Shown here: positions 1 through 64,000 of the stretch, in pieces
Layout: each line of letters starts with the position of its first letter
How positions within the stretch are numbered: the stretch's first letter is position 1
Assembly (NCBI RefSeq): GCF_004323735.1
Contig: NZ_CP036455.1
Coordinates: 305,101 to 369,100 of the forward strand
Direction: 5' to 3'
Length of the DNA stretch: 64,000 nt
Source of the DNA: Streptomonospora litoralis
GTDB lineage: Bacteria; Actinomycetota; Actinomycetes; Streptosporangiales; Streptosporangiaceae
Translations under genes and position numbers: made by a program
Notes under the pieces: model-generated
What the model was told of the DNA's origin: nothing
Seen by the model: only the letters and a program-made list of their open reading frames with translations
Databases searched by the model: none

Positions 1-207
1 GTGCTGGCGATCGTCGCGCTCGGCGCGGCGGTGGCGCGGGCGGTCTGCCGCGTCGGCGCGCGCTCGGCGCCCCACACGGCCGAGGACAGCCGCCGCGACT
101 TCCTGCTGCGCAGCGGCGAGTGCGCACCCGCGCCGCCGGTGCGCGCGCCCGATACGCCCGGTAAACCGCGGCCGAGGGCACCCGGATTTCCGGCGGCGAT
201 CGGCTGA
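1..207 (+). CDS. C-terminal part of a small DUF6412-like protein (cut by window start)
   Basis: The frame is open from the first base to a TGA at 205-207 and gives 68 residues. It starts hydrophobic (end of a probable membrane segment), then has a basic stretch and a Pro/Arg-rich tail containing PRPRAPGF. From memory, that tail (RDFL...PRPRAP) resembles the C-terminus of the actinobacterial DUF6412 family, small one- or two-helix membrane proteins often encoded near a YidC paralogue, as here. The GTG at base 1 may be internal, since the family is usually near 100 residues. No function is known. Confidence 0.4.
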   Translation: MLAIVALGAAVARAVCRVGARSAPHTAEDSRRDFLLRSGECAPAPPVRAPDTPGKPRPRAPGFPAAIG

Positions 208-394
208 GCCCTCGCCGATCCGTGCCGGAACGCGGCACGGCCCGCCCGCGGTGCGCCTGCCGGTTCCCGGCGACCCGTCCCCGGGGGAGGCGCGTGGGCC
301 GCACGGCGCCGCGGCCCTGCGGCCGCGGCGGCAGGCGGTCCTCCATCGGCGTCCGCACCCTCTCGGGATCGGTGCCCGCCGGCCCCGAACGCGG

Positions 395-796
395 CTACTC
401 CCAGGCCGAAGGCACGACGGGACCGCCGACGACGCGCGCGTAGCAGCCGTTGGCATACCGAACCCGGAAGTCGACCGGTTCCTCGCGCCAGGTCCCGGTG
501 ATGCGGACCTCGACGGGTGACTCGGTGGGCGGGCAGTAGGCCGCTCCGGAACGAAGGCGTTCCAGGTCGCCGCCGCTCTCCCGCAGGTGGGCACAGGCCT
601 CCTGCGGGCGGGGATGGGTGCCGAAGTCGGGATCGCAGTTCAGCCAGTAGCGGTCCAGAGTGCCCGCGCCGGCGCGTTCGACGGTGATCTCCAGCGTCGA
701 CGAGGACTCCTGAGCCGCTGCGGGCGCTGCCGCTGCCGAGCAGAGGAGGGCGGCCGCACCCGCGGCCCCGACCCCGGCGGCGATTCGACGTAGCAT
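395..796 (-). CDS. Secreted subtilisin inhibitor-like (SSI family) protein
   Basis: A 133-residue precursor, the usual SSI size. A signal peptide covers about residues 1-28 and ends APAAAQ. The mature part has the SSI landmarks: Cys54 and Cys68 around FGTHPRPQEAC, then Cys88, the GTWREEPVDF strand and Cys118 in YANGC, which gives the two conserved disulfides. SSI proteins are extracellular inhibitors of serine proteases. Counting from Cys88 (CPPTESPV against CPMVYDPV of classical SSI), P1 would be Pro90 and P1' Thr91, an unusual reactive site. The ATG is preceded by GGAGAG on the minus strand, so it was preferred over the start 60 codons upstream. Confidence 0.85.
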   Translation of the reverse strand: MLRRIAAGVGAAGAAALLCSAAAAPAAAQESSSTLEITVERAGAGTLDRYWLNCDPDFGTHPRPQEACAHLRESGGDLERLRSGAAYCPPTESPVEVRITGTWREEPVDFRVRYANGCYARVVGGPVVPSAWE

Positions 797-1257
797 GACT
801 CTCCAATCACGTTGGGTGACGAACTGCCGCGTTGAGTCTGGGCCATCCCGGAAACGCCCGCAAGCGCGCATGCGCCTGGAAATGCTCTTGTGACCTGGCC
901 GTATATCGGATCGGTCCGGTGTTGCAGTCGGCGGGCGGGATCGGGCGCCGGGACAGCCAGGGGCCGACGTCGTCACGCGGTGTCGCGGGCGACCGCCGCC
1001 CGGGGGATGGGGACGGCGCTACGGCGCCCGCGCCGACCGAGCCTCAGCCGTCGACGACCGCCACCCGCCGCCACCAGCCGAACCGGCCGCACAGCGGGCC
1101 GGAAGCCGCCTGCTTCGGCGGACAGCCGCGCGCTGCCGGGAACTCCCGCGTTGCGCACCGGAGCCCGCACGTCGCCTGCCGACGCGTCCCGCGCCGCTCC
1201 CGCCCGCGGAACGCCAGAACCCCCGATCCTCCCCACGAGATGAACCGAGGTTGCGCC
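797..1257. other. Intergenic spacer upstream of the SSI and YidC-like genes
   Basis: This spacer separates the divergent SSI and YidC-like genes, so it must hold both promoters, but I see no convincing -35/-10 pair. Near 1079-1101 there is a short match (GCCGCACAGCGGGCCGG) to the core of the dispersed repeat described at 17754, without its other parts. Frames open here are high-GC shadows. Confidence 0.4.
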
Positions 1258-1986
1258 ATGTACACGTTTCCACCGATCGCGGCCGCCGTCGGGGCGGCCT
1301 ATACCGTCGTCACCGCACTCGCGGCCGTACTGGCCCCCGTAGCCGGACCCGCGGCGGCGGCGCTGGCCGTCGTCGTGCTGACCGCGGCCGTCCGGCTGGC
1401 GCTGCTGCCGCTGAGCATCGCCCAGGTCCGCGGCGAGAAGGTGCGCACGCGGCTCGCTCCGCGGATGCGCGAACTCCAGCGCCGCCACCGCGCCGACCCG
1501 CAGCGGTTGCTCACCGAACAGCGCCGCCTCTACGCCGAGGCGGGCAGTTCGCCGATGGCGGGGTGCCTGCCCGCACTGGCGCAGCTGCCGGTCTTCATGG
1601 TGCTCTACGGCGTTTTCACCAGCCCGGTCGTCGGCGGATCCGGCAACGAACTGCTGCGGCACACTCTCGGCGGCGTGCCGCTGGGGTCAGGGCTGGGCGA
1701 CGTGCTCGCGGGCGGCGGCGCCGGTACGGCCGTCTTCGCCGTGCTGCTCGTGGTCGTCGCCGCGACCGCGTGGGCGTCGCGGCGGTGGCTGACGCTTCCG
1801 GCGCTGGAGGGCGCCGCCGAAGCGGGCACGCCGGCGGTGCCCGGAGCGCGGCTGATGTCGTTCCTGCCGTACGGGACCGTGGCGGCCGCCGCGTTCCTCC
1901 CGCTGGCCGCCGGGTTGTACCTGGCGACGACGACCGCCTGGACCGTGGCCGAGCGGCTGGCGCTGCGGCAGTTGATCACCGGCTGA
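1258..1986 (+). CDS. YidC/Oxa1-family membrane protein insertase, short paralogue
   Basis: A protein of 242 residues with about five hydrophobic segments. The family signature region is RLALLPLSIAQVRGEKVRT, followed by a charged cytoplasmic hairpin (LAPRMRELQRRH) and a second core segment with MAGCLPALAQLPVF. The layout is that of the YidC/Oxa1/Alb3 core without a periplasmic domain. Members insert membrane proteins, alone or with Sec. The small size and the position away from rpmH-rnpA suggest a second, accessory paralogue rather than the housekeeping YidC. The ATG at 1258 has GAGG seven bases upstream; an in-frame ATG at 1240 lacks one. The gene converges on sodC with a 19-base gap. Confidence 0.8.
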   Translation: MYTFPPIAAAVGAAYTVVTALAAVLAPVAGPAAAALAVVVLTAAVRLALLPLSIAQVRGEKVRTRLAPRMRELQRRHRADPQRLLTEQRRLYAEAGSSPMAGCLPALAQLPVFMVLYGVFTSPVVGGSGNELLRHTLGGVPLGSGLGDVLAGGGAGTAVFAVLLVVVAATAWASRRWLTLPALEGAAEAGTPAVPGARLMSFLPYGTVAAAAFLPLAAGLYLATTTAWTVAERLALRQLITG

Positions 1987-2005
1987 CGCGGCGCGGCACG
2001 GCCGT

Positions 2006-2623
2006 CTACGGCGCGAAGTCGACGCAGGCCAGCCGGGTTCCCGCCATGCCCGCTTCGCCCGGGGTCGTTTCGGTGTGGTCGGCGTGGATGACGATCGAGT
2101 TGGCCTCGCCCTCCCGCGGCGTCCAGCCGACGTCCGCTTCGGAGTCCGCCGTGCCGTCGGCGTCGGTGGTGAAGTCCAGCCAGACCTCGTTCTCCTCGTT
2201 GGCGTACTCGGGGTCGTTCGCGGCGTCGGCGGGCGCCTGATCGTCCTGGTAGTGCGGGCCGGCGGCCTGCGGGTCCTCGCCGCAGGAGTCGGTGTGCAGG
2301 TGGGCGCCGTAGGGCTCGTTCGGCTGCAGGCCGCTCACCGCCAGGGTGAAGTCGGTCTCGGCGCCGTCCATGGTTGCGGCCGCGGTGACCGTCGAGCCCG
2401 GCGGCACGGCCTGTTCGTCGTAGGTGACGGCGTCGGCGTCGGGCGCGTAGGGCTGGAATTCGGCGTTGACGTGGCCGAGGTCGCCGAAGCCGGCCTCGAC
2501 CGACCCGCCCGCCGAGGGCGTCGGGTGGGCGACCCCCTCGTCGTCTCCCTCGAATTCCTCGCCGCACCCGGAGAGCAGCAGGGATGCGGCGGCCAGGCCG
2601 AGGATGGCTCGGGTCACGGACAC
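2006..2623 (-). CDS. sodC: Superoxide dismutase [Cu], lipoprotein, zinc ligands missing
   Basis: A 205-residue lipoprotein precursor with lipobox LSGC (Cys20). It carries the SodC copper site: His108 and His110 in GAHLHTDSC, His124 in AGPHY and His180 in IVIHAD. The active-site Arg197 (GTRLAC) and the Cys114/Cys200 pair are also present. There is no histidine between 125 and 179, where the zinc ligands of Cu,Zn-SODs lie; that segment is acidic and Asn-rich. It would be a surface enzyme removing extracellular superoxide, probably copper-only as known for mycobacterial SodC. The GTG start follows a strong G-rich ribosome-binding site. Confidence 0.82.
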   Translation of the reverse strand: MSVTRAILGLAAASLLLSGCGEEFEGDDEGVAHPTPSAGGSVEAGFGDLGHVNAEFQPYAPDADAVTYDEQAVPPGSTVTAAATMDGAETDFTLAVSGLQPNEPYGAHLHTDSCGEDPQAAGPHYQDDQAPADAANDPEYANEENEVWLDFTTDADGTADSEADVGWTPREGEANSIVIHADHTETTPGEAGMAGTRLACVDFAP

Positions 2624-2712
2624 GTTGGAACCCCCCGGGAATCCGCGTCGGCGTCTCGCGGAACGCTACCCGAAGTCACCGCGCCATCACGTGATTTCGC
2701 CGTGGCCCGTGA

Positions 2713-3258
2713 TCAGGAAGAAGACGGCGAGGCCGGGCGCGGGGGCGTCAGTCCCGCGCCGGCGCGGGTTGCGGTCTCCGGGGTGCCGGTCTCTGCGGTG
2801 GTAGGGGGAGCACTCGGCGGGGGATAGGAGTCCGTGAAGGTGAACGCCTCGGGGGACGGGCCGTTCGCGCGGAGCAGCGCCAGGCGCTCTCCGGCCTCTT
2901 CGATCGTGGGGATGCGGCCCGCCGGAACCCACCACATCACCTGGTGCGCGGCGGCCATGCGGGTGAACCATTCGCGGCGGCGGCGCAGCAGGTCCAGGTG
3001 GCCGCTGCGGTAGGTGAAGTTCCACAACGAGTCGCGGTCCGCCCAGAGCGAGAAGTTGACGATGAGGTCGTCGCCGAATGGCCGGGCGGCCGTGGCGTCG
3101 GCGCCGTTCTCGTCGACGTAGCGCCAGACGAAGCCGGGGCTGGCCTCGGCGAGGGCGTTGATCGGGTCGAGCAGCGCGACGAAGTCCGCCAGGGCGGGAT
3201 CGTCCAGCGGTGCTTTGAGGGCGGCGATGTTGAGTTGGGCCAGCCGGTGGTCGCTCAT
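2713..3258 (-). CDS. DUF3291 domain protein
   Basis: About 181 residues, opening with HLAQLNIAALKAPLDDP-like sequence typical of DUF3291 and containing REWFTRMAAAHQVMWWVPAG, then IPTIEEAGERLALL. These are family landmarks; structures of related proteins suggest a dimeric alpha+beta barrel fold of the antibiotic-monooxygenase type, but the reaction is unknown. The last 35 or so residues are a Pro/Thr/Ala-rich tail not usual for the family. The start was set at the ATG giving MSDHRLAQL; another ATG lies four codons upstream. It sits 32 bases behind the HTH regulator on the same strand and is probably its operon partner. Confidence 0.75.
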   Translation of the reverse strand: MSDHRLAQLNIAALKAPLDDPALADFVALLDPINALAEASPGFVWRYVDENGADATAARPFGDDLIVNFSLWADRDSLWNFTYRSGHLDLLRRRREWFTRMAAAHQVMWWVPAGRIPTIEEAGERLALLRANGPSPEAFTFTDSYPPPSAPPTTAETGTPETATRAGAGLTPPRPASPSSS

Positions 3259-3290
3259 GCGGTTCAGCATGGGTGCGCGTCGCGTCTATG

Positions 3291-4064
3291 TCAATCTAAA
3301 TTGGTTTTGGAATCGGCGGCGATCGCGGAGATGAGGACGCAGCAGCCTCGGGGCGCCGGCGCCATGTCCGCGCGGAAGGAGTCGGCGCCCGCGCCGCTCA
3401 GCAGGCCGCGCAGCAGTTCCAGGTTCATGCCGCAGGCCAGCGGCGGGTGGCTGCGGGCCACGGCGTCGAAGGGGCAGTTGCGCAGCCGCAGCAGCGGATG
3501 GGCCCCCGCCCGGGCGGGCGTCTGTGCGTCGGAGCCGGGCGCGGCCTCGACCGGAGCCGGTTCGTAGCCGTGGTGCTCAAGCCAGTGCGCGAGCGCGGCT
3601 GCCGAGACCGGGCCGCCGGCCGCGGACCCGCTGTCTCCCGCGGCGCCGCCGTCGTTCTGCGCGGCCTGCGCGGCGCCGCGGCGCTCGCCTTCCTCCCTGG
3701 CCGAGGCGTACAGCGCCTCGTCGGCGCCCGCGCGTTCCACGGCATCGGCGAGCAGGGCGGCGGCGGTGCCGTAGTCGCGCGGCGGCAGCTGGACGGCGTG
3801 CTCCCGGTGCGAACGGCGGTAGAGTTTGGCCGGACGTCCCGAGCCCGGCCCTTCGCGCCCGGTGAGCTTGCCCCTGGTGACGTCCAGCAGCCCCGCTTCG
3901 ACCAGCTTGTCCAGGTGGAACGCGACGAGGTTGCGCCGCGCACCCACCGCCTCGGCGGCCTCGGCGCGGCCGACGTCGCCGCCGCGCTCGGCGACGTAGT
4001 CGTAGAGTTTGCGGCGCAGCGGCTCGGCGAGCACACCAACCGCCTCGATCCCGGATCCGCTCAT
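3291..4064 (-). CDS. HTH regulator with a C-terminal cysteine cluster (SufR-like layout)
   Basis: A 257-residue protein. Residues about 8-85 form an ArsR/DeoR-like winged helix (LRRKLYDYV, RRNLVAFHLDKLVEAGLL, then a GSGRPAKLYR wing). The middle is Ala/Gly-rich. The C-terminus has Cys197, Cys211 and the pair Cys241-Cys242, a spacing (C-x13-C-x29-C) close to what I recall for iron-sulfur regulators of the SufR type. I infer a redox- or metal-sensing repressor; no suf genes are nearby. It is divergent from the DASS transporter across a 205-bp spacer holding a nested inverted repeat. A GTG nine codons upstream is an alternative start. Confidence 0.65.
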   Translation of the reverse strand: MSGSGIEAVGVLAEPLRRKLYDYVAERGGDVGRAEAAEAVGARRNLVAFHLDKLVEAGLLDVTRGKLTGREGPGSGRPAKLYRRSHREHAVQLPPRDYGTAAALLADAVERAGADEALYASAREEGERRGAAQAAQNDGGAAGDSGSAAGGPVSAAALAHWLEHHGYEPAPVEAAPGSDAQTPARAGAHPLLRLRNCPFDAVARSHPPLACGMNLELLRGLLSGAGADSFRADMAPAPRGCCVLISAIAADSKTNLD

Positions 4065-4211
4065 GCCCCCATTGTGCGCCGCCCGCGGCACCTCGCGGCC
4101 GATCAGGCGCAGGCGGCCGCGGCATCACCGGATCGGCCCGCGGTAGGGCCCGGGCGGCGGCGAATGCGCTTCGTTGCCGCTTCGATACCGGATGGAAGGT
4201 TCACGACTGGG

Positions 4212-4250
4212 CACAAAGGTAGAGACCGTGTGGCACACGACACCTTTGTG
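4212..4250. promoter_or_regulatory. Nested inverted repeat, probable operator or 5' hairpin of the DASS transporter
   Basis: Outer arms CACAAAGGT (4212-4220) and ACCTTTGTG (4242-4250) are perfect 9-bp complements. Inside lies CGTGTG-G-CACACG (4227-4239), perfect 6-bp arms. The whole sits 20-58 bases upstream of the transporter ATG and in the spacer shared with the divergent HTH gene. It could bind one dimeric regulator twice, or form an RNA hairpin. Confidence 0.5.
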
Positions 4251-4269
4251 ACGGATCCGAGGAACTCCC

Positions 4270-5832
4270 ATGGCGACACCAAGTGAACCCGGGTCGACCG
4301 CGGCTCCAACCGGAGGGTCGACCGGCGGCACCTCGGCGACCTCTCCGGGCGACACCGCCGAGGCCGACACCGGCCTGCTGCGCAAGCGGATCGGTCTCGC
4401 GGCGGGCATCGTCCTGGCCCTGGCGGTCTACTTCGCCATCCCCGACTCCCTGGACCACGCCGGCAAGGTGACCGCGGCCGTCGCGACACTGATGGCCGCA
4501 TGGTGGATGACCGAGGCCATTCCCCTTCCGGCGACCGCTTTGCTGCCCCTCGTCCTGTTCCCCGTCCTCATCGGGGCCGACATCGCCGCCGTCGCCGCGC
4601 CATACGCCGACGACGTCATCTTCCTGTTCATGGGCGGCTTCATGCTGGCGATGGCGATGCAGCGGTGGAATCTGCACCGCCGTATCGCGCTGGTCGTGGT
4701 CTCGGCGGTCGGCACCAGCCCGGTGATGCTGATCGCCGGGTTCATGCTGGCCACCGGCTTCCTCACGATGTGGGTCAGCAACACCGCCACCACCGTCATG
4801 ATGCTGCCCATCGGCCTGTCGGTGCTCGGCCTGGTCAACCAGCTGGGCGAAGGCAAGGGCGACGCCAACTTCGCCACCGCGCTGATGCTGGGTATCGCCT
4901 ACTCCGCGTCGATCGGCTCGGTCTCCACCCTCATCGGCACTCCGCCCAACGCGTTCATGGCGGGCTACCTCTCGCAGACCCACGGCATCGAGGTCGGCTT
5001 CGGCCAGTGGATGATGGTGGGCCTGCCGCTGGCCGCGGTCTTTTTGGTCGTGGCCTGGCTGGTGCTGACGCGCCTGGTCTATCCGCCCGGAATCAGCACG
5101 CTGCCCGGAGGCCGGGAGCTGATCCGCGATCAGCTCCGCGAGATGGGGCCGATGTCGCGCGGCGAGTGGACGGTGCTCGCCGTCTTCGTGGCCGCCGCCG
5201 TGTCGTGGGTCGGCATCCCGTTCCTGGCCGACACCCCCGCCGTCGCCGACGCGCTGCCGTGGCTGGCCGACATCTCCGACGCGGGGATCGCGATGACGGT
5301 CGCGGTTGCCCTGTTCCTGATCCCGGTCAAGGGCCGCTCCGGCGTGGCCGCACTCGACTGGTCGACCGCGCTGCAGCTGCCCTGGGGCATCCTGCTGCTG
5401 TTCGGCGGCGGGATCGCGCTGTCGGTGCAGTTCGAGGAGACCGGACTGAGCAACTGGATCGGTGAGCGGGTGGGCCTGCTCAGCGCCGTGCCGGCGTGGC
5501 TGATCGTGCTGATCGTGGCCGCTCTGGTGCTGCTGCTCACCGAGCTGACCAGCAACACAGCGACGGCCAACATCTTCCTCCCGGTCCTCGCCGGCGTCGC
5601 GGTCGGGCTGGGTCTGGACATCATGCTGCTGGTCGTCCCCGCCGCGCTCGCCGCCTCTCTGGCCTTCATGCTGCCGGTGGCCACCCCGCCCAACGCGATC
5701 GCGTTCGGCTCCGGCTACATCCGCATCGGCCAAATGGTCCGCGCGGGGGTCTGGCTGAACATCATCTCGGTCGTGCTGATCATGGCGACGATGTACGGCA
5801 TCGCGTACTGGGTGTTCTCCATGGGCGGCTGA
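4270..5832 (+). CDS. DASS/SLC13-family anion:sodium symporter (di/tricarboxylate type)
   Basis: 520 residues with about 12 hydrophobic segments and the duplicated hallmark of the DASS family: SNTATTVMMLPIGLSV in the first half and LTSNTATANIFLPVL in the second, plus the tip motifs IGTPPNAFMAGY and ATPPNAIAFGSGY. Such carriers import succinate, malate, fumarate or citrate with sodium; the exact substrate cannot be read from sequence. The N-terminal 35 residues are Thr/Ser/Gly-rich and soluble. The ATG follows GAGG at eight bases. The upstream nested inverted repeat suggests single-gene regulation, possibly by the divergent Cys-rich HTH protein. Confidence 0.85.
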   Translation: MATPSEPGSTAAPTGGSTGGTSATSPGDTAEADTGLLRKRIGLAAGIVLALAVYFAIPDSLDHAGKVTAAVATLMAAWWMTEAIPLPATALLPLVLFPVLIGADIAAVAAPYADDVIFLFMGGFMLAMAMQRWNLHRRIALVVVSAVGTSPVMLIAGFMLATGFLTMWVSNTATTVMMLPIGLSVLGLVNQLGEGKGDANFATALMLGIAYSASIGSVSTLIGTPPNAFMAGYLSQTHGIEVGFGQWMMVGLPLAAVFLVVAWLVLTRLVYPPGISTLPGGRELIRDQLREMGPMSRGEWTVLAVFVAAAVSWVGIPFLADTPAVADALPWLADISDAGIAMTVAVALFLIPVKGRSGVAALDWSTALQLPWGILLLFGGGIALSVQFEETGLSNWIGERVGLLSAVPAWLIVLIVAALVLLLTELTSNTATANIFLPVLAGVAVGLGLDIMLLVVPAALAASLAFMLPVATPPNAIAFGSGYIRIGQMVRAGVWLNIISVVLIMATMYGIAYWVFSMGG

Positions 5833-5883
5833 CGAGGCCGCGCGTCCCGCGCTCGCGGCGCCGCTCTACGATCGAAGGCGGCC

Positions 5884-6513
5884 ATGCGAACCATCAGACA
5901 CGGCGGCGAGTACGAGCTGCTCATCAAGAAGTCCCGATTCGTCTGCGCCCTGCAGCGCGTCGGGGACGAGGACGCGGCGCGCCGGTTCATCGCCGAGCGT
6001 CGGCGGATGCACTGGGGCGCGGCGCACAACTGCACCGCCTACGTGCTCGGCGCCGAAGGGGAGGTGCAGCGCTCCGGCGACGACGGCGAACCGTCCGGCA
6101 CAGCGGGGGTGCCGATGCTCGAAGTGCTGCGCCATCGCGGGATCACCGACACCGCGGCCGTCGTGACCCGCTACTTCGGCGGGGTGAAACTGGGGGCCGG
6201 CGGTCTGATCCGCGCCTACGGCAACGCGGTCGCCGCTGCGCTCGACGACGTCGGCGAGCTGGAGCGGCGCACGCTGCGGATCGTGACGGTCGGTGCCGAC
6301 TACCTGCTCGCGGGGAAACTGGAAAGCGACCTGCGCGAGTCCGCCTACCGGGTGCGGGACGTGCGCTACGGCGCCGACGTGGCCATCGACGTGGCCGTGG
6401 CCGAGCACGCCCTCGACGGCTTCGGCGACTGGCTCGCCGAAGCCACCGGCGGCAAGGCGGAATACGGGCTCGGCGGCAGCACCACGATCGAGGTGGAGCC
6501 CGGTGCCGAGTGA
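5884..6513 (+). CDS. YigZ/IMPACT family protein
   Basis: 209 residues with the complete IMPACT N-terminal domain: KKSRFVCALQRV, HNCTAYVLG, DDGEPSGTAGVPML, then VVTRYFGGVKLGAGGLIRAY. The C-terminal ferredoxin-like half (about 135-205) matches the DUF1949 region of YigZ. Bacterial members are soluble and bind nucleic acid or ribosomes, with a proposed role in translation; the eukaryotic homologue IMPACT inhibits Gcn2. Length is standard. The ATG lies 51 bases after the transporter stop, so read-through is possible, though no functional link is known. Confidence 0.88.
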   Translation: MRTIRHGGEYELLIKKSRFVCALQRVGDEDAARRFIAERRRMHWGAAHNCTAYVLGAEGEVQRSGDDGEPSGTAGVPMLEVLRHRGITDTAAVVTRYFGGVKLGAGGLIRAYGNAVAAALDDVGELERRTLRIVTVGADYLLAGKLESDLRESAYRVRDVRYGADVAIDVAVAEHALDGFGDWLAEATGGKAEYGLGGSTTIEVEPGAE

Positions 6514-6662
6514 GGCGACCGCCCCGCGCACCGGCCGAGCGCAGCCCGGTCGCCGCATCGGCCTCCGGCCCGCGGGAACGCTGGCGGATTCCGAGTGTGT
6601 CGGCGCGGCGCAGGCGTTCTAGGATTCCGTTACCTGATGTCGTCCTAGGGAGTCACCGCCTT

Positions 6663-8255
6663 ATGCGCACCTGGCGACGGAAGCCGCTGGCAGCGGCCGC
6701 CGGGGCGGCGCTGCTCGTCGCGGGTGCCGCCTGCACCGCCGACGACGAGCCCGACCGGCCGGAGGAGTCGCCGCGGCCGCTGCCCACGGCCTTCGGAGGC
6801 GAACTCCCTCCCGGCATCGGCGCCGAGCCGCTGCGCCACCTGCACGGGCCCGGCGGCGAGGGGCCCGGCATCCTCGACGACGAGATGGGCGTGCGGATCT
6901 CCTCCGTCGGCGAGTCGTTCCTCATCAGCTCCAACAGCGAGGAACGGCACCTGCTGCTGGGCGCGGCCGACGGCGAGACCCTGTGGCGGGGCGAGCGCCA
7001 CATCCGGCGCTTCGGCGCCGACGCCGACGGTTCCCAGGTGCTCGTCGTCGACGGCGCCGACGGCGGCACCGAGGTGATCGGCGACGACGGCGAGACGGTG
7101 TGGCGCGGGTCGAGCCCCCGGGAGACGTTCCTCGGCGGCGCGGTGGTGCGCCGCCCCGCCGACTGGAGCCCCGACGACCCCTACGGCGACTACACCGTCC
7201 TCGCCCCCGGCGGCGAGGAGCTCTGGGACTACACCTTCGAAGCCCCCGACGACGACACACCCGGCGCCGACGCCACCGCCGGTCCCGGTGCGTCACCGTC
7301 GGCCGAGCCGTCCGACGGCGCCCCTGCCGACCCCGACACCACGCCCGACCCTGATCGCGGCGGGGTGCCCGTGGCGGCCCGCGACGGCGTACTGCTGCTC
7401 GACGACGGCGCCGGGCTGCTCCAGGCCCGCGGGATCGGTCCCGACAGCACCGGCGAGCTGCTGTGGAGCTTCGCCGGAGACGACCCCGACCTGGCCGGCG
7501 GCACCGACGTGCAGCGGCCCCGCGCCGAGGTCGTCGGCACCTACGACGTGCCGGTGGAGGAGGCGGCCGAGCCGGGCGGCGCGGACGACGATTCCCCCGC
7601 GGCCGGGTCCCCTTCCCGGACGTCGTCCCCCTCGCCCGGCGCGGGCGGTGTCGCCGAGGACGGCGGCGGGCAGGAGACCGAAGCGAGCACCGAGGCGTCC
7701 CCCGGTCCGGGGGACGGCGCGGATACCGCAGAGCCGACCCGCCCCGCCGTGCTGGTGCGGTGGAGCGTCCCCGAGGAGCCCTCGGTGCTTTCGCTGCACG
7801 ACCTGCACACCGGTGAGCTGCTGTGGAGCTTCGCCGAGCCGGGCGCCAACCCGGGCGGCGACGAGTTCGCCCCGCCCCCGCTGCCCGGCGCCCTCTACGA
7901 GCCGGCGACCGGCACCCTGCTGCTGCCGCAGGCCACCGGCGAGGTTTCGCTGATAGCCGTCGACCTCGCGGCGGGCGAGGTCCGCTGGGCGTTCGAGGAC
8001 GAGTTCGAGCACACGATCTCGCCGGCACTGGCCATCCAGGGCTACATCTACGGCGACACCCGCGGTGCCGACGACACCACCGCGCAGATCGTGCTGGACG
8101 CCGAGGACAAGGATGTCGCCGCCGAAGGGCTCGGCGCCTATGTCGAGGCCGCGACCCGCCAGGGTTACAGCATCGTCGTCAGCGACAGGCAGCGCTTCGT
8201 CTTCCCGCCCGCCGACGGCGCCGGCACGGACGAGGAGACGAGCCCGACGGGATAG
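6663..8255 (+). CDS. Lipoprotein with PQQ-like beta-propeller repeats and acidic linkers
   Basis: 530 residues. The N-terminus (MRTWRRKP, a hydrophobic stretch, then AGAAC) looks like a lipoprotein signal. Propeller-type strands recur, such as LLLGAADGETLWRGE, GELLWSFAG, HTGELLWSFAEPG and AAGEVRWAFEDEFE, the Trp-bearing blades of the PQQ/WD40-like fold. Two low-complexity inserts rich in Pro, Ser, Asp and Gly (about residues 200-235 and 300-355) interrupt the blades. It is probably an extracytoplasmic binding or scaffold protein; no quinoprotein catalytic residues are evident. AGGGAG lies ten bases before the ATG. The next gene, mutA, starts 246 bases downstream. Confidence 0.65.
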   Translation: MRTWRRKPLAAAAGAALLVAGAACTADDEPDRPEESPRPLPTAFGGELPPGIGAEPLRHLHGPGGEGPGILDDEMGVRISSVGESFLISSNSEERHLLLGAADGETLWRGERHIRRFGADADGSQVLVVDGADGGTEVIGDDGETVWRGSSPRETFLGGAVVRRPADWSPDDPYGDYTVLAPGGEELWDYTFEAPDDDTPGADATAGPGASPSAEPSDGAPADPDTTPDPDRGGVPVAARDGVLLLDDGAGLLQARGIGPDSTGELLWSFAGDDPDLAGGTDVQRPRAEVVGTYDVPVEEAAEPGGADDDSPAAGSPSRTSSPSPGAGGVAEDGGGQETEASTEASPGPGDGADTAEPTRPAVLVRWSVPEEPSVLSLHDLHTGELLWSFAEPGANPGGDEFAPPPLPGALYEPATGTLLLPQATGEVSLIAVDLAAGEVRWAFEDEFEHTISPALAIQGYIYGDTRGADDTTAQIVLDAEDKDVAAEGLGAYVEAATRQGYSIVVSDRQRFVFPPADGAGTDEETSPTG

Positions 8256-8501
8256 GCGCTGCTTTCCGGAGAGGTCCGGGCGCGCGTAGCGCTGTGCGCC
8301 GGATTGCCGCCGAGCGCACGGTGCACTGTCGCGCCGGGCCCGGCCACCGGTGGGCCGGTTCCGGCGGATACGGGCGCGAACCGCCGGAAAGCGGGTCCCG
8401 GCCGTCCTCGGCTGTGGCTGGGGTCGGTTTCTGATCGGGCTGTCCACAGATGCACGACCCGCTTTAGCCGGACCATGGTGATGTTGCCTACCATCCGGTA
8501 T

Positions 8502-10409
8502 ATGGAGACGCCGGAGAGCGGTCCGCGGACCGCGCACGGGGACCTCGCCGCCGACCACGAATCGGCGGCAGGCTTTCCCGGGGCCACCTACGAGCAGTGG
8601 CGCGAACTGGTCGCCCAAGTGCTGCGGAAGGCCGGGGCGGAGGTCGATCCCGACGCCCCTGCGCCTGAGGCGGCACTGGCCACCACGACCTACGACGGGA
8701 TCACACTGGGGCCGCTCTACACGGTCGGCGACGACATCGACTCCGGATTCCCCGGCGCCGCCCCCTTCACCCGCGGCGGCCGCCCGCAGGGCGCCGTCAT
8801 CGAGGGATGGGAGGTCCGCCAGCAGCACCGCGACCCGCGGCCCGAGCGCGCGCGGCAGGCCGTCTCCGCGGACCTGATGGGCGGCGTCGGCGCCCTGTGG
8901 CTGGTCTGCGGCGACGCCGGCATCCCCACCGGCGGCATAGGCGAGGTGCTGGCCGACGTCCACCTCGACCTCGCCCCCGTCACGCTGGAGGCCGGCGCCG
9001 ACTACGAGGCCGCCGCGCGCGAGCTGCTGAGCGCCTGGAGCGATCGGGAACCGCCCGACAGCGCGCTCGCAGGCGGGTTGGGCATCGACCCGCTGACCAC
9101 CGCCGCGCGCACCGGCGAGCCCGTCGACGCCGAGGGGGCGGCGCGCTTCGCCGTCGAGGCCGCTTCCCGCCACCCCGGGCTGCGGCTGTTCACCGCCGAC
9201 GCCGCCTGCTGCCACGAGGCCGGCGGCTCCCCGGCCCAGGAGCTCGGCGCCGCCATGGCGGCGGGCGTCGCCTACCTGCGGGCGCTGGCCGGCGCCGGGA
9301 CCGGCCTGGCCGACGCCGCGCGGCGCATCGAGTTCCGCTTCGCCGCGAGCGCCGACCAGTTCGCGACCATCGCCAAGCTGCGCGCGGCGCGGGCCATGTG
9401 GAACCGCGTGCTCCAGGCGTGCGGCCTGGAGGCGGCCGATCGCCCGCCCATGCGCCAGCACGCGGTCACCTCGGCGGCCATGGCCACCCGCCGCGACCCG
9501 CACGTGAACATGGTCCGCAGCACCCTGGCCTGCTTCGCCGCGGGCGTCGGCGGCGCCGACGCCGTGACCGTGCTCCCCTTCGACCACGCCCTCGGCCTGC
9601 CCGACGACTTCGCCCGGCGCATCGCCCGCAACACCCAGGCGCTGCTGGTCGAGGAGGCGCACTTGGCCCGGGTCGTCGACCCGGCGGGCGGCTCGTTCTA
9701 CGTCGAGCGGCTGACCGCCGACCTCTACGGCGCCGGTTGGGCGTTCTTCCAGCGGCTGGAGGCCGCGGGCGGCATGGCCGATGCGGTGTCGGGCGGGATG
9801 CTCGCCGCCGAACTGGATGAGGTGTGGCAGCGGCGCCGCGACGCGATCGCGCATCGCCGGGACCCGATCACCGGTGTCACCGAGTTCCCCGACCTGGACG
9901 AAGAGCCGATCGAGCGCGAACCGCTGCCGACCGCCGCAAGCGCCGCGTCGGCGCTGCCGCGCCGCCGCTACGCCCAGGACTTCGAGGAGTTGCGCGACCG
10001 TTCCGACGCGCACCGGGCCGCCACAGGCGCGCGGCCGCGGGTGTTCCTGGCCACTCTGGGACCGGTCGCCACGCACACCGCGCGGGCCGCGTTCGCCGGG
10101 AACCTGCTGCGGGTCGGCGGCATCGAGGCCGCGGGCGGCGAGTCCGCCGGCGGCGCCGAGGAGGCCGTCGCCGCCTTCAGCGCGAGCGGCGCCCGCGTCG
10201 CCTGCCTGTGCGGCAGCGACAAGGTCTACGCCGAGCACGCCGCCGACACCGCCGCGGCGCTCAAGGATGCGGGCGCCGAGCGCGTGCTGCTGGCGGGCAG
10301 GCCCGCCGCCGTGTCCGAAGGCGCGGCCGTCGACGACTTCTGCTTCGCCGGGTGCGACGCGCTCGGCCTGCTCGCCGGCCTGCACGACGTGCTGGGGGTA
10401 GGCCGATGA
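8502..10409 (+). CDS. mutA: Methylmalonyl-CoA mutase small subunit
   Basis: 635 residues. The N-terminal TIM-barrel half aligns with the mutase fold ([53 protein letters not shown]). It keeps the shared [21 protein letters not shown] and [16 protein letters not shown] motifs. The C-terminal Rossmann-like domain ([16 protein letters not shown]) lacks the DxHxxG cobalamin motif, as expected for the non-catalytic subunit. With MutB it interconverts (R)-methylmalonyl-CoA and succinyl-CoA in propionate, odd-chain and branched-chain acid metabolism. The start at METPES is the most family-like, but ATGs at 8475 and 8481 are possible. The stop overlaps the ATG of the following small ORF. Confidence 0.9.
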
Positions 10410-10647
10410 GCGCCGCGGCGAGCAGCGGCCGCGTGCTCGCCGTCCACGGGCGCGCACCCGCCGGTGCCCGCGGCGGTGGGCGCGGCGCCGCCGGAGACGC
10501 GGGCGGCATCCGCCCTTTCGGCGCCGCCGCAGCGGCGGCTGCGGGCGGCGGTTCGACAGCCGCCGAGTCCGGGTCCGGCCGCTGCGGGGGAGGCGGCGGT
10601 GCGTCGGCGGTGTCCGCGAACATGCACGACGTCTTGGGAGGGTCCCT

Positions 10648-10651
<4 letters not shown>
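10406..10651 (+). CDS. Small Gly/Ala-rich ORF wedged between mutA and mutB
   Basis: An 81-codon frame whose ATG overlaps the mutA stop (ATGA) and whose TGA overlaps the mutB GTG start (GTGA), so it fills the mutA-mutB spacer exactly. The product is low-complexity: basic and Gly-rich at first, then Ala/Gly runs, ending [12 protein letters not shown]. No family is recognised. In most actinobacteria mutA and mutB abut or overlap directly. This could be a real coupled peptide, a sequence that only keeps ribosomes running into mutB, or chance in GC-rich DNA. The GGGAGG at 10636-10641, inside this frame, is the mutB ribosome-binding site. Confidence 0.35.
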
Positions 10652-12876
<2,225 letters not shown>

Positions 12877-12913
12877 CCGTGGTCCGGCCTTCATCGCACG
12901 CTGCGGGAATCCG

Positions 12914-14014
12914 ATGAGCCGTTCGATCGACGTCGACGCCTATGCCGAAGGGGTCCTGGCCGGGCACCGCCCGACGCTCGCCCGGGCCATCACACTTGTG
13001 GAGTCCCGCCGGGCCGACCACGCCGAACAGGCTCAGCGGCTCCTCGTGCGGTTGCTGCCGCATGCCGGCGACGCGCACCGCGTGGGCATCACCGGCGTGC
13101 CGGGAGTGGGCAAGTCGACGTTCATCGACAATCTGGGGACCAGGTTGACCGGGCGGGGCCACCGGGTCGCGGTCCTGGCGGTCGACCCCTCCTCCACGCG
13201 TACCGGCGGCAGCATCCTCGGCGACAAGACCCGTATGGGTCGGCTCTCGGTCGATCCCGCTGCGTTCGTCCGCCCCTCGCCGACGGCGGGCACGCTGGGC
13301 GGGGTCGCCCGGGCCACACGCGAAACCATGGTGCTGATGGAGGCGGCGGGCTTCGACGTCGTGCTGGTCGAAACCGTGGGCGTGGGCCAGTCGGAGGTCG
13401 CCGTCGCCAACATGGTCGACTGCTTCTGCTTCCTCACTCTGGCGCGAACCGGTGACCAGCTGCAGGGGATCAAGAAGGGCGTGCTGGAGCTGGTCGACCT
13501 GGTCGCGGTGAACAAGGCCGACGGTCCGCACGAGGCCGATGCCCGCAAGGCCGCGCGTGAGCTCTCCCGCGCGCTGCGGCTGCTCCAGCCGGTGCATCCG
13601 GCTTGGCGTCCGCCGGTGCTGACCTGCAGCGGAATCACCGGCGACGGCCTCGACGACTTCTGGCAGGCCATCCGCGACCACCGGAGTGCGCTGGAGGAGG
13701 CCGGCGAGTTCGGCGAGCGCCGCAGCCGCCAGCGGGTCGACTGGATGTGGGCGCAGGTGCGCGACCGGCTGATGGACAGCCTGCTGGCGCATCCCCGGGT
13801 ACGCGAGGACACCCCCCGCCTGGAGGACGGGGTCCGCGCGGGCGAACTGACCGCCACGCTGGCGGCCGAGCGCATCCTCGCCGAGTTCACCGGCAGCGCG
13901 GCAGACGAGGAGGGTGGGGGCCTCCCGGAGGACAGCCGCACCGTCCGCCCCACCGGTGGAGGCGCCGTATCGGACGACGCGCGCGATTCATCACATCCTC
14001 CGCGGACCCCGTGA
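12914..14014 (+). CDS. meaB: MeaB-type GTPase chaperone of methylmalonyl-CoA mutase
   Basis: 366 residues. P-loop GVPGVGKST at about 61-69, then AVDPSSTRTGGSILGDKTRM and the switch region VETVGVGQSEVAVANMVD, with NKADG as the base-recognition motif. All are typical of MeaB/ArgK P-loop GTPases, which load and protect the cobalamin cofactor of methylmalonyl-CoA mutase. The gene directly follows mutB, which makes the assignment secure. The last 35 or so residues are a disordered Gly/Asp/Ser/Pro tail. A 12-bp palindrome (CCGTGATCACGG, 14009-14020) overlaps the stop codon. The ATG is weakly preceded by GCGGGA. Confidence 0.92.
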   Translation: MSRSIDVDAYAEGVLAGHRPTLARAITLVESRRADHAEQAQRLLVRLLPHAGDAHRVGITGVPGVGKSTFIDNLGTRLTGRGHRVAVLAVDPSSTRTGGSILGDKTRMGRLSVDPAAFVRPSPTAGTLGGVARATRETMVLMEAAGFDVVLVETVGVGQSEVAVANMVDCFCFLTLARTGDQLQGIKKGVLELVDLVAVNKADGPHEADARKAARELSRALRLLQPVHPAWRPPVLTCSGITGDGLDDFWQAIRDHRSALEEAGEFGERRSRQRVDWMWAQVRDRLMDSLLAHPRVREDTPRLEDGVRAGELTATLAAERILAEFTGSAADEEGGGLPEDSRTVRPTGGGAVSDDARDSSHPPRTP

Positions 14015-14323
14015 TCACGGCGTTGGACGTGGAGTGTGAAACAGGACACGATGGCGCTTGGTCTGGATTGCCGTTTATGTGGAGAAAATACTTCCGCGAC
14101 GGCATTCCCGCCGGGCGTCGGGGCTAATACCGTATGTGGTCACAGACTTACGGGAGCAGTGACCGGCCCTCAGTGGTTCCGCTCGTCGGCGCCGGCCGTG
14201 CAGGTGGCTCGTCCGCCGTGGCCGCCGCCGCAAGGGAACGCGGAAGGACCCCTACCGAAATCCGCTGTTTTCCGTAGGGTGGCAAGGGGACCCCTCATCG
14301 ACGTGGGGCTGGGAGGAGTGAAC
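14015..14323. other. Spacer with probable promoter of the STAS gene
   Basis: This is lower-GC than its surroundings in places (14038-14150). A frame runs through it in phase with the STAS gene, but that translation is Pro/Gly/Arg-rich and not STAS-like, so it is treated as leader. No confident -35/-10 was identified. Confidence 0.4.
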
Positions 14324-14695
14324 GTGCACAGGCTTGGGCTGAGTACCCGGGTCGAGAACCACAGCGTGATCGTGAGCGTCGAGGGCGACCTCGACATCGC
14401 GACCGCCGACGACCTCCACGAGCATGTCCTGTCCGCGATCGACAAGCACGGGCCGTGGTTGATCCTCGACCTGACCGGGCTGGAGTTCATGGACTCCAGC
14501 GGTCTGAACGTCGTCATCAACGCCTACCGCTCCGTGAAGGAGCACGGCGGCAGCCTCGCTCTGGCCGCACCGAACGAGCGGGTGACCAAGGTCGTCCGCC
14601 TCGTCGGCCTGCACCGGCAGGTTCCGGTCCACAACTCCGTTTCGGCGGCGGTCAACGCCATGGAGCTGCTGGAGAGCAAGCAGCAGGCGGGCTGA
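14324..14695 (+). CDS. Anti-sigma factor antagonist, STAS domain (BldG type)
   Basis: 123 residues making a single STAS domain: VENHSVIVSVEGDLDIATADDL, then LILDLTGLEFMDSSGLNVVI, where the serine of DSSGL is the site phosphorylated by the partner anti-sigma kinase in this family. Unphosphorylated protein binds the anti-sigma factor and frees a sigma factor. The length and sequence resemble BldG-like proteins of actinomycetes, but no anti-sigma gene is adjacent, so the symbol is withheld. GGGAGG at 14311-14316 is seven bases from the GTG at 14324; the GTG at 14318 is too close to it. Confidence 0.85.
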   Translation: MHRLGLSTRVENHSVIVSVEGDLDIATADDLHEHVLSAIDKHGPWLILDLTGLEFMDSSGLNVVINAYRSVKEHGGSLALAAPNERVTKVVRLVGLHRQVPVHNSVSAAVNAMELLESKQQAG

Positions 14696-14809
14696 GTCCT
14701 CCTCCAGCCCCATGGCCGCCATGTCGCGGTGGCCGCGGCGCCCGGCAGATCCGCGGGGCGCCGCGGCATACCGCGATCCGGACCAGCCGCTGCGCGCTCG
14801 GAGCATCCC

Positions 14810-15448
14810 GTGGATCTCGCGTGGAACCACAACGTCCACTACCACGACTATCTGCTGCGCCTCGTGCCCGACCACTGCGTGCGCGCGCTGGACGTCGGAT
14901 GCGGGACGGGCCGCTTCGCCCGGCGCCTCACCGCGCGATGCGCCCGGGTCGAGGCCATCGACCCCGAGACCGCCATGATCGAGCAGGCGCGTGAGCGCAC
15001 ACCCCGGCGGCTGGGCGTCCACTACGCTCGGGCCGCGCTGGCCGACTACGGCATCGTCGCCGGCGCCTACGACTTCGTCTCGGCCGTCGCCAGCCTTCAC
15101 CACATGCGCTTCGCCGAGCCGGTGCGCGCCCTGGCCCACGGCCTGGCGCCCGGCGGCGTGCTGGCGGTTCTCGGCCTCTACCGCGAGGCGACCCTGGCCG
15201 ACTACGCGGCGAGCGCGGCTGCTCTGCCGCCGGAGTGGGCGATCGGCGCCGGACTGCGCGCCGCCCGCGCCGCCACCGGAGTCCGCAGTCCCTCCTCCGG
15301 CCTGCGCACGCCCGCCCCTCTGCGCGAACCGCAGATGAGCCTGCGCGAAATCCGCAAAGAGGCCGAGGACGTGCTGCCCGGCGCCCGGGTGCGGCGGCTG
15401 CTGTTCTGGCGCTACTCGCTGGTGTACGTGCGCCCGGTCACCGGCTGA
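14810..15448 (+). CDS. Class I SAM-dependent methyltransferase
   Basis: About 212 residues. Motif I ALDVGCGTGRFARRL, an acidic end of strand 2 (VEAIDPETAMI), and a motif IV-like SAVASLHHMRF, then LAPGGVLAVLGLYR. This is the standard small-molecule methyltransferase core of the Methyltransf_11/25 type. The N-terminal WNHNVHYHDYLLR is shared by a group of actinobacterial proteins of unknown substrate. The GTG at 14810 has GGAG six bases upstream and gives a family-like start; the frame is open 27 codons further up. It is 114 bases after the STAS gene; no functional link is evident. Confidence 0.8.
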   Translation: MDLAWNHNVHYHDYLLRLVPDHCVRALDVGCGTGRFARRLTARCARVEAIDPETAMIEQARERTPRRLGVHYARAALADYGIVAGAYDFVSAVASLHHMRFAEPVRALAHGLAPGGVLAVLGLYREATLADYAASAAALPPEWAIGAGLRAARAATGVRSPSSGLRTPAPLREPQMSLREIRKEAEDVLPGARVRRLLFWRYSLVYVRPVTG

Positions 15449-15491
15449 AGCGGCGGGCGGGCGCGGCATCGGGCTGGGTAGGCTCGAAGCC

Positions 15492-15962
15492 ATGGCCACA
15501 CCCGAGTTCATCCTCGACCTGCGCAAGCACGTGGGACACGAGTTGCTCTTCCTCACCGGCGTCACGGCTGTGGTCATCGCGGAGACGGGGGAGATCCTGC
15601 TGCACCGGCGCGCGGAGGACGGCAGCTGGAGCACACCCGGCGGCATCCTGGAACCCGGCGAGCAGCCCGCCGCCGCGCTCGTGCGCGAGGTCGCCGAGGA
15701 GACCGGCGTCGACGTGGTCCCCGAGCGCATCGCCGGCGTGGTCACCGAACCCCCGTTCACCTACCGCAACGGCGACCGGGTGCAGTTTTTGGACGTCACC
15801 TTCCGCTGCCGCCCCGTGGGCGGGGAGCCGCGACCGGTCGACGAGGAGTCCCTGGAGGCCCGCTGGTTCGCCCCCGACCGCCTGCCGGCCATGAACGAGC
15901 GGATCATGCGCCGCATCGGCCGCGCCCGCGAGGAGGGGGCCGCCTATTTCGCGGAACCGTAG
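15492..15962 (+). CDS. NUDIX hydrolase
   Basis: 156 residues with a complete Nudix box at about residues 54-76: G-ILEPG-E-QPAAALV-RE-VA-EE-TG-V, carrying the RE..EE metal-binding glutamates. Family members hydrolyse nucleoside diphosphates linked to another group (oxidised dNTPs, ADP-ribose, sugar nucleotides or CoA). The substrate cannot be told from sequence. The C-terminal half (RYRCRPVGGEPRPVDEE-like, then ARWFAPDRLPAM) is typical of the MutT/ADP-ribose group. The gene is short-spaced after the methyltransferase and ends before an 11-bp hairpin. Confidence 0.85.
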   Translation: MATPEFILDLRKHVGHELLFLTGVTAVVIAETGEILLHRRAEDGSWSTPGGILEPGEQPAAALVREVAEETGVDVVPERIAGVVTEPPFTYRNGDRVQFLDVTFRCRPVGGEPRPVDEESLEARWFAPDRLPAMNERIMRRIGRAREEGAAYFAEP

Positions 15963-16097
15963 CGGCTGTGATGTCGGGGGAGGTCTTCGCACCGGCTGCG
16001 GGCTGCGAAGGAGCCCCTCGGGCGGCTTCAGCCGGGGAGCCCGCAGGCACCAGCGGCCTGAAACCGGCCGAGCGACGATTGCGGCCAGCAGGCCGGA

Positions 16098-16129
16098 GGC
16101 CCTCGGCGAGCAGATGCCCGCCGAGGGCC
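16098..16129. terminator. Hairpin between the convergent NUDIX and secreted-protein genes
   Basis: Perfect 11-bp stem GGCCCTCGGCG / CGCCGAGGGCC with a 10-base loop, followed on the plus strand by GTTCTT. It lies in a tail-to-tail spacer, so a terminator role is likely, possibly in both directions. Confidence 0.6.
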
Positions 16130-16257
16130 GTTCTTGCGGTGCCGATCGCGCCAAGGGATCGGAATCAGAACCGCGAACGTGGCCGGACTCGGCGATGTCG
16201 CCGGTCAGGTGCTCCGCGGCAGCTCCGCTCGGCTGGGCGCGGTGGTCGGAGCCAGGT

Positions 16258-16578
16258 TCAGCGCTGGTCGACCCCGACCGCGCCTGCCCCGCTGCCGCCA
16301 CCGCACGTGGCGCTGGAAACGCCCTTCTGGTGGGGGGCGACAGACACCCAGGGGCCGTAGGCGTCCGGCCACCATCCGCAGATGACCACCGCGCGGAAGG
16401 TGCGGGTGGTGTTGCTGGGGTTGTGGCAGGTGGCGCTTCCGTAGTGTCCGTCGGTGTAGGTGTCGCAGTCCAGTACGTTGGCGGAGGCCGGGGAGGGAGC
16501 GAGCAAGGTCGCTCCCAGTGCGAGGACGAGGACGGCGCCCCAACGGCGCGTGACGCCGATCCGGCGTGAGTCAGTCAT
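16258..16578 (-). CDS. Small secreted cysteine-containing protein
   Basis: 106 residues. A basic start, then VLVLALGATLLAPSPASA, is a clear signal peptide with cleavage near residue 34. The mature part has four cysteines (LDCDTY, SATCHN, VICGWW, SATCGG), enough for two disulfides, and an aromatic GWWPDAYGPWV stretch. The pattern recalls small secreted proteins common in Streptomyces and relatives, which have no assigned function. It may bind carbohydrate or other partners outside the cell, but that is a guess. It is monocistronic on the minus strand. Confidence 0.65.
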   Translation of the reverse strand: MTDSRRIGVTRRWGAVLVLALGATLLAPSPASANVLDCDTYTDGHYGSATCHNPSNTTRTFRAVVICGWWPDAYGPWVSVAPHQKGVSSATCGGGSGAGAVGVDQR

Positions 16579-17012
16579 GTGCTCTCCAGAGCGTGAGCAG
16601 TGGTTATTACCGGTTGTTTATTCTCCACCACGAAGCGATGTTGGATGTGGAACCTGGCCGGATGCGGACTGAGCCGGATCCGAAGCCGACCGGCTCTGGG
16701 GCGTGAACTCCTCCGCGCCGACCGCATCGGTGCAGCTCAGGAGCGTGAAGGTGGGCGGTCGTCGGTGCAGCGGCTCCGGCATCTCATAGACCACCTGGTG
16801 GCCGGGTGGGCGACTCGGTGCGGGGAGGCGCGGCCCGGGGGCTCCCTGCCCTGGCGCCCGCCGTCGGCGCCGCGCGCCTGGTTCGTCGCTTGCCAGGCGG
16901 TTCCGGAGTAGATCGACGCCGGTCGGCGGCGCCTGGTCGCCGATGCGCGCCGCCCCCATTGCCGGCGGCCGTCGGCTCGGCTTGCGCCCCGGCCTTGGGG
17001 AATGCTGGAACC
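16579..17012. other. Intergenic spacer, divergent promoters
   Basis: Gene-free spacer between the minus-strand secreted-protein gene and the plus-strand gene at 17013. The part near 16600-16640 is AT-richer than average and probably holds the minus-strand promoter. Longer frames here are poor in codon bias. Nothing else was recognised. Confidence 0.4.
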
Positions 17013-17321
17013 ATGAGCGCCGCAGCGAACGAGGAGCCGGAGGACTCCGGCGCAGACGTCGAGCACCTGGCCGCGGTCCTGAAGCGCCGCCGCCGCGAAC
17101 TCGCGGGCGGGCGGGCGACCATCGGCGGCTCCTCGGTGGTGCACGCCGTCGAGGAGACGATGTGGGTGGGCGTGCGCGTGCCCGTGGTGGTGTGCCGCGT
17201 CGCTGCCGACCCTCTGCGGTTGCGTCCGTCGAACGGACCGGTCACCTGCCGCCGCTGTCGAAAACGGGCCGACGGGCGCGACATCCGGGTGGGGCGGGGG
17301 CAGACCGAACTGGAGGTTTGA
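17013..17321 (+). CDS. Small hypothetical protein with CxxC motif
   Basis: 102 residues, not recognised as a named family. The N-terminus is acidic and charged (LAAVLKRRRRELAGG). The middle reads SSVVHAVEETMWVGVRVPVVVC and the end has VTCRRCRKRADG. The three cysteines (one in VVVCRV, two in CRRC) could form part of a metal site, and the layout resembles short zinc-ribbon-like proteins of actinomycetes. Third-position GC and the sensible start (GGA five bases before the ATG) favour a real gene. It is followed by a 567-base spacer that ends in the dispersed repeat. Confidence 0.5.
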   Translation: MSAAANEEPEDSGADVEHLAAVLKRRRRELAGGRATIGGSSVVHAVEETMWVGVRVPVVVCRVAADPLRLRPSNGPVTCRRCRKRADGRDIRVGRGQTELEV

Positions 17322-17753
17322 GGGCATGAACTGAGAAGTCCGGCTTTCGCCCCGCCCGGGAGTGCAACGGTGGGTCGCCGTGCTCTCGCACCGCCCCGTT
17401 TCCATCGGGGTGCTCTCGCGTCCCGACGGCCCCGACGACCCAACAGGGCTTCTCTGGCCCTGGTCAAAAGAAGTGCTGGGTTGGTCCGGCTCCAATGGGC
17501 GGCCGAGCCCGCGGTTGTCGGGCCGGGTGCCCGCCGGTAGCGCGCCTGACGGGGGCGACGGGCCGGGGCGGAGGCGGCAGCGCGCTCTTCGGGGGGAACG
17601 CGGCTGTGCTCGTCCAACGCGCGGAAATCACCAAATCCGCGCGCGCTCGGTGAGCGCCACCGGAGCCAGACCATCGCCAGCCCGGCAGATCGGACATATC
17701 GGCGCCGGGTCGCCGCCGCACGCGACCAGCACCCGTACTTCCCTCCGTCGCCC
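17322..17753. other. Intergenic spacer before the dispersed repeat
   Basis: No credible gene. At 17533-17546 the 14-mer GCCGGTAGCGCGCC, preceded by GCGGTTGTC, recurs at 52666-52679, which is another spacer carrying the dispersed repeat. The two spacers may therefore share more than the repeat itself. Confidence 0.4.
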
Positions 17754-17884
17754 GCCGTCGGCGAGCACCCGGCGCGGTGACCGCAGGCGCAACTCACCGG
17801 CGTCCTCGCCGCCGCTTTCCTCTGAAGGCCACCCCGCACCCGGCAGACCAACAGGACCGCACAGCGGGCCGGCGTTCTTGAACG
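17754..17884 (+). repeat. Dispersed intergenic repeat, copy A
   Basis: About 131 bases beginning GTCGGCGAGCACCCG, continuing through GTCCTCGCCGCCGCTTT and CCCGGCAGACC and ending ACCGCACAGCGGGCCGGCG. The same ordered modules occur at 26440-26566 and repeatedly at 53330-53889. It lies between convergent genes, with its right end five bases from the stop codon of the minus-strand gene at 17889. Function unknown. Confidence 0.6.
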
Positions 17885-17888
17885 GGGC

Positions 17889-18161
17889 TTAGCCCCACAG
17901 GCGGCGCATGGTCCAGTCGCCGGTGGTGCCGTCGCAGGTGATGTCGGCGATGCTGAGCTCACCCTCGGGCGACTCCGCGGCCACGCGGACAAGCCGCACG
18001 TCGGTGGCGGTGGCCTGGACGCCCGGGCGCGCGGGCGCGTCCGGCGGGCCCCAGTTGCCGATGATGCGCCGGACGCGGTAGGTGCGGTCGCGCCAGGCGA
18101 AGAACGCCGGGTGGCCGCCGATGGTGGAGCTTACGTCGATCCGTTCGTTGTAGAGACTCAC
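17889..18161 (-). CDS. Small DUF6504-like protein behind an SOS box
   Basis: About 90 residues from the GTG at 18161: YNERIDVSS, then AFFAWRDRTYRVRRIIGNW, then a strand-rich end (ADITCDGTTGDWTMRRLWG). The HPAFFAWRDRTYRV core resembles DUF6504, small proteins often found with the imuB/dnaE2 mutasome; this is from memory and uncertain. A perfect LexA-type box sits 13 bases upstream of the start, so I infer DNA-damage induction. The frame stays open 12 codons further up, but that would place the LexA box inside the gene. No dnaE2 or imuA' gene is in the window. Confidence 0.6.
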   Translation of the reverse strand: MSLYNERIDVSSTIGGHPAFFAWRDRTYRVRRIIGNWGPPDAPARPGVQATATDVRLVRVAAESPEGELSIADITCDGTTGDWTMRRLWG

Positions 18162-18173
18162 CCGGCCATCGTA

Positions 18174-18189
18174 TCGAACAAGTGTTCGA
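18174..18189. promoter_or_regulatory. LexA (SOS) box
   Basis: TCGAACAAGTGTTCGA has perfect 7-base arms and matches the Gram-positive/actinobacterial LexA consensus TCGAAC-N4-GTTCGA. It ends 13 bases from the start of the minus-strand gene at 17889-18161. A transcript from here would have a very short leader. Confidence 0.8.
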
Positions 18190-18642
18190 ATTTGCACGGG
18201 GGTATGCCGTGTCGCCGAGCCGACCTGCCGCTGGAGTGATGCGGCGACTCCGGCGGGCTCCCGCCCGGTGCGAGTTGCAACGCCGCGGTTCCGTACTGCT
18301 CGGGCCGCTCGGTCCGCGCATGCGCCCGCGTCTCCGATCAGCGCCGCGGTTTCAGGTCCGCCGGACGGCCGGTGAATTCTCCGTCCACCTTAGAGGTGCT
18401 GCTGTCCCGCCCGCGGGTGTGCGGTCTGGCGCGAGTGCGGTCGCGTGCGCGGCGAACGCCCGCTGTGCCGGGGTTTCGCCGCGGCGGCCGGTTCCCGGAA
18501 GGTGTAATCCTTCGGCGTGTCGCGCCCCGTGCCGTGCGTCGGCGACGGCGCCTGTTCGCTCGGGCGGCGAGCGACCGACCGATTGGTATGTCTATGCTGG
18601 AACCGGCTTCACGACGCGGCAGACCGGAAGACGGGAAGACGC
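18190..18642. other. Spacer between the SOS-box gene and the TetR gene
   Basis: Gene-free. Frames running in from upstream of the TetR start (18517 on) lack homology to TetR proteins. Promoters for both flanking divergent genes should lie here. Apart from the SOS box no site was recognised. Confidence 0.4.
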
Positions 18643-19275
18643 ATGCAGAACACGGACGGCCTACAGCGGTCGGAGACCGCACCCGATCGCAGCCTCGCGG
18701 TTCCCGACCGGCTGCTCTCGGTCGCGACGCGGCTCTTCGCCGAGCACGGCTTCGAACGGACCTCCGTGCAGGAGTTGGTCGCCGCGGCCGGGGTGACCAA
18801 GGGAGCCATGTACCACTACTTCACCTCCAAGGACGACCTGCTGTACGCGATCTACCAGCGTGTGCTGTCTATGCAGATGCAGCGGCTGAACGGCTTCGCC
18901 GCGGCGGAGGGCCCGGTGCGCGACCGGCTGCGCGAGGCGGCGGTCGACGTCGTACACACCACTGTGGACAACCTCGACGACACGCGGATCTTCTTCCGGT
19001 CGCTGCACATGCTCTCCGCGGACCGGCAGACCGCCGTACGCAAGGAGCGCCGCCAGTACCACGAGCGCTTCCGCGCGATGATCGAAGAGGGGCAGAGCCA
19101 GGGCGTGTTCCGCACCGACGTGCCGGCCGACATCGCCGTCACCCAGTACTTCGGCGCGGTCCACCACCTCAGCACCTGGTACCACGCCGACGGCGAACTC
19201 ACCGGAACGCAGGTCGGCACCTATTTCGCCGACCTCTTCCTGGCCGGGCTGCGGCCCGAGGCGGCGGCCGGGTAG
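18643..19275 (+). CDS. TetR/AcrR-family transcriptional regulator
   Basis: 210 residues. The N-terminal HTH is textbook: LLSVATRLFAEHGFERTSVQELVAAAGVTKGAMYHYFTSKDDLL in pieces at about residues 22-65. The C-terminal ligand domain (HTTVDNLDDTRIFFRSLHML, QYFGAVHHLSTWYH) resembles the group regulating fatty-acid, steroid or acyl-CoA metabolism (KstR2-like, TetR_C_33 type), but the ligand is not known. GGGAAG precedes the ATG by about seven bases. It stands alone, so the target may be itself or a distant operon. It converges on the M48-like gene with a 40-base gap. Confidence 0.85.
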   Translation: MQNTDGLQRSETAPDRSLAVPDRLLSVATRLFAEHGFERTSVQELVAAAGVTKGAMYHYFTSKDDLLYAIYQRVLSMQMQRLNGFAAAEGPVRDRLREAAVDVVHTTVDNLDDTRIFFRSLHMLSADRQTAVRKERRQYHERFRAMIEEGQSQGVFRTDVPADIAVTQYFGAVHHLSTWYHADGELTGTQVGTYFADLFLAGLRPEAAAG

Positions 19276-19315
19276 TACCCGTGCGGGTCGGCATACCGGC
19301 CTCCGCCGCGGGAAC

Positions 19316-20332
19316 TCACAGGAACACGCGGCCCGCGCGGGTGCGGTCGCGGATGGCGGCCATGCGCCGGGTGCTCGCGGGGCGGCTGGAGAGCAGGTTG
19401 TACAGGAACAGGAAGGGCCCCCGGTCGGTGCGGGCGCGCTCGGCCATCTCGCTCATGTTCACCTGTGCGTAGAGGTGCTTCCCGCCGACGAGCAGGCGGA
19501 TCGCATGAGCGCCCTCGGGGCAGTGCGCGTGCGCGTAGTTGTCGGCGGTGTACTCCCTCGCGCGGGAGAGGGAGGAGCCCAGCACCGGAACCAGCCGGCC
19601 CGCCGCCGTGCCGGTGCGCAGCCAGAAGGACGTGTGGCCGGCGGCGATATGACCGAGTTGGTGGGCGACGACGAAGCGCAGCGCGTCGGGGTCGCGCAAC
19701 CGGCCGCCGATCTCGAACAGGTCGCTGGAGACCACGATGTAGCGGCGCGGGCCGTGGCTACCCGCCCAGGAACGCAGCCGCCCCCCGTCCTGACACACGT
19801 AGGCTTCGGGGGTGCATTCCAGGCCCATCTGCGCGCTCAGTCGGCGGATGGCGTGCTCCGCTTCGGGGAACTGCGTCGGGGATATCCGCACCGAGTGCGC
19901 GCGCTGGCGAGCTTGCAGCAGACCGCTTGCCGCCCAGCAGGTGCCCGGAACGCCCGCGAAGAGGATTCCGGCCCCCCATAGCGCGGCGCCCTCGGCGGTC
20001 GACAGCGTGTGGCCGGCTGCGGCGAGTACGACCGCGGTCACCAGCAGCGCGGCCGCGGTGAGAGGCCACTCCCAGGGATGGCGGCAGACCGGCGGGGGTT
20101 CGGTCGGCGGCCCGCCGCCGAGGCGGGGGACCGATCCCGCGGCGTGCGTGACGGGGCGAGTGGGAGCGCGGTGAGACGCAGCGGGCGCGGCCCGGAGCGC
20201 GCGAGGCTGCTGCCGGCGGGAGAGCGGTGCCGGGGTGCGCGTGCGCGCCGAACGCGGCGGCACCGCCCGCGTGGCCGTCCGCGGTGGTGGCATGCGGTGC
20301 TGACCGCCGTCGGAGGCCGCCTTCTGCGTCAT
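19316..20332 (-). CDS. M48-like membrane metallopeptidase homologue with HQLGH instead of HExxH
   Basis: 338 residues. The first 85 are basic, Pro/Ala-rich and disordered. Two hydrophobic segments follow (about 89-108 and 113-137), then a cytosolic M48-like domain: VSSDLFEIGGRLRDPDALRFVVAHQLGHIAAGH. The zinc ligands His224, His228 and Glu260 (SRAREYTADNYA) are kept, but the catalytic Glu is Gln225 (codon CAA). Known M48 enzymes need that Glu, so this is likely inactive or regulatory. GGGGGAGGG precedes the chosen ATG; an in-frame start 18 codons upstream is weaker. It follows the DivIVA-motif genes on the same strand, separated by a hairpin. Confidence 0.75.
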   Translation of the reverse strand: MTQKAASDGGQHRMPPPRTATRAVPPRSARTRTPAPLSRRQQPRALRAAPAASHRAPTRPVTHAAGSVPRLGGGPPTEPPPVCRHPWEWPLTAAALLVTAVVLAAAGHTLSTAEGAALWGAGILFAGVPGTCWAASGLLQARQRAHSVRISPTQFPEAEHAIRRLSAQMGLECTPEAYVCQDGGRLRSWAGSHGPRRYIVVSSDLFEIGGRLRDPDALRFVVAHQLGHIAAGHTSFWLRTGTAAGRLVPVLGSSLSRAREYTADNYAHAHCPEGAHAIRLLVGGKHLYAQVNMSEMAERARTDRGPFLFLYNLLSSRPASTRRMAAIRDRTRAGRVFL

Positions 20333-20529
20333 GGTGCTGCCCTCCCCCGTACGCCGTGCCTGCTGCGACACGCGCCTGCACGCCAAGTTATCGCATATTA
20401 CTTTCCGTATCGGATCGTGGTTGAAGCAATTTGAGCGTGTCCGCAGGAGCGGATCTTGCGGGTGGTCCGCTTCGTGGGGAATCGTGCGGCTGCTCGCGGC
20501 GGAACGGCTGCGCGTCCCGTCCGGCCGAT

Positions 20530-20571
20530 GTGCGGGAGCACGGCGGTTCGGCGGCCGCCGTACTCCCGCAC
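20530..20571 (-). terminator. Hairpin downstream of the 251-residue DivIVA-motif gene
   Basis: Arms 20530-20546 and 20555-20571 form 16 base pairs with one mismatch around an 8-base loop. It starts 14 bases beyond the gene end at 20585 and lies before the M48-like gene, so it probably terminates or attenuates the upstream minus-strand operon. There is no T tract. Confidence 0.55.
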
Positions 20572-20584
20572 CCCGGCCCGCGGC

Positions 20585-21340
20585 CTATCGGGCCTCTTCG
20601 TAGTGCCGGAACTCCTGGGCGAGGAAATCGAGGAACGCGTCGACTTGGGCGGGGTCGTAACCGGGCCGGGCACGCGTGGTGGAGAACTGGACCCGGTCCA
20701 CCTGGGCGGCGGTCAGCGGTGCGCGCTCGGAGTGGCCGTGCAGCAGCGCCTCCAGCGTGGTCTCTGCGCTGTCGAGGAACGCGTCGACCTCCTCCTCGTT
20801 GTAGCCCGTGGTGAGCCGGGTCGTGGAGAACTGCTGGTTGCGGATGTCCTCGGGGCGCAGTGCCGGCCGTCCGCCCCGTGCCGAGGGCGGCGGCTCGGAC
20901 GGTGCGGGAGGCGGCCCCGTCGGCACCGGAGGCGGTCCCATCGGATTCGGAGGCGGAGGGGGAGGGCCGGGCGCCGCCTCGCCGGGATGGTGCCGCGGGT
21001 TGCGCGGGGCCTGCGGCGCTTGGAGCGGGCGGGCGGTCTCGGGCCACGCGGCCTCGGAGGGGCGGACAAGCCCGTGCGCCCGGAGATCGGCGGCGACCAC
21101 GTCGAGGAAGTGGTCGACTTCCTCCTCGTCGTAACCCGGGCTCAGCCGCGTGGTCCGGAACTTGGCGCCCTCGACCTCCTCGGCGGTTATGGGCGGCCCG
21201 GAGCGCGGTCCCCCCTGGAGGCCCACGAGCGTGGCCTCGACCCGGTCGAGCAGGACGTCGACGTCGTCCTCGTTGTATCCGGCGCGCAGGCGCACCGTGT
21301 TGAACTGCTTGCTTCGGATGTCAGCCGGTGTCAGAGGCAT
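20585..21340 (-). CDS. Protein with four DivIVA-type motifs and a proline-rich hinge
   Basis: 251 residues. Four copies of a short DivIVA N-terminal motif occur: residues 5-40 (IRSKQFNTVRLRAGYNEDDV), 52-88 (KFRTTRLSPGYDEEEV), 163-200 (QQFSTTRLTTGYNEEEV) and 211-247 (VQFSTTRARPGYDPAQV). Pairs 1-2 and 3-4 are split by a Pro/Gly-rich hinge (91-160). In DivIVA/Wag31 this motif forms a membrane-binding coiled-coil dimer that marks curved poles and guides tip growth. There is no long coiled-coil tail here, so it is not Wag31 itself. It follows a second four-motif gene and an amidase on the same strand, suggesting a cell-envelope role. Confidence 0.75.
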   Translation of the reverse strand: MPLTPADIRSKQFNTVRLRAGYNEDDVDVLLDRVEATLVGLQGGPRSGPPITAEEVEGAKFRTTRLSPGYDEEEVDHFLDVVAADLRAHGLVRPSEAAWPETARPLQAPQAPRNPRHHPGEAAPGPPPPPPNPMGPPPVPTGPPPAPSEPPPSARGGRPALRPEDIRNQQFSTTRLTTGYNEEEVDAFLDSAETTLEALLHGHSERAPLTAAQVDRVQFSTTRARPGYDPAQVDAFLDFLAQEFRHYEEAR

Positions 21341-21533
21341 GGGTACATTGTGCCGATTCCCGGGCGGTGCACGAGCAGGGCCCGCGGGACTTCGCCCAGG
21401 TCGGGCCCGCGGCGGCCGCGCGGTGGGGCGGGCGCGGCGCGCCGGAGCGCCCGTGGCGCGCCGCATACGGAGGAGAAGCAGGTCAAAGCGCTGTGTGCGC
21501 ACCGGGTTGCGTCGGGGCCGCGGCCGCGGGCGG

Positions 21534-22109
21534 TCAGCCGGCGGCGGGAGGGCCGCCCTCCAGTTCGGTGCACAGCGCATCGACGGCGGCGTCCACCTGC
21601 CCGCGGTCGAACCCGCGCAGCGTCTTGGGCAGCGCGTCGCGCCCGCGGCGCAGTTCGGCGGCAGCGGTGCGGGCCGCCGCCGCGTCGGCGCTCCCGCTGC
21701 GCAGCGCACGTATCGCCGCGACGCCGGATTCGACGAGCTCCGCCGTGTCGCGGGAGTCGTAGCCGCGCAGGACGCGGTCGAAGGCGAACTCCGGCTCCGC
21801 CTGCTCGGCGCGCTGCGGCGCCGCGCCTTCCGTGCTCCGGGCCGCCGCGAGCCGCTCCAGCAGCCGCTCGCAGGCCGCGTGTACCTGGGTGCGGTCGTAA
21901 CCGCGCAGCACGACGTCGAAGGAGGCCAGGCTGCGGGCCTCGTCGAGGGTGACCGCGTGCGGGGAGGCGGGTTCGGCGATGGTCCGCAGCACAGCCTCCA
22001 GCAGGGTCTCCACCTGGCTGCGGTCGTAGCCGCGCAGCACGACGTCGAACTCCAGCGGGGCGTCGGCGGCGTCCCGCGACGCCTCGGGTGTGGGGGATGA
22101 ATCCGTCAT
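21534..22109 (-). CDS. Second protein with four diverged DivIVA-like motifs
   Basis: 191 residues. The motif FDVVLRGYDRSQV (21-33) recurs as FDVVLRGYDRTQV (64-76), FDRVLRGYDSRDT (110-122) and PKTLRGFDRGQV (161-172), each followed by a short amphipathic helix. This is the GYD..QV core of DivIVA N-terminal domains, but more degenerate than in the neighbour at 20585. No signal peptide or membrane segment is seen, so it is cytosolic and perhaps membrane-associated through these motifs. It lies 45 bases behind the amidase gene and 193 bases before the other four-motif gene, probably in one operon. Function is unknown. Confidence 0.7.
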   Translation of the reverse strand: MTDSSPTPEASRDAADAPLEFDVVLRGYDRSQVETLLEAVLRTIAEPASPHAVTLDEARSLASFDVVLRGYDRTQVHAACERLLERLAAARSTEGAAPQRAEQAEPEFAFDRVLRGYDSRDTAELVESGVAAIRALRSGSADAAAARTAAAELRRGRDALPKTLRGFDRGQVDAAVDALCTELEGGPPAAG

Positions 22110-22154
22110 CGCGCCAGTATCCTGCAGACCCCCTCAAGCAGGACACCGGGGTCC

Positions 22155-23054
22155 CTACCCGTCGTGCCCGCCCTGTTCGTCCCGCAGGAACCGGCTGATG
22201 CCCGCGGCGATGGATTCGGCGGCACTCTCCCGCCATTCGGGGTCCGTCAGCTTCGCGGCATCGGCGCTGTTGCGCATGTTGCCGGCCTCCAGGAAGACCT
22301 TGGGCACATCGGAGAGGTTGAGTCCGCCCAGGTCCGTGCGCAGGTCCAGACCGTCCTCGGCGATGTAGTCGGCCCGCGGGCGGCCGGTGCCCTCCTCGAA
22401 CTCCGCGCGCAGGTCCACGGCCAGGCGGTGGGAGGGTTCCGCGATGTCGTCGGTGTAGCCGTCCAGTTCGCCGGGCGCGATGACATGGAAACCGCGGCCG
22501 CTGGGCGGACCGCCGTCGGCGTGGATGGAGATCGCGGCGTCGGCGCGGGCCTCGTTGCCGATCTCGGCGCGCTCGGTGATGCACGGCCCGACGCTCTCGT
22601 CGTCCTCGCGGGTGAGCACCACCTCGGCGCCCCGCTCCTCCAGGTGGCTGCGCAGCCGCTTGGCGACGTCCCAGTTGAACGCGTGCTCGGTGTAGCCGGT
22701 GTCGGTCTCCGCGCCCACCGTGTCGCACGCTTTTCGCCCGTGGCCCGCGTCCACGGATTCGCTGATGCGGTCGGGCGCATCGGCGTTGCCGCCGTTGTGG
22801 CCCGGGTCGACGACCACGGTGGCGCCTTCCAGCGGCCCGGCGGGTTCCGACGCGCCGGGTGTGCCGCCGGGTCCGTCGGCGGAGCCGCGGTTGTCGGCGG
22901 CCGTGGAGCCGGGGGAACCGGGTGGGGGAGCGGCCGACGGGGCGGGTGTGCTGCTCCCGGTGGCCGCCGCGCATCCGGAGAGGGCGAGGACGGCCGCCGC
23001 GGCGAACGGGGCGAATCGCGGCGTCGTCCCCGCTACGGCGGTTTTCATGCGCAT
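22155..23054 (-). CDS. N-acetylmuramoyl-L-alanine amidase, lipoprotein (Amidase_3)
   Basis: 299 residues. Lipobox LSGC near residue 28, then a Ser/Pro/Gly/Ala-rich linker to about 75. The catalytic domain has the Amidase_3 zinc set: VVVDPGHNGGN (His), TGYTEHAFNWDVAKRL (Glu), AAISIHADGG (His) and the catalytic Glu of VFLEAGNMRN. It is a surface-anchored peptidoglycan amidase that cuts between MurNAc and the stem peptide; the layout recalls mycobacterial Rv3717-like enzymes. It is first in a minus-strand run with the two DivIVA-motif genes, which suggests coordinated wall remodelling. The ATG three codons inside is a possible alternative start. Confidence 0.85.
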   Translation of the reverse strand: MRMKTAVAGTTPRFAPFAAAAVLALSGCAAATGSSTPAPSAAPPPGSPGSTAADNRGSADGPGGTPGASEPAGPLEGATVVVDPGHNGGNADAPDRISESVDAGHGRKACDTVGAETDTGYTEHAFNWDVAKRLRSHLEERGAEVVLTREDDESVGPCITERAEIGNEARADAAISIHADGGPPSGRGFHVIAPGELDGYTDDIAEPSHRLAVDLRAEFEEGTGRPRADYIAEDGLDLRTDLGGLNLSDVPKVFLEAGNMRNSADAAKLTDPEWRESAAESIAAGISRFLRDEQGGHDG

Positions 23055-23234
23055 GATGGCTCAGGGGGTCCTTGCGTCGGCGGTGGGGGCGGATCACCAA
23101 CCTAGCCGCTCTGCGGAACTTTTGCCGCGGCTGACGCGTCATATCGTGAGTAGTGCGGTGATCCGATCCCGACCGCGCGCGGCCCGTCCGCGCCGGCCGG
23201 ATCGCCCAGCCACACCGATGCCGAGGTGAAGTCA

Positions 23235-23594
23235 ATGCGCAAGAGCAATCGCGCCGCCGCCGGGGCCGCGGCGTGGCAGGCCGTGCAGCACAGCAACCGG
23301 CCCGGCACGCCGGGGGTGGGGGAGCGCGTCGCCGCGCTTCCGCGCATGCTGGGGTCGCGCCTGCGCGGCCGTTACGACGGCCTCACCGTTCCGCGGCTGC
23401 TGATGTTCCTCCTGGCGGTCGCCTACGTCGCCTCTCCCATCGACCTGGTTCCCGAACTGTTCGTGCCGCTGCTGGGCCTGGCCGACGACGTCGGTGTCGC
23501 GGTCTGGCTCGCCACCAGCCTGATGGGCGAGACCGAGCGCTTCCTGCACTGGGAGCAGCGCGAGGGCCACGTGCAGGGCCGCGTCGTCGGCTGA
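23235..23594 (+). CDS. DUF1232 (YkvA-type) small membrane protein
   Basis: 119 residues. After a basic N-terminus there is one clear DUF1232 core: LLMFLLAVAYVASPIDLVPELFVPLLGLADDVGVAVW, here quoted in family order and occupying about residues 53-90. The SPID(L/I)(I/V)PE motif and a single re-entrant or membrane segment define the family, whose function is unknown. The ATG at 23235 follows GAGGTGA at five bases and was preferred to the GTG at 23226. It is divergent from the amidase gene. A perfect 16-bp hairpin lies 51 bases downstream. Confidence 0.82.
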   Translation: MRKSNRAAAGAAAWQAVQHSNRPGTPGVGERVAALPRMLGSRLRGRYDGLTVPRLLMFLLAVAYVASPIDLVPELFVPLLGLADDVGVAVWLATSLMGETERFLHWEQREGHVQGRVVG

Positions 23595-23644
23595 GCGGCC
23601 GACCGCGGCCGTACCGCCCGCCCCGCCCTGCCGCGGAAGCCGAT

Positions 23645-23681
23645 CGAGCGAGCCCGCTCCGCCGCGGAGCGGGCTCGCTCG
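23645..23681 (+). terminator. Strong hairpin terminator after the DUF1232 gene
   Basis: A perfect 16-bp stem: 23645-23660 (CGAGCGAGCCCGCTCC) pairs with 23666-23681, with a 5-base loop GCCGC. It is GC-rich and lacks a T tract, as is common in actinobacteria. It isolates the following GH74 gene from upstream transcription. Confidence 0.7.
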
Positions 23682-23987
23682 TCTGCCGCCCGCCACCCCC
23701 GGGGTGCATGCCGCGCCGATCCGCGCCTTGATCGGCCCCTCTGACGTCCCAGAACGCCGCGTGCTCCGCACACGCTGTGAAATCGGGCGCTTTCCGGGTG
23801 TTGACGCGGTCGTGTGTTTCTCCGCAAACTAACCGCGACGCTCCGCCCGCACGCGTCGGCACCACTGCCCTCCCCCTCACCCGGAAAGGTCATCCGTCGA
23901 AACGGAATCGAAGCGGTTCGACGACTCCCCGCCGCCTCACCGGCGCCGTCGCGCGAGCGGGCCATCCCCCACCGCAAGGAGCCCCAC
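23682..23987 (+). promoter_or_regulatory. Leader and promoter region of the GH74 gene
   Basis: A TTGACG at 23801-23806 could be a -35, but the -10 candidate (CAAACT near 23825) is weak. The frame upstream of the GTG start is open but not protein-like. No clear sugar-regulator operator (for example a CebR-type palindrome) was found. Confidence 0.3.
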
Positions 23988-26402
23988 GTGACCTCGGCAT
24001 CCCGCCCCTCCCGCCGTCTCGCCTCTCCCCCGCGCACGCGCAGCGCGTTCACCCCCTTGCGGCCCTTCGACCGCCCGACCCTGCGCTCACCCCGCCCGGG
24101 GGCCGCAGCGGCGGCCGCTCTGATCGCAGCGGCGTCGCTGACCGGAACCGCCGCCACGGCCGATCCCGCCTCGGCCGATTGGAACGGCCAGTGGCAGCGC
24201 GCCAACGAGTGGCACAACGTGCAGATCGAGGGCGGCGGCTTCATCCCCGGCATCGTCTTCAACCAGTCCGAACCGGGCCTGGCTTACGCCCGCACCGACA
24301 TCGGCGGCGCCTACCGCTGGGACGAGGCGCAGCAGAAGTGGAGCCCGCTGCTCGACTGGGTCGGCTGGGACGACTGGGGCTGGACCGGGGTGGCCGGACT
24401 GGCCACCGACCCGGTCGACCCCGACCGGGTCTACGCCGCCGTGGGCACCTACACCAACGACTGGGACCCGAACAACGGCGCCATCCTGCGCTCCGCCGAC
24501 CGCGGCGAGACCTGGGAGGTGACCGAGTTGCCGTTCAAGCTGGGTGGGAACATGCCCGGCCGCGGCATCGAGCGGCTCTCCGTCGACCCCAACGACAACA
24601 GCGTGCTCTACCTGGGCGCCCCCAGCGGCCACGGGCTGTGGCGCAGCACCGACCACGGGCAGACGTGGTCGGAGGTGGCGTCCTTCCCCAACCCCGGCGA
24701 CTACGCCATGGACCCGGACGACTCATCTGGCCTCAACAGCGACAACCAGGGAGTCGGCTGGATCGCCTTCGACCGGAGCAGCGCGTCCCGGGGCGAGCGC
24801 ACCCAAGACATCTACGTCGGCGTGATGGACAAGCAGAACACCGTCTACCGCAGCACCGACGGCGGACAGAGTTGGGAGCGCATCCCCGGCCAGCCCGAGG
24901 GCCACCTGGCCATCGAGGGCGTGTTCGACCACGAGAACGGCCGGCTCTACATCTCCACCAGCGACACCGGCGGCCCCTACAGCGGCGGCAGCGGCGACGT
25001 GTGGAAGTTCGACACCGCGACCGGCGAGTGGACGAACATCAGCCCGGTTCCGTCCGACTCGGCCGACAACCACTTCGGCTACGGCGGGCTGACCATCGAC
25101 CGGCAGAACCCCGGCACCCTGATGGTCAGCACGCAGATCTCCTGGTGGCCCGACATCCAGATCTACCGGACCACGGACGGCGGCGAGAACTGGACGCAAG
25201 CGTGGCGCTACGGCGCCTACCCCGAGCGGATCAACCGCTACGAGATGGACATCTCCGACTCCCCGTGGCTGACCTTCGGCAACGATCCGCAGCCTCCCGT
25301 CACCTCGCCCAAGCTCGGCTGGATGACCCAGGCGATGGAGATCGACCCGTTCGACTCCGACCGGCTGATGTACGGCACCGGCGCCACCCTCTACGGCACG
25401 CGGGACCTGACCGACTGGGACTCCGACGAGACGGTCACCATCGAGCCGATGGCCCGCGGTATCGAGGAGACCGCCGTCAACGACCTCGCCGCACCGCCCG
25501 GCGACACCCCGCTGGTCTCGGCGCTGGGCGACATCGGCGGATTCCGCCACGAGGACCTGTCCGAGGTCCCCGACCTGATGCATACCGGCCCCTTCCACGG
25601 CACGGTCACTTCGCTGGACTTCGCCGAGTCGGCGGCGCAGCGGTTCGTGCGGGTGGGCCGCAACGACGACGACGCATCCGTCTCCCACATCGCCGTGTCC
25701 TCCGACGGAGGCGCCTCTTGGCGGCCCGGCGAGGAGCCCTCCGGCGTTACGGGAGCGGGCACCGTGGCCATGGCGGCCGACGGTTCGGCGATCGTGTGGA
25801 GCACCGAGGGGGCAGGAGTGCAGGTCTCCACCGACTCCGCGGCCTCCTGGTCGGCGTCCTCGGGCGTTCCCGCGGGCGCGCGCGTACAGGCCGACCGCGC
25901 CGACCCGGACGTCTTCTACGCCCATGCCGACGGGGCCTTCTACGTCAGCACCGACGGCGGGGCGACCTTCCAGGAGTCCGCCGCCCGAGGGCTGCCGCAG
26001 AGCAGCGTCCGTTTCGCCGCCGTCCCCGGCCGTGCGGGCGACGTCTGGCTGGCCGGGGGCAGCGAGGGCGGCGCCTACGGACTGTGGCACTCGACCGACT
26101 CCGGCGCCACCTTCGAGCGCGTCGCCGACGTGGACCAGGCCGACACCGTCGGGTTCGGCAAGGCCAAGCCCGGCTCGGACTACCCGGCGATCTACACGAG
26201 CGCCGAGATCAACGGCACGCGCGGGATCTTCCGGTCCGACGACGGCGGGTCGAGCTGGATCCGCGTCAACGACGACCAGCACCAATGGGGCTGGACCGGA
26301 GCCGCCATCACCGGCGACCCCGATGTCTACGGGCGGGTCTACGTGTCCACCAACGGCCGCGGCATCGTCTACGGCGACGTCCAGCCCTACTGGCGGCGCT
26401 GA
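23988..26402 (+). CDS. Secreted GH74 xyloglucanase
   Basis: 804 residues. A long basic N-terminus and hydrophobic stretch AAAAALIAAASLTG form the signal peptide, cut near residue 57. The rest is the double seven-bladed propeller of GH74, with repeated Asp-box-like STDGG...W turns (RSTDGGQSW, RTTDGGENW, RSDDGGSSW). Catalytic Asp104 lies in RTDIGGAYRW and Asp515 in LGDIGGFRHEDL, both conserved positions. The enzyme cleaves the beta-1,4-glucan backbone of xyloglucan. No cellulose-binding module is attached. AAGGAG six bases before the GTG supports this start; an ATG at 23814 is in frame but would spoil the signal peptide. A ROK regulator converges on it. Confidence 0.93.
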   Translation: MTSASRPSRRLASPPRTRSAFTPLRPFDRPTLRSPRPGAAAAAALIAAASLTGTAATADPASADWNGQWQRANEWHNVQIEGGGFIPGIVFNQSEPGLAYARTDIGGAYRWDEAQQKWSPLLDWVGWDDWGWTGVAGLATDPVDPDRVYAAVGTYTNDWDPNNGAILRSADRGETWEVTELPFKLGGNMPGRGIERLSVDPNDNSVLYLGAPSGHGLWRSTDHGQTWSEVASFPNPGDYAMDPDDSSGLNSDNQGVGWIAFDRSSASRGERTQDIYVGVMDKQNTVYRSTDGGQSWERIPGQPEGHLAIEGVFDHENGRLYISTSDTGGPYSGGSGDVWKFDTATGEWTNISPVPSDSADNHFGYGGLTIDRQNPGTLMVSTQISWWPDIQIYRTTDGGENWTQAWRYGAYPERINRYEMDISDSPWLTFGNDPQPPVTSPKLGWMTQAMEIDPFDSDRLMYGTGATLYGTRDLTDWDSDETVTIEPMARGIEETAVNDLAAPPGDTPLVSALGDIGGFRHEDLSEVPDLMHTGPFHGTVTSLDFAESAAQRFVRVGRNDDDASVSHIAVSSDGGASWRPGEEPSGVTGAGTVAMAADGSAIVWSTEGAGVQVSTDSAASWSASSGVPAGARVQADRADPDVFYAHADGAFYVSTDGGATFQESAARGLPQSSVRFAAVPGRAGDVWLAGGSEGGAYGLWHSTDSGATFERVADVDQADTVGFGKAKPGSDYPAIYTSAEINGTRGIFRSDDGGSSWIRVNDDQHQWGWTGAAITGDPDVYGRVYVSTNGRGIVYGDVQPYWRR

Positions 26403-26439
26403 CAGCCGACAGCAAACCGGCGGCGGGCGGCGGGCCTTC

Positions 26440-26566
26440 CCGCTCGCGCGCCCCGCCGCCGGTCCGCCGGCCCGTTGGGCACGGGCCAAGCCCCCGCCGT
26501 CCTCGGCGCCGCTTTAGACCACCGATCCACCCGGTAGACAACAAGGCCGCACAGCAGACCGGCGTT
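26440..26566 (+). repeat. Dispersed intergenic repeat, copy B
   Basis: This contains the right-hand modules in the same order as copy A: GCCGTCCTCGGCGCCGCTTT, then CACCCGGTAGACAACAAGG and CCGCACAGCAGACCGGCGTT. The left part (26440-26490) is more diverged. It fills most of the 176-base spacer between the convergent GH74 and ROK genes. Confidence 0.55.
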
Positions 26567-26578
26567 CTCAACCACGAC

Positions 26579-27859
26579 CTAGGAGGCCCCTTCGTCGGCC
26601 GCGGCGACACCGTCAACCTGCCGCGGGGGGAGCGGCAGCCGCCCGCTCTCCAGGGCGTCGACCATCGCCACCGCTCCGCCCCGCGCAGCCGCGCTCAAGC
26701 CCAGGGACGAGGTCTCGACGAAGCAGCCCCCCGCGTCCGGCGCGAAGGCCAGCTCGCGTACCCCCGAGCGGCAGGAGGGCAGCAGCCACGGCGCCAGCGG
26801 TACGAAATAGCCGCCGAGCACCACCGCGGCCGGGTTGACCAGGTTGACCAGCATCGCCGCACCCCGCCCCAGCCAGGTGCCCGCCGTGTGCAGAGCCTCG
26901 ACGGCGGTGGGCTCCTCTGCGGCGGCGCGGTCGACGGCGGTCTCCACCAGGTCGGCGAGGTCGGCGCGGGTAAGCGCGCCCGCGGGGAAGCGGTCGGGCA
27001 GGGCCGCCCGCAGGATCGACTCGATTCCGGCCAGCGCCTCCAGGCAGCCGCGGCGACCGCAACCGCAGGCGGGGCCGTCCTCGACCATGCGCACGTGGCC
27101 GATCTCGCCGGCGAATCCGGCCGAACCGCGCAGCAGTTCGCCGTTCATCAGCAGGCCCGCGCCGATTCCCACTTCGCCGGTGATGTAGACGAGGTCGCCG
27201 GTGCGGGCCAGGTGGCCGCCGCGGTACTCGGCCACCGCGCCGAGGTTGGCGTCGTTGTCGACGAGGACCGGGATCGGTGACGGTGCCGCGTCGTGCAGCA
27301 GTTCCTCCAGCAGACTGCGCAGGGGGGTCCCGCGCCAGGCGAGGTTGGGTGCTCGCGTGACGATCCCGCCGGGGGAGTCGACGAGCCCCGGCACCGCCAC
27401 GCTCAGTCCGATGACGCTGCGGTGGCTCAGGGCGGGGTCGGCCACGACCGCCCGCACGGCGTCCGCGATGCGGTGCGCGCACGCGTCGGCACCGGCGGAG
27501 CGCGCGTCGAAGGCGATGTGCCTGGTGAGCAGGTCGCGCTCCAGCAGGTCCACGGCGACCACCGACAGGTAGTCGACGTTGACCTCGATCCCGATCGCGG
27601 CGATGGTGAGGCCGTCCAGCGCGAGCATCACGCCCGGCCGCCCTACGCGGCGCTCGGCGGACTCTCCGGTCTCGCACAGCAGACCGCGCGCGATGAGGTC
27701 GGCGACGAGGCTGGAGACGGTGGTCTTGTTCAGCCCCGTGGCGGCGGCCACGGCGGCGCGGGAGCAGGGAGCCAGCGTGCGCACGGCCCGCAGCACCGTA
27801 CCCAGGTTGGCTTCGCGGACGTCGTGGAAGCCGGTGGGGCCGACGCGCATGTCCCGCAT
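26579..27859 (-). CDS. ROK-family transcriptional regulator
   Basis: 426 residues, the usual size for ROK repressors with an N-terminal HTH. Residues about 15-75 form the MarR-like HTH (ANLGTVLRAVRTLAPCSRAAVAAATGL, NKTTVSSLVADLIARGLL). The sugar-kinase-like body follows: VLVDNDANLGAVAEYRGG, GEVGIGAGLLMNGELLRG, and GFAGEIGHVRM. The zinc motif CGCGRRGCLEAL is complete. ROK repressors respond to a sugar or sugar phosphate; XylR/NagC-like proteins are examples. The effector is unknown, but the convergent GH74 neighbour makes a xyloglucan-derived sugar plausible. GGGAGGGAGG precedes the ATG. Confidence 0.88.
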   Translation of the reverse strand: MRDMRVGPTGFHDVREANLGTVLRAVRTLAPCSRAAVAAATGLNKTTVSSLVADLIARGLLCETGESAERRVGRPGVMLALDGLTIAAIGIEVNVDYLSVVAVDLLERDLLTRHIAFDARSAGADACAHRIADAVRAVVADPALSHRSVIGLSVAVPGLVDSPGGIVTRAPNLAWRGTPLRSLLEELLHDAAPSPIPVLVDNDANLGAVAEYRGGHLARTGDLVYITGEVGIGAGLLMNGELLRGSAGFAGEIGHVRMVEDGPACGCGRRGCLEALAGIESILRAALPDRFPAGALTRADLADLVETAVDRAAAEEPTAVEALHTAGTWLGRGAAMLVNLVNPAAVVLGGYFVPLAPWLLPSCRSGVRELAFAPDAGGCFVETSSLGLSAAARGGAVAMVDALESGRLPLPPRQVDGVAAADEGAS

Positions 27860-28126
27860 GTCGCCTCCCTCCCGGCGTCCACGGGCCCGCGGGCCGGGCG
27901 CGATCCGTGCCTGGTGCGGCGGCTCGGATCGGTGGCCGCCGGTTCATCCGCGAACATACCGACACCTTCCGCTCTGCGGCAAAGCTGCCCACCCCGCACA
28001 GCAGGGAAGACGCGGGCGTTTCGCGGACCGGCCCCCCGGGGGTGGGCTTTCCGGGGCCTGGGAGCGGAGTGGCGGCTGTCAGGTAGTTCCCGGTGGGTGC
28101 CTCGCCGGCGGTTCCCGGCATGCGGA
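27860..28126. other. Spacer upstream of the ROK gene
   Basis: Contains the ROK promoter region. No operator palindrome stands out, and no gene is seen on either strand. Confidence 0.35.
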
Positions 28127-28153
28127 AGGGCGGGCCGCGGCGCGGCCCGCCCT
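28127..28153 (-). terminator. Hairpin terminator of bldC
   Basis: AGGGCGGGCCG pairs perfectly with CGGCCCGCCCT around a 5-base loop; symmetry extends to 13 bp. It lies 64 bases beyond the bldC stop on the minus strand and no other gene ends here. Confidence 0.6.
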
Positions 28154-28217
28154 CACTGATCGAGGAACCGTGCGCTCCCCGGTCGATCCCCCCGGATACG
28201 GCACAAGCCGGGGGAGA

Positions 28218-28421
28218 TCACTCCGTGCGCTGGCTGGGGATACCGCCCAGCAGAGCGCGGACCTCGGTCTCGCGGTAGCGGCGGTGGCCACCCAGGGTCC
28301 GAATCGAGGTCAGCTTGCCCGCCTTAGCCCAGCGTGTGACGGTCTTGGGGTCCACGCGGAACATGGTGGCGACCTCGGCAGGGGTCAACAGGGGCTCCGC
28401 CTCGGGCGTGCGAGTCGACAT
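28218..28421 (-). CDS. bldC: BldC, small MerR-like developmental DNA-binding protein
   Basis: 67 residues, nearly all of it one winged HTH: LLTPAEVATMFRVDPKTVTRWAKAGKL, then IRTLGGHRRYRETEVRALL. This matches Streptomyces BldC in length and sequence. BldC binds DNA cooperatively as head-to-tail oligomers on direct repeats and delays the switch from vegetative growth to sporulation. Its presence supports a mycelial actinomycete. The ATG giving MSTRTPEAEP is the conserved start; the frame runs 24 codons further up without family similarity. Two palindromes lie 69-113 bases upstream of the start. Confidence 0.95.
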   Translation of the reverse strand: MSTRTPEAEPLLTPAEVATMFRVDPKTVTRWAKAGKLTSIRTLGGHRRYRETEVRALLGGIPSQRTE

Positions 28422-28489
28422 GTGTACGGCCTCTCCTCCTGGATCTGTGTGCCGATCCTGAGCCTTATCCTGGCACTTGGCCCGGATGT

Positions 28490-28534
28490 CCAATATTGCC
28501 CTCGTAGGTCTATATTGGCATCACCCGAGGTGAT
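28490..28534. promoter_or_regulatory. Paired inverted repeats upstream of bldC
   Basis: CCAATAT (28490-28496) and ATATTGG (28512-28518) are perfect complements. Directly beside them ATCACC-CGA-GGTGAT (28520-28534) is another perfect inverted repeat. The area is AT-rich for this genome and probably spans the bldC promoter. The cognate regulator is unknown. Confidence 0.4.
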
Positions 28535-29106
28535 TACGCGACCACTTACCGCGACTTTGTCGGATGGGAGGTCGCAAAGCCGCCCATGGGTCGCGTCACG
28601 CTGAGTGATTCTAGCGACACGTTTAGTGGCATGTGGCGTATTCGGTCAAAACTTCGTTCTCCGGCCCTGTTTTTCTCGATCCGGTGAACCGGAAGTGCTA
28701 CAGACGGTCGGCCTGAAACCCGTTCGCCGGTCTGCTGCGGGAACCGTCACTCAAGTCCTGGCCAGGTCTTTCACGGCTGCGGGCGGCGCGGACGAGGTAC
28801 GTGTCTTGTCTCATCGACGGCTCTCCTGTGTCACGTGCATCCTCGGCGTGGCCCGGCTTCCCGGTTACGCAGAGTGCGTTCGGTGACCGTCTCGACACAG
28901 TCTATGTCGATCTCTATGGACTGGTATGCCCATTTTCGACAAAGTTGATGCCAACTGTGACGCTCGTCCGGACATATCCGCCTGTCAGAACGCGTTAGAA
29001 CGACCGCGCTGAGTGAGAAACCTGGCCGCCAGGTTGGCGGTCGGCGTGGCGGACGAGCGCGGACAGCACGCGGCCGCCCCGCGGCGGGGTGGTGAAACCG
29101 TGACCC
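28535..29106. other. Gene-poor, lower-GC spacer upstream of bldC
   Basis: About 570 bases with relatively low GC and no frame with convincing codon use. A minus-strand frame at 28698-28898 gives a 66-residue charged peptide without recognisable features. No tRNA or known riboswitch was seen. A long leader or a small RNA cannot be excluded. Confidence 0.35.
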
Positions 29107-30018
29107 TCAGTTGGCGTGTTCGAGAGCCTGGATCTCTTTCCAGCGGCGGGTCACCCGCTGGTACATGGCGGTCGCCAACTCCTCCTGGCCGGTCTCCAGA
29201 CCGGTGAGCGCGGCCGACACCTCAGCCACCGAGTGGTCCTCGCGCAGCCGCCCGTCGTCGAGCAGGTCCACCAGACCGGCGTAGTCGAGCTCCAGCAGGG
29301 CGCGGGGGTGGGCCACCCCGGCCAGCCAGTCGTCCAGGCGCTCGGCCGACGACAGCGCCTCGCTCTCGCCCACGTGCTCCCGCAGCAGGCCCACAGCGCG
29401 CTCCAGGCGGCGGCGCGCCTCGGCCATCGGCGCGACGTACAGCAGCGTCCGCGGCGGGGCTTCCCGGCCCTCGCTCGGGTGGCGCAGCCGACCGCCGGCC
29501 GGGGCCTCCTGCCCGGAGGCGTGTGCCGGCTCCTCCTCGTCGCCCAGGACGAGGCAGCGCTCCTCGGCGTCGAAGGGCGCGAACCAGGCCAGCGGAACGG
29601 TCCAGGTGCTCGTCAGGATCTGCGTGCGCATCGGCTCGCCGCGCTCGCGCCAGGTCTCGAAGCGCGCTTCGGCCGCGGTCGCGACCGTCTCCGGCAGGAA
29701 AGCGGGACTCAACCGCGCAGGGGTTTCGGCGCGAAAGTCGCGCAGCCCGAGCCATGACCGCAACCGGGTCTGCCAGGGGCAGACGTAGACCTCGCCGCCC
29801 TGGCGGCGCACGTAGGCGTCGCCGCTCTCGCGTTCGGGGACGGGAATGGGCGGGGTGGCCATCAGGCGGCGCAGGCTTTCGGCGTGCTCGGCCGACACCG
29901 CGTCGCGTCGCCGGGGCCGCCGCGACGACGCGGCGTAAGCCCTCCAGTAGGCCTTTTCGCGGTTGGAGAACGCGACGAGCGGCTGGTAGACGCGTAGATA
30001 GGCGGTGTACGGCAGCAC
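29107..30018 (-). CDS. Conserved actinobacterial protein of unknown function
   Basis: 303 residues from the GTG giving VLPYTAYLRVYQPL, which reads like a true N-terminus; the longer frame upstream is basic and unlike it. No signal peptide or membrane segment. Stretches that look conserved are LVAFSNREKAYWRAYA, GEVYVCPWQTRLRSWLGL and RTQILTSTWTVPLAWFAPF, then a helical C-terminal half with ERLDDWLAGVAHPRALLELDYAGLV. I recall similar unnamed proteins near purine genes in other actinomycetes, but no function can be offered. A Pro/Gly-rich acidic linker (about 170-210) separates the two halves. Confidence 0.65.
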   Translation of the reverse strand: MLPYTAYLRVYQPLVAFSNREKAYWRAYAASSRRPRRRDAVSAEHAESLRRLMATPPIPVPERESGDAYVRRQGGEVYVCPWQTRLRSWLGLRDFRAETPARLSPAFLPETVATAAEARFETWRERGEPMRTQILTSTWTVPLAWFAPFDAEERCLVLGDEEEPAHASGQEAPAGGRLRHPSEGREAPPRTLLYVAPMAEARRRLERAVGLLREHVGESEALSSAERLDDWLAGVAHPRALLELDYAGLVDLLDDGRLREDHSVAEVSAALTGLETGQEELATAMYQRVTRRWKEIQALEHAN

Positions 30019-30447
30019 GCACGCATCGTGGCACAGATCCCGGTCGGCGGCACGCGAGTGCCCGGTGCCGGCGGCCGTCGGCACCGGATCGGGTAATCGC
30101 CTCCGATCGAACCCCGCGGACGCCGGGAAGGCCGTTCCCGAGGACGGTGCCGCCCCGCTGACCGCCCGCCGGAGCGGCGCGAGCGGCGGCGGCACCGCCG
30201 GTGCCGGTCTTCCACCGCCGTCCGCCGAGGTGGCGCACCGCGGCGCGCGGTCCCACCCGCTCCGCCCGCCTCATCAGGCGGCTGTTAGCCGCGGGCGGCG
30301 TAGGCAGGTCGGGTCCAAACCGGGTACGGTTGTATCCGTACGTAAGCTGGCGCCTGTCGTCAGTGCGGTGACGGCCGTCAGCCCGGCATTGCGGTTTTGC
30401 TAGTGATCTGGGGTTTGTCCGAACCCAATCGTTGAGGGGGTCGAGCC
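30019..30447. other. Divergent promoter spacer before the DUF3073 gene
   Basis: Gene-free. GTACGG (30324-30329) and CCGTAC (30336-30341) form a 6-bp inverted repeat with a 6-base spacer and could be an operator for the DUF3073 gene 107 bases downstream. No other site was recognised. Confidence 0.4.
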
Positions 30448-30708
30448 ATGGGGCGCGGCCGAGCCAAGGCCAAGCAGCAGAAGGTCGCTCGGAGGCTGAA
30501 GTACAACTCCGGCCATACCGACCTCGATCAGCTGCGGTCAGAGCTGGGTGTCGCTGAGGATGACGGTACTGCGGCGGATTCTCCGGAGCAGCCGGCAGAC
30601 CCTTACGACGACCTGGTCGACCGTTATGCGGATCTCGCAGACGAGTACCAGAGCGGCGACGAACCGGCGGAGGAGAGCACGTCCGATCGCTCGGACAGCC
30701 TTCGCTGA
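30448..30708 (+). CDS. DUF3073 protein
   Basis: 86 residues. MGRGRAKAKQQKVARRLKYN is the invariant start of DUF3073, a short protein found throughout actinobacteria, followed here by an acidic tail (DDLVDRYADLADEYQSG). The basic head and acidic tail suggest a nucleic-acid- or ribosome-associated protein, but its role is not known. The ATG follows GAGGGGG at about eight bases. It converges on purM over 396 bases with a terminator between them. Confidence 0.93.
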   Translation: MGRGRAKAKQQKVARRLKYNSGHTDLDQLRSELGVAEDDGTAADSPEQPADPYDDLVDRYADLADEYQSGDEPAEESTSDRSDSLR

Positions 30709-31038
30709 TCCGCCGTTCCGGTGCGCGGGCAGCCCGCGCCGTCTGCGTGACCGGGTCGGGGACGCCCGCTGCTGTGCCGAATCCATCCGATCGCTGCCAC
30801 CCCCGCGTGGGTGGTGCCCACCGCCGCAGAGCATGCGGTGAGACCCGGGCCCCGCTGCGCGATCCGTCGCCGATTCCGCGCAGCAGGGGTGCGCGACTCC
30901 GCCGCCCGGCGGTCCGTGGAACAGGAGCCGGTGGGAACCCGCGAGGGAGTACCGCTTTCGAGTGGGGCTGCCGCCGGAGGCGACCCACGTAGTCGCGGGG
31001 AGGCGGCCCGACGCACGAGTCGGGACAACCGAACATCC
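30709..31038. other. Spacer after the DUF3073 gene
   Basis: No gene or repeat recognised; this is one of the long convergent spacers that does not carry the dispersed repeat seen at 17754, 26440 and 53330. Confidence 0.35.
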
Positions 31039-31078
31039 ACAGCCGGTTCGCGCCGCTTCGGTGGCGCGAACCGGCTGT
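31039..31078 (+). terminator. Rho-independent terminator between DUF3073 and purM
   Basis: A perfect 16-bp stem: ACAGCCGGTTCGCGCC (31039-31054) pairs with 31063-31078 over an 8-base loop, followed on the plus strand by TTTTCG. The stem alone may also stop purM transcription from the other side. Confidence 0.8.
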
Positions 31079-31104
31079 TTTCGCGCCCGTGCGCCGCCGC
31101 GGCC

Positions 31105-32160
31105 TCAGGCATGGGCCCCTTCCAGGAGCGCTTGGCCGGTTCCGGATGTGATCGATCCCGCGTTCCAGGCGGCCACCCCGCGCTCGGCGAGCAGCGTGAG
31201 TGCCGGCTGCACGGAATCGGACGGCACGATCGCCGCCATGCCGACACCCATGTTGAACGTGGCCTCCATGTCCGCCTGCGCCACCGAGCCGCGCTCGGCG
31301 ACGAAGGAGAACACCGGCTGCGGCGTCCACGTCGCCCGGTCGACGACGGCGTCGAGCCCCTCGGGCAGCGACCGGGCCAGGTTGGCCGCCAGCCCGCCGC
31401 CGGTGATGTGGGCGAAGGCGTGCACCTCGGTGCCGCGGGCGAGGGCGAGGCAGTCGGCGGCGTAGACCCGCGTGGGCGTGAGGAGAGCTTCGCCGAGGGC
31501 GGTGCCGAGCTCGGGCACGTGGGCGTCGAGCCGCAGGCCGGACTCGTCGACGACCCGGCGCACCAGCGAGTACCCGTTGGAGTGCAGACCCGAGGAGGCC
31601 ATCGCGATCACCCGGTCGCCCTCGGACACCCGCTGCGGCCCCAGGAGGGCGTCCTCCTCGACGATGCCGGTGCCGGCTCCGGCCAGGTCGTACTCGTCGG
31701 GTGCCATGACGCCGGGATGCTCCGCAGTCTCGCCGCCGATGAGCGCGCATCCGGCCTGGCGGCAGCCTTCGGCGATACCCGCCACCAGGTCGGCGATCCG
31801 CTCGGGCACGACCTTGCCGCAGGCGATGTAGTCGGTCATGAACAGCGGCTCGGCGCCGCAGACGACGAGGTCGTCGACCACCATGCCGACCAGGTCCAGA
31901 CCGATGGTGTCGTGGCGGTCGCAGCGCTGGGCGATGAGCGCCTTCGTCCCGACACCGTCGGTGGAGGTGGCCAGCAGCGGCGACCGGTACTCGGCCGTGT
32001 TCAGCCGGAACAGCCCGGCGAAGCCGCTGGGGTCGGCGACCTGCTCCGGACGGCGGGTGCGCGCGACGTGCTCCTTCATCATCGCCACGGCGCGGTCGCC
32101 GGCGGCGATGTCGACACCGGCGGCGGCGTAGGCCGGTGTGGTGTTGGCAGCCTCTGCCAC
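31105..32160 (-). CDS. purM: Phosphoribosylformylglycinamidine cyclo-ligase (AIR synthetase)
   Basis: 351 residues, standard length. The N-terminal YAAAGVDIAAGDRAV is the PurM opening (Y..AGVD), followed by TDGVGTKALIA, DLVGMVVDDLVVCGAEPLFMTDYIACGK and IGGETAEHPGVM, then SSGLHSNGYSLVR and HITGGGLAANLARSLP. It makes aminoimidazole ribonucleotide from FGAM with ATP in purine synthesis. The GTG start has GAGAGG six bases upstream. It follows purF by 104 bases on the same strand, as in many actinomycetes. Confidence 0.96.
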   Translation of the reverse strand: MAEAANTTPAYAAAGVDIAAGDRAVAMMKEHVARTRRPEQVADPSGFAGLFRLNTAEYRSPLLATSTDGVGTKALIAQRCDRHDTIGLDLVGMVVDDLVVCGAEPLFMTDYIACGKVVPERIADLVAGIAEGCRQAGCALIGGETAEHPGVMAPDEYDLAGAGTGIVEEDALLGPQRVSEGDRVIAMASSGLHSNGYSLVRRVVDESGLRLDAHVPELGTALGEALLTPTRVYAADCLALARGTEVHAFAHITGGGLAANLARSLPEGLDAVVDRATWTPQPVFSFVAERGSVAQADMEATFNMGVGMAAIVPSDSVQPALTLLAERGVAAWNAGSITSGTGQALLEGAHA

Positions 32161-32264
32161 GCGATACCTCTCAGCTGTTCGCAGTCGGATGGGCCCGGAC
32201 GCGCTCGCGGCAGTCGGACCGGTACTTCGCGGGTGCCGCGGCCGCGGTGCGGCGGGAAGGCGGC

Positions 32265-33743
32265 TCAGCGCTGCGCGCGTCCCGCCAGAGGCCGCTCGGT
32301 GGCGTTGCCGCCGGAGGTCTCCAGCAGGTACTTGCCGCGCGAATCCTCGTCGACCTCGATGGGGTAGACACCGTCGAAGCAGGCGCGGCACAGCCGGTTC
32401 TTCGGCACCTCCGTGGCCTCGACCAGCTCGTCCAGGTCGATGAAGGCCAGCGAGTCCGCGCCGATCGAGGCGCGGATCTCCTCGGTGGTGAGGTTGCCCG
32501 CCGCCAGTTCCGCCTTGGTGGCGAAGTCCACGCCGTAGTAGCAGGGCCACATGACCGGCGGGCTGGAGATGCGGACGTGCACCTCGGCGGCACCGGCCTC
32601 GCGGAGCATGCGCACCAGCGCCCGCTGGGTGTTGCCGCGCACGATGGAGTCGTCGACGACGACCAGCCGGCGCCCCGCGATGACCTCGCGCAGCGGGTTC
32701 AGCTTGAGCCGGATGCCCAGCTGGCGCAGAGTCTGGCTGGGCTGGATGAACGTGCGGCCCACGTAGGAGTTCTTCACCAGGCCCTGGGCGAAGGGGATGC
32801 CGCTGCCGTCGGCGTAGCCGACCGCGGCCGGCGTGCCGGACTCGGGTACCGGGATCACCAGGTCGGCGTCGGCGGGGTGCTGCTTGGCAAGGCGGCGGCC
32901 GACCTCGGCGCGGCTGGAGTTGACGTTGCGCCCGGCGATGGTGGTGTCGGGCCGGGCGAGGTAGACGTACTCGAACAGGCAGCCCTTGGGCTCGGCGGGC
33001 GCGAAGCGCATCGAGCGGACCCCGCGCTCGTCGACCGTGATCAGCTCGCCGGGCTCGATCTCGCGCTCGTAGGTGGCGCCGACGATGTCCAGCGCCGCGG
33101 TCTCACTGGCGACCGCCCAGCCGTTCTCCAGCCGGCCCAGCACGAACGGCCGGATGCCCTGGGGGTCGCGGGCGGCGTACAGCGTGGTCTCGTCCATGAA
33201 GGCGAGCGAGTAGGCGCCCCGCACCTTCGGCAGCAGCTCCATGGCCGCTTCCTCGGTGCTGCGGTCGGGGTTGTCGGCGAGCAGCCCGGTGAGGACCTCG
33301 GTGTCGGTGGTGGCCCCCCGGCGCTCGTCGGGCAGCATGCGGGCGAGTTCGGGAGTGTTGATCAGATTCCCGTTGTGCCCCAGCGCCAGGCCGCCCTCGC
33401 GCGCGCTGTAGAACGTCGGCTGTGCGTTCTCCCATACCGGCGAGCCGGTGGTGGAGTAGCGGCAGTGGCCGATGGCCAGATGCCCCTGCAGGGAGTCGAG
33501 GGTCGCCTCGTTGAAGACCTGGGAGACCAGTCCCATGTCCTTGTAGACGAGGATGCGCTCGCCGTCGCTGAGCGCGATTCCCGCGGACTCCTGTCCGCGG
33601 TGCTGCAATGCGTAGAGGCCGAAATAGGTGAGCTTGCTGACTTCTTCGCCGGGAGCCCAGACCCCGAAGACCCCGCAAGCGTCCTGAGGTGCGCGCTCCT
33701 GCGGGTCGAGGTCCGTGGTGAGCCGGCCGTCGGGTTGCGCCAC
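32265..33743 (-). CDS. purF: Amidophosphoribosyltransferase
   Basis: 492 residues. The glutaminase nucleophile is the Cys of DACGVFGVWAPG (Cys23), preceded by a propeptide that must be cleaved. Other landmarks: LQHRGQESAGIA, GHNGNLIN, RDPQGIRPFVLG, and the PRPP-binding loop VVVDDSIVRGNTQR. Cysteines compatible with the Bacillus-type 4Fe-4S cluster occur at PKGCLFEYVYLARPD, MWPCYYGVDF and LCRACFDGVYP. It catalyses the first step of purine synthesis. The GTG start lies five bases after the stop of the SCP-like gene, so the two are translationally close. Confidence 0.96.
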   Translation of the reverse strand: MAQPDGRLTTDLDPQERAPQDACGVFGVWAPGEEVSKLTYFGLYALQHRGQESAGIALSDGERILVYKDMGLVSQVFNEATLDSLQGHLAIGHCRYSTTGSPVWENAQPTFYSAREGGLALGHNGNLINTPELARMLPDERRGATTDTEVLTGLLADNPDRSTEEAAMELLPKVRGAYSLAFMDETTLYAARDPQGIRPFVLGRLENGWAVASETAALDIVGATYEREIEPGELITVDERGVRSMRFAPAEPKGCLFEYVYLARPDTTIAGRNVNSSRAEVGRRLAKQHPADADLVIPVPESGTPAAVGYADGSGIPFAQGLVKNSYVGRTFIQPSQTLRQLGIRLKLNPLREVIAGRRLVVVDDSIVRGNTQRALVRMLREAGAAEVHVRISSPPVMWPCYYGVDFATKAELAAGNLTTEEIRASIGADSLAFIDLDELVEATEVPKNRLCRACFDGVYPIEVDEDSRGKYLLETSGGNATERPLAGRAQR

Positions 33744-33748
33744 GCTCC

Positions 33749-34255
33749 TCAGCTTAGTCGCTGTTCATCGGGGCCGTGTCCACCGGGCCGCGCGGGAGGC
33801 CACAACGGGAGCAGGCGGGAGAGGTCGGCGCGGGTGCCGCCGGCGGCGACGGAGCCCGCCGCGAGGGCGTCCTCCCAGGTCGTCGTGCCCACGGCGAGGG
33901 CGAGCCACGTCAGCGGGTCGGTCTCGACGACTCCGGGCGGCGTGCCGCGGGTGTGGCGCGGTCCCTCGACCACCTGCACCGCTCCGTGCGGCGGGACCCG
34001 CACCTCCAGGCTGTGTCCGGGGGCGCGCTCGGCGAGCTCGGCCAGCGTGCCGCGCACAGCCGCCTTGACGGCGGAGCGCTTGGGTGCGGCGCCCGCGTCA
34101 CCGGCGCGCAGCACGGCCTCGGCGCAGGCGCCGAGCACCGGCGAGGGGCGGTCGGGGCCGGTGTAGGGCGGCTCGTCCAGCGCGGCGAGCTGGGCGTCGA
34201 GCGCCGTACGCAGGGCGGCGTGGCGGCGCTGCGCGGCAGTGGGCTTGGCGGGCAT
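33749..34255 (-). CDS. Sterol-carrier-family-like protein upstream of purF
   Basis: About 168 residues. The end has [41 protein letters not shown], quoted across the SCP2-like fold's strands and helix, then [25 protein letters not shown], which resembles the hydrophobic-ligand domain called sterol carrier family in actinobacterial annotations. The same gene commonly precedes purF in Streptomyces. The function is unknown; no lipid substrate can be assigned. The start is unsure: ATGs at 34255 and 34267 are both possible, with weak ribosome-binding sites. Confidence 0.65.
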
Positions 34256-34267
34256 GCCTTCGAGCAT

Positions 34268-34772
34268 AGACAGGCGCGCCCCTCCGAGTGCGCCTGGAAC
34301 GCAGCCCGCTTCACCGCGTGCCGCGGCGCGTCGGTCGGCTCCGATCGGGGGCAATGCGTGCGAAAGCTTGCCGAATCCCCACGACCCGGGGAAACTGTCG
34401 GTCGGGGGAAAACATGTCGACCGGGACATGAACACATCGTTCTCCAGCGGTGACGCCAGGCGCGTCGCGGCAGGTGTGCGGCGTGTTCTACTGTGATTCG
34501 CGTCCCGTTCGCGAAGTTCTCTCCCGCGGTATCCGCGACCGGAACCGCCTTCGGTGCAGGGGTGCCGGCCGAGGCGGCAAGGATAGGATGAATGCTCCGC
34601 TACGTCGGCTTTCGCAGCCGCCGGCGCAGTCCAACCGAACAAGGAGTGATGTCGCCCCCGAGCGCGGTACGGGGGTGCGGCGCGGTCACGCCTGAAGAGT
34701 AGTTGTGACCATTTTGCCGGTTTAGTGCCCATAACATCCCTGAGGACGATCACCGCACTTCGGGAGATAGAT
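34268..34772. other. Divergent promoter spacer before the DUF47-Pit operon
   Basis: No gene. CATGTC (34413-34418) and GACATG (34425-34430) make a 6-bp inverted repeat that could be an operator. No PHO-box-like 11-base repeats were found on the Pit side. Confidence 0.4.
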
Positions 34773-35390
34773 GTGCGTCTGCGCCTGACCCCGCGTGATG
34801 ACAGCTACTTCGAGATGTTCGCCGACTCCGCGAACAACCTCGTCATCGCGGCGCGCCTGCTGGTGGAGCTCATCAGCGAAGGCGCCGATCGTGATGCCAT
34901 CGCAGAGAAGATGCACGCCTGCGAGCACGCCGGCGACGAGCGGACCCACGCGATCATGCGGAGACTCAACGAGAGCTTCGTGACTCCCTTCGACCGCGAG
35001 GACATCTACCGCCTGGCGTCCTCGCTCGACGACGTCATGGACTCCATGGACGCGGCGGTCGACCTGGTCGGTCTCTACGGCCTCGACCGCCTCCCCAAGG
35101 GCATCATCGACCAGATCGAGGTGCTGGAACGGGCGGCGGAGCTCACCGCCGAGGCGATGCCGAGGCTGCGTTCCATGAAGGACCTCACCCGGTACTGGAT
35201 CGAGATCAACCAACTGGAGAACCAGGCCGACCAGATCTACCGCCGCCTGCTCGCCCACCTGTTCAGCGGAGAGTACGACGCCCTCACCGTGCTCAAACTG
35301 AAGGACGTCATCGAGGAGCTGGAGACCGCCGCCGATGCATTCGAACACGTCGCCAACACGGTCGAGAGCATCGCGGTGAAGGAATCCTGA
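34773..35390 (+). CDS. DUF47 (PhoU-like) partner of the Pit phosphate transporter
   Basis: 205 residues, all helical, starting [20 protein letters not shown], the conserved start of DUF47 proteins. PhoU-like E/D-rich metal-binding motifs appear as EHAGDERTH and ENQADQIYR. These proteins accompany Pit carriers and are thought to regulate them. The GTG at 34773 has GGGAGA about five bases upstream; the frame continues 16 codons up but without similarity. The Pit gene starts 30 bases after the stop. Confidence 0.9.
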
Positions 35391-35420
35391 CCCCCGCCGC
35401 TTTCATCGTTTGGCTCCGAC

Positions 35421-36425
35421 GTGCCCCTCGAAACACTGTCACTGAGCGCCGTGCTGGTCGCCGCCCTGGTGTTCGGCTACACCAACGGCTTCCACGACGC
35501 CCCCAACTCGCTGGCGACGGCCATCTCCACCCGCGCGCTGGGGCCCCGCGCCGCCGTGATCATGGCGGCGAGTATGAACGTCATCGGCGCCCTCCTCGGC
35601 GAGGGCGTCGCCCGCACCATCAGCCGCGACATCATCAACCCGCCGGAGGGCCCCAGCGGGCTGGCCGTGCTGCTGGCGGCGCTGATCGGGGCCATCGCCT
35701 GGAACGTCGCCACCTGGTACAAGGGGATGCCCTCGTCCTCCTCCCATGCCCTGGTCGGCGGGATGGTCGGGGCGGCGCTGGCCTCGACCACCACCGTGCA
35801 GTGGCGCGGTGTGGCCGTCGACTTCGCGCTGCCGATGCTGGTGTCCCCGCTCATCGGGGGGCTGCTCGGCTTCTTCGCCATGGTGGCCATCCTGTGGCTG
35901 TTCCGCAGGACCAACGTGCGCCGGATGACCCGCGGGTTCAAGATCGCGCAGAGCGCCTCCGCGGCCGCCATGGCGCTGGGCCACGGCCTGCAGGACGCGC
36001 AGAAGACCATGGGCGTCATCGTGCTCGCGCTGATCGCCTCCGGCTACCAGAGCTCCTACGACGTCCCGATGTGGACCGTGTTCGCCGCGGCCGGCGCCAT
36101 GGCGCTGGGCACGCTGACCGGCGGCTGGCGCATCATGCGGACCCTGGGCCGGCGGGTGATCCAACTGGACGCGCCGCGCGGATTCGCCGCTGAGAGCACG
36201 GTCGCCGCGGTGTCGTACGCGACCTCGTTCATCTGGGAGGTGCCCATCTCCAACACGCACATGATCACCTCGGCGATCGTGGGCGTGGGCGCCACCCGCC
36301 GCCTCTCGGCGGTGCGCTGGGGAGTGGCGGGCAACATCCTGGCCGTCTGGCTGGCCACCGTGCCGGGAGCGGCGGTGGTCTCCGCCGCGGCCTACGTGCT
36401 GGTCAGCACCGCGCTGCCGACCTGA
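35421..36425 (+). CDS. Inorganic phosphate transporter, PiT family
   Basis: 334 residues with about ten hydrophobic segments. PiT signatures are present twice, as expected for the duplicated fold: FGYTNGFHDAPNSLATAISTRAL near the start and SFIWEVPISNTHMITSAIVGVG near the end, plus the SSSHALVGGMVGAAL loop. These carriers take up phosphate, probably as a metal-phosphate complex, with low affinity and driven by the proton gradient. It is coupled to the DUF47 gene and converges on pstB, so low- and high-affinity phosphate uptake lie tail to tail. The GTG start lacks a strong ribosome-binding site. Confidence 0.93.
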   Translation: MPLETLSLSAVLVAALVFGYTNGFHDAPNSLATAISTRALGPRAAVIMAASMNVIGALLGEGVARTISRDIINPPEGPSGLAVLLAALIGAIAWNVATWYKGMPSSSSHALVGGMVGAALASTTTVQWRGVAVDFALPMLVSPLIGGLLGFFAMVAILWLFRRTNVRRMTRGFKIAQSASAAAMALGHGLQDAQKTMGVIVLALIASGYQSSYDVPMWTVFAAAGAMALGTLTGGWRIMRTLGRRVIQLDAPRGFAAESTVAAVSYATSFIWEVPISNTHMITSAIVGVGATRRLSAVRWGVAGNILAVWLATVPGAAVVSAAAYVLVSTALPT

Positions 36426-36500
36426 TCCGCGGCCCTCGCCGCCGCCGGCCGCCGCCGGCCGCAGGCGGACGCCGACTCCGACGCAGACGTGAAAGACGAA

Positions 36501-36540
36501 AGCGGGCGCCGGCGGAGTCTCCGCTCCGCCGGCGCCCGCT
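36501..36540. terminator. Bidirectional hairpin between pit and pstB
   Basis: A perfect 17-bp stem: AGCGGGCGCCGGCGGAG (36501-36517) pairs with 36524-36540, loop TCTCCG. It lies between two convergent phosphate-uptake operons and ends 22 bases from the pstB stop. Confidence 0.75.
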
Positions 36541-36561
36541 CGCCGCTTGTTCGGACCGCGA

Positions 36562-37341
36562 TCAGCCGAACCGGCCGGTGATGTAGTTCTCCGTCTCCTT
36601 CTTGTCGGGCTTGGTGAAGATCTTGTTGGTCTCACCCATCTCGATGAGCCGCCCCGGCTCACCGGTGCCCGCGAGGTTGAAGAACGCCGTGCGATCGCTG
36701 ACGCGCGCCGCCTGCTGCATGTTGTGCGTAACGATCACGATGGTGTAGTTCTCCTTGAGCTTGGCGATCAGGTCCTCGATCGCCAGCGTGGAGATGGGGT
36801 CCAGCGCCGAGCAGGGCTCGTCCATCAGCAGCACCGCCGGCTCCACCGCGGTGGCGCGGGCGATGCACAGGCGCTGCTGCTGACCGCCGGAGAGGCTCGC
36901 TCCCGGCTTGTTCAGCCGGTCCTTGACCTCTTCCCAGAGGTTGGCGTCGCGCAGCGACCGCTCGACGATCTCGTCGGCGCGGCGCTTGTTCATCCGCTGG
37001 TTGTTGAGCTTGGCCCCGGCGATGACGTTGTCGTAGATGGTCATCGTCGGGAACGGGTTGGCGCGCTGGAAGACCATGCCGATCTCCCGGCGCACGGCTA
37101 CGGGGTCGACCGAGGGGTCGTAGACGTCGAGGTTGTCGAGCATGACCTTGCCCTTGACACGGGCGCCCGGCGTGACCTCGTGCATGCGGTTGAGGGTGCG
37201 CAGGAACGTCGACTTGCCGCAGCCGGACGAGCCGATGAAGGCGGTCACCGAGCGGGGCTCGACGGTCATTGTCACGTCCTCGACCGCCTTGAAGTCGCCG
37301 TAAAAGACGTTCAGGTCGGAGACGTCGATTCGCTTGGCCAC
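36562..37341 (-). CDS. pstB: Phosphate ABC transporter ATP-binding protein
   Basis: 259 residues. Walker [10 protein letters not shown] (about 37-45), Q-loop in [14 protein letters not shown] signature LSGGQQQRL, Walker [14 protein letters not shown] and the H-loop [32 protein letters not shown] at the start and the [11 protein letters not shown]...[13 protein letters not shown] ending are typical of PstB. It energises high-affinity phosphate import by PstSCA and interacts with phosphate signalling. It is the last gene of the operon. Confidence 0.97.
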
Positions 37342-37393
37342 TGGATGTCCTCAGGTGATTCAGGGTTGACGTGCTGGTCGAGTCGGTGGCGGC

Positions 37394-38506
37394 TCAGCCC
37401 CGGGCTTGGGGCGAGAGGAAGCGCGACACCAGGCGGGCCGTGAGGAACAGCAGCATCACGAGCAGGATCAGCGTCAGCGCAGCGGCCCACGCGCGCTCCT
37501 CGGCGTAGACCCCGGCCTCGCCGGAGAGGCCCATGTCGCGGACCGCCTTGTAGATGTAGACCGGCAGGCTCATCATGTCGCCTTCCAGCGGGTTGCCTTG
37601 GATCCGTGTGGACGCCATGCCCGCGGTGAGGATCAGCGGTGCCGTCTCACCGATAACGCGGGCCAGCGCGAGGATGATTCCCGTGGTGAGCCCGGCCACC
37701 GCGGTGGGCAGCACCACCTTCACGATGGTCAGCCACTTGGGGACGCCCAGCGCGTAGGACGCCTCGCGCAACTCGGTGGGCACCAGCCGCAGCATCTCCT
37801 CGCTGGAGCGCACCACCACCGGGATCATCAGCACCGACAGCGCGATCGCGCCCGCCAGGCCGTTGGTGTTGCCGGGGCCGAACAGCAGGATCCACAGGGC
37901 GACCACGAACAGGCCGGCCACGATGGAGGGAATGCCGGTCATCACGTCGACGAAGAAGGTGATGGCCTGCTTGAGGCGGCCCCTGCCGTACTCGACGACG
38001 TAGACGGCGGTCATCAGCCCGATCGGCACCGAGATGGCCGTGGCCAGCCCGGTCATGACCAGGGTGCCGACGATGGCGTGGTTGACGCCGCCGGCGTCCA
38101 TGCTCGGGATGACGCCGTTCATGGACACGGTGAGGAAGTACCAGTTGAGGCGATCCATCCCGTTGATGACCACCGTCGTCAACAGCGAGATCAGCGGGAT
38201 GATCGCGACGGCGAAGCAGCAGTAGACGATGCCGGTCACCAGCCGGTCGGCGGCTCGGCGGCGGTTCTCCACGGACGCGGAGATGCCGGTGATCGCGGCC
38301 AGGAACACCAGGGCGGAGACCACCACGACCGGCACCGGGTGGAAGCCGCCGAACAGCACGAAGACGCCGGAGACGACGATCCCGCAGGCCGCGAGCAGGG
38401 CGGGCGGGAAGTACCCCGGCAGTGTGCGGGTGTAGAGCCCCTCGGACTTCAGGCGGGGACCCTCGCCGGGGCTCCCGGTGGTGGTCTGCTGGGTCGTGGT
38501 GGTCAT
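37394..38506 (-). CDS. pstA: Phosphate ABC transporter permease PstA
   Basis: 370 residues. A soluble Thr/Gln-rich N-terminus (about 30), then six or more membrane segments. The BPD-transport loop reads EEMLRLVPTELREASYALGVPKWLTI, the EAA motif that contacts PstB. FFVDVMTGIPSIVAGLF and RVIGETAPLILTAG are PstA hallmarks. It is one half of the phosphate channel. The ATG overlaps the pstC stop (ATGA), so translation is coupled. The two extra N-terminal membrane segments (FPPALLAACGIVVSGVFVLF and the next) are longer than in minimal PstA but common in actinobacteria. Confidence 0.95.
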   Translation of the reverse strand: MTTTTQQTTTGSPGEGPRLKSEGLYTRTLPGYFPPALLAACGIVVSGVFVLFGGFHPVPVVVVSALVFLAAITGISASVENRRRAADRLVTGIVYCCFAVAIIPLISLLTTVVINGMDRLNWYFLTVSMNGVIPSMDAGGVNHAIVGTLVMTGLATAISVPIGLMTAVYVVEYGRGRLKQAITFFVDVMTGIPSIVAGLFVVALWILLFGPGNTNGLAGAIALSVLMIPVVVRSSEEMLRLVPTELREASYALGVPKWLTIVKVVLPTAVAGLTTGIILALARVIGETAPLILTAGMASTRIQGNPLEGDMMSLPVYIYKAVRDMGLSGEAGVYAEERAWAAALTLILLVMLLFLTARLVSRFLSPQARG

Positions 38507-39474
38507 TCGGTGAACTCCTTGCGCCGCGAGACGACGAAGCGGGCAGCCATGTTCACGGCCAGGGTGATCGCGAAGAGGACGAGGCCCGCGGCGATCAGCG
38601 CGGACACGCCTTCGCCGTTGGCCTCCGGGTACTGCAGGGCGATGTGCGCGGCGATGGTCTGGTTGCCGCTCTGCAGCAGGAAGGGCTCGATGACCAGGGA
38701 AGGCGAGAGGATCATGGCGACGGCCATGGTCTCGCCCAGCGCCCGGCCCATCCCCAGCATGGCGCCGCCGATCACGCCGGGACGGCCGAAGGGCAGCACC
38801 GAGGTGCGGATCATCTCCCATCGGGTGGCGCCCAGCGCCAGCGCCGCCTCGCGGTGCGACTGGGGCACCTGGGCGAACACGTCGCGCGACATCGCGGTGA
38901 TGATCGGCAGGATCATCACCGCCAGCACGATGCCCGCGCTGAGCATCGTCCGGCCGGTGGGCGAGACCGGCCCCGCGAACAGCGGGATCCAGCCCAGGTA
39001 GGTCTCCAGGAACCGGTAGAAGGGCTGCAGTTGGTCGACCAGGTAGACAAGGCCCCACAGGCCGTAGACCACGCTGGGGATGGCCGCCAGCAGGTCGACG
39101 ATGTAGCCCAGCAGCGCGGCGAGGCGCCGCGGGGCGTAGTAGACGATGAACAGCGCGATCCCGATGGCGATCGGGGTTGCCAGCAGCAGCGCGATGACCG
39201 CGGCGAGCACGGTGCCGAAGGCCAGAGCGAGGACGCCGAATCTCACCCCGTTCCCGGGCTCGACCTCCGGGCTCCACTCGGTGGTGGTGAGGAAGTTGGC
39301 CTCGTTGGCCGAGAGCGAGCTGAAGGACTGCACGATCAGGAAGATGGCGACCCCCGCGAGGATCGCCAGGATCAGCAGGCCCGCCCCGCGAGCGGAGTTG
39401 GCGAAGACGACGTCGCCCAGGCGACGCCGGCCCTTGGGGACTTCGGCCGTCTCAGACGAGTCCGTGGTTGTCAT
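38503..39474 (-). CDS. pstC: Phosphate ABC transporter permease PstC
   Basis: 323 residues with six or seven membrane segments. Landmarks: GTVLAAVIALLLATPIAIGIALF, YIVDLLAAIPSVVYGLWG, and the EAA loop VPQSHREAALALGATRWEMI, then GMGRALGETMAVAM. It pairs with PstA to form the phosphate channel. The ATG giving MTTTDSSET was chosen; the frame is open upstream but unlike PstC. A 257-base gap with a strong hairpin separates it from pstS. Confidence 0.95.
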   Translation of the reverse strand: MTTTDSSETAEVPKGRRRLGDVVFANSARGAGLLILAILAGVAIFLIVQSFSSLSANEANFLTTTEWSPEVEPGNGVRFGVLALAFGTVLAAVIALLLATPIAIGIALFIVYYAPRRLAALLGYIVDLLAAIPSVVYGLWGLVYLVDQLQPFYRFLETYLGWIPLFAGPVSPTGRTMLSAGIVLAVMILPIITAMSRDVFAQVPQSHREAALALGATRWEMIRTSVLPFGRPGVIGGAMLGMGRALGETMAVAMILSPSLVIEPFLLQSGNQTIAAHIALQYPEANGEGVSALIAAGLVLFAITLAVNMAARFVVSRRKEFTE

Positions 39475-39663
39475 GTATGGCTCCGGTCGAATTCGGTCGT
39501 TGATCGCCACCGGGCGAAGGGAGCGTGCCGTAGGCGCGTGCGCAGTCGGCCAGGGCCGACCGTGCGCGGCGCCGGGAGACATTCTGCTGGTTGCCGCGGG
39601 GTGATCGGACACGCGGGCCCGCCGACGGGGAATTCCGCGCTCGCACCCCTCGACATGCAGAAA

Positions 39664-39709
39664 CCGCCGACGGCGGGGCGCGCGCTTTCCGCGCACCCCG
39701 CCTCGGCGG
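39664..39709 (-). terminator. Intercistronic hairpin between pstS and pstC
   Basis: Three stacked helices of 7, 7 and 5 bp, with one bulged base and one mismatch, closed by a 5-base loop (39685-39689). It starts 22 bases after the pstS stop. It could be a partial terminator or an mRNA-stabilising structure that allows more PstS than permease, as often seen for binding-protein genes. Confidence 0.6.
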
Positions 39710-39730
39710 ACAGCATCAGGGTTTCGTTGA

Positions 39731-40846
39731 TCAGGAACCCGCGGAGATCTGCTCGATGGTGCCCGTGAGCTTGTCGCGCGTCGCCTGGCTGATCGGCGCG
39801 GAGCCGGCCTCGTCGGCCGCGGCCTGCTGGCCCTCCTCGCTGATCACGTAGTTGAGGAAGCTCTTGACCAGGTCGGCGTCCTGCTGGTCCTGGTACTGCA
39901 TGCAGGCGATGTGGTAGGAGATCAGGACGATCGGGTAGACGCCCTCTTCTTCGGTGGTGTAGTTCAGGTCGACCGCGTGGTCGTTCTCGGTGTTGCTCTC
40001 ACGCGGCTCGGAGGCGTCGACGATGGACGCGGCGGCCTCCGGGCTGTACTCGACGAACTGGCCCTCACCGGGGCCGACGGCCACGGTGCCCAGTTCGCCG
40101 ACGTGCGAGGCGTCGACGTAGGTGATGGTGCCCTGGCCGGCCTCGACGGCCTGGACGACGCCGCTGGAGCCCTGGGCGGCCTCGACCGGCTCGATCGGCC
40201 AGTTGCCGCTGATCTCGTGCGGCCAGGCGTCGCCGGCGGCCTCGGAGAGGTAGGCGGAGAGGTTCTCGGTGGTGCCCGACTCGTCGGAGCGGTTGACCGG
40301 GACGATGTCCTGGTCGGGCAGGTCGGCGTCGGGGTTCAGTTCGGCGATCGCCTCGTCGCTCCAGTTGGTGATCTCCTGGTTGAAGACCTGGGCGATCACC
40401 TCGGGGGTCATGTTGAGGGAGTCGATGCCCTCCAGGTTGAAGGCCACCGCGATGGGGGCGATGTACGCGGGGAGGTTGGTCACCTCGGAGCCGTTGCAGC
40501 GCTCCGTGGCGTCGGCGGTCTCCTGCTCGTCGAGGGCGGCGTCGGAACCGGCGAAGGTCACGGCGCCGCTGATGAACTGCTCGCGGCCCGCGCCGGAGCC
40601 GACGGCGTCGTACTGCACGATCGACTCCTGGCAGGCACCCTCCCAGGACGCCTTCCAGGCCATCATGGCGTTCTCCTGCGAGCTGGCGCCGGCGCCTTCG
40701 AGCGTGCCGCCGCCGTCGACGCAGTTGACGTCGCCCGCCGCCTGCTGGTTTTCGGGGTCGACCGCCTGGTCGCTGCCGCAGGCGGTAAGTGCAAGAGCGC
40801 CGGCGAGGGCAATCCCCGCGAACTGGCTGTACTTGGAGAGCTTCAC
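39731..40846 (-). CDS. pstS: Phosphate-binding lipoprotein PstS
   Basis: 371 residues. The signal reads GIALAGALALTACGS with lipobox LTAC. Phosphate-contact motifs are GAGASSQENAM near the N-terminus, VGSGAGREQF, TFAGSDAALDEQE, and NRSDESGTTENLSAYL. It captures extracellular phosphate for PstCAB. The GTG giving VKLSKYSQFAG is the natural start; the frame upstream crosses the promoter. A PHO box lies about 100 bases upstream, so PhoP control under phosphate limitation is expected. Confidence 0.95.
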   Translation of the reverse strand: MKLSKYSQFAGIALAGALALTACGSDQAVDPENQQAAGDVNCVDGGGTLEGAGASSQENAMMAWKASWEGACQESIVQYDAVGSGAGREQFISGAVTFAGSDAALDEQETADATERCNGSEVTNLPAYIAPIAVAFNLEGIDSLNMTPEVIAQVFNQEITNWSDEAIAELNPDADLPDQDIVPVNRSDESGTTENLSAYLSEAAGDAWPHEISGNWPIEPVEAAQGSSGVVQAVEAGQGTITYVDASHVGELGTVAVGPGEGQFVEYSPEAAASIVDASEPRESNTENDHAVDLNYTTEEEGVYPIVLISYHIACMQYQDQQDADLVKSFLNYVISEEGQQAAADEAGSAPISQATRDKLTGTIEQISAGS

Positions 40847-40948
40847 AGCCCCGATGTCCTTCCGTTGGACTTCGTCACCTTTGGGCGAGCCCGGTCGATG
40901 ACCTCGCCAAATGTGAAGGTAGGCACGCGAAGTGACGAGAGCTCCCAA
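40847..40948 (-). promoter_or_regulatory. pstS promoter and leader region
   Basis: The 102 bases between the PHO box and the pstS start probably contain the -10 region and leader. No unambiguous -10 was identified. The rest of the spacer up to 41154 holds no gene; several T/A-rich stretches sit near 41020-41110. Confidence 0.35.
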
Positions 40949-40970
40949 GCAGAGTGAACGAAGAATGAAC
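40949..40970 (-). promoter_or_regulatory. PHO box (PhoP direct repeats) upstream of pstS
   Basis: On the minus strand two consecutive 11-base units read GTTCATTCTTC and GTTCACTCTGC, matching the actinomycete PhoP direct-repeat consensus GTTCACC(C/G)... They end 103 bases before the pstS GTG, a usual distance for activation. Confidence 0.75.
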
Positions 40971-41154
40971 GGGGGAGCGAGAATGTCGGAAGAAGAGTGG
41001 GAGCTTCGGTGGATGTGGGGTTAACCACCCCGAGGTCACGCCCATGTCACGCCGACACGCCGGAGATGACCAGGAATCATGACCGTTGATCCCTGGTCGT
41101 TCGCCTTATGTGTGCGAAATCCCAGCTCCCGGCGCTACGGGCGGAGAAGCCCGC

Positions 41155-42171
41155 TCAGTGTGCGGCGTACATCACATCAGCGTCCCACACCGAGAACCCC
41201 AATGACTCGTAAAGCCGGACGGCCGACCGGTTCTCCTCGTCGACGTAGAGCAGTGCCCACGGGAGGCCGCGCTCGTGCAGATGGCGCAACCCGACGAGCG
41301 TCAGCGCGCGCCCCAGGCCGGTGCGCCGCCATGCCGGCGAGACCCCGACCACGTAGACCTCGCCGACCGGCTCGTCGGCCAGTCCCGCCCCGTCGGCGTG
41401 CACCTTGGTCCAGTGGAAACCCGCGATCGACCCGTCGCCGGTGTCCTCGGCGACGAAGAAGCCCGCGGGGTCGAACCAGGACTCGTGCTCGCGCTCCTGC
41501 AGATCGTCAGCTGTCAGCCCGCCCTGTTCGGGGTGGTCGGCGAAAGCGGCGGCGTTGGCCGCGAGCCACGCCTTCTCGTCCTCGCCCGGCCGGAAGGTGC
41601 GGATCACCACTCGCTCGCCCAGCGCCTCGGGCAGCACAGGCTCCGGCAGCGCCTCGCCGCCGTCGGGCCGCCGCGCCTCGGCAGGACCGCCGCGTTCGCC
41701 CCCGCGCAGCCGCACGCGCATCTTCAACAGCCCCCGCACCTGCGTCCAGCCCGCCGAGCGGGCCAGTGCCACCGCACCCTCCGTGCGGCCGTGCGCCCAA
41801 ACGCGCAGCCCCTCCTCCGCGGCGTCGTCGGCCAGCGAGCGCAGCAGCGCGGCGCCGTACCCGCGGCGGCGCCACGCCGGGGCGACGACCAGCTCGGCCG
41901 AGTCGGGTTCACCGGGGGTGCGCGCGGAGTAGGCGAAGCCGACCAGCCGTGTGGTGGAGCCGTCGGACACGCCCGTGGGGTCTCCCGACGGCACCGGCGC
42001 CAAGGCGAGGTGGAACCGCGCGGTACCCGGCCGCGCGCCGTGGCGGATCCGCAGCAGCGTCTGCTCCGACAGCGGTGCGACGCCGTCGTAGCCGCCGGCC
42101 GCCTCGGCCGTCGCGACCACCGCTGCGGCCTCGTCGGTGGTCAGGGTCTCGGTAGTGCGCACATGGGTCAT
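41155..42171 (-). CDS. mshD: Mycothiol synthase
   Basis: 338 residues with two tandem GNAT domains. The N-terminal one has ELVVAPAWRRRGYGAALLRSL. The C-terminal, catalytic one has VYVVGVSPAWRRTGLGRALTLVGLRHL and ends ALLYVDEENRSAVRLYESLGF. LVGFAYS and GFHWTKVHADG are typical of MshD. It acetylates Cys-GlcN-Ins with acetyl-CoA in the last step of mycothiol synthesis, the main low-molecular-weight thiol of actinobacteria. Monocistronic on the minus strand. Confidence 0.93.
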   Translation of the reverse strand: MTHVRTTETLTTDEAAAVVATAEAAGGYDGVAPLSEQTLLRIRHGARPGTARFHLALAPVPSGDPTGVSDGSTTRLVGFAYSARTPGEPDSAELVVAPAWRRRGYGAALLRSLADDAAEEGLRVWAHGRTEGAVALARSAGWTQVRGLLKMRVRLRGGERGGPAEARRPDGGEALPEPVLPEALGERVVIRTFRPGEDEKAWLAANAAAFADHPEQGGLTADDLQEREHESWFDPAGFFVAEDTGDGSIAGFHWTKVHADGAGLADEPVGEVYVVGVSPAWRRTGLGRALTLVGLRHLHERGLPWALLYVDEENRSAVRLYESLGFSVWDADVMYAAH

Positions 42172-42289
42172 GGGCCGAGCCTAGACTCCGTGCCCGTCCG
42201 ACGGCCCGTTCCGGTGGCGCCGGGCGGCGCGGCCTGTCGATGCGCCGCGGGCCCGATCCGCGCCCGCCCGCGGTGCGGCTCGGTGCCCG

Positions 42290-43537
42290 CTAGTGCTTGC
42301 GGCGGCGGCCCTTGTAGGCGCTCGGGCCGATGCGGACCCGCCGCGACGGTGCGAGCGGTGTGGAGAAGAGCAGCAGCAACAGCAGGAAGAGCAGCAGGAC
42401 GGCGGGCGTGACCATGGACGCGGGCGTCTGGTGGCGGGAGGCGACCTCGGTGGTGCGCGAGGATTCGGCCTCGCCGGGCTCGACGGACGGCAGGTCGGCC
42501 AGGGGGCCGCTCCCGCTCCCGTTTCCACCCCCGGAACCGGTGTCGGAGGGGGAGCCCAGTCCCGGCAGGTCGAGGGCGCCGGTCGGCAGGTCCGCCCTGT
42601 CGCCGCCACCGCGGCCGGCCCCGGGGGCGTCGTCCGTGGTCACGGGGCTGTGCGGCGGGGCGCCGTCATAGCCTCCGCCGGATCCGCCGCCGGATCCGTT
42701 GTCGCGGTCGCCTCCGTCTGGATCGTTGCCGCCGCCTCCGCCGCCGGAGACGTTGTCGGGGCCGCTGCCGCCTCCGCCGCCGGATCCGTTGTCGGTGTCG
42801 TTGTCCTGAGCGTTCTCGTCTTCTTCGTCGCTCTCCTGCTCTTTGTCAGGCGGCGGAGTCTTCGTAGGGGTGGGCGAAGACGAATCGGTGGGCGACGGTG
42901 AAAGTGATTCGGTCGGCGACGGCGACGGGCTCGGGGAGGCGGAACCAGAGGGCGACGGCGTCGGAGTCGGAGTGGGCGAAGTGCTGGGGTCCTCGGACGG
43001 ATCCGGTGTAGGGGTGGGGTCCGGTGTGGGGGTCGGATCCGGTGTGGGGGTCGGATCCGGCGTCTCGGCGTCCACAGTCGCCACGAACGCGTCCTGGGAA
43101 GTCGACTGCGCAGCCCCCTCCGGAGCCGCCGCGGGGCACTCGGCGCCCTTCTCCACCTCGGCGTAGGTCACCGTCGCGGTGGCCTTGACGGTCCCCTTCT
43201 GCAGCGGCGTGCTGATCTCGGCGACGGCCCCCGGCCGCTGCGGCCACTCGACGGGGCCGATCTTGAAGTCGCCGTCGACCGTCAGGTCGAAAAGGCAGAC
43301 GTTCGACGAGGAGTCGGCCCGGATGACGACCTCGGTGCGGGCGGTCCCGCCCGGCTCGACCATGTCCGTGGCGGGACTGAACGCGACGACGGGCGCCGCC
43401 GGGTCCGACGCGGCCGCCGCCGGTGCGGGCAGGCTCACGAGGCCGGAGCCGACGAAGAGCGTGCCGAGGGGGATAGCGGCGACCAGACGCATAGGCAGGG
43501 GGAAGCGGGTGGGCGGGAGCCGCTTTCCGCTGGACAT
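42290..43537 (-). CDS. Secreted, C-terminally anchored PT/S-rich surface protein of unknown function
   Basis: 415 residues. A signal peptide ([25 protein letters not shown] in the first 42 residues), then a beta-rich domain (about 45-140) with [25 protein letters not shown] repeat region and a Ser/Pro/Glu region follow, then long Gly/Asn/Asp runs. A single membrane segment ([21 protein letters not shown]) and a basic tail end the protein. The design, an extracellular head on a long low-complexity stalk with a membrane anchor, suggests a wall-spanning surface protein; it lacks an LPXTG motif. No homologue can be named. Confidence 0.65.
42999..43062 (-). repeat. 18-bp tandem repeat coding for PDPTPT
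   Basis: Three and a half 18-base units (42999-43016, 43017-43034, 43035-43052, then a partial) inside the surface-protein gene. The units differ by only one to three bases, so copy number may vary between strains. Confidence 0.7.
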
Positions 43538-43703
43538 GGACGTGGCCTCCTAGTTCAGGGTGCCGCAGGAGCGGGAAGGGCGACACGGTGACCACGGGGA
43601 GCACGGGAGCGGTCACCACACGCCGACTGATCCTGCATCCTAAACAATCGGACGCTCTGGTACGAGACCCGTCGGAGCGTCGTTCATGTCCGTCGAGGGC
43701 AGA

Positions 43704-43751
43704 GCCGCCGACCCGCCCCGGTCGGCGCGCCGACCGGGGCGGGTCGGCGGC
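43704..43751 (-). terminator. 22-bp perfect hairpin after glnR
   Basis: Arms 43704-43725 and 43730-43751 are perfect complements with a CGCG loop, the strongest stem in the window. It lies 80 bases past the glnR stop and before the surface-protein gene on the same strand, so a terminator is the simplest reading. Confidence 0.75.
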
Positions 43752-43831
43752 GTCGGCTCCCGTCGACAGGATCTTCGCTCGAAGCCCGGCCGCGCCCGCT
43801 CACGTGGACGGGCCGGGCCCGTGACCCGTCC

Positions 43832-44605
43832 TCAGGGGCGGAATGGCGCCGGGCGCACGGACTCCGCCGGGGCGGCCTCCTCGGCGGGCGCCGCGGATTC
43901 CACGCCCGCCTTGGAGGCGGGATCGGGCACGAACCGGTAGCCGACGTTGCGCACCGTGCCGATCAGCGACTCGTACTCGCTGCCCAGCTTGGCGCGCAGC
44001 CGGCGGACGTGCACGTCGATGGTGCGGGTGCCGCCGAAGTAGTCGTAACCCCACACCTCCTGCAGCAGTTGCGCCCGCGTGAAGACCCGCCCGGGGTGCT
44101 GGGCGAGGAACTTCAGCAGCTCGAACTCCTTGAAGGTGAGGTCGAGGATGCGGCCCCGCAGCCGGGCGATGTAGGTGGCCTCGTCGATGACGAGGTCGCC
44201 GCGGCGGATCTCGTCGGGATCGTCGGAGCCGGCGTCGGCCTGGCCGACGGCCAGCCGCAGCCGCGCCTCGACCTCTGCGGGGCCCGCGGAGGTCAGCAGG
44301 AAGTCGTCGACCTGCCAGTCGGGTGTCAGGGCCGCTACGCCGCCCTCGGTGAGGACGGCGACCAGCGGGCAGTCCAGTCCGGTGGTGTCGAGCAGGCGGC
44401 AGAGGTTGCGGGCCGCCGCGAGGTCGCTGCGCGCATCGACGAGAATCGCGTCGACAGGCGTGTTCGACGAGCGGTCCGGTCCGGTGGTGAGAAGTGCACC
44501 GGCCTCGGCGGGCGAGACGCGGACCGAGTGCAGCAGCAGCCCGAGAGCGGGCAGAACGTGATCCGACGGTTCGTTGGAGTTCGTCAGTAGCAGCAGGTGG
44601 CTCAT
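43832..44605 (-). CDS. glnR: GlnR, global nitrogen regulator (OmpR-type, atypical receiver)
   Basis: 257 residues. The N-terminal receiver-like domain starts [21 protein letters not shown], very close to Streptomyces GlnR. The winged-helix output domain has [40 protein letters not shown] and VRRLRAKLG. GlnR is an orphan regulator whose receiver is not switched by the usual Asp phosphorylation; it controls glnA, amtB, nir and other nitrogen genes. The last 30 residues are an Ala/Glu/Pro tail. GGGAAGAG precedes the ATG. The order pst, mshD, glnR resembles what I recall for Streptomyces. Confidence 0.88.
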
Positions 44606-44713
44606 GCGTCTCTTCCCGTCGACCCGCGCGCGGCGGGTGGTCGAAGGCGCCATTGCCCCCGGCGGAGAAATAATGAAGTGTTTGCCTCCGAGACCAACAA
44701 GGATAATCAATCG

Positions 44714-44974
44714 ATGGTGAACGGAACCATCAGGTACTGGGCGGCGGCCAAAGAGGCCGCCGGAAAATCCGAGGAGCCGGTGAGCGGCGCCACGCTGGCG
44801 GAGGTGCTGGAGTCGGTCCGGGCCGCCTACAGCGGCGACGAGCGGCTGCTGCGCGTGCTCGACCGCTCGTCGTTCGTCGTGGACGAATACCCGGTGGGCA
44901 CGCGCGCGCACGCCGACGTGCTCCTCGACGAGGGATATGTCATCGAGGTGCTGCCGCCCTTCGCCGGCGGATGA
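44714..44974 (+). CDS. MoaD/ThiS-family sulfur-carrier-like protein
   Basis: 86 residues with the ubiquitin-like fold pattern: [13 protein letters not shown] at the start, [12 protein letters not shown] in the helix, and the C-terminal EVLPPFAGG ending in Gly-Gly, the site adenylated and thiocarboxylated in MoaD and ThiS. It could serve molybdopterin or another sulfur-transfer route, but no moaE, moeB or thiG gene is near. Divergent from glnR, sharing a 108-base spacer, so GlnR control is possible. The ATG was chosen because upstream codons are not family-like. Confidence 0.8.
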
Positions 44975-45086
44975 GCGGATGAACGGCGGCGGCCGCGGCG
45001 GCGCGCCGCGCCGCGGTAACCGACCGGTCGGGCGCGGGTGGGAAGCGCCGCGGCCCGGGACGACACGAAGTGAGGGGGAGACCGAC

Positions 45087-45374
45087 ATGGGCGAGGGCAC
45101 GGGCGGCTCCGGCGCCGCCGCGCAGCGCACGGTGACCATGCTGGGCAAGTCGGACTGCCATCTGTGCGAGCAGGCCCTGGAGGTCATCGAGCGCGTGTGC
45201 ATCGAGGTCGGCGCGACCGTGGAGGTGCGCGATCTCGACGAGGCCACCGCCGGCGAACGCGACGACTATTGGGACAAGATCCCCGTTACGTTCGTCGACG
45301 GCGCTCAGCACGACTTCTGGCGGGTGGACGAGCGGCGGCTGCGCGCGGCGTTGACGCGTCCGGCGGGCGGCTGA
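45087..45374 (+). CDS. Glutaredoxin-like thioredoxin-fold protein
   Basis: 95 residues. [21 protein letters not shown] carries the redox CxxC (Cys-His-Leu-Cys), followed by VEVRDLDEA and the cis-Pro segment [12 protein letters not shown]. It belongs to the DUF836/glutaredoxin-like group commonly encoded just before rex-hemA in actinomycetes. It is presumably a cytosolic thiol reductase; the partner is unknown and mycothiol may be involved. AGGGGGAG precedes the ATG. A 299-base spacer with the Rex operator separates it from rex. Confidence 0.82.
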
Positions 45375-45549
45375 CCGGCTTCGGCCGCCCGACGGGTTGC
45401 CCGCGGGGGACGGGAACCTGCGGGGCGGACGCGTCCGGCCTCCGGCCCCGGTCACCGGCGCCCGGTCACGGCAAAGGCCCCGCAGGCCGTCCGAGTGCGG
45501 CTGCCCGCGGGAAGCCGGTCTCCGCTGGGCGGCGACGAAGCACCCCACT

Positions 45550-45567
45550 TTGTGCGCGTGTTCACAA
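45550..45567. promoter_or_regulatory. Rex operator (ROP)
   Basis: TTGTGCGCGTGTTCACAA matches the Rex consensus TTGTGAA-N4-TTCACAA with only two changed bases in the left half. It lies 107-124 bases upstream of the rex start and should mediate autoregulation and NADH/NAD+-responsive control of the haem operon. Confidence 0.8.
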
Positions 45568-45673
45568 GGGCGTAATCTGAAAACCGGCATCCAGTCCGGC
45601 CGGGGGGATAGGGGACCGAGCTCGCGGGGCGGCCCCTGTCCGCGCCGCCGGGCTGGTCCGTTTCGATCCGGCA

Positions 45674-46396
45674 GTGACGATCGCCGTCCAGGAGCGCACG
45701 CCCGTGACCCCCCCTGCACCACGGCCCCGGGACCGGGGAATCCCCGAGGCGACCGTCGCCCGCCTCCCGGTGTACCTGCGCGCCCTACAGGGGCTCGACG
45801 ACCGCGGCATCCTCACGGTCTCCTCCGAGCACCTGGCCGAGACCACCGGCGTCAACTCCGCCAAGCTGCGCAAGGACCTCTCCCACCTGGGGTCCTACGG
45901 CACCCGCGGTGTCGGCTACGAGGTCGAGTACCTCATCTACCAGATCTCGCGTGAGCTTGGTCTCACCCAGGACTGGTCGGTGGCCATCGTCGGCGTCGGC
46001 AACCTGGGGCGCGCACTCGCCAACTACGGGGGCTTCGGCACCCGCGGCTTCCGCATCGCGGCCCTGCTCGACGCGGACGCATCGGTGCTGGGGGACACGG
46101 TCGCGGGCCTCTCGGTCGGGCATATCGACACCCTGGAGGACGTTGTCGCCAAGGAGAACGTCTCGATCGGGGTAATCGCCACACCCGCGGTGTCTGCGCA
46201 GGAGGTATGCGACCGCTTCGTCGAGGCGGGCGTCACCAGTGTGCTGAATTTCGCCCCGGTGGTACTGAATGTGCCTCCGGGCGTCGATGTGCGTAAGGTC
46301 GACTTGTCCATCGAGCTGCAGATCCTGGCCTTCCACGAGCAGCGCAAGGCCGACGGCTACGCCGGCCTCGACCCGTTCGGGAAAGGGCCGGCGTGA
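45674..46396 (+). CDS. rex: Redox-sensing repressor Rex
   Basis: 240 residues. N-terminal winged helix (IPEATVARLPVYLRALQGL, LAETTGVNSAKLRKDLSHLG) and the C-terminal Rossmann domain with VAIVGVGNLGRALANYGGF and the conserved VLNFAPVVLNVP, ending in the domain-swapping helix IELQILAFHEQRK. Rex senses the NADH/NAD+ ratio and represses respiratory and haem genes; in Streptomyces the rex-hemACD operon is its classic target. The GTG at 45674 gives a plausible start with 22 extra residues before the conserved helix. Confidence 0.95.
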   Translation: MTIAVQERTPVTPPAPRPRDRGIPEATVARLPVYLRALQGLDDRGILTVSSEHLAETTGVNSAKLRKDLSHLGSYGTRGVGYEVEYLIYQISRELGLTQDWSVAIVGVGNLGRALANYGGFGTRGFRIAALLDADASVLGDTVAGLSVGHIDTLEDVVAKENVSIGVIATPAVSAQEVCDRFVEAGVTSVLNFAPVVLNVPPGVDVRKVDLSIELQILAFHEQRKADGYAGLDPFGKGPA

Positions 46397-46502
46397 GCAC
46401 GGCCGAGCCGGGGGCAGCAGGGCCACAGCAGGGGGCGCGCCCGCGCGTGCGGGAGGCGCCGCAGGTACGGAGCAGCGCAATGCAGCCCGCATTGGAGTAC
46501 GC

Positions 46503-47978
46503 ATGAGTGTCCTCGCCGTAGGAGTGAGCCATCGCAGCTCACCCGTGGCGCTGTTGGAAAGCGTCGCCTTGGAGGGGCAGGCGCGGTTGAAGGTCATGGC
46601 CGAGATGGCGTCGGCGCCCTCGGTCAACGAGGCGCTGATAGTCTCGACGTGCAACCGCACCGAGATCTACGCCGACGTCGACAAGTTCCACCCGGCCGTG
46701 GCGGCGGTGACCGAGCTCCTCTCCTGGCACACCGGCGTCTCCCTGAGCGAACTGTCCCAGCACGCGTACGTCCACTTCGAGGAACGCGCCGTCCAGCACC
46801 TCTTCTCCGTCACCTGCGGGCTGGACTCCATGGTCGTGGGCGAAGGCCAGATCCTCGGCCAGGTGCGCAACGCCATCAAGGACGCACAGGAGGCCGGCAC
46901 GCTCGGCCGGGTGCTCAACGACCTCGGCCAGCGGGCGCTGCGCGTGGGCAAGCGGGCCCACACCGAGACCCACCTCGACCACGCCGGCGCGGACATGGTC
47001 GGCCTGGGATTGGACGTCGCCCTGCGGCGGCTGGGCGCCTCGGCCCCCGACATCGCGCCCGGCGCCGCCGCGGCCGACGCCGCCGGCTGCCCCATGGCGG
47101 CCTCCGGCGAAGCGGTCGCCGCCGCCCCGGGCGCCGACGAGGTCGCCGCCGCCCTGCCCGACCCGCAGCCGCTCACCGGCCTCCGCGTGCTCGTACTGGG
47201 CGCGGGATCGATGAGTGCCCTCGCCGCCAACACCGTCGCCCGCCAGGGCGCCGGCCAGGTGACCGTGGCCAACCGCACCCACGACCGCGCGGTGCGCTTG
47301 GCCGAGTGCCTCACCGAGGCCTACGAACCCATCCGCAGCCGGGCCGTGCCCTTCGACTCCGCCGCGCACGTGCTCGGCGAGGTCGACCTGGTGGTCTCCT
47401 GCACCGGCGCTCAAGAAGTCGTCCTCACCCGCGACGACGTCGCGCAGGCCGCCCGCTCGCAGGCGCGGCCGGTGGTGTTCCTCGACCTCGCGCTGCCCCA
47501 CGACATCGATCCCGCCGTCCGCGGGGTCGCCGGCGTCGACCTCGTCGACATCGAGGACCTGCGCCAAGCCGTCGCCGACGGTGCCGACGACACCTCCGAG
47601 CGGTCCGGCGCCATCTCGCTGGTCCGCGGGATCGTCGACGAGGAGGTCGCCGAGTACCAGAGCGTCCGCCGCGCCGAACTCGTCGCACCCACCGTCGTCG
47701 CCCTGCGCAGCAAGGCCCGCACCGTCATGGAGTCGGAGCTGACCCGGCTGGAGGGGCGGCTGCCCGACCTCGACGACAAGACCCGCGGCGAGGTCACCCA
47801 CGCCATGCGCCGTGTCGTCGACAAGCTGCTGCACCAGCCCACCGTGCGGGTGAAGGAGCTGGCCGCCGGGCCCGACGGCCACTCCTATGAGGCCGCCCTG
47901 CGCGAACTGTTCGACCTCGATCCCGGCGCGCCGGACGCCGTCAGCCGCATCGAGCCCGCTCCGGGCGAGGAGGGGTGA
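46503..47978 (+). CDS. hemA: Glutamyl-tRNA reductase
   Basis: 491 residues. Active-site Cys50 in ALIVSTCNRTEIY, then FSVTCGLDSMVVGEGQILGQVR, the NADPH-binding VLVLGAGSMSALAANTV and a C-terminal dimerisation helix (RLEGRLPDLDDKTRGEVTHAM). It makes glutamate-1-semialdehyde, the first committed step of C5-pathway haem synthesis. A low-complexity Ala/Gly/Pro insert of roughly 45 residues lies between catalytic and NADPH domains (47040-47175). The ATG at 46503 is 106 bases after rex; the stop overlaps the first possible hemC start. Confidence 0.95.
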   Translation: MSVLAVGVSHRSSPVALLESVALEGQARLKVMAEMASAPSVNEALIVSTCNRTEIYADVDKFHPAVAAVTELLSWHTGVSLSELSQHAYVHFEERAVQHLFSVTCGLDSMVVGEGQILGQVRNAIKDAQEAGTLGRVLNDLGQRALRVGKRAHTETHLDHAGADMVGLGLDVALRRLGASAPDIAPGAAAADAAGCPMAASGEAVAAAPGADEVAAALPDPQPLTGLRVLVLGAGSMSALAANTVARQGAGQVTVANRTHDRAVRLAECLTEAYEPIRSRAVPFDSAAHVLGEVDLVVSCTGAQEVVLTRDDVAQAARSQARPVVFLDLALPHDIDPAVRGVAGVDLVDIEDLRQAVADGADDTSERSGAISLVRGIVDEEVAEYQSVRRAELVAPTVVALRSKARTVMESELTRLEGRLPDLDDKTRGEVTHAMRRVVDKLLHQPTVRVKELAAGPDGHSYEAALRELFDLDPGAPDAVSRIEPAPGEEG

Positions 47979-47980
47979 CC

Positions 47981-48964
47981 GTGCCCGACCGTCCGGCCCG
48001 CCTCGGCACTCGCCGCAGCCCGATGGCCACCGCCCAGTCGCAGGCCGTGGCCGACGCCATCACCGCACGCACCGGCACCGCCGTCGAGCTGGAGCTGATC
48101 ACCAGCTACGGCGACGTCACCCGCGCCCACCTCACCCAGCTGGGCGGTACCGGCGTGTTCGTGAACAGCCTGCGCGAGGAGCTGCTTTCAGGCGGGATCG
48201 ACTTCGCGGTGCACTCCCTCAAGGACCTCCCCACCACGCCCGCGGACGGCCTGACCGTCGCCGCCGTGACCGAGCGCGACGACCCGCGCGACGCCCTGTG
48301 CGCCCGCGAAGGCCGCAAATTCTCCGACCTGCCCGCGGGCGGGACCGTCGGCACCGGGTCTCCGCGCCGCGCGGCGCAGCTGGCCGCGCTGCGCCCCGAT
48401 CTGAACTTCGTGCCGATCCGCGGCAATGCCGGCACCCGGCTGGGCAAGGTCGCCCAGGGGGAGCTGGACGCCGTCGTACTGGCCTATGCCGGCCTGGCGC
48501 GGGTGGGCCGGATCGACGACGTCACCGACGTCTTCGAGCCCGAGCAGGTCCTGCCGGCGCCCGGCCAGGGCGCCCTGGCCGTAGAGTGCCGAACCTCGCG
48601 CGCCGCCGACGACCTCGCCTACCTCTCGGCTGTGGACCACACGGCCACTCGCGCGGCCGTGACCGCCGAGCGCGTGGTGCTCGCCGAGCTGGAGGCCGGC
48701 TGCGCCGCGCCGGTGGGCGCTTACGCCGAACTGCTGGACGGACGGCTGCGGCTGCGCGCCGCGGTGGTGTCGCACGACGGCCGCGAGGCGGTGCGCCGCG
48801 AACGTTCCGTGCCGCTGCCGCAGGACGGCGACCCGGCCGAGGCGGGCGCCTCCCTGGGACGCGAGCTCGCCCGCGAGATGATCGGCGAGGGTGCGGACCG
48901 GATCGTCGCCGCCGCCGCTGCGGAGAACACGGGGGACGCGGGGGAACAGCACAGGCACGATTGA
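47981..48964 (+). CDS. hemC: Hydroxymethylbilane synthase (porphobilinogen deaminase)
   Basis: 327 residues. LGTRRSPMATAQSQAVADAI opens the family, then GGIDFAVHSLKDLPTT, TGSPRRAAQL, IRGNAGTRLGKV and APGQGALAVECR. Cys241 in EAGCAAPVGAYA would bind the dipyrromethane cofactor. It condenses four porphobilinogen units. GAGGAGG is seven bases from the GTG at 47981; the GTG at 47975, overlapping the hemA stop, is too close to it but cannot be excluded. Confidence 0.95.
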   Translation: MPDRPARLGTRRSPMATAQSQAVADAITARTGTAVELELITSYGDVTRAHLTQLGGTGVFVNSLREELLSGGIDFAVHSLKDLPTTPADGLTVAAVTERDDPRDALCAREGRKFSDLPAGGTVGTGSPRRAAQLAALRPDLNFVPIRGNAGTRLGKVAQGELDAVVLAYAGLARVGRIDDVTDVFEPEQVLPAPGQGALAVECRTSRAADDLAYLSAVDHTATRAAVTAERVVLAELEAGCAAPVGAYAELLDGRLRLRAAVVSHDGREAVRRERSVPLPQDGDPAEAGASLGRELAREMIGEGADRIVAAAAAENTGDAGEQHRHD

Positions 48965-49132
48965 GAGAAGGAAACCGCAGGGCACCACGCAGGCCGTGCC
49001 GCCGCAGTGCGGCGGACGGCACTGCCGGCGGTCCGCGGGGCACCGGCGCCGCGCCGGGCGCCCGGACGCTGTCCTGCGGTCTCGGCGCTTCGCACGGAGC
49101 GGCCGAGCGCGACACCGAGGAGCGATCGCACA

Positions 49133-50821
49133 GTGAATCCGCAGAGTGGTAACCAGGAGTCGTCGCCGAGCACGCCGGACGCATCCCAGCAGCGCGGACA
49201 CGTCGCCTTGGTGGGGGCGGGTCCCGGCGACGCCGAGCTGCTGACTCTGCGGGGCGCCGCGGCGCTCGCCGAGGCCGACGTCGTCATCAACCTCCGCGAG
49301 CCCGGCCCCGAGCTGGCCAAGTACCGCGAGGCGCTGCTGCGGCACTGCGGCGAGGACACCGCCGTGATCGACCAGGCCGAGTGCGGCGGCGAGATCGACG
49401 CCGTCGCCGTGGGCCACGCCCGCGAGGGCAGGCGCGTCGTGCGCCTCTACAGCGGCGACCCGCTGCTGGGCTGCCGCGGCGCCGAACTGACGGCGGCCTG
49501 CCGAGAGGCCGGAGTCGAGTACGAGATCGTGCCCGGACTCTCGTCGGTGACCGCCGTGCCCGCCTTCGCCGGTGTCCCGCTGCTGCCCGAGGGCGTCAAC
49601 GAGGCGCGCATCGTCGACGGCCGTGACCCTGATCTGGACTGGGAGCGGCTGGCCCACGGCGACGCCAGCCTCGTCGTGATGTTCCCCGACGCGCCCGACG
49701 GCGACGGCGCCAAGCACAGCGGCCCCGGTTTCGACCGCCTGTGCAAGACCCTGATCGCCGCCGGCAAACCGGCGAGCACCCCCGTCGCGGTCGTGCGCAT
49801 GGGCTCGACCACCGAGCAGACCACGGTCGCGTCGACGCTGCAGCGGCTGAACGCGGACCTCAAGGCCGCCGACGCCAAGGGGCATAACGTCACCGCGCCC
49901 GCCCTGTTCCTCATGGGCAAGGGCGTCACCGGGGACAAGGAGCCGTCCTGGTTCGAGGGCCGCCCGCTGTTCGGCTGGCGGATTCTGGTGCCCCGCACCC
50001 GGGAGCAGGCCGCCGGGCTCTCCGACCAGCTGCGCGGCTACGGCGCCGTGCCCGAGCAGGTGCCGACGATCTCGGTGGAGCCGCCCCGCACACCCCAGCA
50101 GATGGAGCGCGCTGTGCGCGGGCTGGTCACCGGCCGCTACCAGTGGGTGGCCTTCACCTCCGTCAACGCCGTCAAGGCCATCCGCGAGCGCTTCGAGGAG
50201 TACGGCCTGGACGCCCGCGCCTTCGCCGGGGTGAAGGTCGCCGCGGTCGGCGAGCAGACCGCGGCCGCGCTGCGCGACTTCGGCATCCAGCCCGACCTCA
50301 CACCGCCCGCCGAGAGCCAGTCGGGCTCCGGCCTGGTCGAGGTGTGGCCGCCCTACGACGCCGAGCTGGACCCCATCGAGCGGGTGCTGCTGCCGCGCGC
50401 CGACATCGCGACCGAGACCCTTTCGGCCGGGCTCACCGACCTCGGCTGGGAGGTCGACGACGTCACCGCTTACCGCACTGTGCGGGCGGCGCCGCCGCCC
50501 GCCCCGGTCCGCGAGGCGATCAAGGGCGGCGGCTTCGACGCGGTGCTGTTCACGTCCTCCTCCACCGTCCGCAACCTCGTGGGGATCGCGGGCAAGCCGC
50601 ACAACACGACGGTGATCGCGGTGATCGGGCCCGAGACCGCCAAGACGGCCCAGGAGTTCGGGCTGCGTGTCGACGTCGTCGCGCCGAAAACCTCGGTTTC
50701 GGCCCTGGCGGAGGCGCTCGCGGAGTACGGTGCCACCCAGCGGGCCGAGGCGATCGCCGCCGGCAAGCCGGCACTCAAGCCCAGCCAGAAGCGGCGCGGG
50801 CGGCGCCGCAAGACCGTGTGA
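49133..50821 (+). CDS. Bifunctional uroporphyrinogen-III methyltransferase/uroporphyrinogen-III synthase
   Basis: 562 residues. The N-terminal half (about 20-270) has the SUMT/precorrin methylase fold: VALVGAGPGDAELLTLRGA, RLYSGDPLLGCRGAELTA, VPGLSSVTAVPAFAGVPLL. The C-terminal half (about 275-540) is HemD: ILVPRTREQAAGLSDQLRGYGA, VAFTSVNAVKAIRERF, LLPRADIATETL, and FTSSSTVRNLVGIAG. HemD closes the ring of uroporphyrinogen III; the methylase part would feed sirohaem or B12 if active, but its motifs are looser than in CysG/CobA. A basic Lys/Arg tail ends the protein. GAGGAG precedes the GTG by ten bases. Confidence 0.9.
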   Translation: MNPQSGNQESSPSTPDASQQRGHVALVGAGPGDAELLTLRGAAALAEADVVINLREPGPELAKYREALLRHCGEDTAVIDQAECGGEIDAVAVGHAREGRRVVRLYSGDPLLGCRGAELTAACREAGVEYEIVPGLSSVTAVPAFAGVPLLPEGVNEARIVDGRDPDLDWERLAHGDASLVVMFPDAPDGDGAKHSGPGFDRLCKTLIAAGKPASTPVAVVRMGSTTEQTTVASTLQRLNADLKAADAKGHNVTAPALFLMGKGVTGDKEPSWFEGRPLFGWRILVPRTREQAAGLSDQLRGYGAVPEQVPTISVEPPRTPQQMERAVRGLVTGRYQWVAFTSVNAVKAIRERFEEYGLDARAFAGVKVAAVGEQTAAALRDFGIQPDLTPPAESQSGSGLVEVWPPYDAELDPIERVLLPRADIATETLSAGLTDLGWEVDDVTAYRTVRAAPPPAPVREAIKGGGFDAVLFTSSSTVRNLVGIAGKPHNTTVIAVIGPETAKTAQEFGLRVDVVAPKTSVSALAEALAEYGATQRAEAIAAGKPALKPSQKRRGRRRKTV

Positions 50822-50835
50822 CCAGGGAGCCTTGG

Positions 50836-51819
50836 ATGAACGCCCACTTCCCCGCGGCGCGGCCCCGCCGGCTGCGCCGTACACCCGCATTGCGGCGGCT
50901 GGTCGCCGAGACCCGGGTGCGGCCCGAGGAGCTCATCCTGCCGCTGTTCGTCAAGGAGGGCATCGGCGAGCCCAACCCGGTCGCCTCCATGCCCGGTGTC
51001 GTGCAGCACACCCGCGACAGTGCCCGCAAGGCCGCCCAGGAGGCCGCCGAGGCCGGAGTGGGCGGCCTCATGCTGTTCGGCATCCCCGAGTTCAAGGACG
51101 AGCGCGGCTCCGGCGCGGACGACCCCGGCGGCGTGGTGCAGCGGTCGCTGCGCGACCTCTCCGCCGACCTCGCCGGCGACATCGTGATCATGGCCGACCT
51201 CTGCCTGGACGAGTACACCTCCCACGGCCACTGCGGACTGCTCACCCCCGCGGGCGAGGTCGACAACGACGCGACCCTGGAGCGCTACGCCGCCGTCGCC
51301 ATCGCCCAGGCGGCCGCCGGGGTGGAGGTGGTGGGCCCCAGCGGCATGATGGACGGCCAGGTCGCCGCCATCCGCGCCGCGCTGGACGGCGCCGGCTACA
51401 CCGACGTCGCCGTCCTCGCCTACGCCGCCAAGTACGCCTCCGCGTTTTACGGCCCCTTCCGGGAGGCAGCCGAGGGCGCGCCGCAGTTCGGCGACCGCAA
51501 CGGCTATCAGCAGGACCCCGCCAACGCCGTGGAGGCGCTGCGCGAAGTGGAGCTGGACATCGCCGAGGGCGCCGACATGGTTATGGTCAAACCCGGGCTG
51601 GCCTACCTGGACATCGTCGCCAGAATCGCCGAGCGCGTATCGGTCCCGGTGTCGGCCTACCAGGTCAGCGGCGAATACGCGATGATCGAGGCCGCCGCCG
51701 AGAAGGGCTGGCTGGACCGCGAGAGGGTGATGTTGGAGACCTTGCTCTCCTACCGCCGCGCCGGAGCCGGACAGATCCTCACCTACTGGGCCACGGAGGC
51801 GGCGCGACTGCTCCGCTGA
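50836..51819 (+). CDS. hemB: Delta-aminolevulinic acid dehydratase (porphobilinogen synthase)
   Basis: 327 residues. The two active-site lysines are in VLAYAAKYASAFYGPFR and VMVKPGLAYLD. Other landmarks: LILPLFVKEGIGEPNPVASMPGV, IMADLCLDEYTSHGHCG (metal ligand region), VVGPSGMMDGQVAAIR and VSGEYAMIEAAAEKGW. It condenses two aminolevulinates to porphobilinogen. AGGGAG six bases before the ATG. It follows the hemD gene by 14 bases, completing rex-hemA-hemC-hemD-hemB. Confidence 0.96.
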   Translation: MNAHFPAARPRRLRRTPALRRLVAETRVRPEELILPLFVKEGIGEPNPVASMPGVVQHTRDSARKAAQEAAEAGVGGLMLFGIPEFKDERGSGADDPGGVVQRSLRDLSADLAGDIVIMADLCLDEYTSHGHCGLLTPAGEVDNDATLERYAAVAIAQAAAGVEVVGPSGMMDGQVAAIRAALDGAGYTDVAVLAYAAKYASAFYGPFREAAEGAPQFGDRNGYQQDPANAVEALREVELDIAEGADMVMVKPGLAYLDIVARIAERVSVPVSAYQVSGEYAMIEAAAEKGWLDRERVMLETLLSYRRAGAGQILTYWATEAARLLR

Positions 51820-51915
51820 GCGGGGAACCCACCGTTTCCCCGGGATCGCGGTCGAGGCCGGGGATGCGGAACGCACCACGGCATCGACCGGCGAGACGGG
51901 GAACGGGGAGGCAAC

Positions 51916-52578
51916 GTGGCTCAAGTTGTGCAGAGACGGAAGCGCCGCCGCTCGGTGGAGGGCATGCTGAGCGCCGCCCTGCGCTACGCGGCGCTCGGCT
52001 GGCCGGTGTGCCGCGGTGCGGCCCCCTCGGGAACCGGCGGGCGCGCCTGCGGATGCGATCGCGTGGGCTGCCCCGACCCCGGCGCCCATCCCGTCTCGGC
52101 CACCTGGGGGCTGGAGGCCACCACCGACTCGGAGAAGATCCGCGGATGGTGGAGCACCGACCCCGAGGCGAACGTCATCCTGCCCACCGGCCGGGTCTTC
52201 GACGTGTTCGACGTCCCGGCGGGCGCGGGGGTCATGGCGCTGGCGCGCATGGGCCGCGCCGGAGTGCACGCCGGCCCCGTCGCCGCGGTCGACGCGCAGC
52301 GCTACCTGTTCTTCGTCGCCACCCGCTCGCCCGTCGACGAAGACGAGTGGTGGTCCTGCCACCTCGACTGCATCCCCGAGCGCATCGAGGAGAGCCCCGG
52401 TCTGCGCTGGCACTGCCGCGACAGCTACGTCCTCGCCGCCCCCTCGGTGCTGCCGTCGGGCAACGCCGTCTCCTGGATCCGCGCGCCGCACACCTCGCCC
52501 GAGGAGACATCGCTGCCCGACCCCATCACAGTTCTGGACATCCTCTCCGACTCCTGCGAGGAGTTCCTGCCGTCCTGA
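51916..52578 (+). CDS. Bifunctional DNA primase/polymerase (prim-pol) domain protein
   Basis: 220 residues. The start has MLSAALRYAALGWPVCRGA, typical of the actinobacterial prim-pol N-terminal domain, followed by a Cys-rich loop (ACGCDRVGCPDPGAHP), WGLEATTDSEKIRGWW, and the acidic strand VFDVFDVPAGAGVMALARM. Related proteins in phages and plasmids prime and extend DNA; the stand-alone actinobacterial copies after hemB have no proven role. The helicase part found in plasmid primases is absent. GGGGAGG precedes the GTG. Confidence 0.75.
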   Translation: MAQVVQRRKRRRSVEGMLSAALRYAALGWPVCRGAAPSGTGGRACGCDRVGCPDPGAHPVSATWGLEATTDSEKIRGWWSTDPEANVILPTGRVFDVFDVPAGAGVMALARMGRAGVHAGPVAAVDAQRYLFFVATRSPVDEDEWWSCHLDCIPERIEESPGLRWHCRDSYVLAAPSVLPSGNAVSWIRAPHTSPEETSLPDPITVLDILSDSCEEFLPS

Positions 52579-52733
52579 CGCCGACCCGGTGGACGCGCTC
52601 GTTCCTCCGCCCACGTCCGGAACTGTGACGCCTGCGGCGTGCGGCCTGCGGCCTGCGGTTGTCTCGCCGGTAGCGCGCCCGGCGGGCGGCGTTGGGCCGC
52701 CGCGGGCCGGTCGGCGCGGCTTGGCCCGTCTAT

Positions 52734-52782
52734 CGTGAACTTATGGTCGCAGGAAGGCGTATTCCGCGGCCATAAGTTCGCG
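52734..52782. terminator. Very long hairpin downstream of the prim-pol gene
   Basis: Arms 52734-52750 and 52766-52782 pair over 17 bp (two G-T wobbles); after a bulged A, GGAA (52752-52755) pairs with TTCC (52762-52765), leaving a 6-base loop. The stem is partly AT-rich (GAACTTATGG / CCATAAGTTC), unlike its surroundings. It may be a terminator 155 bases after the gene, or a small palindromic element. Confidence 0.55.
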
Positions 52783-53329
52783 ATCATCGCCGGATGGACC
52801 GGCATAGGGGACCTACCGGCGCCGGTGCGCCGGCTGGGTCTCGCCGTGTCCCCTGCCGGGCCGGCACCGGCCGGAGGCCGCGCGGCGGGGCGCGGTCGCG
52901 GGCGCTCGCACGCCCCGGGGGTGCGCGGGATCGGGGGTCGGGGGCGACGCCGCGTCGCTCATTGCGCCTGGGTGTCGCCTCCGAGAGCCGCACCCCCCGA
53001 TGGGGTGGACTTTTGGGGGCCTATGCCCGTTTTGCGGGTGGCCTCGGCGGGCGCGGCGGCCACGAGACGTACGAAAAGTTGACTCCGGGGCTGTTTTCGC
53101 GCCATTCGGTGCGCCTCGTGCGCCGTCGCCGCCGCGGCGCGGCTGTGGGTCCACTGATAACTCGGGTATTTGTGGGCAAAACACCGCATGTTTTTTCGTA
53201 TTGCGGAATGAGGGTGCGGGGGTGGCGTCTCGGGGCGGCGCCGAGGCGGGTACCGCCGCACGTACGTGCATCTCGTGGCCCCGGTCCGGCTGCATGGCGG
53301 CCGCCGACTGCCCCAGGCCCGGCCCCGCC
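52783..53329. other. Gene-free spacer with possible structured RNA
   Basis: No credible gene. CACCCC/GGGGTG (52991-52996, 53002-53007) forms a perfect hairpin that includes a C6 run. GGCC/GGCC with inner CCCG/CGGG (53018-53043) forms another. TGTGG/CCGCA (53171-53175, 53184-53188) is followed by TG and a T6 run (53191-53196), which looks like an intrinsic terminator. The stretch 53080-53215 has lower GC than its flanks. A small plus-strand RNA ending near 53196 is possible. Confidence 0.35.
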
Positions 53330-53889
53330 GACGTCGGGCGCCTAACCGGCGAGCACCCGGCCCGGTGACCGCGGGCGCCACCCCGTGGTGCCCTCGCCGC
53401 CTCGTCGGCAGCCCAACCGGCGAGCACCCGAACCGACGTCCGCGGTCCCGGCCCCATTCCTGCCGTCGCCGCCCCCCGTCGGCCGCCGCCACCGGCGGGC
53501 ACCGGTACCGGTGGGCGCGGGCCCAGCCCTTCGCCATCCTCGGCGCCGCTTTTTCTCCAGGTCACCCGCTTCCCGGCAGACTGACAAGGCCGCACAGCAG
53601 ACCCGAGCCGCCCCGTCGGCCGCCGCCACCGGCGAGCACCCGAACCGACGACCGCAGGCCCGGCCCCGCTGCCACCGTCGCCGCCGCTTTTTCTCCAGGT
53701 CACCCGCTTCCCGGCAGACTGACAAGGCCGCACAGCGGACCGGGGCCGCCCCCGTCGGCCGCCGCCACCGGCGAGCACCCGCCCCGGTGGGCGCGGGCCC
53801 GACCCCACCGCCGTCCTCGCCGCCGCTTTTCCAGTGAAGACCACCTACAACCCGGCAGACCGACAAGGCCCCACAGCAGGCCCGAGCCG
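53330..53889 (+). repeat. Array of dispersed repeat: two short and three full units of about 138 bp
   Basis: Full units start at about 53475, 53612 and 53751 (spacing 137-139). Each runs from CCCGTCGGCCGCCGCCACC through GCGAGCACCCG, CCGCCGCTTTTTCTCCAG and CCCGGCAGACTGACAAGG to CCGCACAGCAGACC. Two truncated 72-73-base units (53330-53401 and 53402-53474) hold only the left module. Units 3 and 4 are nearly identical over 58 bases (53545-53602 and 53683-53740). The array fills the right part of a convergent spacer. Single relatives occur at 17754 and 26440. Confidence 0.75.
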
Positions 53890-53931
53890 CGCTCCTGCGC
53901 CTCCGCCCCCTCTACCGATGGAGAAGACGGC

Positions 53932-54657
53932 TCAGGAGCGCGCCCCGGTCGTCTCCATGAGCACACGGGCCAGCTCTTGGGGGCGGGAGAACATCGGCCA
54001 GTGGCCGGTGTGCATCTCCACCAGGTCCCAGCGTTCTCCTTGCAGCAGCTCGGCCACCTCCGTGCGCGGCTCGGGGCCGTCGAGCAGGCATTTTACGTAG
54101 GTCGCCGGCAGCTCGCTCAGGGAGCGCGCCAGCGAGGCAGGCTCGGTCAGCGAGGCGCCCGGGTGCGGCACGGAGCCCGCCACGATCCGTTCGACCTGCT
54201 GCTGGCTCAGCCCTTGGCCCTCGAAGTCCTCGGCTATCAGCGGCGCCCAGAAACCGCCGTTGTGCCGGATCGCCGCGGCGGCCATCCCGCCGCCGTCCCA
54301 CAGGCTGTTCGCGAACGAGCGTCCCTCGACCGGAATCTCGGCGTCGACCAAGACGAGCCGTGCGAGGCGCGCGCCGATCCGCTCGGCGGCCATGGCCACC
54401 GGGATGCCCGAGTAGCTGTGCCCTACCAGCACCGCTTCCTTCAGGCCGCGGTCCTCCACCGCACGCACGACGTCCTGCACGTGCGTCTCCAGGCCGACGG
54501 CGTCGTGCTCCCCGTCGGCGCGGCCGTCGTCCTCGCCGACGAGGCCGGTAAGCGTCACGGGGTGGACTCCGTGTCCGGCGGTGCGCAGCCGCGGCACCAC
54601 CTCGTCCCACGCCCACGCGCCCAGCCAGGCGCCGGGTACAAGCACGAAATCAGCCAT
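53932..54657 (-). CDS. Alpha/beta hydrolase
   Basis: 241 residues. Starts FVLVPGAWLGAWAWDEVVP, the strand and oxyanion region of esterase-like alpha/beta hydrolases (salicylate esterase/hydroxynitrile lyase group). Nucleophile Ser in VLVGHSYSGIPV, and the catalytic His in EMHTGHWPMFSRP near the end; the acid is probably the Asp of LLDGPEPRTE. No signal peptide. Substrate unknown. The ATG at 54657 was chosen for the conserved start; the longer frame upstream is Arg-rich. It lies beside the repeat array. Confidence 0.82.
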   Translation of the reverse strand: MADFVLVPGAWLGAWAWDEVVPRLRTAGHGVHPVTLTGLVGEDDGRADGEHDAVGLETHVQDVVRAVEDRGLKEAVLVGHSYSGIPVAMAAERIGARLARLVLVDAEIPVEGRSFANSLWDGGGMAAAAIRHNGGFWAPLIAEDFEGQGLSQQQVERIVAGSVPHPGASLTEPASLARSLSELPATYVKCLLDGPEPRTEVAELLQGERWDLVEMHTGHWPMFSRPQELARVLMETTGARS

Positions 54658-54733
54658 GGAGCCACGGTAGTCGCGGCCCCGCGGCGCGACCACCGCCCGC
54701 CGGCTCGCGGGTCGAAGACGACCCGCTGCGCCG

Positions 54734-55291
54734 CTATCGCCGGGCAACGGAGCGGCGGATCGCCGCGATCAGCTCCGGCCAGGTGGCCGCCCGCTCAGCC
54801 CACTCCGGAAGCTCGTCCGGGGCCTCGGCGTCGCCGCCTCCGCCGGTGAACAGGTAGCGGCCCGGCACCGTGCCGAGGTGGCGCAGCACGTCCAGCCGGT
54901 CGTCGACGAAGTCGGTGATCCCCAGCCGCCGGCACACCGGCGCCTTGTCGGCGCGCTCCAACACGAAGTGCAGGTTGGTCTCGGGCACTCCGGTGCGTCC
55001 GGTGAACGCGTGCAGGGACAGCCACCGGCGGGTGCGGTCGGCCGTAGCGAGCTTGGCCTTGGAGACCAGGTGGACGCGTCCCTGGAACGGGTCGGCGGCC
55101 AGTACCGCGATCGCCTCGAAGGCCCCTTCGACCGCCGGAGTGCGCATCGGCGTCTCGCCGAAGAACGAGGTGTCGTGGTCCTCGGCCACCCGGTCGATGA
55201 TCACGCCGCCGACGTCCACGCCGAGCACCGGCGGCCGGCCTGCCGCCCGAACCTCGTCGGGCCGCTCCGCCCGGCCTCCGTGCGCTGCCAC
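54734..55291 (-). CDS. HAD-like protein
   Basis: 185 residues. Motif I-like VLGVDVGGVIIDR carries the putative nucleophile Asp, with the usual second Asp replaced by Gly as in many DxGGV HAD proteins. Motif II may be VHLVSKAK (Ser), and DKAPVCRRLGITDFVDDRLDVL supplies the motif III/IV Lys and acidic residues. It is probably a small phosphatase-like enzyme; the substrate is unknown. The GTG at 55291 has GAGGAGG five bases upstream. It is on the same strand as, and 76 bases upstream of, the alpha/beta hydrolase. Confidence 0.65.
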   Translation of the reverse strand: MAAHGGRAERPDEVRAAGRPPVLGVDVGGVIIDRVAEDHDTSFFGETPMRTPAVEGAFEAIAVLAADPFQGRVHLVSKAKLATADRTRRWLSLHAFTGRTGVPETNLHFVLERADKAPVCRRLGITDFVDDRLDVLRHLGTVPGRYLFTGGGGDAEAPDELPEWAERAATWPELIAAIRRSVARR

Positions 55292-55501
55292 CCGTCCTCC
55301 TCTTCGCCCGCGTTCCCGCCGCCCCTGCCTGCGGCGGTCCGCGGCCCGGCGCAGCCGCCGGGTCTGCCGCCGACGGCACGGTCCTGTTCCGCTGTCTCCG
55401 ATGATCGCCGACGGCGGCAGGGCCGCGCCACAACGCCGCCGCGCCCCGTTCACGTCCGCGGTACCGCTCCTACCGGGCGCGGCACGGGCCGGCGTTCCCG
55501 G

Positions 55502-55996
55502 TCACGCCGGGACGTCGAGCTTCTCCTCGCTGATGACGATGCCGTCGTCGTCGCTGTAGAGCCAGGTCTCGGGGGCGAAGACCACGTTGCCGAACGCCAC
55601 GGGGGAGTCCAGCAGCCCGGCACCGGTCTTGGCGGACTTGCGCGGGTTCGACCCCAGCGCCTTGATACCGAGGTCGAGCGTCGCCAATTCGGCGACGTCG
55701 CGCACCGCCCCGTTGACCACGACGCCCGCCCAGCCGTTCTCCCGGGCCGCCTTCGCGACCAGGTCGCCCATCAGCGCCGTGCGCAGCGATCCGCCCCCGT
55801 CGACCACCAGCACCCAGCCCTCACCGGGCTGGCTGAGCTGCTCCTTGATCAGCGCGTTGTCCTCGTGGCACTTGACGGTGGCGATCGGCCCGTGGAAGGC
55901 GGTGCGCGCACCGAACTGGCGGAACTGCGTCTCGCAGCTGGCCAGCGCGTCGCCGTGCGCGTCGATCAGGTCGGCGGTGGCGAAGACCTCGGTCAT
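55502..55996 (-). CDS. RraA-like protein (RNase E activity regulator / aldolase superfamily)
   Basis: 164 residues. [17 protein letters not shown] opens the family, then [20 protein letters not shown], and [28 protein letters not shown], the RraA signature with the G..RD substrate/metal motif. Some members inhibit RNase E; others are 4-hydroxy-4-methyl-2-oxoglutarate or oxaloacetate-type aldolases/decarboxylases. Length and the [13 protein letters not shown] end fit the RraA group. Which activity applies cannot be said. The chosen ATG gives the conserved N-terminus. Confidence 0.85.
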
Positions 55997-56118
55997 CAGA
56001 CGTCCTTTGCGGTTCGAACAGCCGGTGCCGTCACAACCTACTGATGAGGCGGCCGGGGACCGAACCTGGGGCGCCTTCGGATCGGGGCGGGTGCCGCGGC
56101 GTGCCGTTCGCCGGAGCC

Positions 56119-57504
56119 TCAGGTCAGGTGGGCGCGCAGCACCGCGGACAGCGCGGTGCGCTCGACGCAGTTCTCGAAGCGGAACGACGCCGCGAGCCGC
56201 TCGGCCTCGTCGGGCCCGACTCCCGCGAAGGCGCGGCCGAAGCGCTCCGCGAGCGGTTCCGACAGCAGGGTGTGCCGGACGAGCCCGGCGACGTACTGCC
56301 TGCGGCCCCACGGGTAGGGGTCGAAGTCGGGGAACTCGCGGTCGAACACCTCGTCGACCGGGTCCAGGATCGCGCGCACGCCCGCGTCCGAGCCGCCCCA
56401 GGAGTCGGTGCCGAGCCGGTGCTTGGCCTCCAGCACATCAGAGATGCGATCCAGGTAGGGGCTGTCGGGGCGGGCGTGGACCAGCCCTTGCAGCCCGATG
56501 TCCTTGTAGGTCCACAGCGACCAGCTGGCGCCGTGCTCGCGGTAGATGTCGAGCTGGTCGGCCAGCAGTCTGAGCCGCCACTCCTCCAGCGGCCGGTCGG
56601 TGGGGTAGACGGGGCCGAACTCGCCGATCCACACCGGGGTGCCGGTGCGCCGCATGTACTCGGTGCGGCGCAGGAAGGTCTTCTCCAGCACGCCGCGGTC
56701 GACGTACTCGCCGCGGGTGACGCCCGGATAGCCCGTCCCGCTCGCGATCCCCGGCAGCGCGTAGTCGTGGGTGGAGTAGACGGTGTTGGGCAGCGGCTCG
56801 GTGAACGCGCTGAAGTCGGTGGCGTAGCGGTTGCCGTCCAGGAAGAGGATGTGCCGGTCGTCGACGGCGCGGATCGCGCGTTCCAACCGCTGGTAGAAGG
56901 GGCCGATGAGCTCGCCCGAGGGGTCGGCGGGCTCGTTCACCGGGTTGTAGCCGGCGACCTCGGGGCGGTCGCGGTAGCGGTCGGCGATCGCCTCCCACAG
57001 CCACACAGCGCGGTCCTGGAATTGGCGGTGCTGCCAGAACGCGGCGATATGGGTCGGGTTGTCGCTGTGCCAGTGCTGGTTCTGGCAGCCCGGCAGCGCG
57101 TGCAGGTCGATGATCGAGTAGATGCCGTGGCGGGCCAGTTCCGCGATGACGCGGTCGAGGTGGGCGAAGCCCTCCTCCCGGAGCCGGAACGGGGCCAGGT
57201 CGTCCTCGAAGTGCCGGTAGTTCACCGGGATGCGCACCGAGTCGAATCCGAGCGAGGCCAGGTGGGCGGCGTCCGCCTCGGCGAAGAACCCGCTCAGGAA
57301 CGTGTCGAAGAAGCGCGCGTAGCCCTCCTCGCCGAGCGCTCGGCGCAGGGCGTCACGGTGCTGCTGCTCCGTACCGGGATAACCGGTGATGAAGTTCTCC
57401 ATGTTGAGCCAGCCGCCGATGCCGACGCCGTGCAGAGTCACCGTCGACCCGCCTTCGTCGACGAGACGCGGTCCGTCGACCCGCAACCAGGGCAGCTCCG
57501 CCAT
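56119..57504 (-). CDS. Intracellular GH5-like glycoside hydrolase
   Basis: 461 residues without a signal peptide. GH5 clan A landmarks: [15 protein letters not shown] near the start, [22 protein letters not shown], the acid Glu191 in NPVNEP, and the nucleophile Glu295 in VWIGEFGP. The N-terminus resembles the exo-1,3-glucanase-like branch of GH5, but the subfamily and substrate are uncertain. It probably trims imported oligosaccharides in the cytoplasm. The start codon is only 17 bases from a perfect LacI-type palindrome, and the LacI gene is divergent, so repression until the sugar arrives is expected. Confidence 0.85.
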
Positions 57505-57520
57505 GCCGTCCTCCCCTTCT

Positions 57521-57532
57521 GTAACCGGTTAC
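57521..57532. promoter_or_regulatory. LacI-family operator upstream of the GH5 gene
   Basis: GTAACCGGTTAC is a perfect 12-bp palindrome with the central CG typical of LacI-family sites. It sits between the divergent GH5 and lacI-type genes, just upstream of the GH5 ribosome-binding site. Confidence 0.7.
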
Positions 57533-57630
57533 CCTAACTTAGGCCGAACTGCGGCCTGCCGTCCACGGTCGGGTGGGGAGGACGCGGTGCGGAGTCGGCG
57601 GAAGAGGACTGGTCCCGGAGGTGGCACGCA

Positions 57631-58659
57631 GTGCCTGTGACGATGCGCGATGTGGCCCGGCGTGCCGGGGTCTCGGTCAAGACCGTGTCCAACGTGGTCA
57701 ACGAGTTTCCGCATGTCAGCCCGGCAACGAGGGATCGGGTGCTCGCCGCGATCTCCGATCTCGGCTACCAGATGAACTTCTCGGCGCGGAATCTGAGCCT
57801 GGGCCGCACCGGGATGATCACGCTCGCGGTACCGGAGATGCGCCTGCCCTACTTCGCCGAGCTGGCCGACGAGGTGATCGTGGCGGCGGCCGAACGCGGC
57901 TACACCGTGCTGGTCGAGCGGACCGGGGGTGTCCGCGACCGGGAGTTGGAGGCGCTGACCAGCGACCGCCGCCGGATGACCGACGGGCTGATCTTCTCGC
58001 CGCTGGGCCTGCGCCCCGCCGACGCGCACCGGCTGGAGGTGGACTATCCGCTGGTCCTGCTCGGCGAGCGCGCGCTGCACGGCAGTGTGCACCACGTGGC
58101 GATGGGCAACGTCGCCGGCGCGCGGGCGGCCACCGAGCACCTGCTTCAGCGGGGGCGGCGGCGCATCGCGGTCATCGGCTCCTACGACGAACGCGGCGCC
58201 GGAGCGGGTTCGCTGCGCACGCAGGGATTCACGGGGGCGCTCGCCGACGCCGGGATCGAGCACGACCCGCGGCGCACGGGCGAGGCGCTGGAGTGGACGC
58301 GCACCACGGGGGCCGAGGCCATGCGCAGGGTGCTCGACAGCGGCGTCGAGGTGGACGCCGTCTACGGGCTGAACGACGTTCTGGCGCTCGGTGCGATGCG
58401 CGTGCTGTTCGAGCGCGGCCTGCGGGTGCCCGAGGACGTCGCCGTGGCCGGCTTCGACGACATCGAGGACGGGCGCTTCTCCGCCCCGAGTCTGACGACC
58501 GTGCAGCCCGGCCGGGACGAGATCGCGCGCACCGCCGTCTGGCTGCTGGTGGACCGCATAACCCGCGGCCTGAGCGCGGGTTCCAACGGGCGTGAGCTGG
58601 TCGTTGCGCCCGAGCTCATGGTGCGCGAGTCCACCGGCGGCGAGACGCTCCCGGCCTGA
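57631..58659 (+). CDS. LacI-family transcriptional regulator
   Basis: 342 residues. HTH MRDVARRAGVSVKTVSNVVN with hinge helix SARNLSLGRTG, then the periplasmic-binding-protein-like effector domain (TLAVPEMRLPYFAELADEVI-like, GLIFSPLG, RIAVIGS, VYGLNDVLALGAMRVL, VAVAGFDDIEDGRFSAPSLTTV). It most likely represses the flanking GH5 gene and the transporter operon by binding the two ACCGGT-centred palindromes at 57521 and 58718. GGAGGTG precedes the GTG start. The effector is probably an oligosaccharide or a product of it. Confidence 0.9.
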   Translation: MPVTMRDVARRAGVSVKTVSNVVNEFPHVSPATRDRVLAAISDLGYQMNFSARNLSLGRTGMITLAVPEMRLPYFAELADEVIVAAAERGYTVLVERTGGVRDRELEALTSDRRRMTDGLIFSPLGLRPADAHRLEVDYPLVLLGERALHGSVHHVAMGNVAGARAATEHLLQRGRRRIAVIGSYDERGAGAGSLRTQGFTGALADAGIEHDPRRTGEALEWTRTTGAEAMRRVLDSGVEVDAVYGLNDVLALGAMRVLFERGLRVPEDVAVAGFDDIEDGRFSAPSLTTVQPGRDEIARTAVWLLVDRITRGLSAGSNGRELVVAPELMVRESTGGETLPA

Positions 58660-58717
58660 GTCCGTCGCAGCGGACCGTTCCTGCGGGTATTGACCGCAGG
58701 CTGACTCCGTGCTCCAA

Positions 58718-58733
58718 TTTCTACCGGTGTAAA
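58718..58733 (+). promoter_or_regulatory. Probable LacI-family operator of the sugar-transport operon
   Basis: TTTCTACCGGTGTAAA is centred on ACCGGT, as is the site at 57521; the arms mismatch at one position pair on each side. It lies 103-118 bases before the binding-protein start. TTGACC (58690-58695) could be a -35 element. Confidence 0.5.
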
Positions 58734-58835
58734 TGTGTGTTGCACGCCACACCGCCTGCGCAAGCGAGGTGGAGGGGCGGGCGGCGCGCACGGCACTCTC
58801 GGCGACCGCACCGGCCTGACGAGGGAGTACAGCTC

Positions 58836-60155
58836 ATGCGGCAACTACCAGCCACCGGTAGGCGGATTTACCGCCACCGGACGACCTTTCGCCTGGCGGC
58901 GGCCCTGGCGGGCACCGCCATGCTCGCCACAGCCTGCGGGGGCGGCTCGGCAGACGACGGCCCGGTGACCATCCGGTTCTCCTGGTGGGGCAACGAGGAG
59001 CGCGCGAGGATCACCAACCAGGCGGTCGACGCCTTCGAGGAGGCCAACCCCGGAATCCGGGTCGAAACGGAGTCGATCGACTTCGAGTCCTATTTCGACC
59101 GCCTGTCCACCTCCGTCGCGGCCGGAGACGAGCCCGACGTGATCACCATGGGGGGCGCCTACCCCCGCGAGTACGCCGAGCGGGACGTGCTGCTGGACCT
59201 CTCCGAGGTCTCCGAGCAGCTGGACCTGGGCGCACTCGACGAGCAAGCGCTCTCCAACGGCGAGTTCGACGGCAGCAGCTACGGCGTGCCCACCGGCGTG
59301 AACACCTTCGCCGTGATCGCCAACCCGGCCGTCTTCGAGGAGGCCGGGGTCGAACTCCCCGATGACGACGCGTGGAGCTGGGCGGACTACGCCGACATCG
59401 CCGAGGAGATCTCCTCGGCCACCTCCGGCGACACCTACGGCTCCGAGGACCCCACCCAGCCCGACACGCTGGACCTCTACGCCAACCAGCGGACCGGCCT
59501 GGGCCTGTACTCGCCCGAGGGCGGGGTCGCCGTCGAGCAGGGCACCGTCACGCAGTGGTTCGAACTGACCACCGGAATGGCCGACGCCGGCGCGACCCCC
59601 TCCGCGAGCATGACCGCCGAACTGGCCGCCCAGGCGGCACCCGAGCAGACGCTGCTCGGCCAGGGCAGGGCGGGCATGAAGCTCGCCTGGTCCAACCAGC
59701 TCGCCGCGTTCCGAGAGGGCTCCGGCGACGACCTCGTCCTGCTCCGCGCCCCCGGCGAAACCACCGCCCAGGGCACCGGCATGTGGCTGCAGGCGTCGCA
59801 GCTGTACACGATCAGCCGCCGCAGCGAACACCCCGAGGCGGCGGCCAAGCTCGTCGACTTCCTCGTCAACGACCCGGCGGCGGCCGAGTTCATCAAGTCC
59901 GACCGGGGAATCCCGGCCAATCCCGAGATCCGTGCGCACCTGGAAGGCGACCTGACCGACAGCCAGAAGGTCGAGTTCGCGTTCGTGGACCGGATGAGCG
60001 GGCTCGTCGACGGCGACTTCGTCATCGGTCCGACGGGCTCCACCGAGTCGGTCGACCTGCTGCAGAGGACCAACGAGTCGGTGCTCTTCGGGCGGCAGAG
60101 CCCGGCCGAAGGCGCGGAGCAGTTCGTCACGGGACTCACCGATGCCGTCTCCTGA
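58836..60155 (+). CDS. Sugar ABC transporter substrate-binding lipoprotein
   Basis: 439 residues. Signal LAAALAGTAMLATACGGG with the lipobox Cys, then the SBP family 1 pattern: VTIRFSWWGNEERARITNQAVDAFEEANPGI in pieces, SVAAGDEPDVITMGG, YGVPTGVNTFAVIANPAVFEEAGVEL. It captures an oligosaccharide for import. GAGGGAG precedes the ATG by about nine bases. The stop overlaps the next gene by 14 bases. The permease genes are not adjacent but follow two enzyme genes, the first of them partly in the window (63733). Confidence 0.92.
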   Translation: MRQLPATGRRIYRHRTTFRLAAALAGTAMLATACGGGSADDGPVTIRFSWWGNEERARITNQAVDAFEEANPGIRVETESIDFESYFDRLSTSVAAGDEPDVITMGGAYPREYAERDVLLDLSEVSEQLDLGALDEQALSNGEFDGSSYGVPTGVNTFAVIANPAVFEEAGVELPDDDAWSWADYADIAEEISSATSGDTYGSEDPTQPDTLDLYANQRTGLGLYSPEGGVAVEQGTVTQWFELTTGMADAGATPSASMTAELAAQAAPEQTLLGQGRAGMKLAWSNQLAAFREGSGDDLVLLRAPGETTAQGTGMWLQASQLYTISRRSEHPEAAAKLVDFLVNDPAAAEFIKSDRGIPANPEIRAHLEGDLTDSQKVEFAFVDRMSGLVDGDFVIGPTGSTESVDLLQRTNESVLFGRQSPAEGAEQFVTGLTDAVS

Positions 60156-62289
60156 CGCGGCAGCGCATCCGGCCGGCGGGAGCGCCCCCGGCGTCTCCGC
60201 CGGCCGGATCGACCGCAGATCGCTCGTCGAGCGCCACCGGGTCGAGGCGGCCGGAATCGACCCGGGCTCGGCGCTGTCGGTGGGCAACGGCGAACTGTGC
60301 CTGACGGTGGACGCGACCGGACTGCAGACGTTCCCCGAGCACTACCCCGTGGCCGACCCGGCGAGTACGGCTCCCGGGACGCTGCTGGGCACGCAGTCCC
60401 AGTGGGGATGGCACAGCACGCCCCGCCCCGACAGCGCCGACCTCGCCCGCGCGGTGCGGCCCTACCGCACCGCGCGGGGCGACGTGGGCTACGTCGACGC
60501 CCCGCCGATGGACGGTTCCGACGACTCCGCCCTCGACGAGGGGAGCCGGTGGCTGCGGGCCAACCCGCACCGGCTGGACCTGGCCCGCATCGGCCTGGTG
60601 CTGCCCGCGGCCCGCGGCCACCGCGCGCCGCGGGCCGGCGAGCTGGGGCGGTGCCACCAGGTCCTGGACCTGTGGACCGGGGTGATCCGCAGCGAGTTCG
60701 CCCTCGGGGACCGGTCGCTGCGGGTCCACACGGCCTGCCATCCCGGCGAGGACACCGTCGCGTTCCGCATCGAGCGGACCTCGGGCGAGCCCGGATCCGG
60801 AGTCCGGATCGCCTTCCCCTACGGCTCGCAGTCGTGGAGCGGCGCAGCCGACTGGTCCAGCCCCGGCGCCCACGCCGACGACGTCGAGCGGCGGCCCGAC
60901 GGCGTCCTCGTGCGGCGGCGCTTCGACGGAGCGCCCGACCCCCTCTACCGCGTGCGGGTGCGGGTCTCGCCGCAGGCCGCCGTCGCCCGCTCGGGCGAGC
61001 ACGAGCTCGTCGTCACCACCGACGCGGAGGTGCTCGACGTAGCGGTGACCTTCGCCGAGGGCGCGGGCGCCGATCCGGCGGGATCGGCGGCGGATGCGGT
61101 GTTCGCGGCCAGCCGGGAGCACTGGCCCCGGTTCTGGGAGCGCGGGGCGGCGCTCGACCTCGCCGGCAGCACCGACCCGCGCGCGGCCGAACTGGAACGC
61201 CGGGCGGTGCTGTCGCAGTACCTCACCGCGATCCAGTGCGCGGGCTCCCTGCCGCCGCAGGAGACCGGACTCACCTGCAACAGCTGGCGCGGCCGGTTCC
61301 ACCTGGAGATGCACTGGTGGCACGCGGCACACTTCCCCTTGTGGGGGAGGCCGGAGCTGCTGCTGCGGAGCATGGGTTTCTACCGGCGGATCCTGCCCCG
61401 AGCCCGGCACACGGCCGCGGTGCAGGGGTACAGCGGCGCCCGTTGGCCCAAGCAGGTGGGGCCCGAGGGCAGGGAGAGCCCGAGCGCGATCGGACCGTTC
61501 CTCCTCTGGCAGCAGCCGCACGTCATCCACCTCGCCGAACTGCTGCGCCGAGCCGGCGCGGAGCCGGGTGAGTTCGCCGAGCTCGTCGAGCAGACGGCGC
61601 ACTTCATGGCCGACTTCGCGGAGCCGACCGCCGAGGGCTTCTCCCTCGGCCCGCCGCTGGTCCCGGCACAGGAGTCCTACGCCGACCTCCGCGACCGGGC
61701 GCACGACCCGCCGTTCGAGCTGGCCTATTGGGCGTGGGCGCTGGGCGTCGCCCAGACATGGCGGACACGTTCCGGGGCGGCGCGCGAACCGCACTGGGAC
61801 GAGGTGCGCACCGGGATGCGCCGCCCGCTGGTGCGCGACGGCCGCTACGCCGCGATCCCCGTCGAGCCGTTCACGGTGCGCACCGACCACCCGTCCATGG
61901 TCTACGCGCTCGGACCGGTGCCCGCCGGCGACGTCGCCGACCCCGAGGTGGTCCGGGCAACCCTGCACGACGTGCTCGCCGACTGGGACTGGGAGAGCGC
62001 GTGGGGCTGGGACTTCCCGGCTCTGGCCATGGCGGCGGCCCGGTTGGGCGAACCGGACACGGCGGTCGACGTGCTGCTGCTCGACACCCCGAAGAACCGC
62101 CACCTGCCCAACGGCCACAACCGCCAGCACGCCGCCCTCCCGCTCTACCTGCCCGGCAACGGCGGCCTGCTGGCCGCGCTGGCGCTGATGGCCGGGGGGT
62201 TCGACGGCGACGGCGGGGCGGCGTCACCCGGGTTCCCCCGCGACGGGGCCTGGACGGTGCGGCACGAGGGCTTCGTGCGCTCGCCGTGA
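60142..62289 (+). CDS. Putative six-hairpin glycoside hydrolase
   Basis: 715 residues, no signal peptide. The first 230 residues look like a beta-sandwich (SVGNGELCLTVDATGLQTFPEHY), and the rest like an (alpha/alpha)6 barrel rich in Trp and aromatic residues: GLTCNSWRGRFHLEMHWWHAAHFPLW, RHTAAVQGYSGARWPKQVG, LLWQQPHVIHLAELL. This two-domain design is that of GH65/GH95-type enzymes. Glu389 in LEMHWWH is a candidate acid. The substrate is unknown; the cytosolic location and the ABC operon suggest an imported oligosaccharide. The ATG overlaps the binding-protein gene by 14 bases, so translation is coupled. Confidence 0.65.
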   Translation: MPSPDAAAHPAGGSAPGVSAGRIDRRSLVERHRVEAAGIDPGSALSVGNGELCLTVDATGLQTFPEHYPVADPASTAPGTLLGTQSQWGWHSTPRPDSADLARAVRPYRTARGDVGYVDAPPMDGSDDSALDEGSRWLRANPHRLDLARIGLVLPAARGHRAPRAGELGRCHQVLDLWTGVIRSEFALGDRSLRVHTACHPGEDTVAFRIERTSGEPGSGVRIAFPYGSQSWSGAADWSSPGAHADDVERRPDGVLVRRRFDGAPDPLYRVRVRVSPQAAVARSGEHELVVTTDAEVLDVAVTFAEGAGADPAGSAADAVFAASREHWPRFWERGAALDLAGSTDPRAAELERRAVLSQYLTAIQCAGSLPPQETGLTCNSWRGRFHLEMHWWHAAHFPLWGRPELLLRSMGFYRRILPRARHTAAVQGYSGARWPKQVGPEGRESPSAIGPFLLWQQPHVIHLAELLRRAGAEPGEFAELVEQTAHFMADFAEPTAEGFSLGPPLVPAQESYADLRDRAHDPPFELAYWAWALGVAQTWRTRSGAAREPHWDEVRTGMRRPLVRDGRYAAIPVEPFTVRTDHPSMVYALGPVPAGDVADPEVVRATLHDVLADWDWESAWGWDFPALAMAAARLGEPDTAVDVLLLDTPKNRHLPNGHNRQHAALPLYLPGNGGLLAALALMAGGFDGDGGAASPGFPRDGAWTVRHEGFVRSP

Positions 62290-62351
62290 CGCCGGACCGC
62301 GCGGCGCGAGTGGACCCGCAGAGGACGACACCCGATGAGCCTAGGAGAGGT

Positions 62352-63749
62352 ATGACCGAGAACCGGCGGTACGCAGTGGTCGGCACGGGGGCGCGTGCGC
62401 AGTTCTTCATCGCCGCACTGGCAGGTGAGTACGCGGACGTCGCCGAACTGGCCGCCTGGTGCGAACCCAACCCGGCCCGGATGGACCACGCGGACAGCCT
62501 CGTGGCCGCGCACCGGCCCGGCGCGCGGCCGCCCGCGCGCTACGGCCCCGACGACCTTGAACGCATGATCGCCGACGAGCGGGTGGACACCGTCGTGGTG
62601 ACCAGCCCCGACTGGACCCACGCCGACATGGTCGCGCGGGCCATGCGGGCCGGAGCCGACGTCGTGCTGGAGAAACCGCTGACCACCTCGGTCGCCGGGT
62701 GCCGGACCATCTCCGCGGCCGCCGCCGAGTCCGGCCGGTCGCTGGTGCTGACGTTCAACTACCGTTACTCGCCGCGCAACGCGGCGCTCAAGGAGGTGCT
62801 GGCGTCCGGCGCGATCGGCGAAATCACCTCCGTGCATTTCGAATGGGCGCTGGACACGATGCACGGCGCCGACTACTTCCGCCGCTGGCACCGGGACAAG
62901 GGCCGCTCGGCCGGACTGGCCGTGCACAAGGCCAGCCACCACTTCGACCTGGTGAACTGGTGGCTCGCGGACACCCCCGGCTGGGTGTTCGCCTCCGGTG
63001 GCCTGCGCTTCTACGGCGACGAGAACGCCCGCGCCCGCGGGCTGGGCGAGCGTCCCGAGCGCGGAACGGTCGACCCGCCCAGCACCGATCCCTTCGCGCT
63101 CGACCTGCGCGACGACGCGGTGCTGCGCTCGCTCTACTGGGACGCCGAGGCCAACGACGGCTACCTGCGCGACCGCGACGTCTTCTCCTCGGGCATCACC
63201 ATCGAGGACAACGTCGCCGCCCTCGTCGGCTACGGCGGCGGCGCCGTACTGACCTACTCGCTCAACGCGCACAGCCCCTGGGAGGGCTACCGCGTGGCGG
63301 TGAACGGCACCGCCGGGCGGGCCGAGCTCGACGTCGTCGAACGCAGCGCCGTGCTGCCCGGACCGGACGGCAGGTTCGTACTGGACGCCAGTTCCGTCGC
63401 CGACACGGCCGACAGCGACGGCCGCCGCCGGGGTTCGCGGCTGACCGTGCAGCGGCACTGGGAGCGGGCCCGGCCGGTGCCGATCGAAGAGGACGATGCC
63501 GGCGGCCACGGCGGCGGCGACGCCCTGCTGCTGCAGGACGTGTTCGGCACCCCTGCGCCGGATCCGCTGGGCAGGCGGGCCGAGTACCGTGACGGCCTCG
63601 CCTCGGTCGCCGTGGGCCTGGCCGCCAACGCGTCGATGGACTCCGGACTGCCCGTGCGCATCGCCGAACTGGGCCTGCCCCCGCTGTCGGCGGCCTCGGC
63701 GGCCACGGACACGCCACGGGAGGGGATGCACCATGTCGGCGATCGGTGA
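62352..63749 (+). CDS. Gfo/Idh/MocA-family oxidoreductase
   Basis: 465 residues. N-terminal Rossmann motif YAVVGTGARAQFFIAAL, then VVVTSPDWTHADMVARAM and the EKPLTTS segment with the catalytic-site Lys. LVLTFNYRYSPRNAALKEVL and LAVHKASHHFDLVNWWL supply the C-terminal His region. Such NAD(P)-dependent enzymes oxidise sugars, inositols or sugar derivatives, and some act as glycosidases. Here it sits inside the sugar-transport operon and probably modifies the imported product. The protein is longer than the usual 330-400 because of inserts around 215-260. AGGAGAGG precedes the ATG; the stop overlaps the permease gene by 17 bases. Confidence 0.85.
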   Translation: MTENRRYAVVGTGARAQFFIAALAGEYADVAELAAWCEPNPARMDHADSLVAAHRPGARPPARYGPDDLERMIADERVDTVVVTSPDWTHADMVARAMRAGADVVLEKPLTTSVAGCRTISAAAAESGRSLVLTFNYRYSPRNAALKEVLASGAIGEITSVHFEWALDTMHGADYFRRWHRDKGRSAGLAVHKASHHFDLVNWWLADTPGWVFASGGLRFYGDENARARGLGERPERGTVDPPSTDPFALDLRDDAVLRSLYWDAEANDGYLRDRDVFSSGITIEDNVAALVGYGGGAVLTYSLNAHSPWEGYRVAVNGTAGRAELDVVERSAVLPGPDGRFVLDASSVADTADSDGRRRGSRLTVQRHWERARPVPIEEDDAGGHGGGDALLLQDVFGTPAPDPLGRRAEYRDGLASVAVGLAANASMDSGLPVRIAELGLPPLSAASAATDTPREGMHHVGDR

Positions 63750-64000
63750 ACTCGCCTCGATGCAGCGCACCAAGGCGGCGCGCACCCGGACCAGCCCGGC
63801 CGAACAGGGCGACAACCGGGCCGCGCTGGTGTTCCTGGCGCCGTGGTTCGTGGGCCTCGCCCTGATCACCGTCGGCCCGATCACGGCCTCGCTGTACCTG
63901 TCGTTCACCGACTACAGCCTGCTGGACGCGCCCGAATGGACCGGGCTGGACAACTACATCGCGATGGCGAACGACCCGCGGCTGTTCACCTCGCTGCGGG
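63733..64000 (+). CDS. Sugar ABC transporter permease (cut by window end)
   Basis: The first 89 residues of a MalF-type permease. After a short polar N-terminus comes LVFLAPWFVGLALITVGPI, the first membrane segment, then SLYLSFTDYSLLDAPEWTGL and DNYIAMANDPRLF, the typical FTDY...GL.NY segment of CUT1 permeases. It overlaps the oxidoreductase gene by 17 bases. The second permease (MalG-type) is expected just beyond the window. Confidence 0.88.
   Translation, partial: MSAIGELASMQRTKAARTRTSPAEQGDNRAALVFLAPWFVGLALITVGPITASLYLSFTDYSLLDAPEWTGLDNYIAMANDPRLFTSLR

What the first reader, a model, noticed from the sequence alone, without database searches (positions are those of the whole stretch)
17754..53889. 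Dispersed intergenic repeat family found only between convergent genes
Copies at 17754-17884 and 26440-26566 and an array at 53330-53889 share ordered modules: GCGAGCACCCG, CCTCGCCGCCGCTTT, CCCGGCAGAC-ACAAGG, CCGCACAGCRGRCCGG. All have the same strand orientation in the window and all three loci lie between 3' ends of converging genes. I counted about eight convergent spacers in the window; three carry it, and I saw no copy elsewhere beyond a partial core near 1086. It resembles no IS end, REP or known RNA I can name. It could be a mobile miniature element, a terminator/insulator, or a precursor RNA.
Basis: seen in the sequence. Interest (0 to 1): 0.72.

Follow-up and report, generated by a model that had tools for sequence, protein, structure and literature searches.

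The report
Jumping repeats parked behind bacterial genes
The repeats are pieces of large gene-less jumping DNA elements, present in dozens of copies in this actinobacterium, that mostly settle just behind genes, sometimes exactly in a gene's stop signal, which they hand back.

Summary
The repeats are real but are fragments of a larger element. In the host genome (inferred: Streptomonospora litoralis M2) the fetched stretches hold 82 element clusters; about 100 genome-wide by extrapolation. Typical plan: an array of ~137-bp units, a non-coding core up to ~0.9 kb, and a mirrored array; median length 1.08 kb. Intact ends are sharp: TTCTTRAACACGGCYTA, usually followed by G, with two sub-terminal types. 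This reads as insertion at CTAG with TA duplicated. At 16 of 42 intact ends facing a gene's 3' end, the terminal triplet is that gene's stop codon. Convergent placement is a bias, not a rule: 34 convergent, 40 co-directional and 6 divergent of 80. At four examined sites, congeners have element-free spacers; at two others a congener's own version sits behind the same gene. No excess of compensatory pairs, no Rfam match. Best reading: a large, modular, non-autonomous transposon (MITE/foldback-like), kept behind genes by target preference plus selection against promoter disruption. The mobilising transposase was not found; three IS630-type copies in the genome share the target signature but not the terminal repeat.

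The parts
17456..17499 (-). Copy A, left (B-type) end: decayed 17-bp terminus (17456-17472) plus B sub-terminal sequence CCCATTGGAGCCGGACCAACCCAGCAC
   Evidence: B-end type
17497..17542 (-). Copy A, left arm: one partial unit, inverted
   Evidence: nhmmer E 4.8e-5
17581..17717 (+). Copy A, shortened core fragment (core model 106-243)
   Evidence: E 4e-11
17753..17872 (+). Copy A, right arm: one full unit
   Evidence: E 1.1e-21
17875..17891 (+). Copy A, right (A-type) terminus; its last three bases (17889-17891) are the stop codon TAA of the minus-strand gene 17889-18161
26467..26562 (+). Copy B: solo right-arm unit (model 18-120), no core match
   Evidence: E 5e-13
26565..26581 (+). Copy B, right terminus (diverged); last three bases are the stop codon TAG of the minus-strand gene 26579-27859
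52711..53410 (+). Element C, core (model 120-845); overlaps the first partial arm unit
   Evidence: E 2e-188
53344..53473 (+). Element C, right arm, two short (~60-bp) units at 53344-53404 and 53415-53473
53487..53886 (+). Element C, right arm, three full ~138-bp units (53487-53607, 53624-53745, 53763-53886); no left arm and no intact terminus found at this copy

Best explanation
The repeats belong to a large, modular, non-autonomous transposable element (MITE-like, foldback-shaped). Anatomy: terminus, A- or B-type sub-terminal sequence, a head-to-tail array of ~137-bp (sometimes shorter) units, a non-coding core, a mirrored array, and the other end. No gene was recognised inside. SHOWN: this anatomy; ends reading C[TA]AGCC...GGCT[TA]G; ends coinciding with stop codons; high copy number in one species; element-free spacers in congeners at the examined sites. 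INFERRED: a DDE transposase acting in trans, of the IS630/Tc1-mariner kind, inserts the element at TA within CTAG and duplicates TA. CTAG is rare in this high-GC genome outside spacers and stop codons. When the target is a TAG stop, the insertion rebuilds the stop as TAA from the element's own end, so the protein is unchanged. Selection against promoter disruption then removes most upstream insertions, leaving copies behind genes and especially in tail-to-tail spacers. Arms grow by tandem duplication; some cores flip or are exchanged by recombination between copies.
For: Terminus motif 66 times with <=2 mismatches, 0 in the control. In 68 motif matches the bases stay conserved through GGCTTAG (position after TA is G in 50 of 68), then composition is mixed. 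Of 15 elements with both ends scored, 9 have one A and one B end; the core keeps one orientation relative to them at 36 of 46 typed ends. 16 of 42 intact stop-facing ends have the terminal triplet as the called gene's stop codon; one other gene ends inside an element in another frame. TAA is 13 of 22 stops at termini versus 24 of 454 elsewhere, p = 1e-10. CTAG occurs 154 times in 556 kb (1378 or 525 expected), 134 of them at stops or between genes. None of 20 fetched congener stretches around sites A, B, C, L064a and L064b has a unit or core match; both flanks align around element-free spacers at A, B, C and L064b in two to five congeners each. All three IS630-type copies of the same genome sit at TA within CTAG or TTAG.
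Against: No transposase with this terminus was found: the three DDE_3 copies of the own genome have another terminal repeat, and an exact 18-mer scan of named genomes gave 6 records, of which only L230 was opened; none of the six proteins printed from it was seen to be a transposase, though they were not searched against a library. Only 55 intact termini on 82 clusters; most ends are decayed or built differently. The TA duplication is not proved by an exact empty site: congener spacers are too diverged. Of eight recent inter-element tracts of 770 bp or more (94-98.6% identity), none reaches an intact terminus; two end inside both elements, five span one short terminus-less element: more like gene conversion than fresh transposition. 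Two G004 elements lie behind the same gene as a G000 element, so old shared sites are possible. Core conservation is uneven, so a function of the core is not excluded.
Confidence: 0.74

Rival explanations
1. A large structured non-coding RNA family (like GOLLD, ROOL, OLE or HEARO, named from memory), transcribed from the spacers.
For: The core has no Pfam match, is conserved unevenly, and a subset holds a perfect palindrome with matching changes on both sides (read). RNAalifold reports 10 of 105 pairs with two-sided changes. With another scoring, standard pairs make up 0.90 of cells and extra pair types number 196 against 114-136 when slid, and the top mutual-information pair is fully complementary.
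Against: The structure was fitted to these sequences, which by itself lifts pairing and pair types. Pairs with two-sided changes number 38 of 240 versus 32-50 slid, and 39 of 250 versus 32-43 on the other strand; the top mutual-information pairs mostly follow a split between two sub-types. No Rfam match in the window or to the elements in four loci (the only hit was a 16S rRNA gene).
Confidence: 0.08
2. A bidirectional terminator, insulator or supercoil sink (BIME/REP-like) kept by selection at 3' ends and between converging genes.
For: Elements lie close to stops (median 60 bp, n = 108) and away from starts (226 bp, n = 52); convergent spacers are enriched.
Against: Congeners have no unit or core at the examined spacers. 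Half of the copies are co-directional and 6 of 80 divergent. The core differs between species. CTAG targeting plus selection explains the placement without a function.
Confidence: 0.1
3. Not actively transposing: an old family now reshaped and homogenised mainly by homologous recombination and gene conversion. It can hold together with the best explanation for the origin of the sites.
For: Units of different elements average 0.787 identity. None of eight recent tracts reaches an intact terminus. The core is opposite to the usual orientation at 10 of 46 typed ends. No parent transposase was found. Two G004 loci share a neighbour gene with G000 elements.
Against: Recombination alone does not found new sites, and ends sit at one precise motif. 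Congener spacers without an element at A, B, C and L064b point to gain in this lineage, though loss elsewhere is not excluded.
Confidence: 0.35

Closest known systems
RUP of Streptococcus pneumoniae (107 bp, 108 intergenic copies, proposed to be mobilised by IS630-Spn1); passages of PMC2229807 and PMC3049150, and one section of the latter
   Same: Gene-less, intergenic, terminal inverted repeats, TA at the target, over-represented between convergent genes (23 convergent vs 65 upstream of a gene; p = 3.4e-7 in that paper).
   Different: About ten times shorter, no arms of tandem units described there. RUP ends resemble those of its IS630-type partner; here the IS630-type copies have another terminal repeat.
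BOX elements of S. pneumoniae (boxA - variable number of boxB - boxC); PMC3049150, passages and one section
   Same: Modular, variable number of tandem internal units, high copy number, biased to convergent spacers.
   Different: BOX has one array between two unlike ends; here two mirrored arrays flank a core of up to ~0.9 kb.
Foldback elements of animals and plants (recalled; only a search listing seen)
   Same: Long inverted repeats built of tandem sub-units around a variable middle.
   Different: Known to me from eukaryotes only; no sequence relation tested.
IS630 / ISY100 (Tc1/mariner in bacteria); passages of PMC2170065; the CTAG preference is from the title of Tenzen & Ohtsubo 1991 in its reference list
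   Same: TA target and duplication, CTAG preference.
   Different: Those carry a transposase gene; this element has none recognised and its terminus matches no IS found here.
REP/BIME palindromes (recalled)
   Same: Extragenic, at 3' ends.
   Different: 20-40 bp palindromes; the present unit is ~137 bp and not a palindrome.

Membership tests
Bacterial MITE (non-autonomous DNA transposon) | Terminal inverted repeats | tested here: met
   TTCTTRAACACGGCYTA: 66 genome-wide, 0 control; 16 of 82 clusters keep it at both ends
Bacterial MITE (non-autonomous DNA transposon) | No transposase gene inside | tested here: met
   Six ORFs of element C match no Pfam family; other elements were checked only by gene calling
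Bacterial MITE (non-autonomous DNA transposon) | Target-site duplication | tested here: inconclusive
   C[TA]...[TA]G flanks on both sides at L154, L155, L156, L159 and L161; no exact empty site, congener spacers are diverged
Bacterial MITE (non-autonomous DNA transposon) | Small size (usually under ~0.6 kb; recalled) | tested here: not met
   Median 1082 bp, 98-1945 bp, n = 80
Bacterial MITE (non-autonomous DNA transposon) | An autonomous partner with the same terminal repeat | tested here: not met
   Three DDE_3 (PF13358) copies in the own genome have another repeat; other transposase families were not searched
IS630/Tc1-mariner group by target | TA target, CTAG preference | tested here: met
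   the three IS630-type copies of the same genome show the same flanks
IS630/Tc1-mariner group by target | Encodes or is moved by a DDE_3 transposase | not testable with these tools
   needs a transposition assay
Structured non-coding RNA family | Two-sided compensatory changes above control | tested here: not met
   38 observed vs 32-50 slid; other strand 39 vs 32-43
Structured non-coding RNA family | Match to a known Rfam family | tested here: not met
   0 in the window; 0 to the elements in four loci
Foldback element | Long inverted repeats made of tandem units | tested here: met
   same plan in G004
Foldback element | Demonstrated mobility | not testable with these tools
   needs strain comparison or an assay

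The most novel reading that the evidence does not exclude
A lineage of bacterial foldback transposons in the family of Streptomonospora. The inverted-array or inverted-unit design and a ~20-nt arm end (GACAAGGCCGCMCAGCRGACC) persist across four genera while cores and array units are replaced from species to species. They use the TAG stop codon as a safe landing site by giving back TAA. The transposase that reads the ends is still unknown.
Probability: 0.4. Interest if true: 0.7.

Novelty: new variant of a known kind. Interest (0 to 1): 0.55.

Why it matters
It gives a concrete reason why some dispersed bacterial repeats sit behind genes: in a GC-rich genome the apparent target, CTAG, is nearly confined to spacers and stop codons, and an insertion into a TAG stop is repaired by the element's own first base. 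It also shows that long, modular, inverted-array elements, which I know as foldback transposons of eukaryotes, can reach dozens of copies in a bacterium (82.5 kb in the 80 clusters measured). In eight searches of the held library no listed title or abstract start describes this family; most subscription papers are not held.

Tried and rejected
Rejected: (1) Structured RNA: RNAalifold, slid-partner controls and mutual information gave no clear support. (2) Left and right arms co-evolving to pair: opposite arms of one element are hardly more alike (0.792) than arms of different elements (0.787). (3) IS630-type copies as parent: terminal repeat differs. (4) Parent or relative on a plasmid: no match for two queries. 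(5) Exact arm motif in named genomes and viral contigs: 0 (near relatives of the source may be left out there). (6) Coding core: no Pfam hit. (7) Core in other genera: 8 of 297 family genomes have a match at E <= 1e-6, one being G000 itself, the other seven short (E 2e-7 or weaker). (8) The copy near 1086: no HMM support.

Led nowhere: exact target-site duplication from congeners; site L064a, where G001 and G005 align on one side only and G004 carries another repeat; a shared 17-bp terminus in G042, G096 and G012 (their arms end at ...AGCAGACC).

Caveats: genes were called with a codon-usage script of my own, not by an annotation pipeline. With only genes scoring >= 40 the pattern held: 33 convergent, 41 co-directional, 5 divergent of 79 elements against 45, 199 and 64 of 308 background pairs. 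The clusters come from stretches chosen because they held matches; background pairs are from the same stretches. L129 counts as two because an IS110-type insertion splits it, and one L083 cluster is a solitary unit. Two clusters at stretch edges were dropped before the orientation count (80 of 82). Some of the 68 motif matches are not attached to elements.

After the filing check I mended: the description of the recent tracts (I had written that most end inside both elements), the second shared G004/G000 neighbour, the partial core matches in G004, site B, the published chromosome length that does not match, and spacer lengths.
Full report
WHAT WAS CLAIMED AND WHAT IS THERE. The window is G000:C1:305101-369100. 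One array unit searched against its own genome gave 105 matches in tight clusters on both strands. An iterated HMM found 160 units in the window and the first 33 fetched stretches. Nearly every locus has the same plan: units on the minus strand, a gap of mostly 0.2-0.9 kb, units on the plus strand. The 35 gaps examined are largely homologous to one another, mostly 80-91% identical in the matches listed, in either orientation (79 of 1103 matches shown).

COPY NUMBER. A 25-nt core motif occurs 56 times (31 forward, 25 reverse) with up to 3 mismatches, control 0. An arm-tail motif occurs 239 times and a variant of it 288 times, controls 0. In the fetched stretches I count 82 clusters; 217 full-length units fall in 77 elements. 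288 units at about 2.8 per element suggests roughly 100 elements (extrapolation). Length 98-1945 bp, median 1082, n = 80.

ENDS. Aligning outer edges revealed a terminus TTCTTRAACACGGCYTA: 66 genome-wide with up to 2 mismatches, control 0. Letters stay conserved through GGCTTAG and are mixed beyond. Two sub-terminal types exist, A (AGCAGACCGGCG-) and B (CCGATCCAGCAC-). Of 15 elements with both ends scored, 7 are B/A, 2 A/B, 2 A/A and 4 have one untyped end; the core is in the usual orientation relative to the ends at 36 of 46 typed ends, opposite at 10. That fits a transposon with distinct ends and occasional inversion of the core between the inverted arms (inference). Elements such as L154, L155, L156, L159 and L161 read C-TA-...-TA-G on both sides, i.e. 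target CTAG with TA duplicated. Preference for TA in CTAG is on record for IS630 (title in the reference list of PMC2170065; passages seen).

STOP CODONS. Of 55 intact termini, 42 face the 3' end of a called gene; in 16 the terminal triplet is exactly that gene's stop codon; one other gene ends inside an element in another frame. In the window this is so for copies A (17889-17891) and B (26579-26581). Stops lying in termini are TAA 13, TAG 5, TGA 4, against TGA 332, TAG 98, TAA 24 elsewhere (p = 1e-10). At A in G001-G004 and at B in G001 the congener sequence has TCA (stop TGA) at the aligned place, so these proteins were not shortened (read). CTAG is scarce: 154 in 556 kb, 26 at stops, 108 between genes, 20 in coding sequence. 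An insertion at TA in C-TAG gives C-TA-A..., restoring a stop. This follows from the letters; the event was not observed.

PLACEMENT. 34 of 80 elements are convergent, 40 co-directional and 6 divergent, against 58, 233 and 78 of 369 background pairs of the same stretches (p = 5e-7 for convergent, 0.004 for divergent). Edge-to-stop distance has median 60 bp (n = 108), edge-to-start 226 bp (n = 52). From the listings I counted 15 convergent, 19 co-directional and 2 divergent of 36 loci of G004, G012, G042 and G096 with arms and two neighbours. [quoted passage not shown]

SAME PLACES IN CONGENERS. Between aligned blocks, site A has ~568 bases here and 34-87 in G001-G004. L064b has 32-59 in G001, G004 and G005 and 195-424 in G003 and G002. 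At C, G004 and G005 have 37 bases, G001 330 and G002 458, but the neighbouring gene is missing there too. At B both flanks align in G001 and G002. None of the 20 fetched congener stretches has a unit or core match. Against a simple picture of gain: among 13 G004 loci compared with the 54 own sequences then held, L105 lies in the same spacer as L131, and L095 behind the same gene as L126, each occupied by its own species' version. With dozens of copies in both genomes and a preference for such sites this may be coincidence; shared ancestry is not excluded.

WHO ELSE HAS IT. By BLAST the core segment 52860-53300 has only short matches (E 1.8e-4 or weaker) in four of five congeners and none in the fifth. 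G004, which I identify as Streptomonospora sp. PA3 because contig C23 and record NZ_VTZW01000023.1 are both 251,521 bases, has the same inverted-array plan with ~72-bp or ~144-bp spacing; its cores share only parts with ours (11 partial core-HMM matches in 13 loci). It also holds an exact terminus at the stop codon of a convergent gene (L230:1002-1018). In 341 family genomes the arm-tail motif is expanded in five: G000 288, G042 55, G044 21, G012 15, G096 13; every other listed genome has 4 or fewer, about the control level. These five fall in four of 68 genera. G012, G042 and G096 loci mostly show single inverted units 0.1-0.8 kb apart, with cores related within G042 and within G096 and in part between them (listing capped). 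G044's arm matches were not opened.

HOST. G000 has two contigs, 5,814,190 bases, C1 being 5,724,192. The difference, 89,998, equals the published length of the episome phiM2 of S. litoralis M2 (PMC8448680, passages). The chromosome length printed there, 5,878,427, does not match C1; the paper gives it also as the contig before trimming. I infer that strain, without proof.

NOT RNA, NOT CODING.. In one search, 38 of 240 pairs show two-sided changes, against 32-50 with slid partners; the other strand gave 39 of 250 (32-43). Fraction paired and number of pair types do exceed the slid versions, as expected for a structure fitted to these sequences, and the top mutual-information pair is fully complementary; most others are not.

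EVOLUTION OF COPIES. Units within one arm are 0.839 identical on average, opposite arms 0.792, different elements 0.787: tandem duplication within arms, little homogenisation between arms. Eight inter-element tracts of 770 bp or more have 94-98.6% identity. L118/L121 and L057/L079 end inside both elements; five span all of a short, terminus-less element (L119 or L126) and lie mostly inside the other; L120/L123 is mixed. None reaches an intact terminus. This points to gene conversion rather than recent transposition, and is why the recombination rival keeps real weight.

VERDICT. A large transposon-like family without recognised genes, foldback-shaped, with a CTAG/TA target signature, placed behind genes by target choice plus selection; mover unknown.

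Noticed in passing
G000:C1 1968776, 3903579, 5228281 (L174, L175, L176): Three 99.9% identical 1147-bp IS630-type insertion sequences (DDE_3), at TA in CTAG or TTAG; the L174 copy sits on the terminal TA of one of the elements.
   Followed up: yes
L129:3609-5168: An IS110-family transposase gene (PF01548, PF02371) inserted within the right arm of an element.
   Followed up: partly
L072, L060, L116 and others, alignment A1 columns ~122-180: A perfect ~27-bp palindrome in a subset of cores, with matching changes on both sides in several copies.
   Followed up: no
L099:2910-3195, L100:3311-3596, L103:3481-3767, L104:3375-3659 (G004): Inside these cores a ~285-bp stretch is bracketed by loose terminus-like motifs (3-4 mismatches of 18), as if a smaller element were nested in the larger one.
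   Followed up: no
L151 (G004:C21:358400-359700) and L230:550-1015: Another repeat of G004 (GTGCGCTCGGCGGCAAGC..., CCCATTGCCGCA...) in spacers; at L151 the orthologous spacer in G000 carries the present element.
   Followed up: no
window 26404-26465: GC-rich inverted repeat right after the stop codon of the gene ending at 26402, perhaps that gene's terminator, just before copy B.
   Followed up: no
L105 and L095 (G004), L131 and L126 (G000): The same spacer (L105/L131) and the 3' side of the same gene (L095/L126) are occupied in both species by their own versions of the element.
   Followed up: partly
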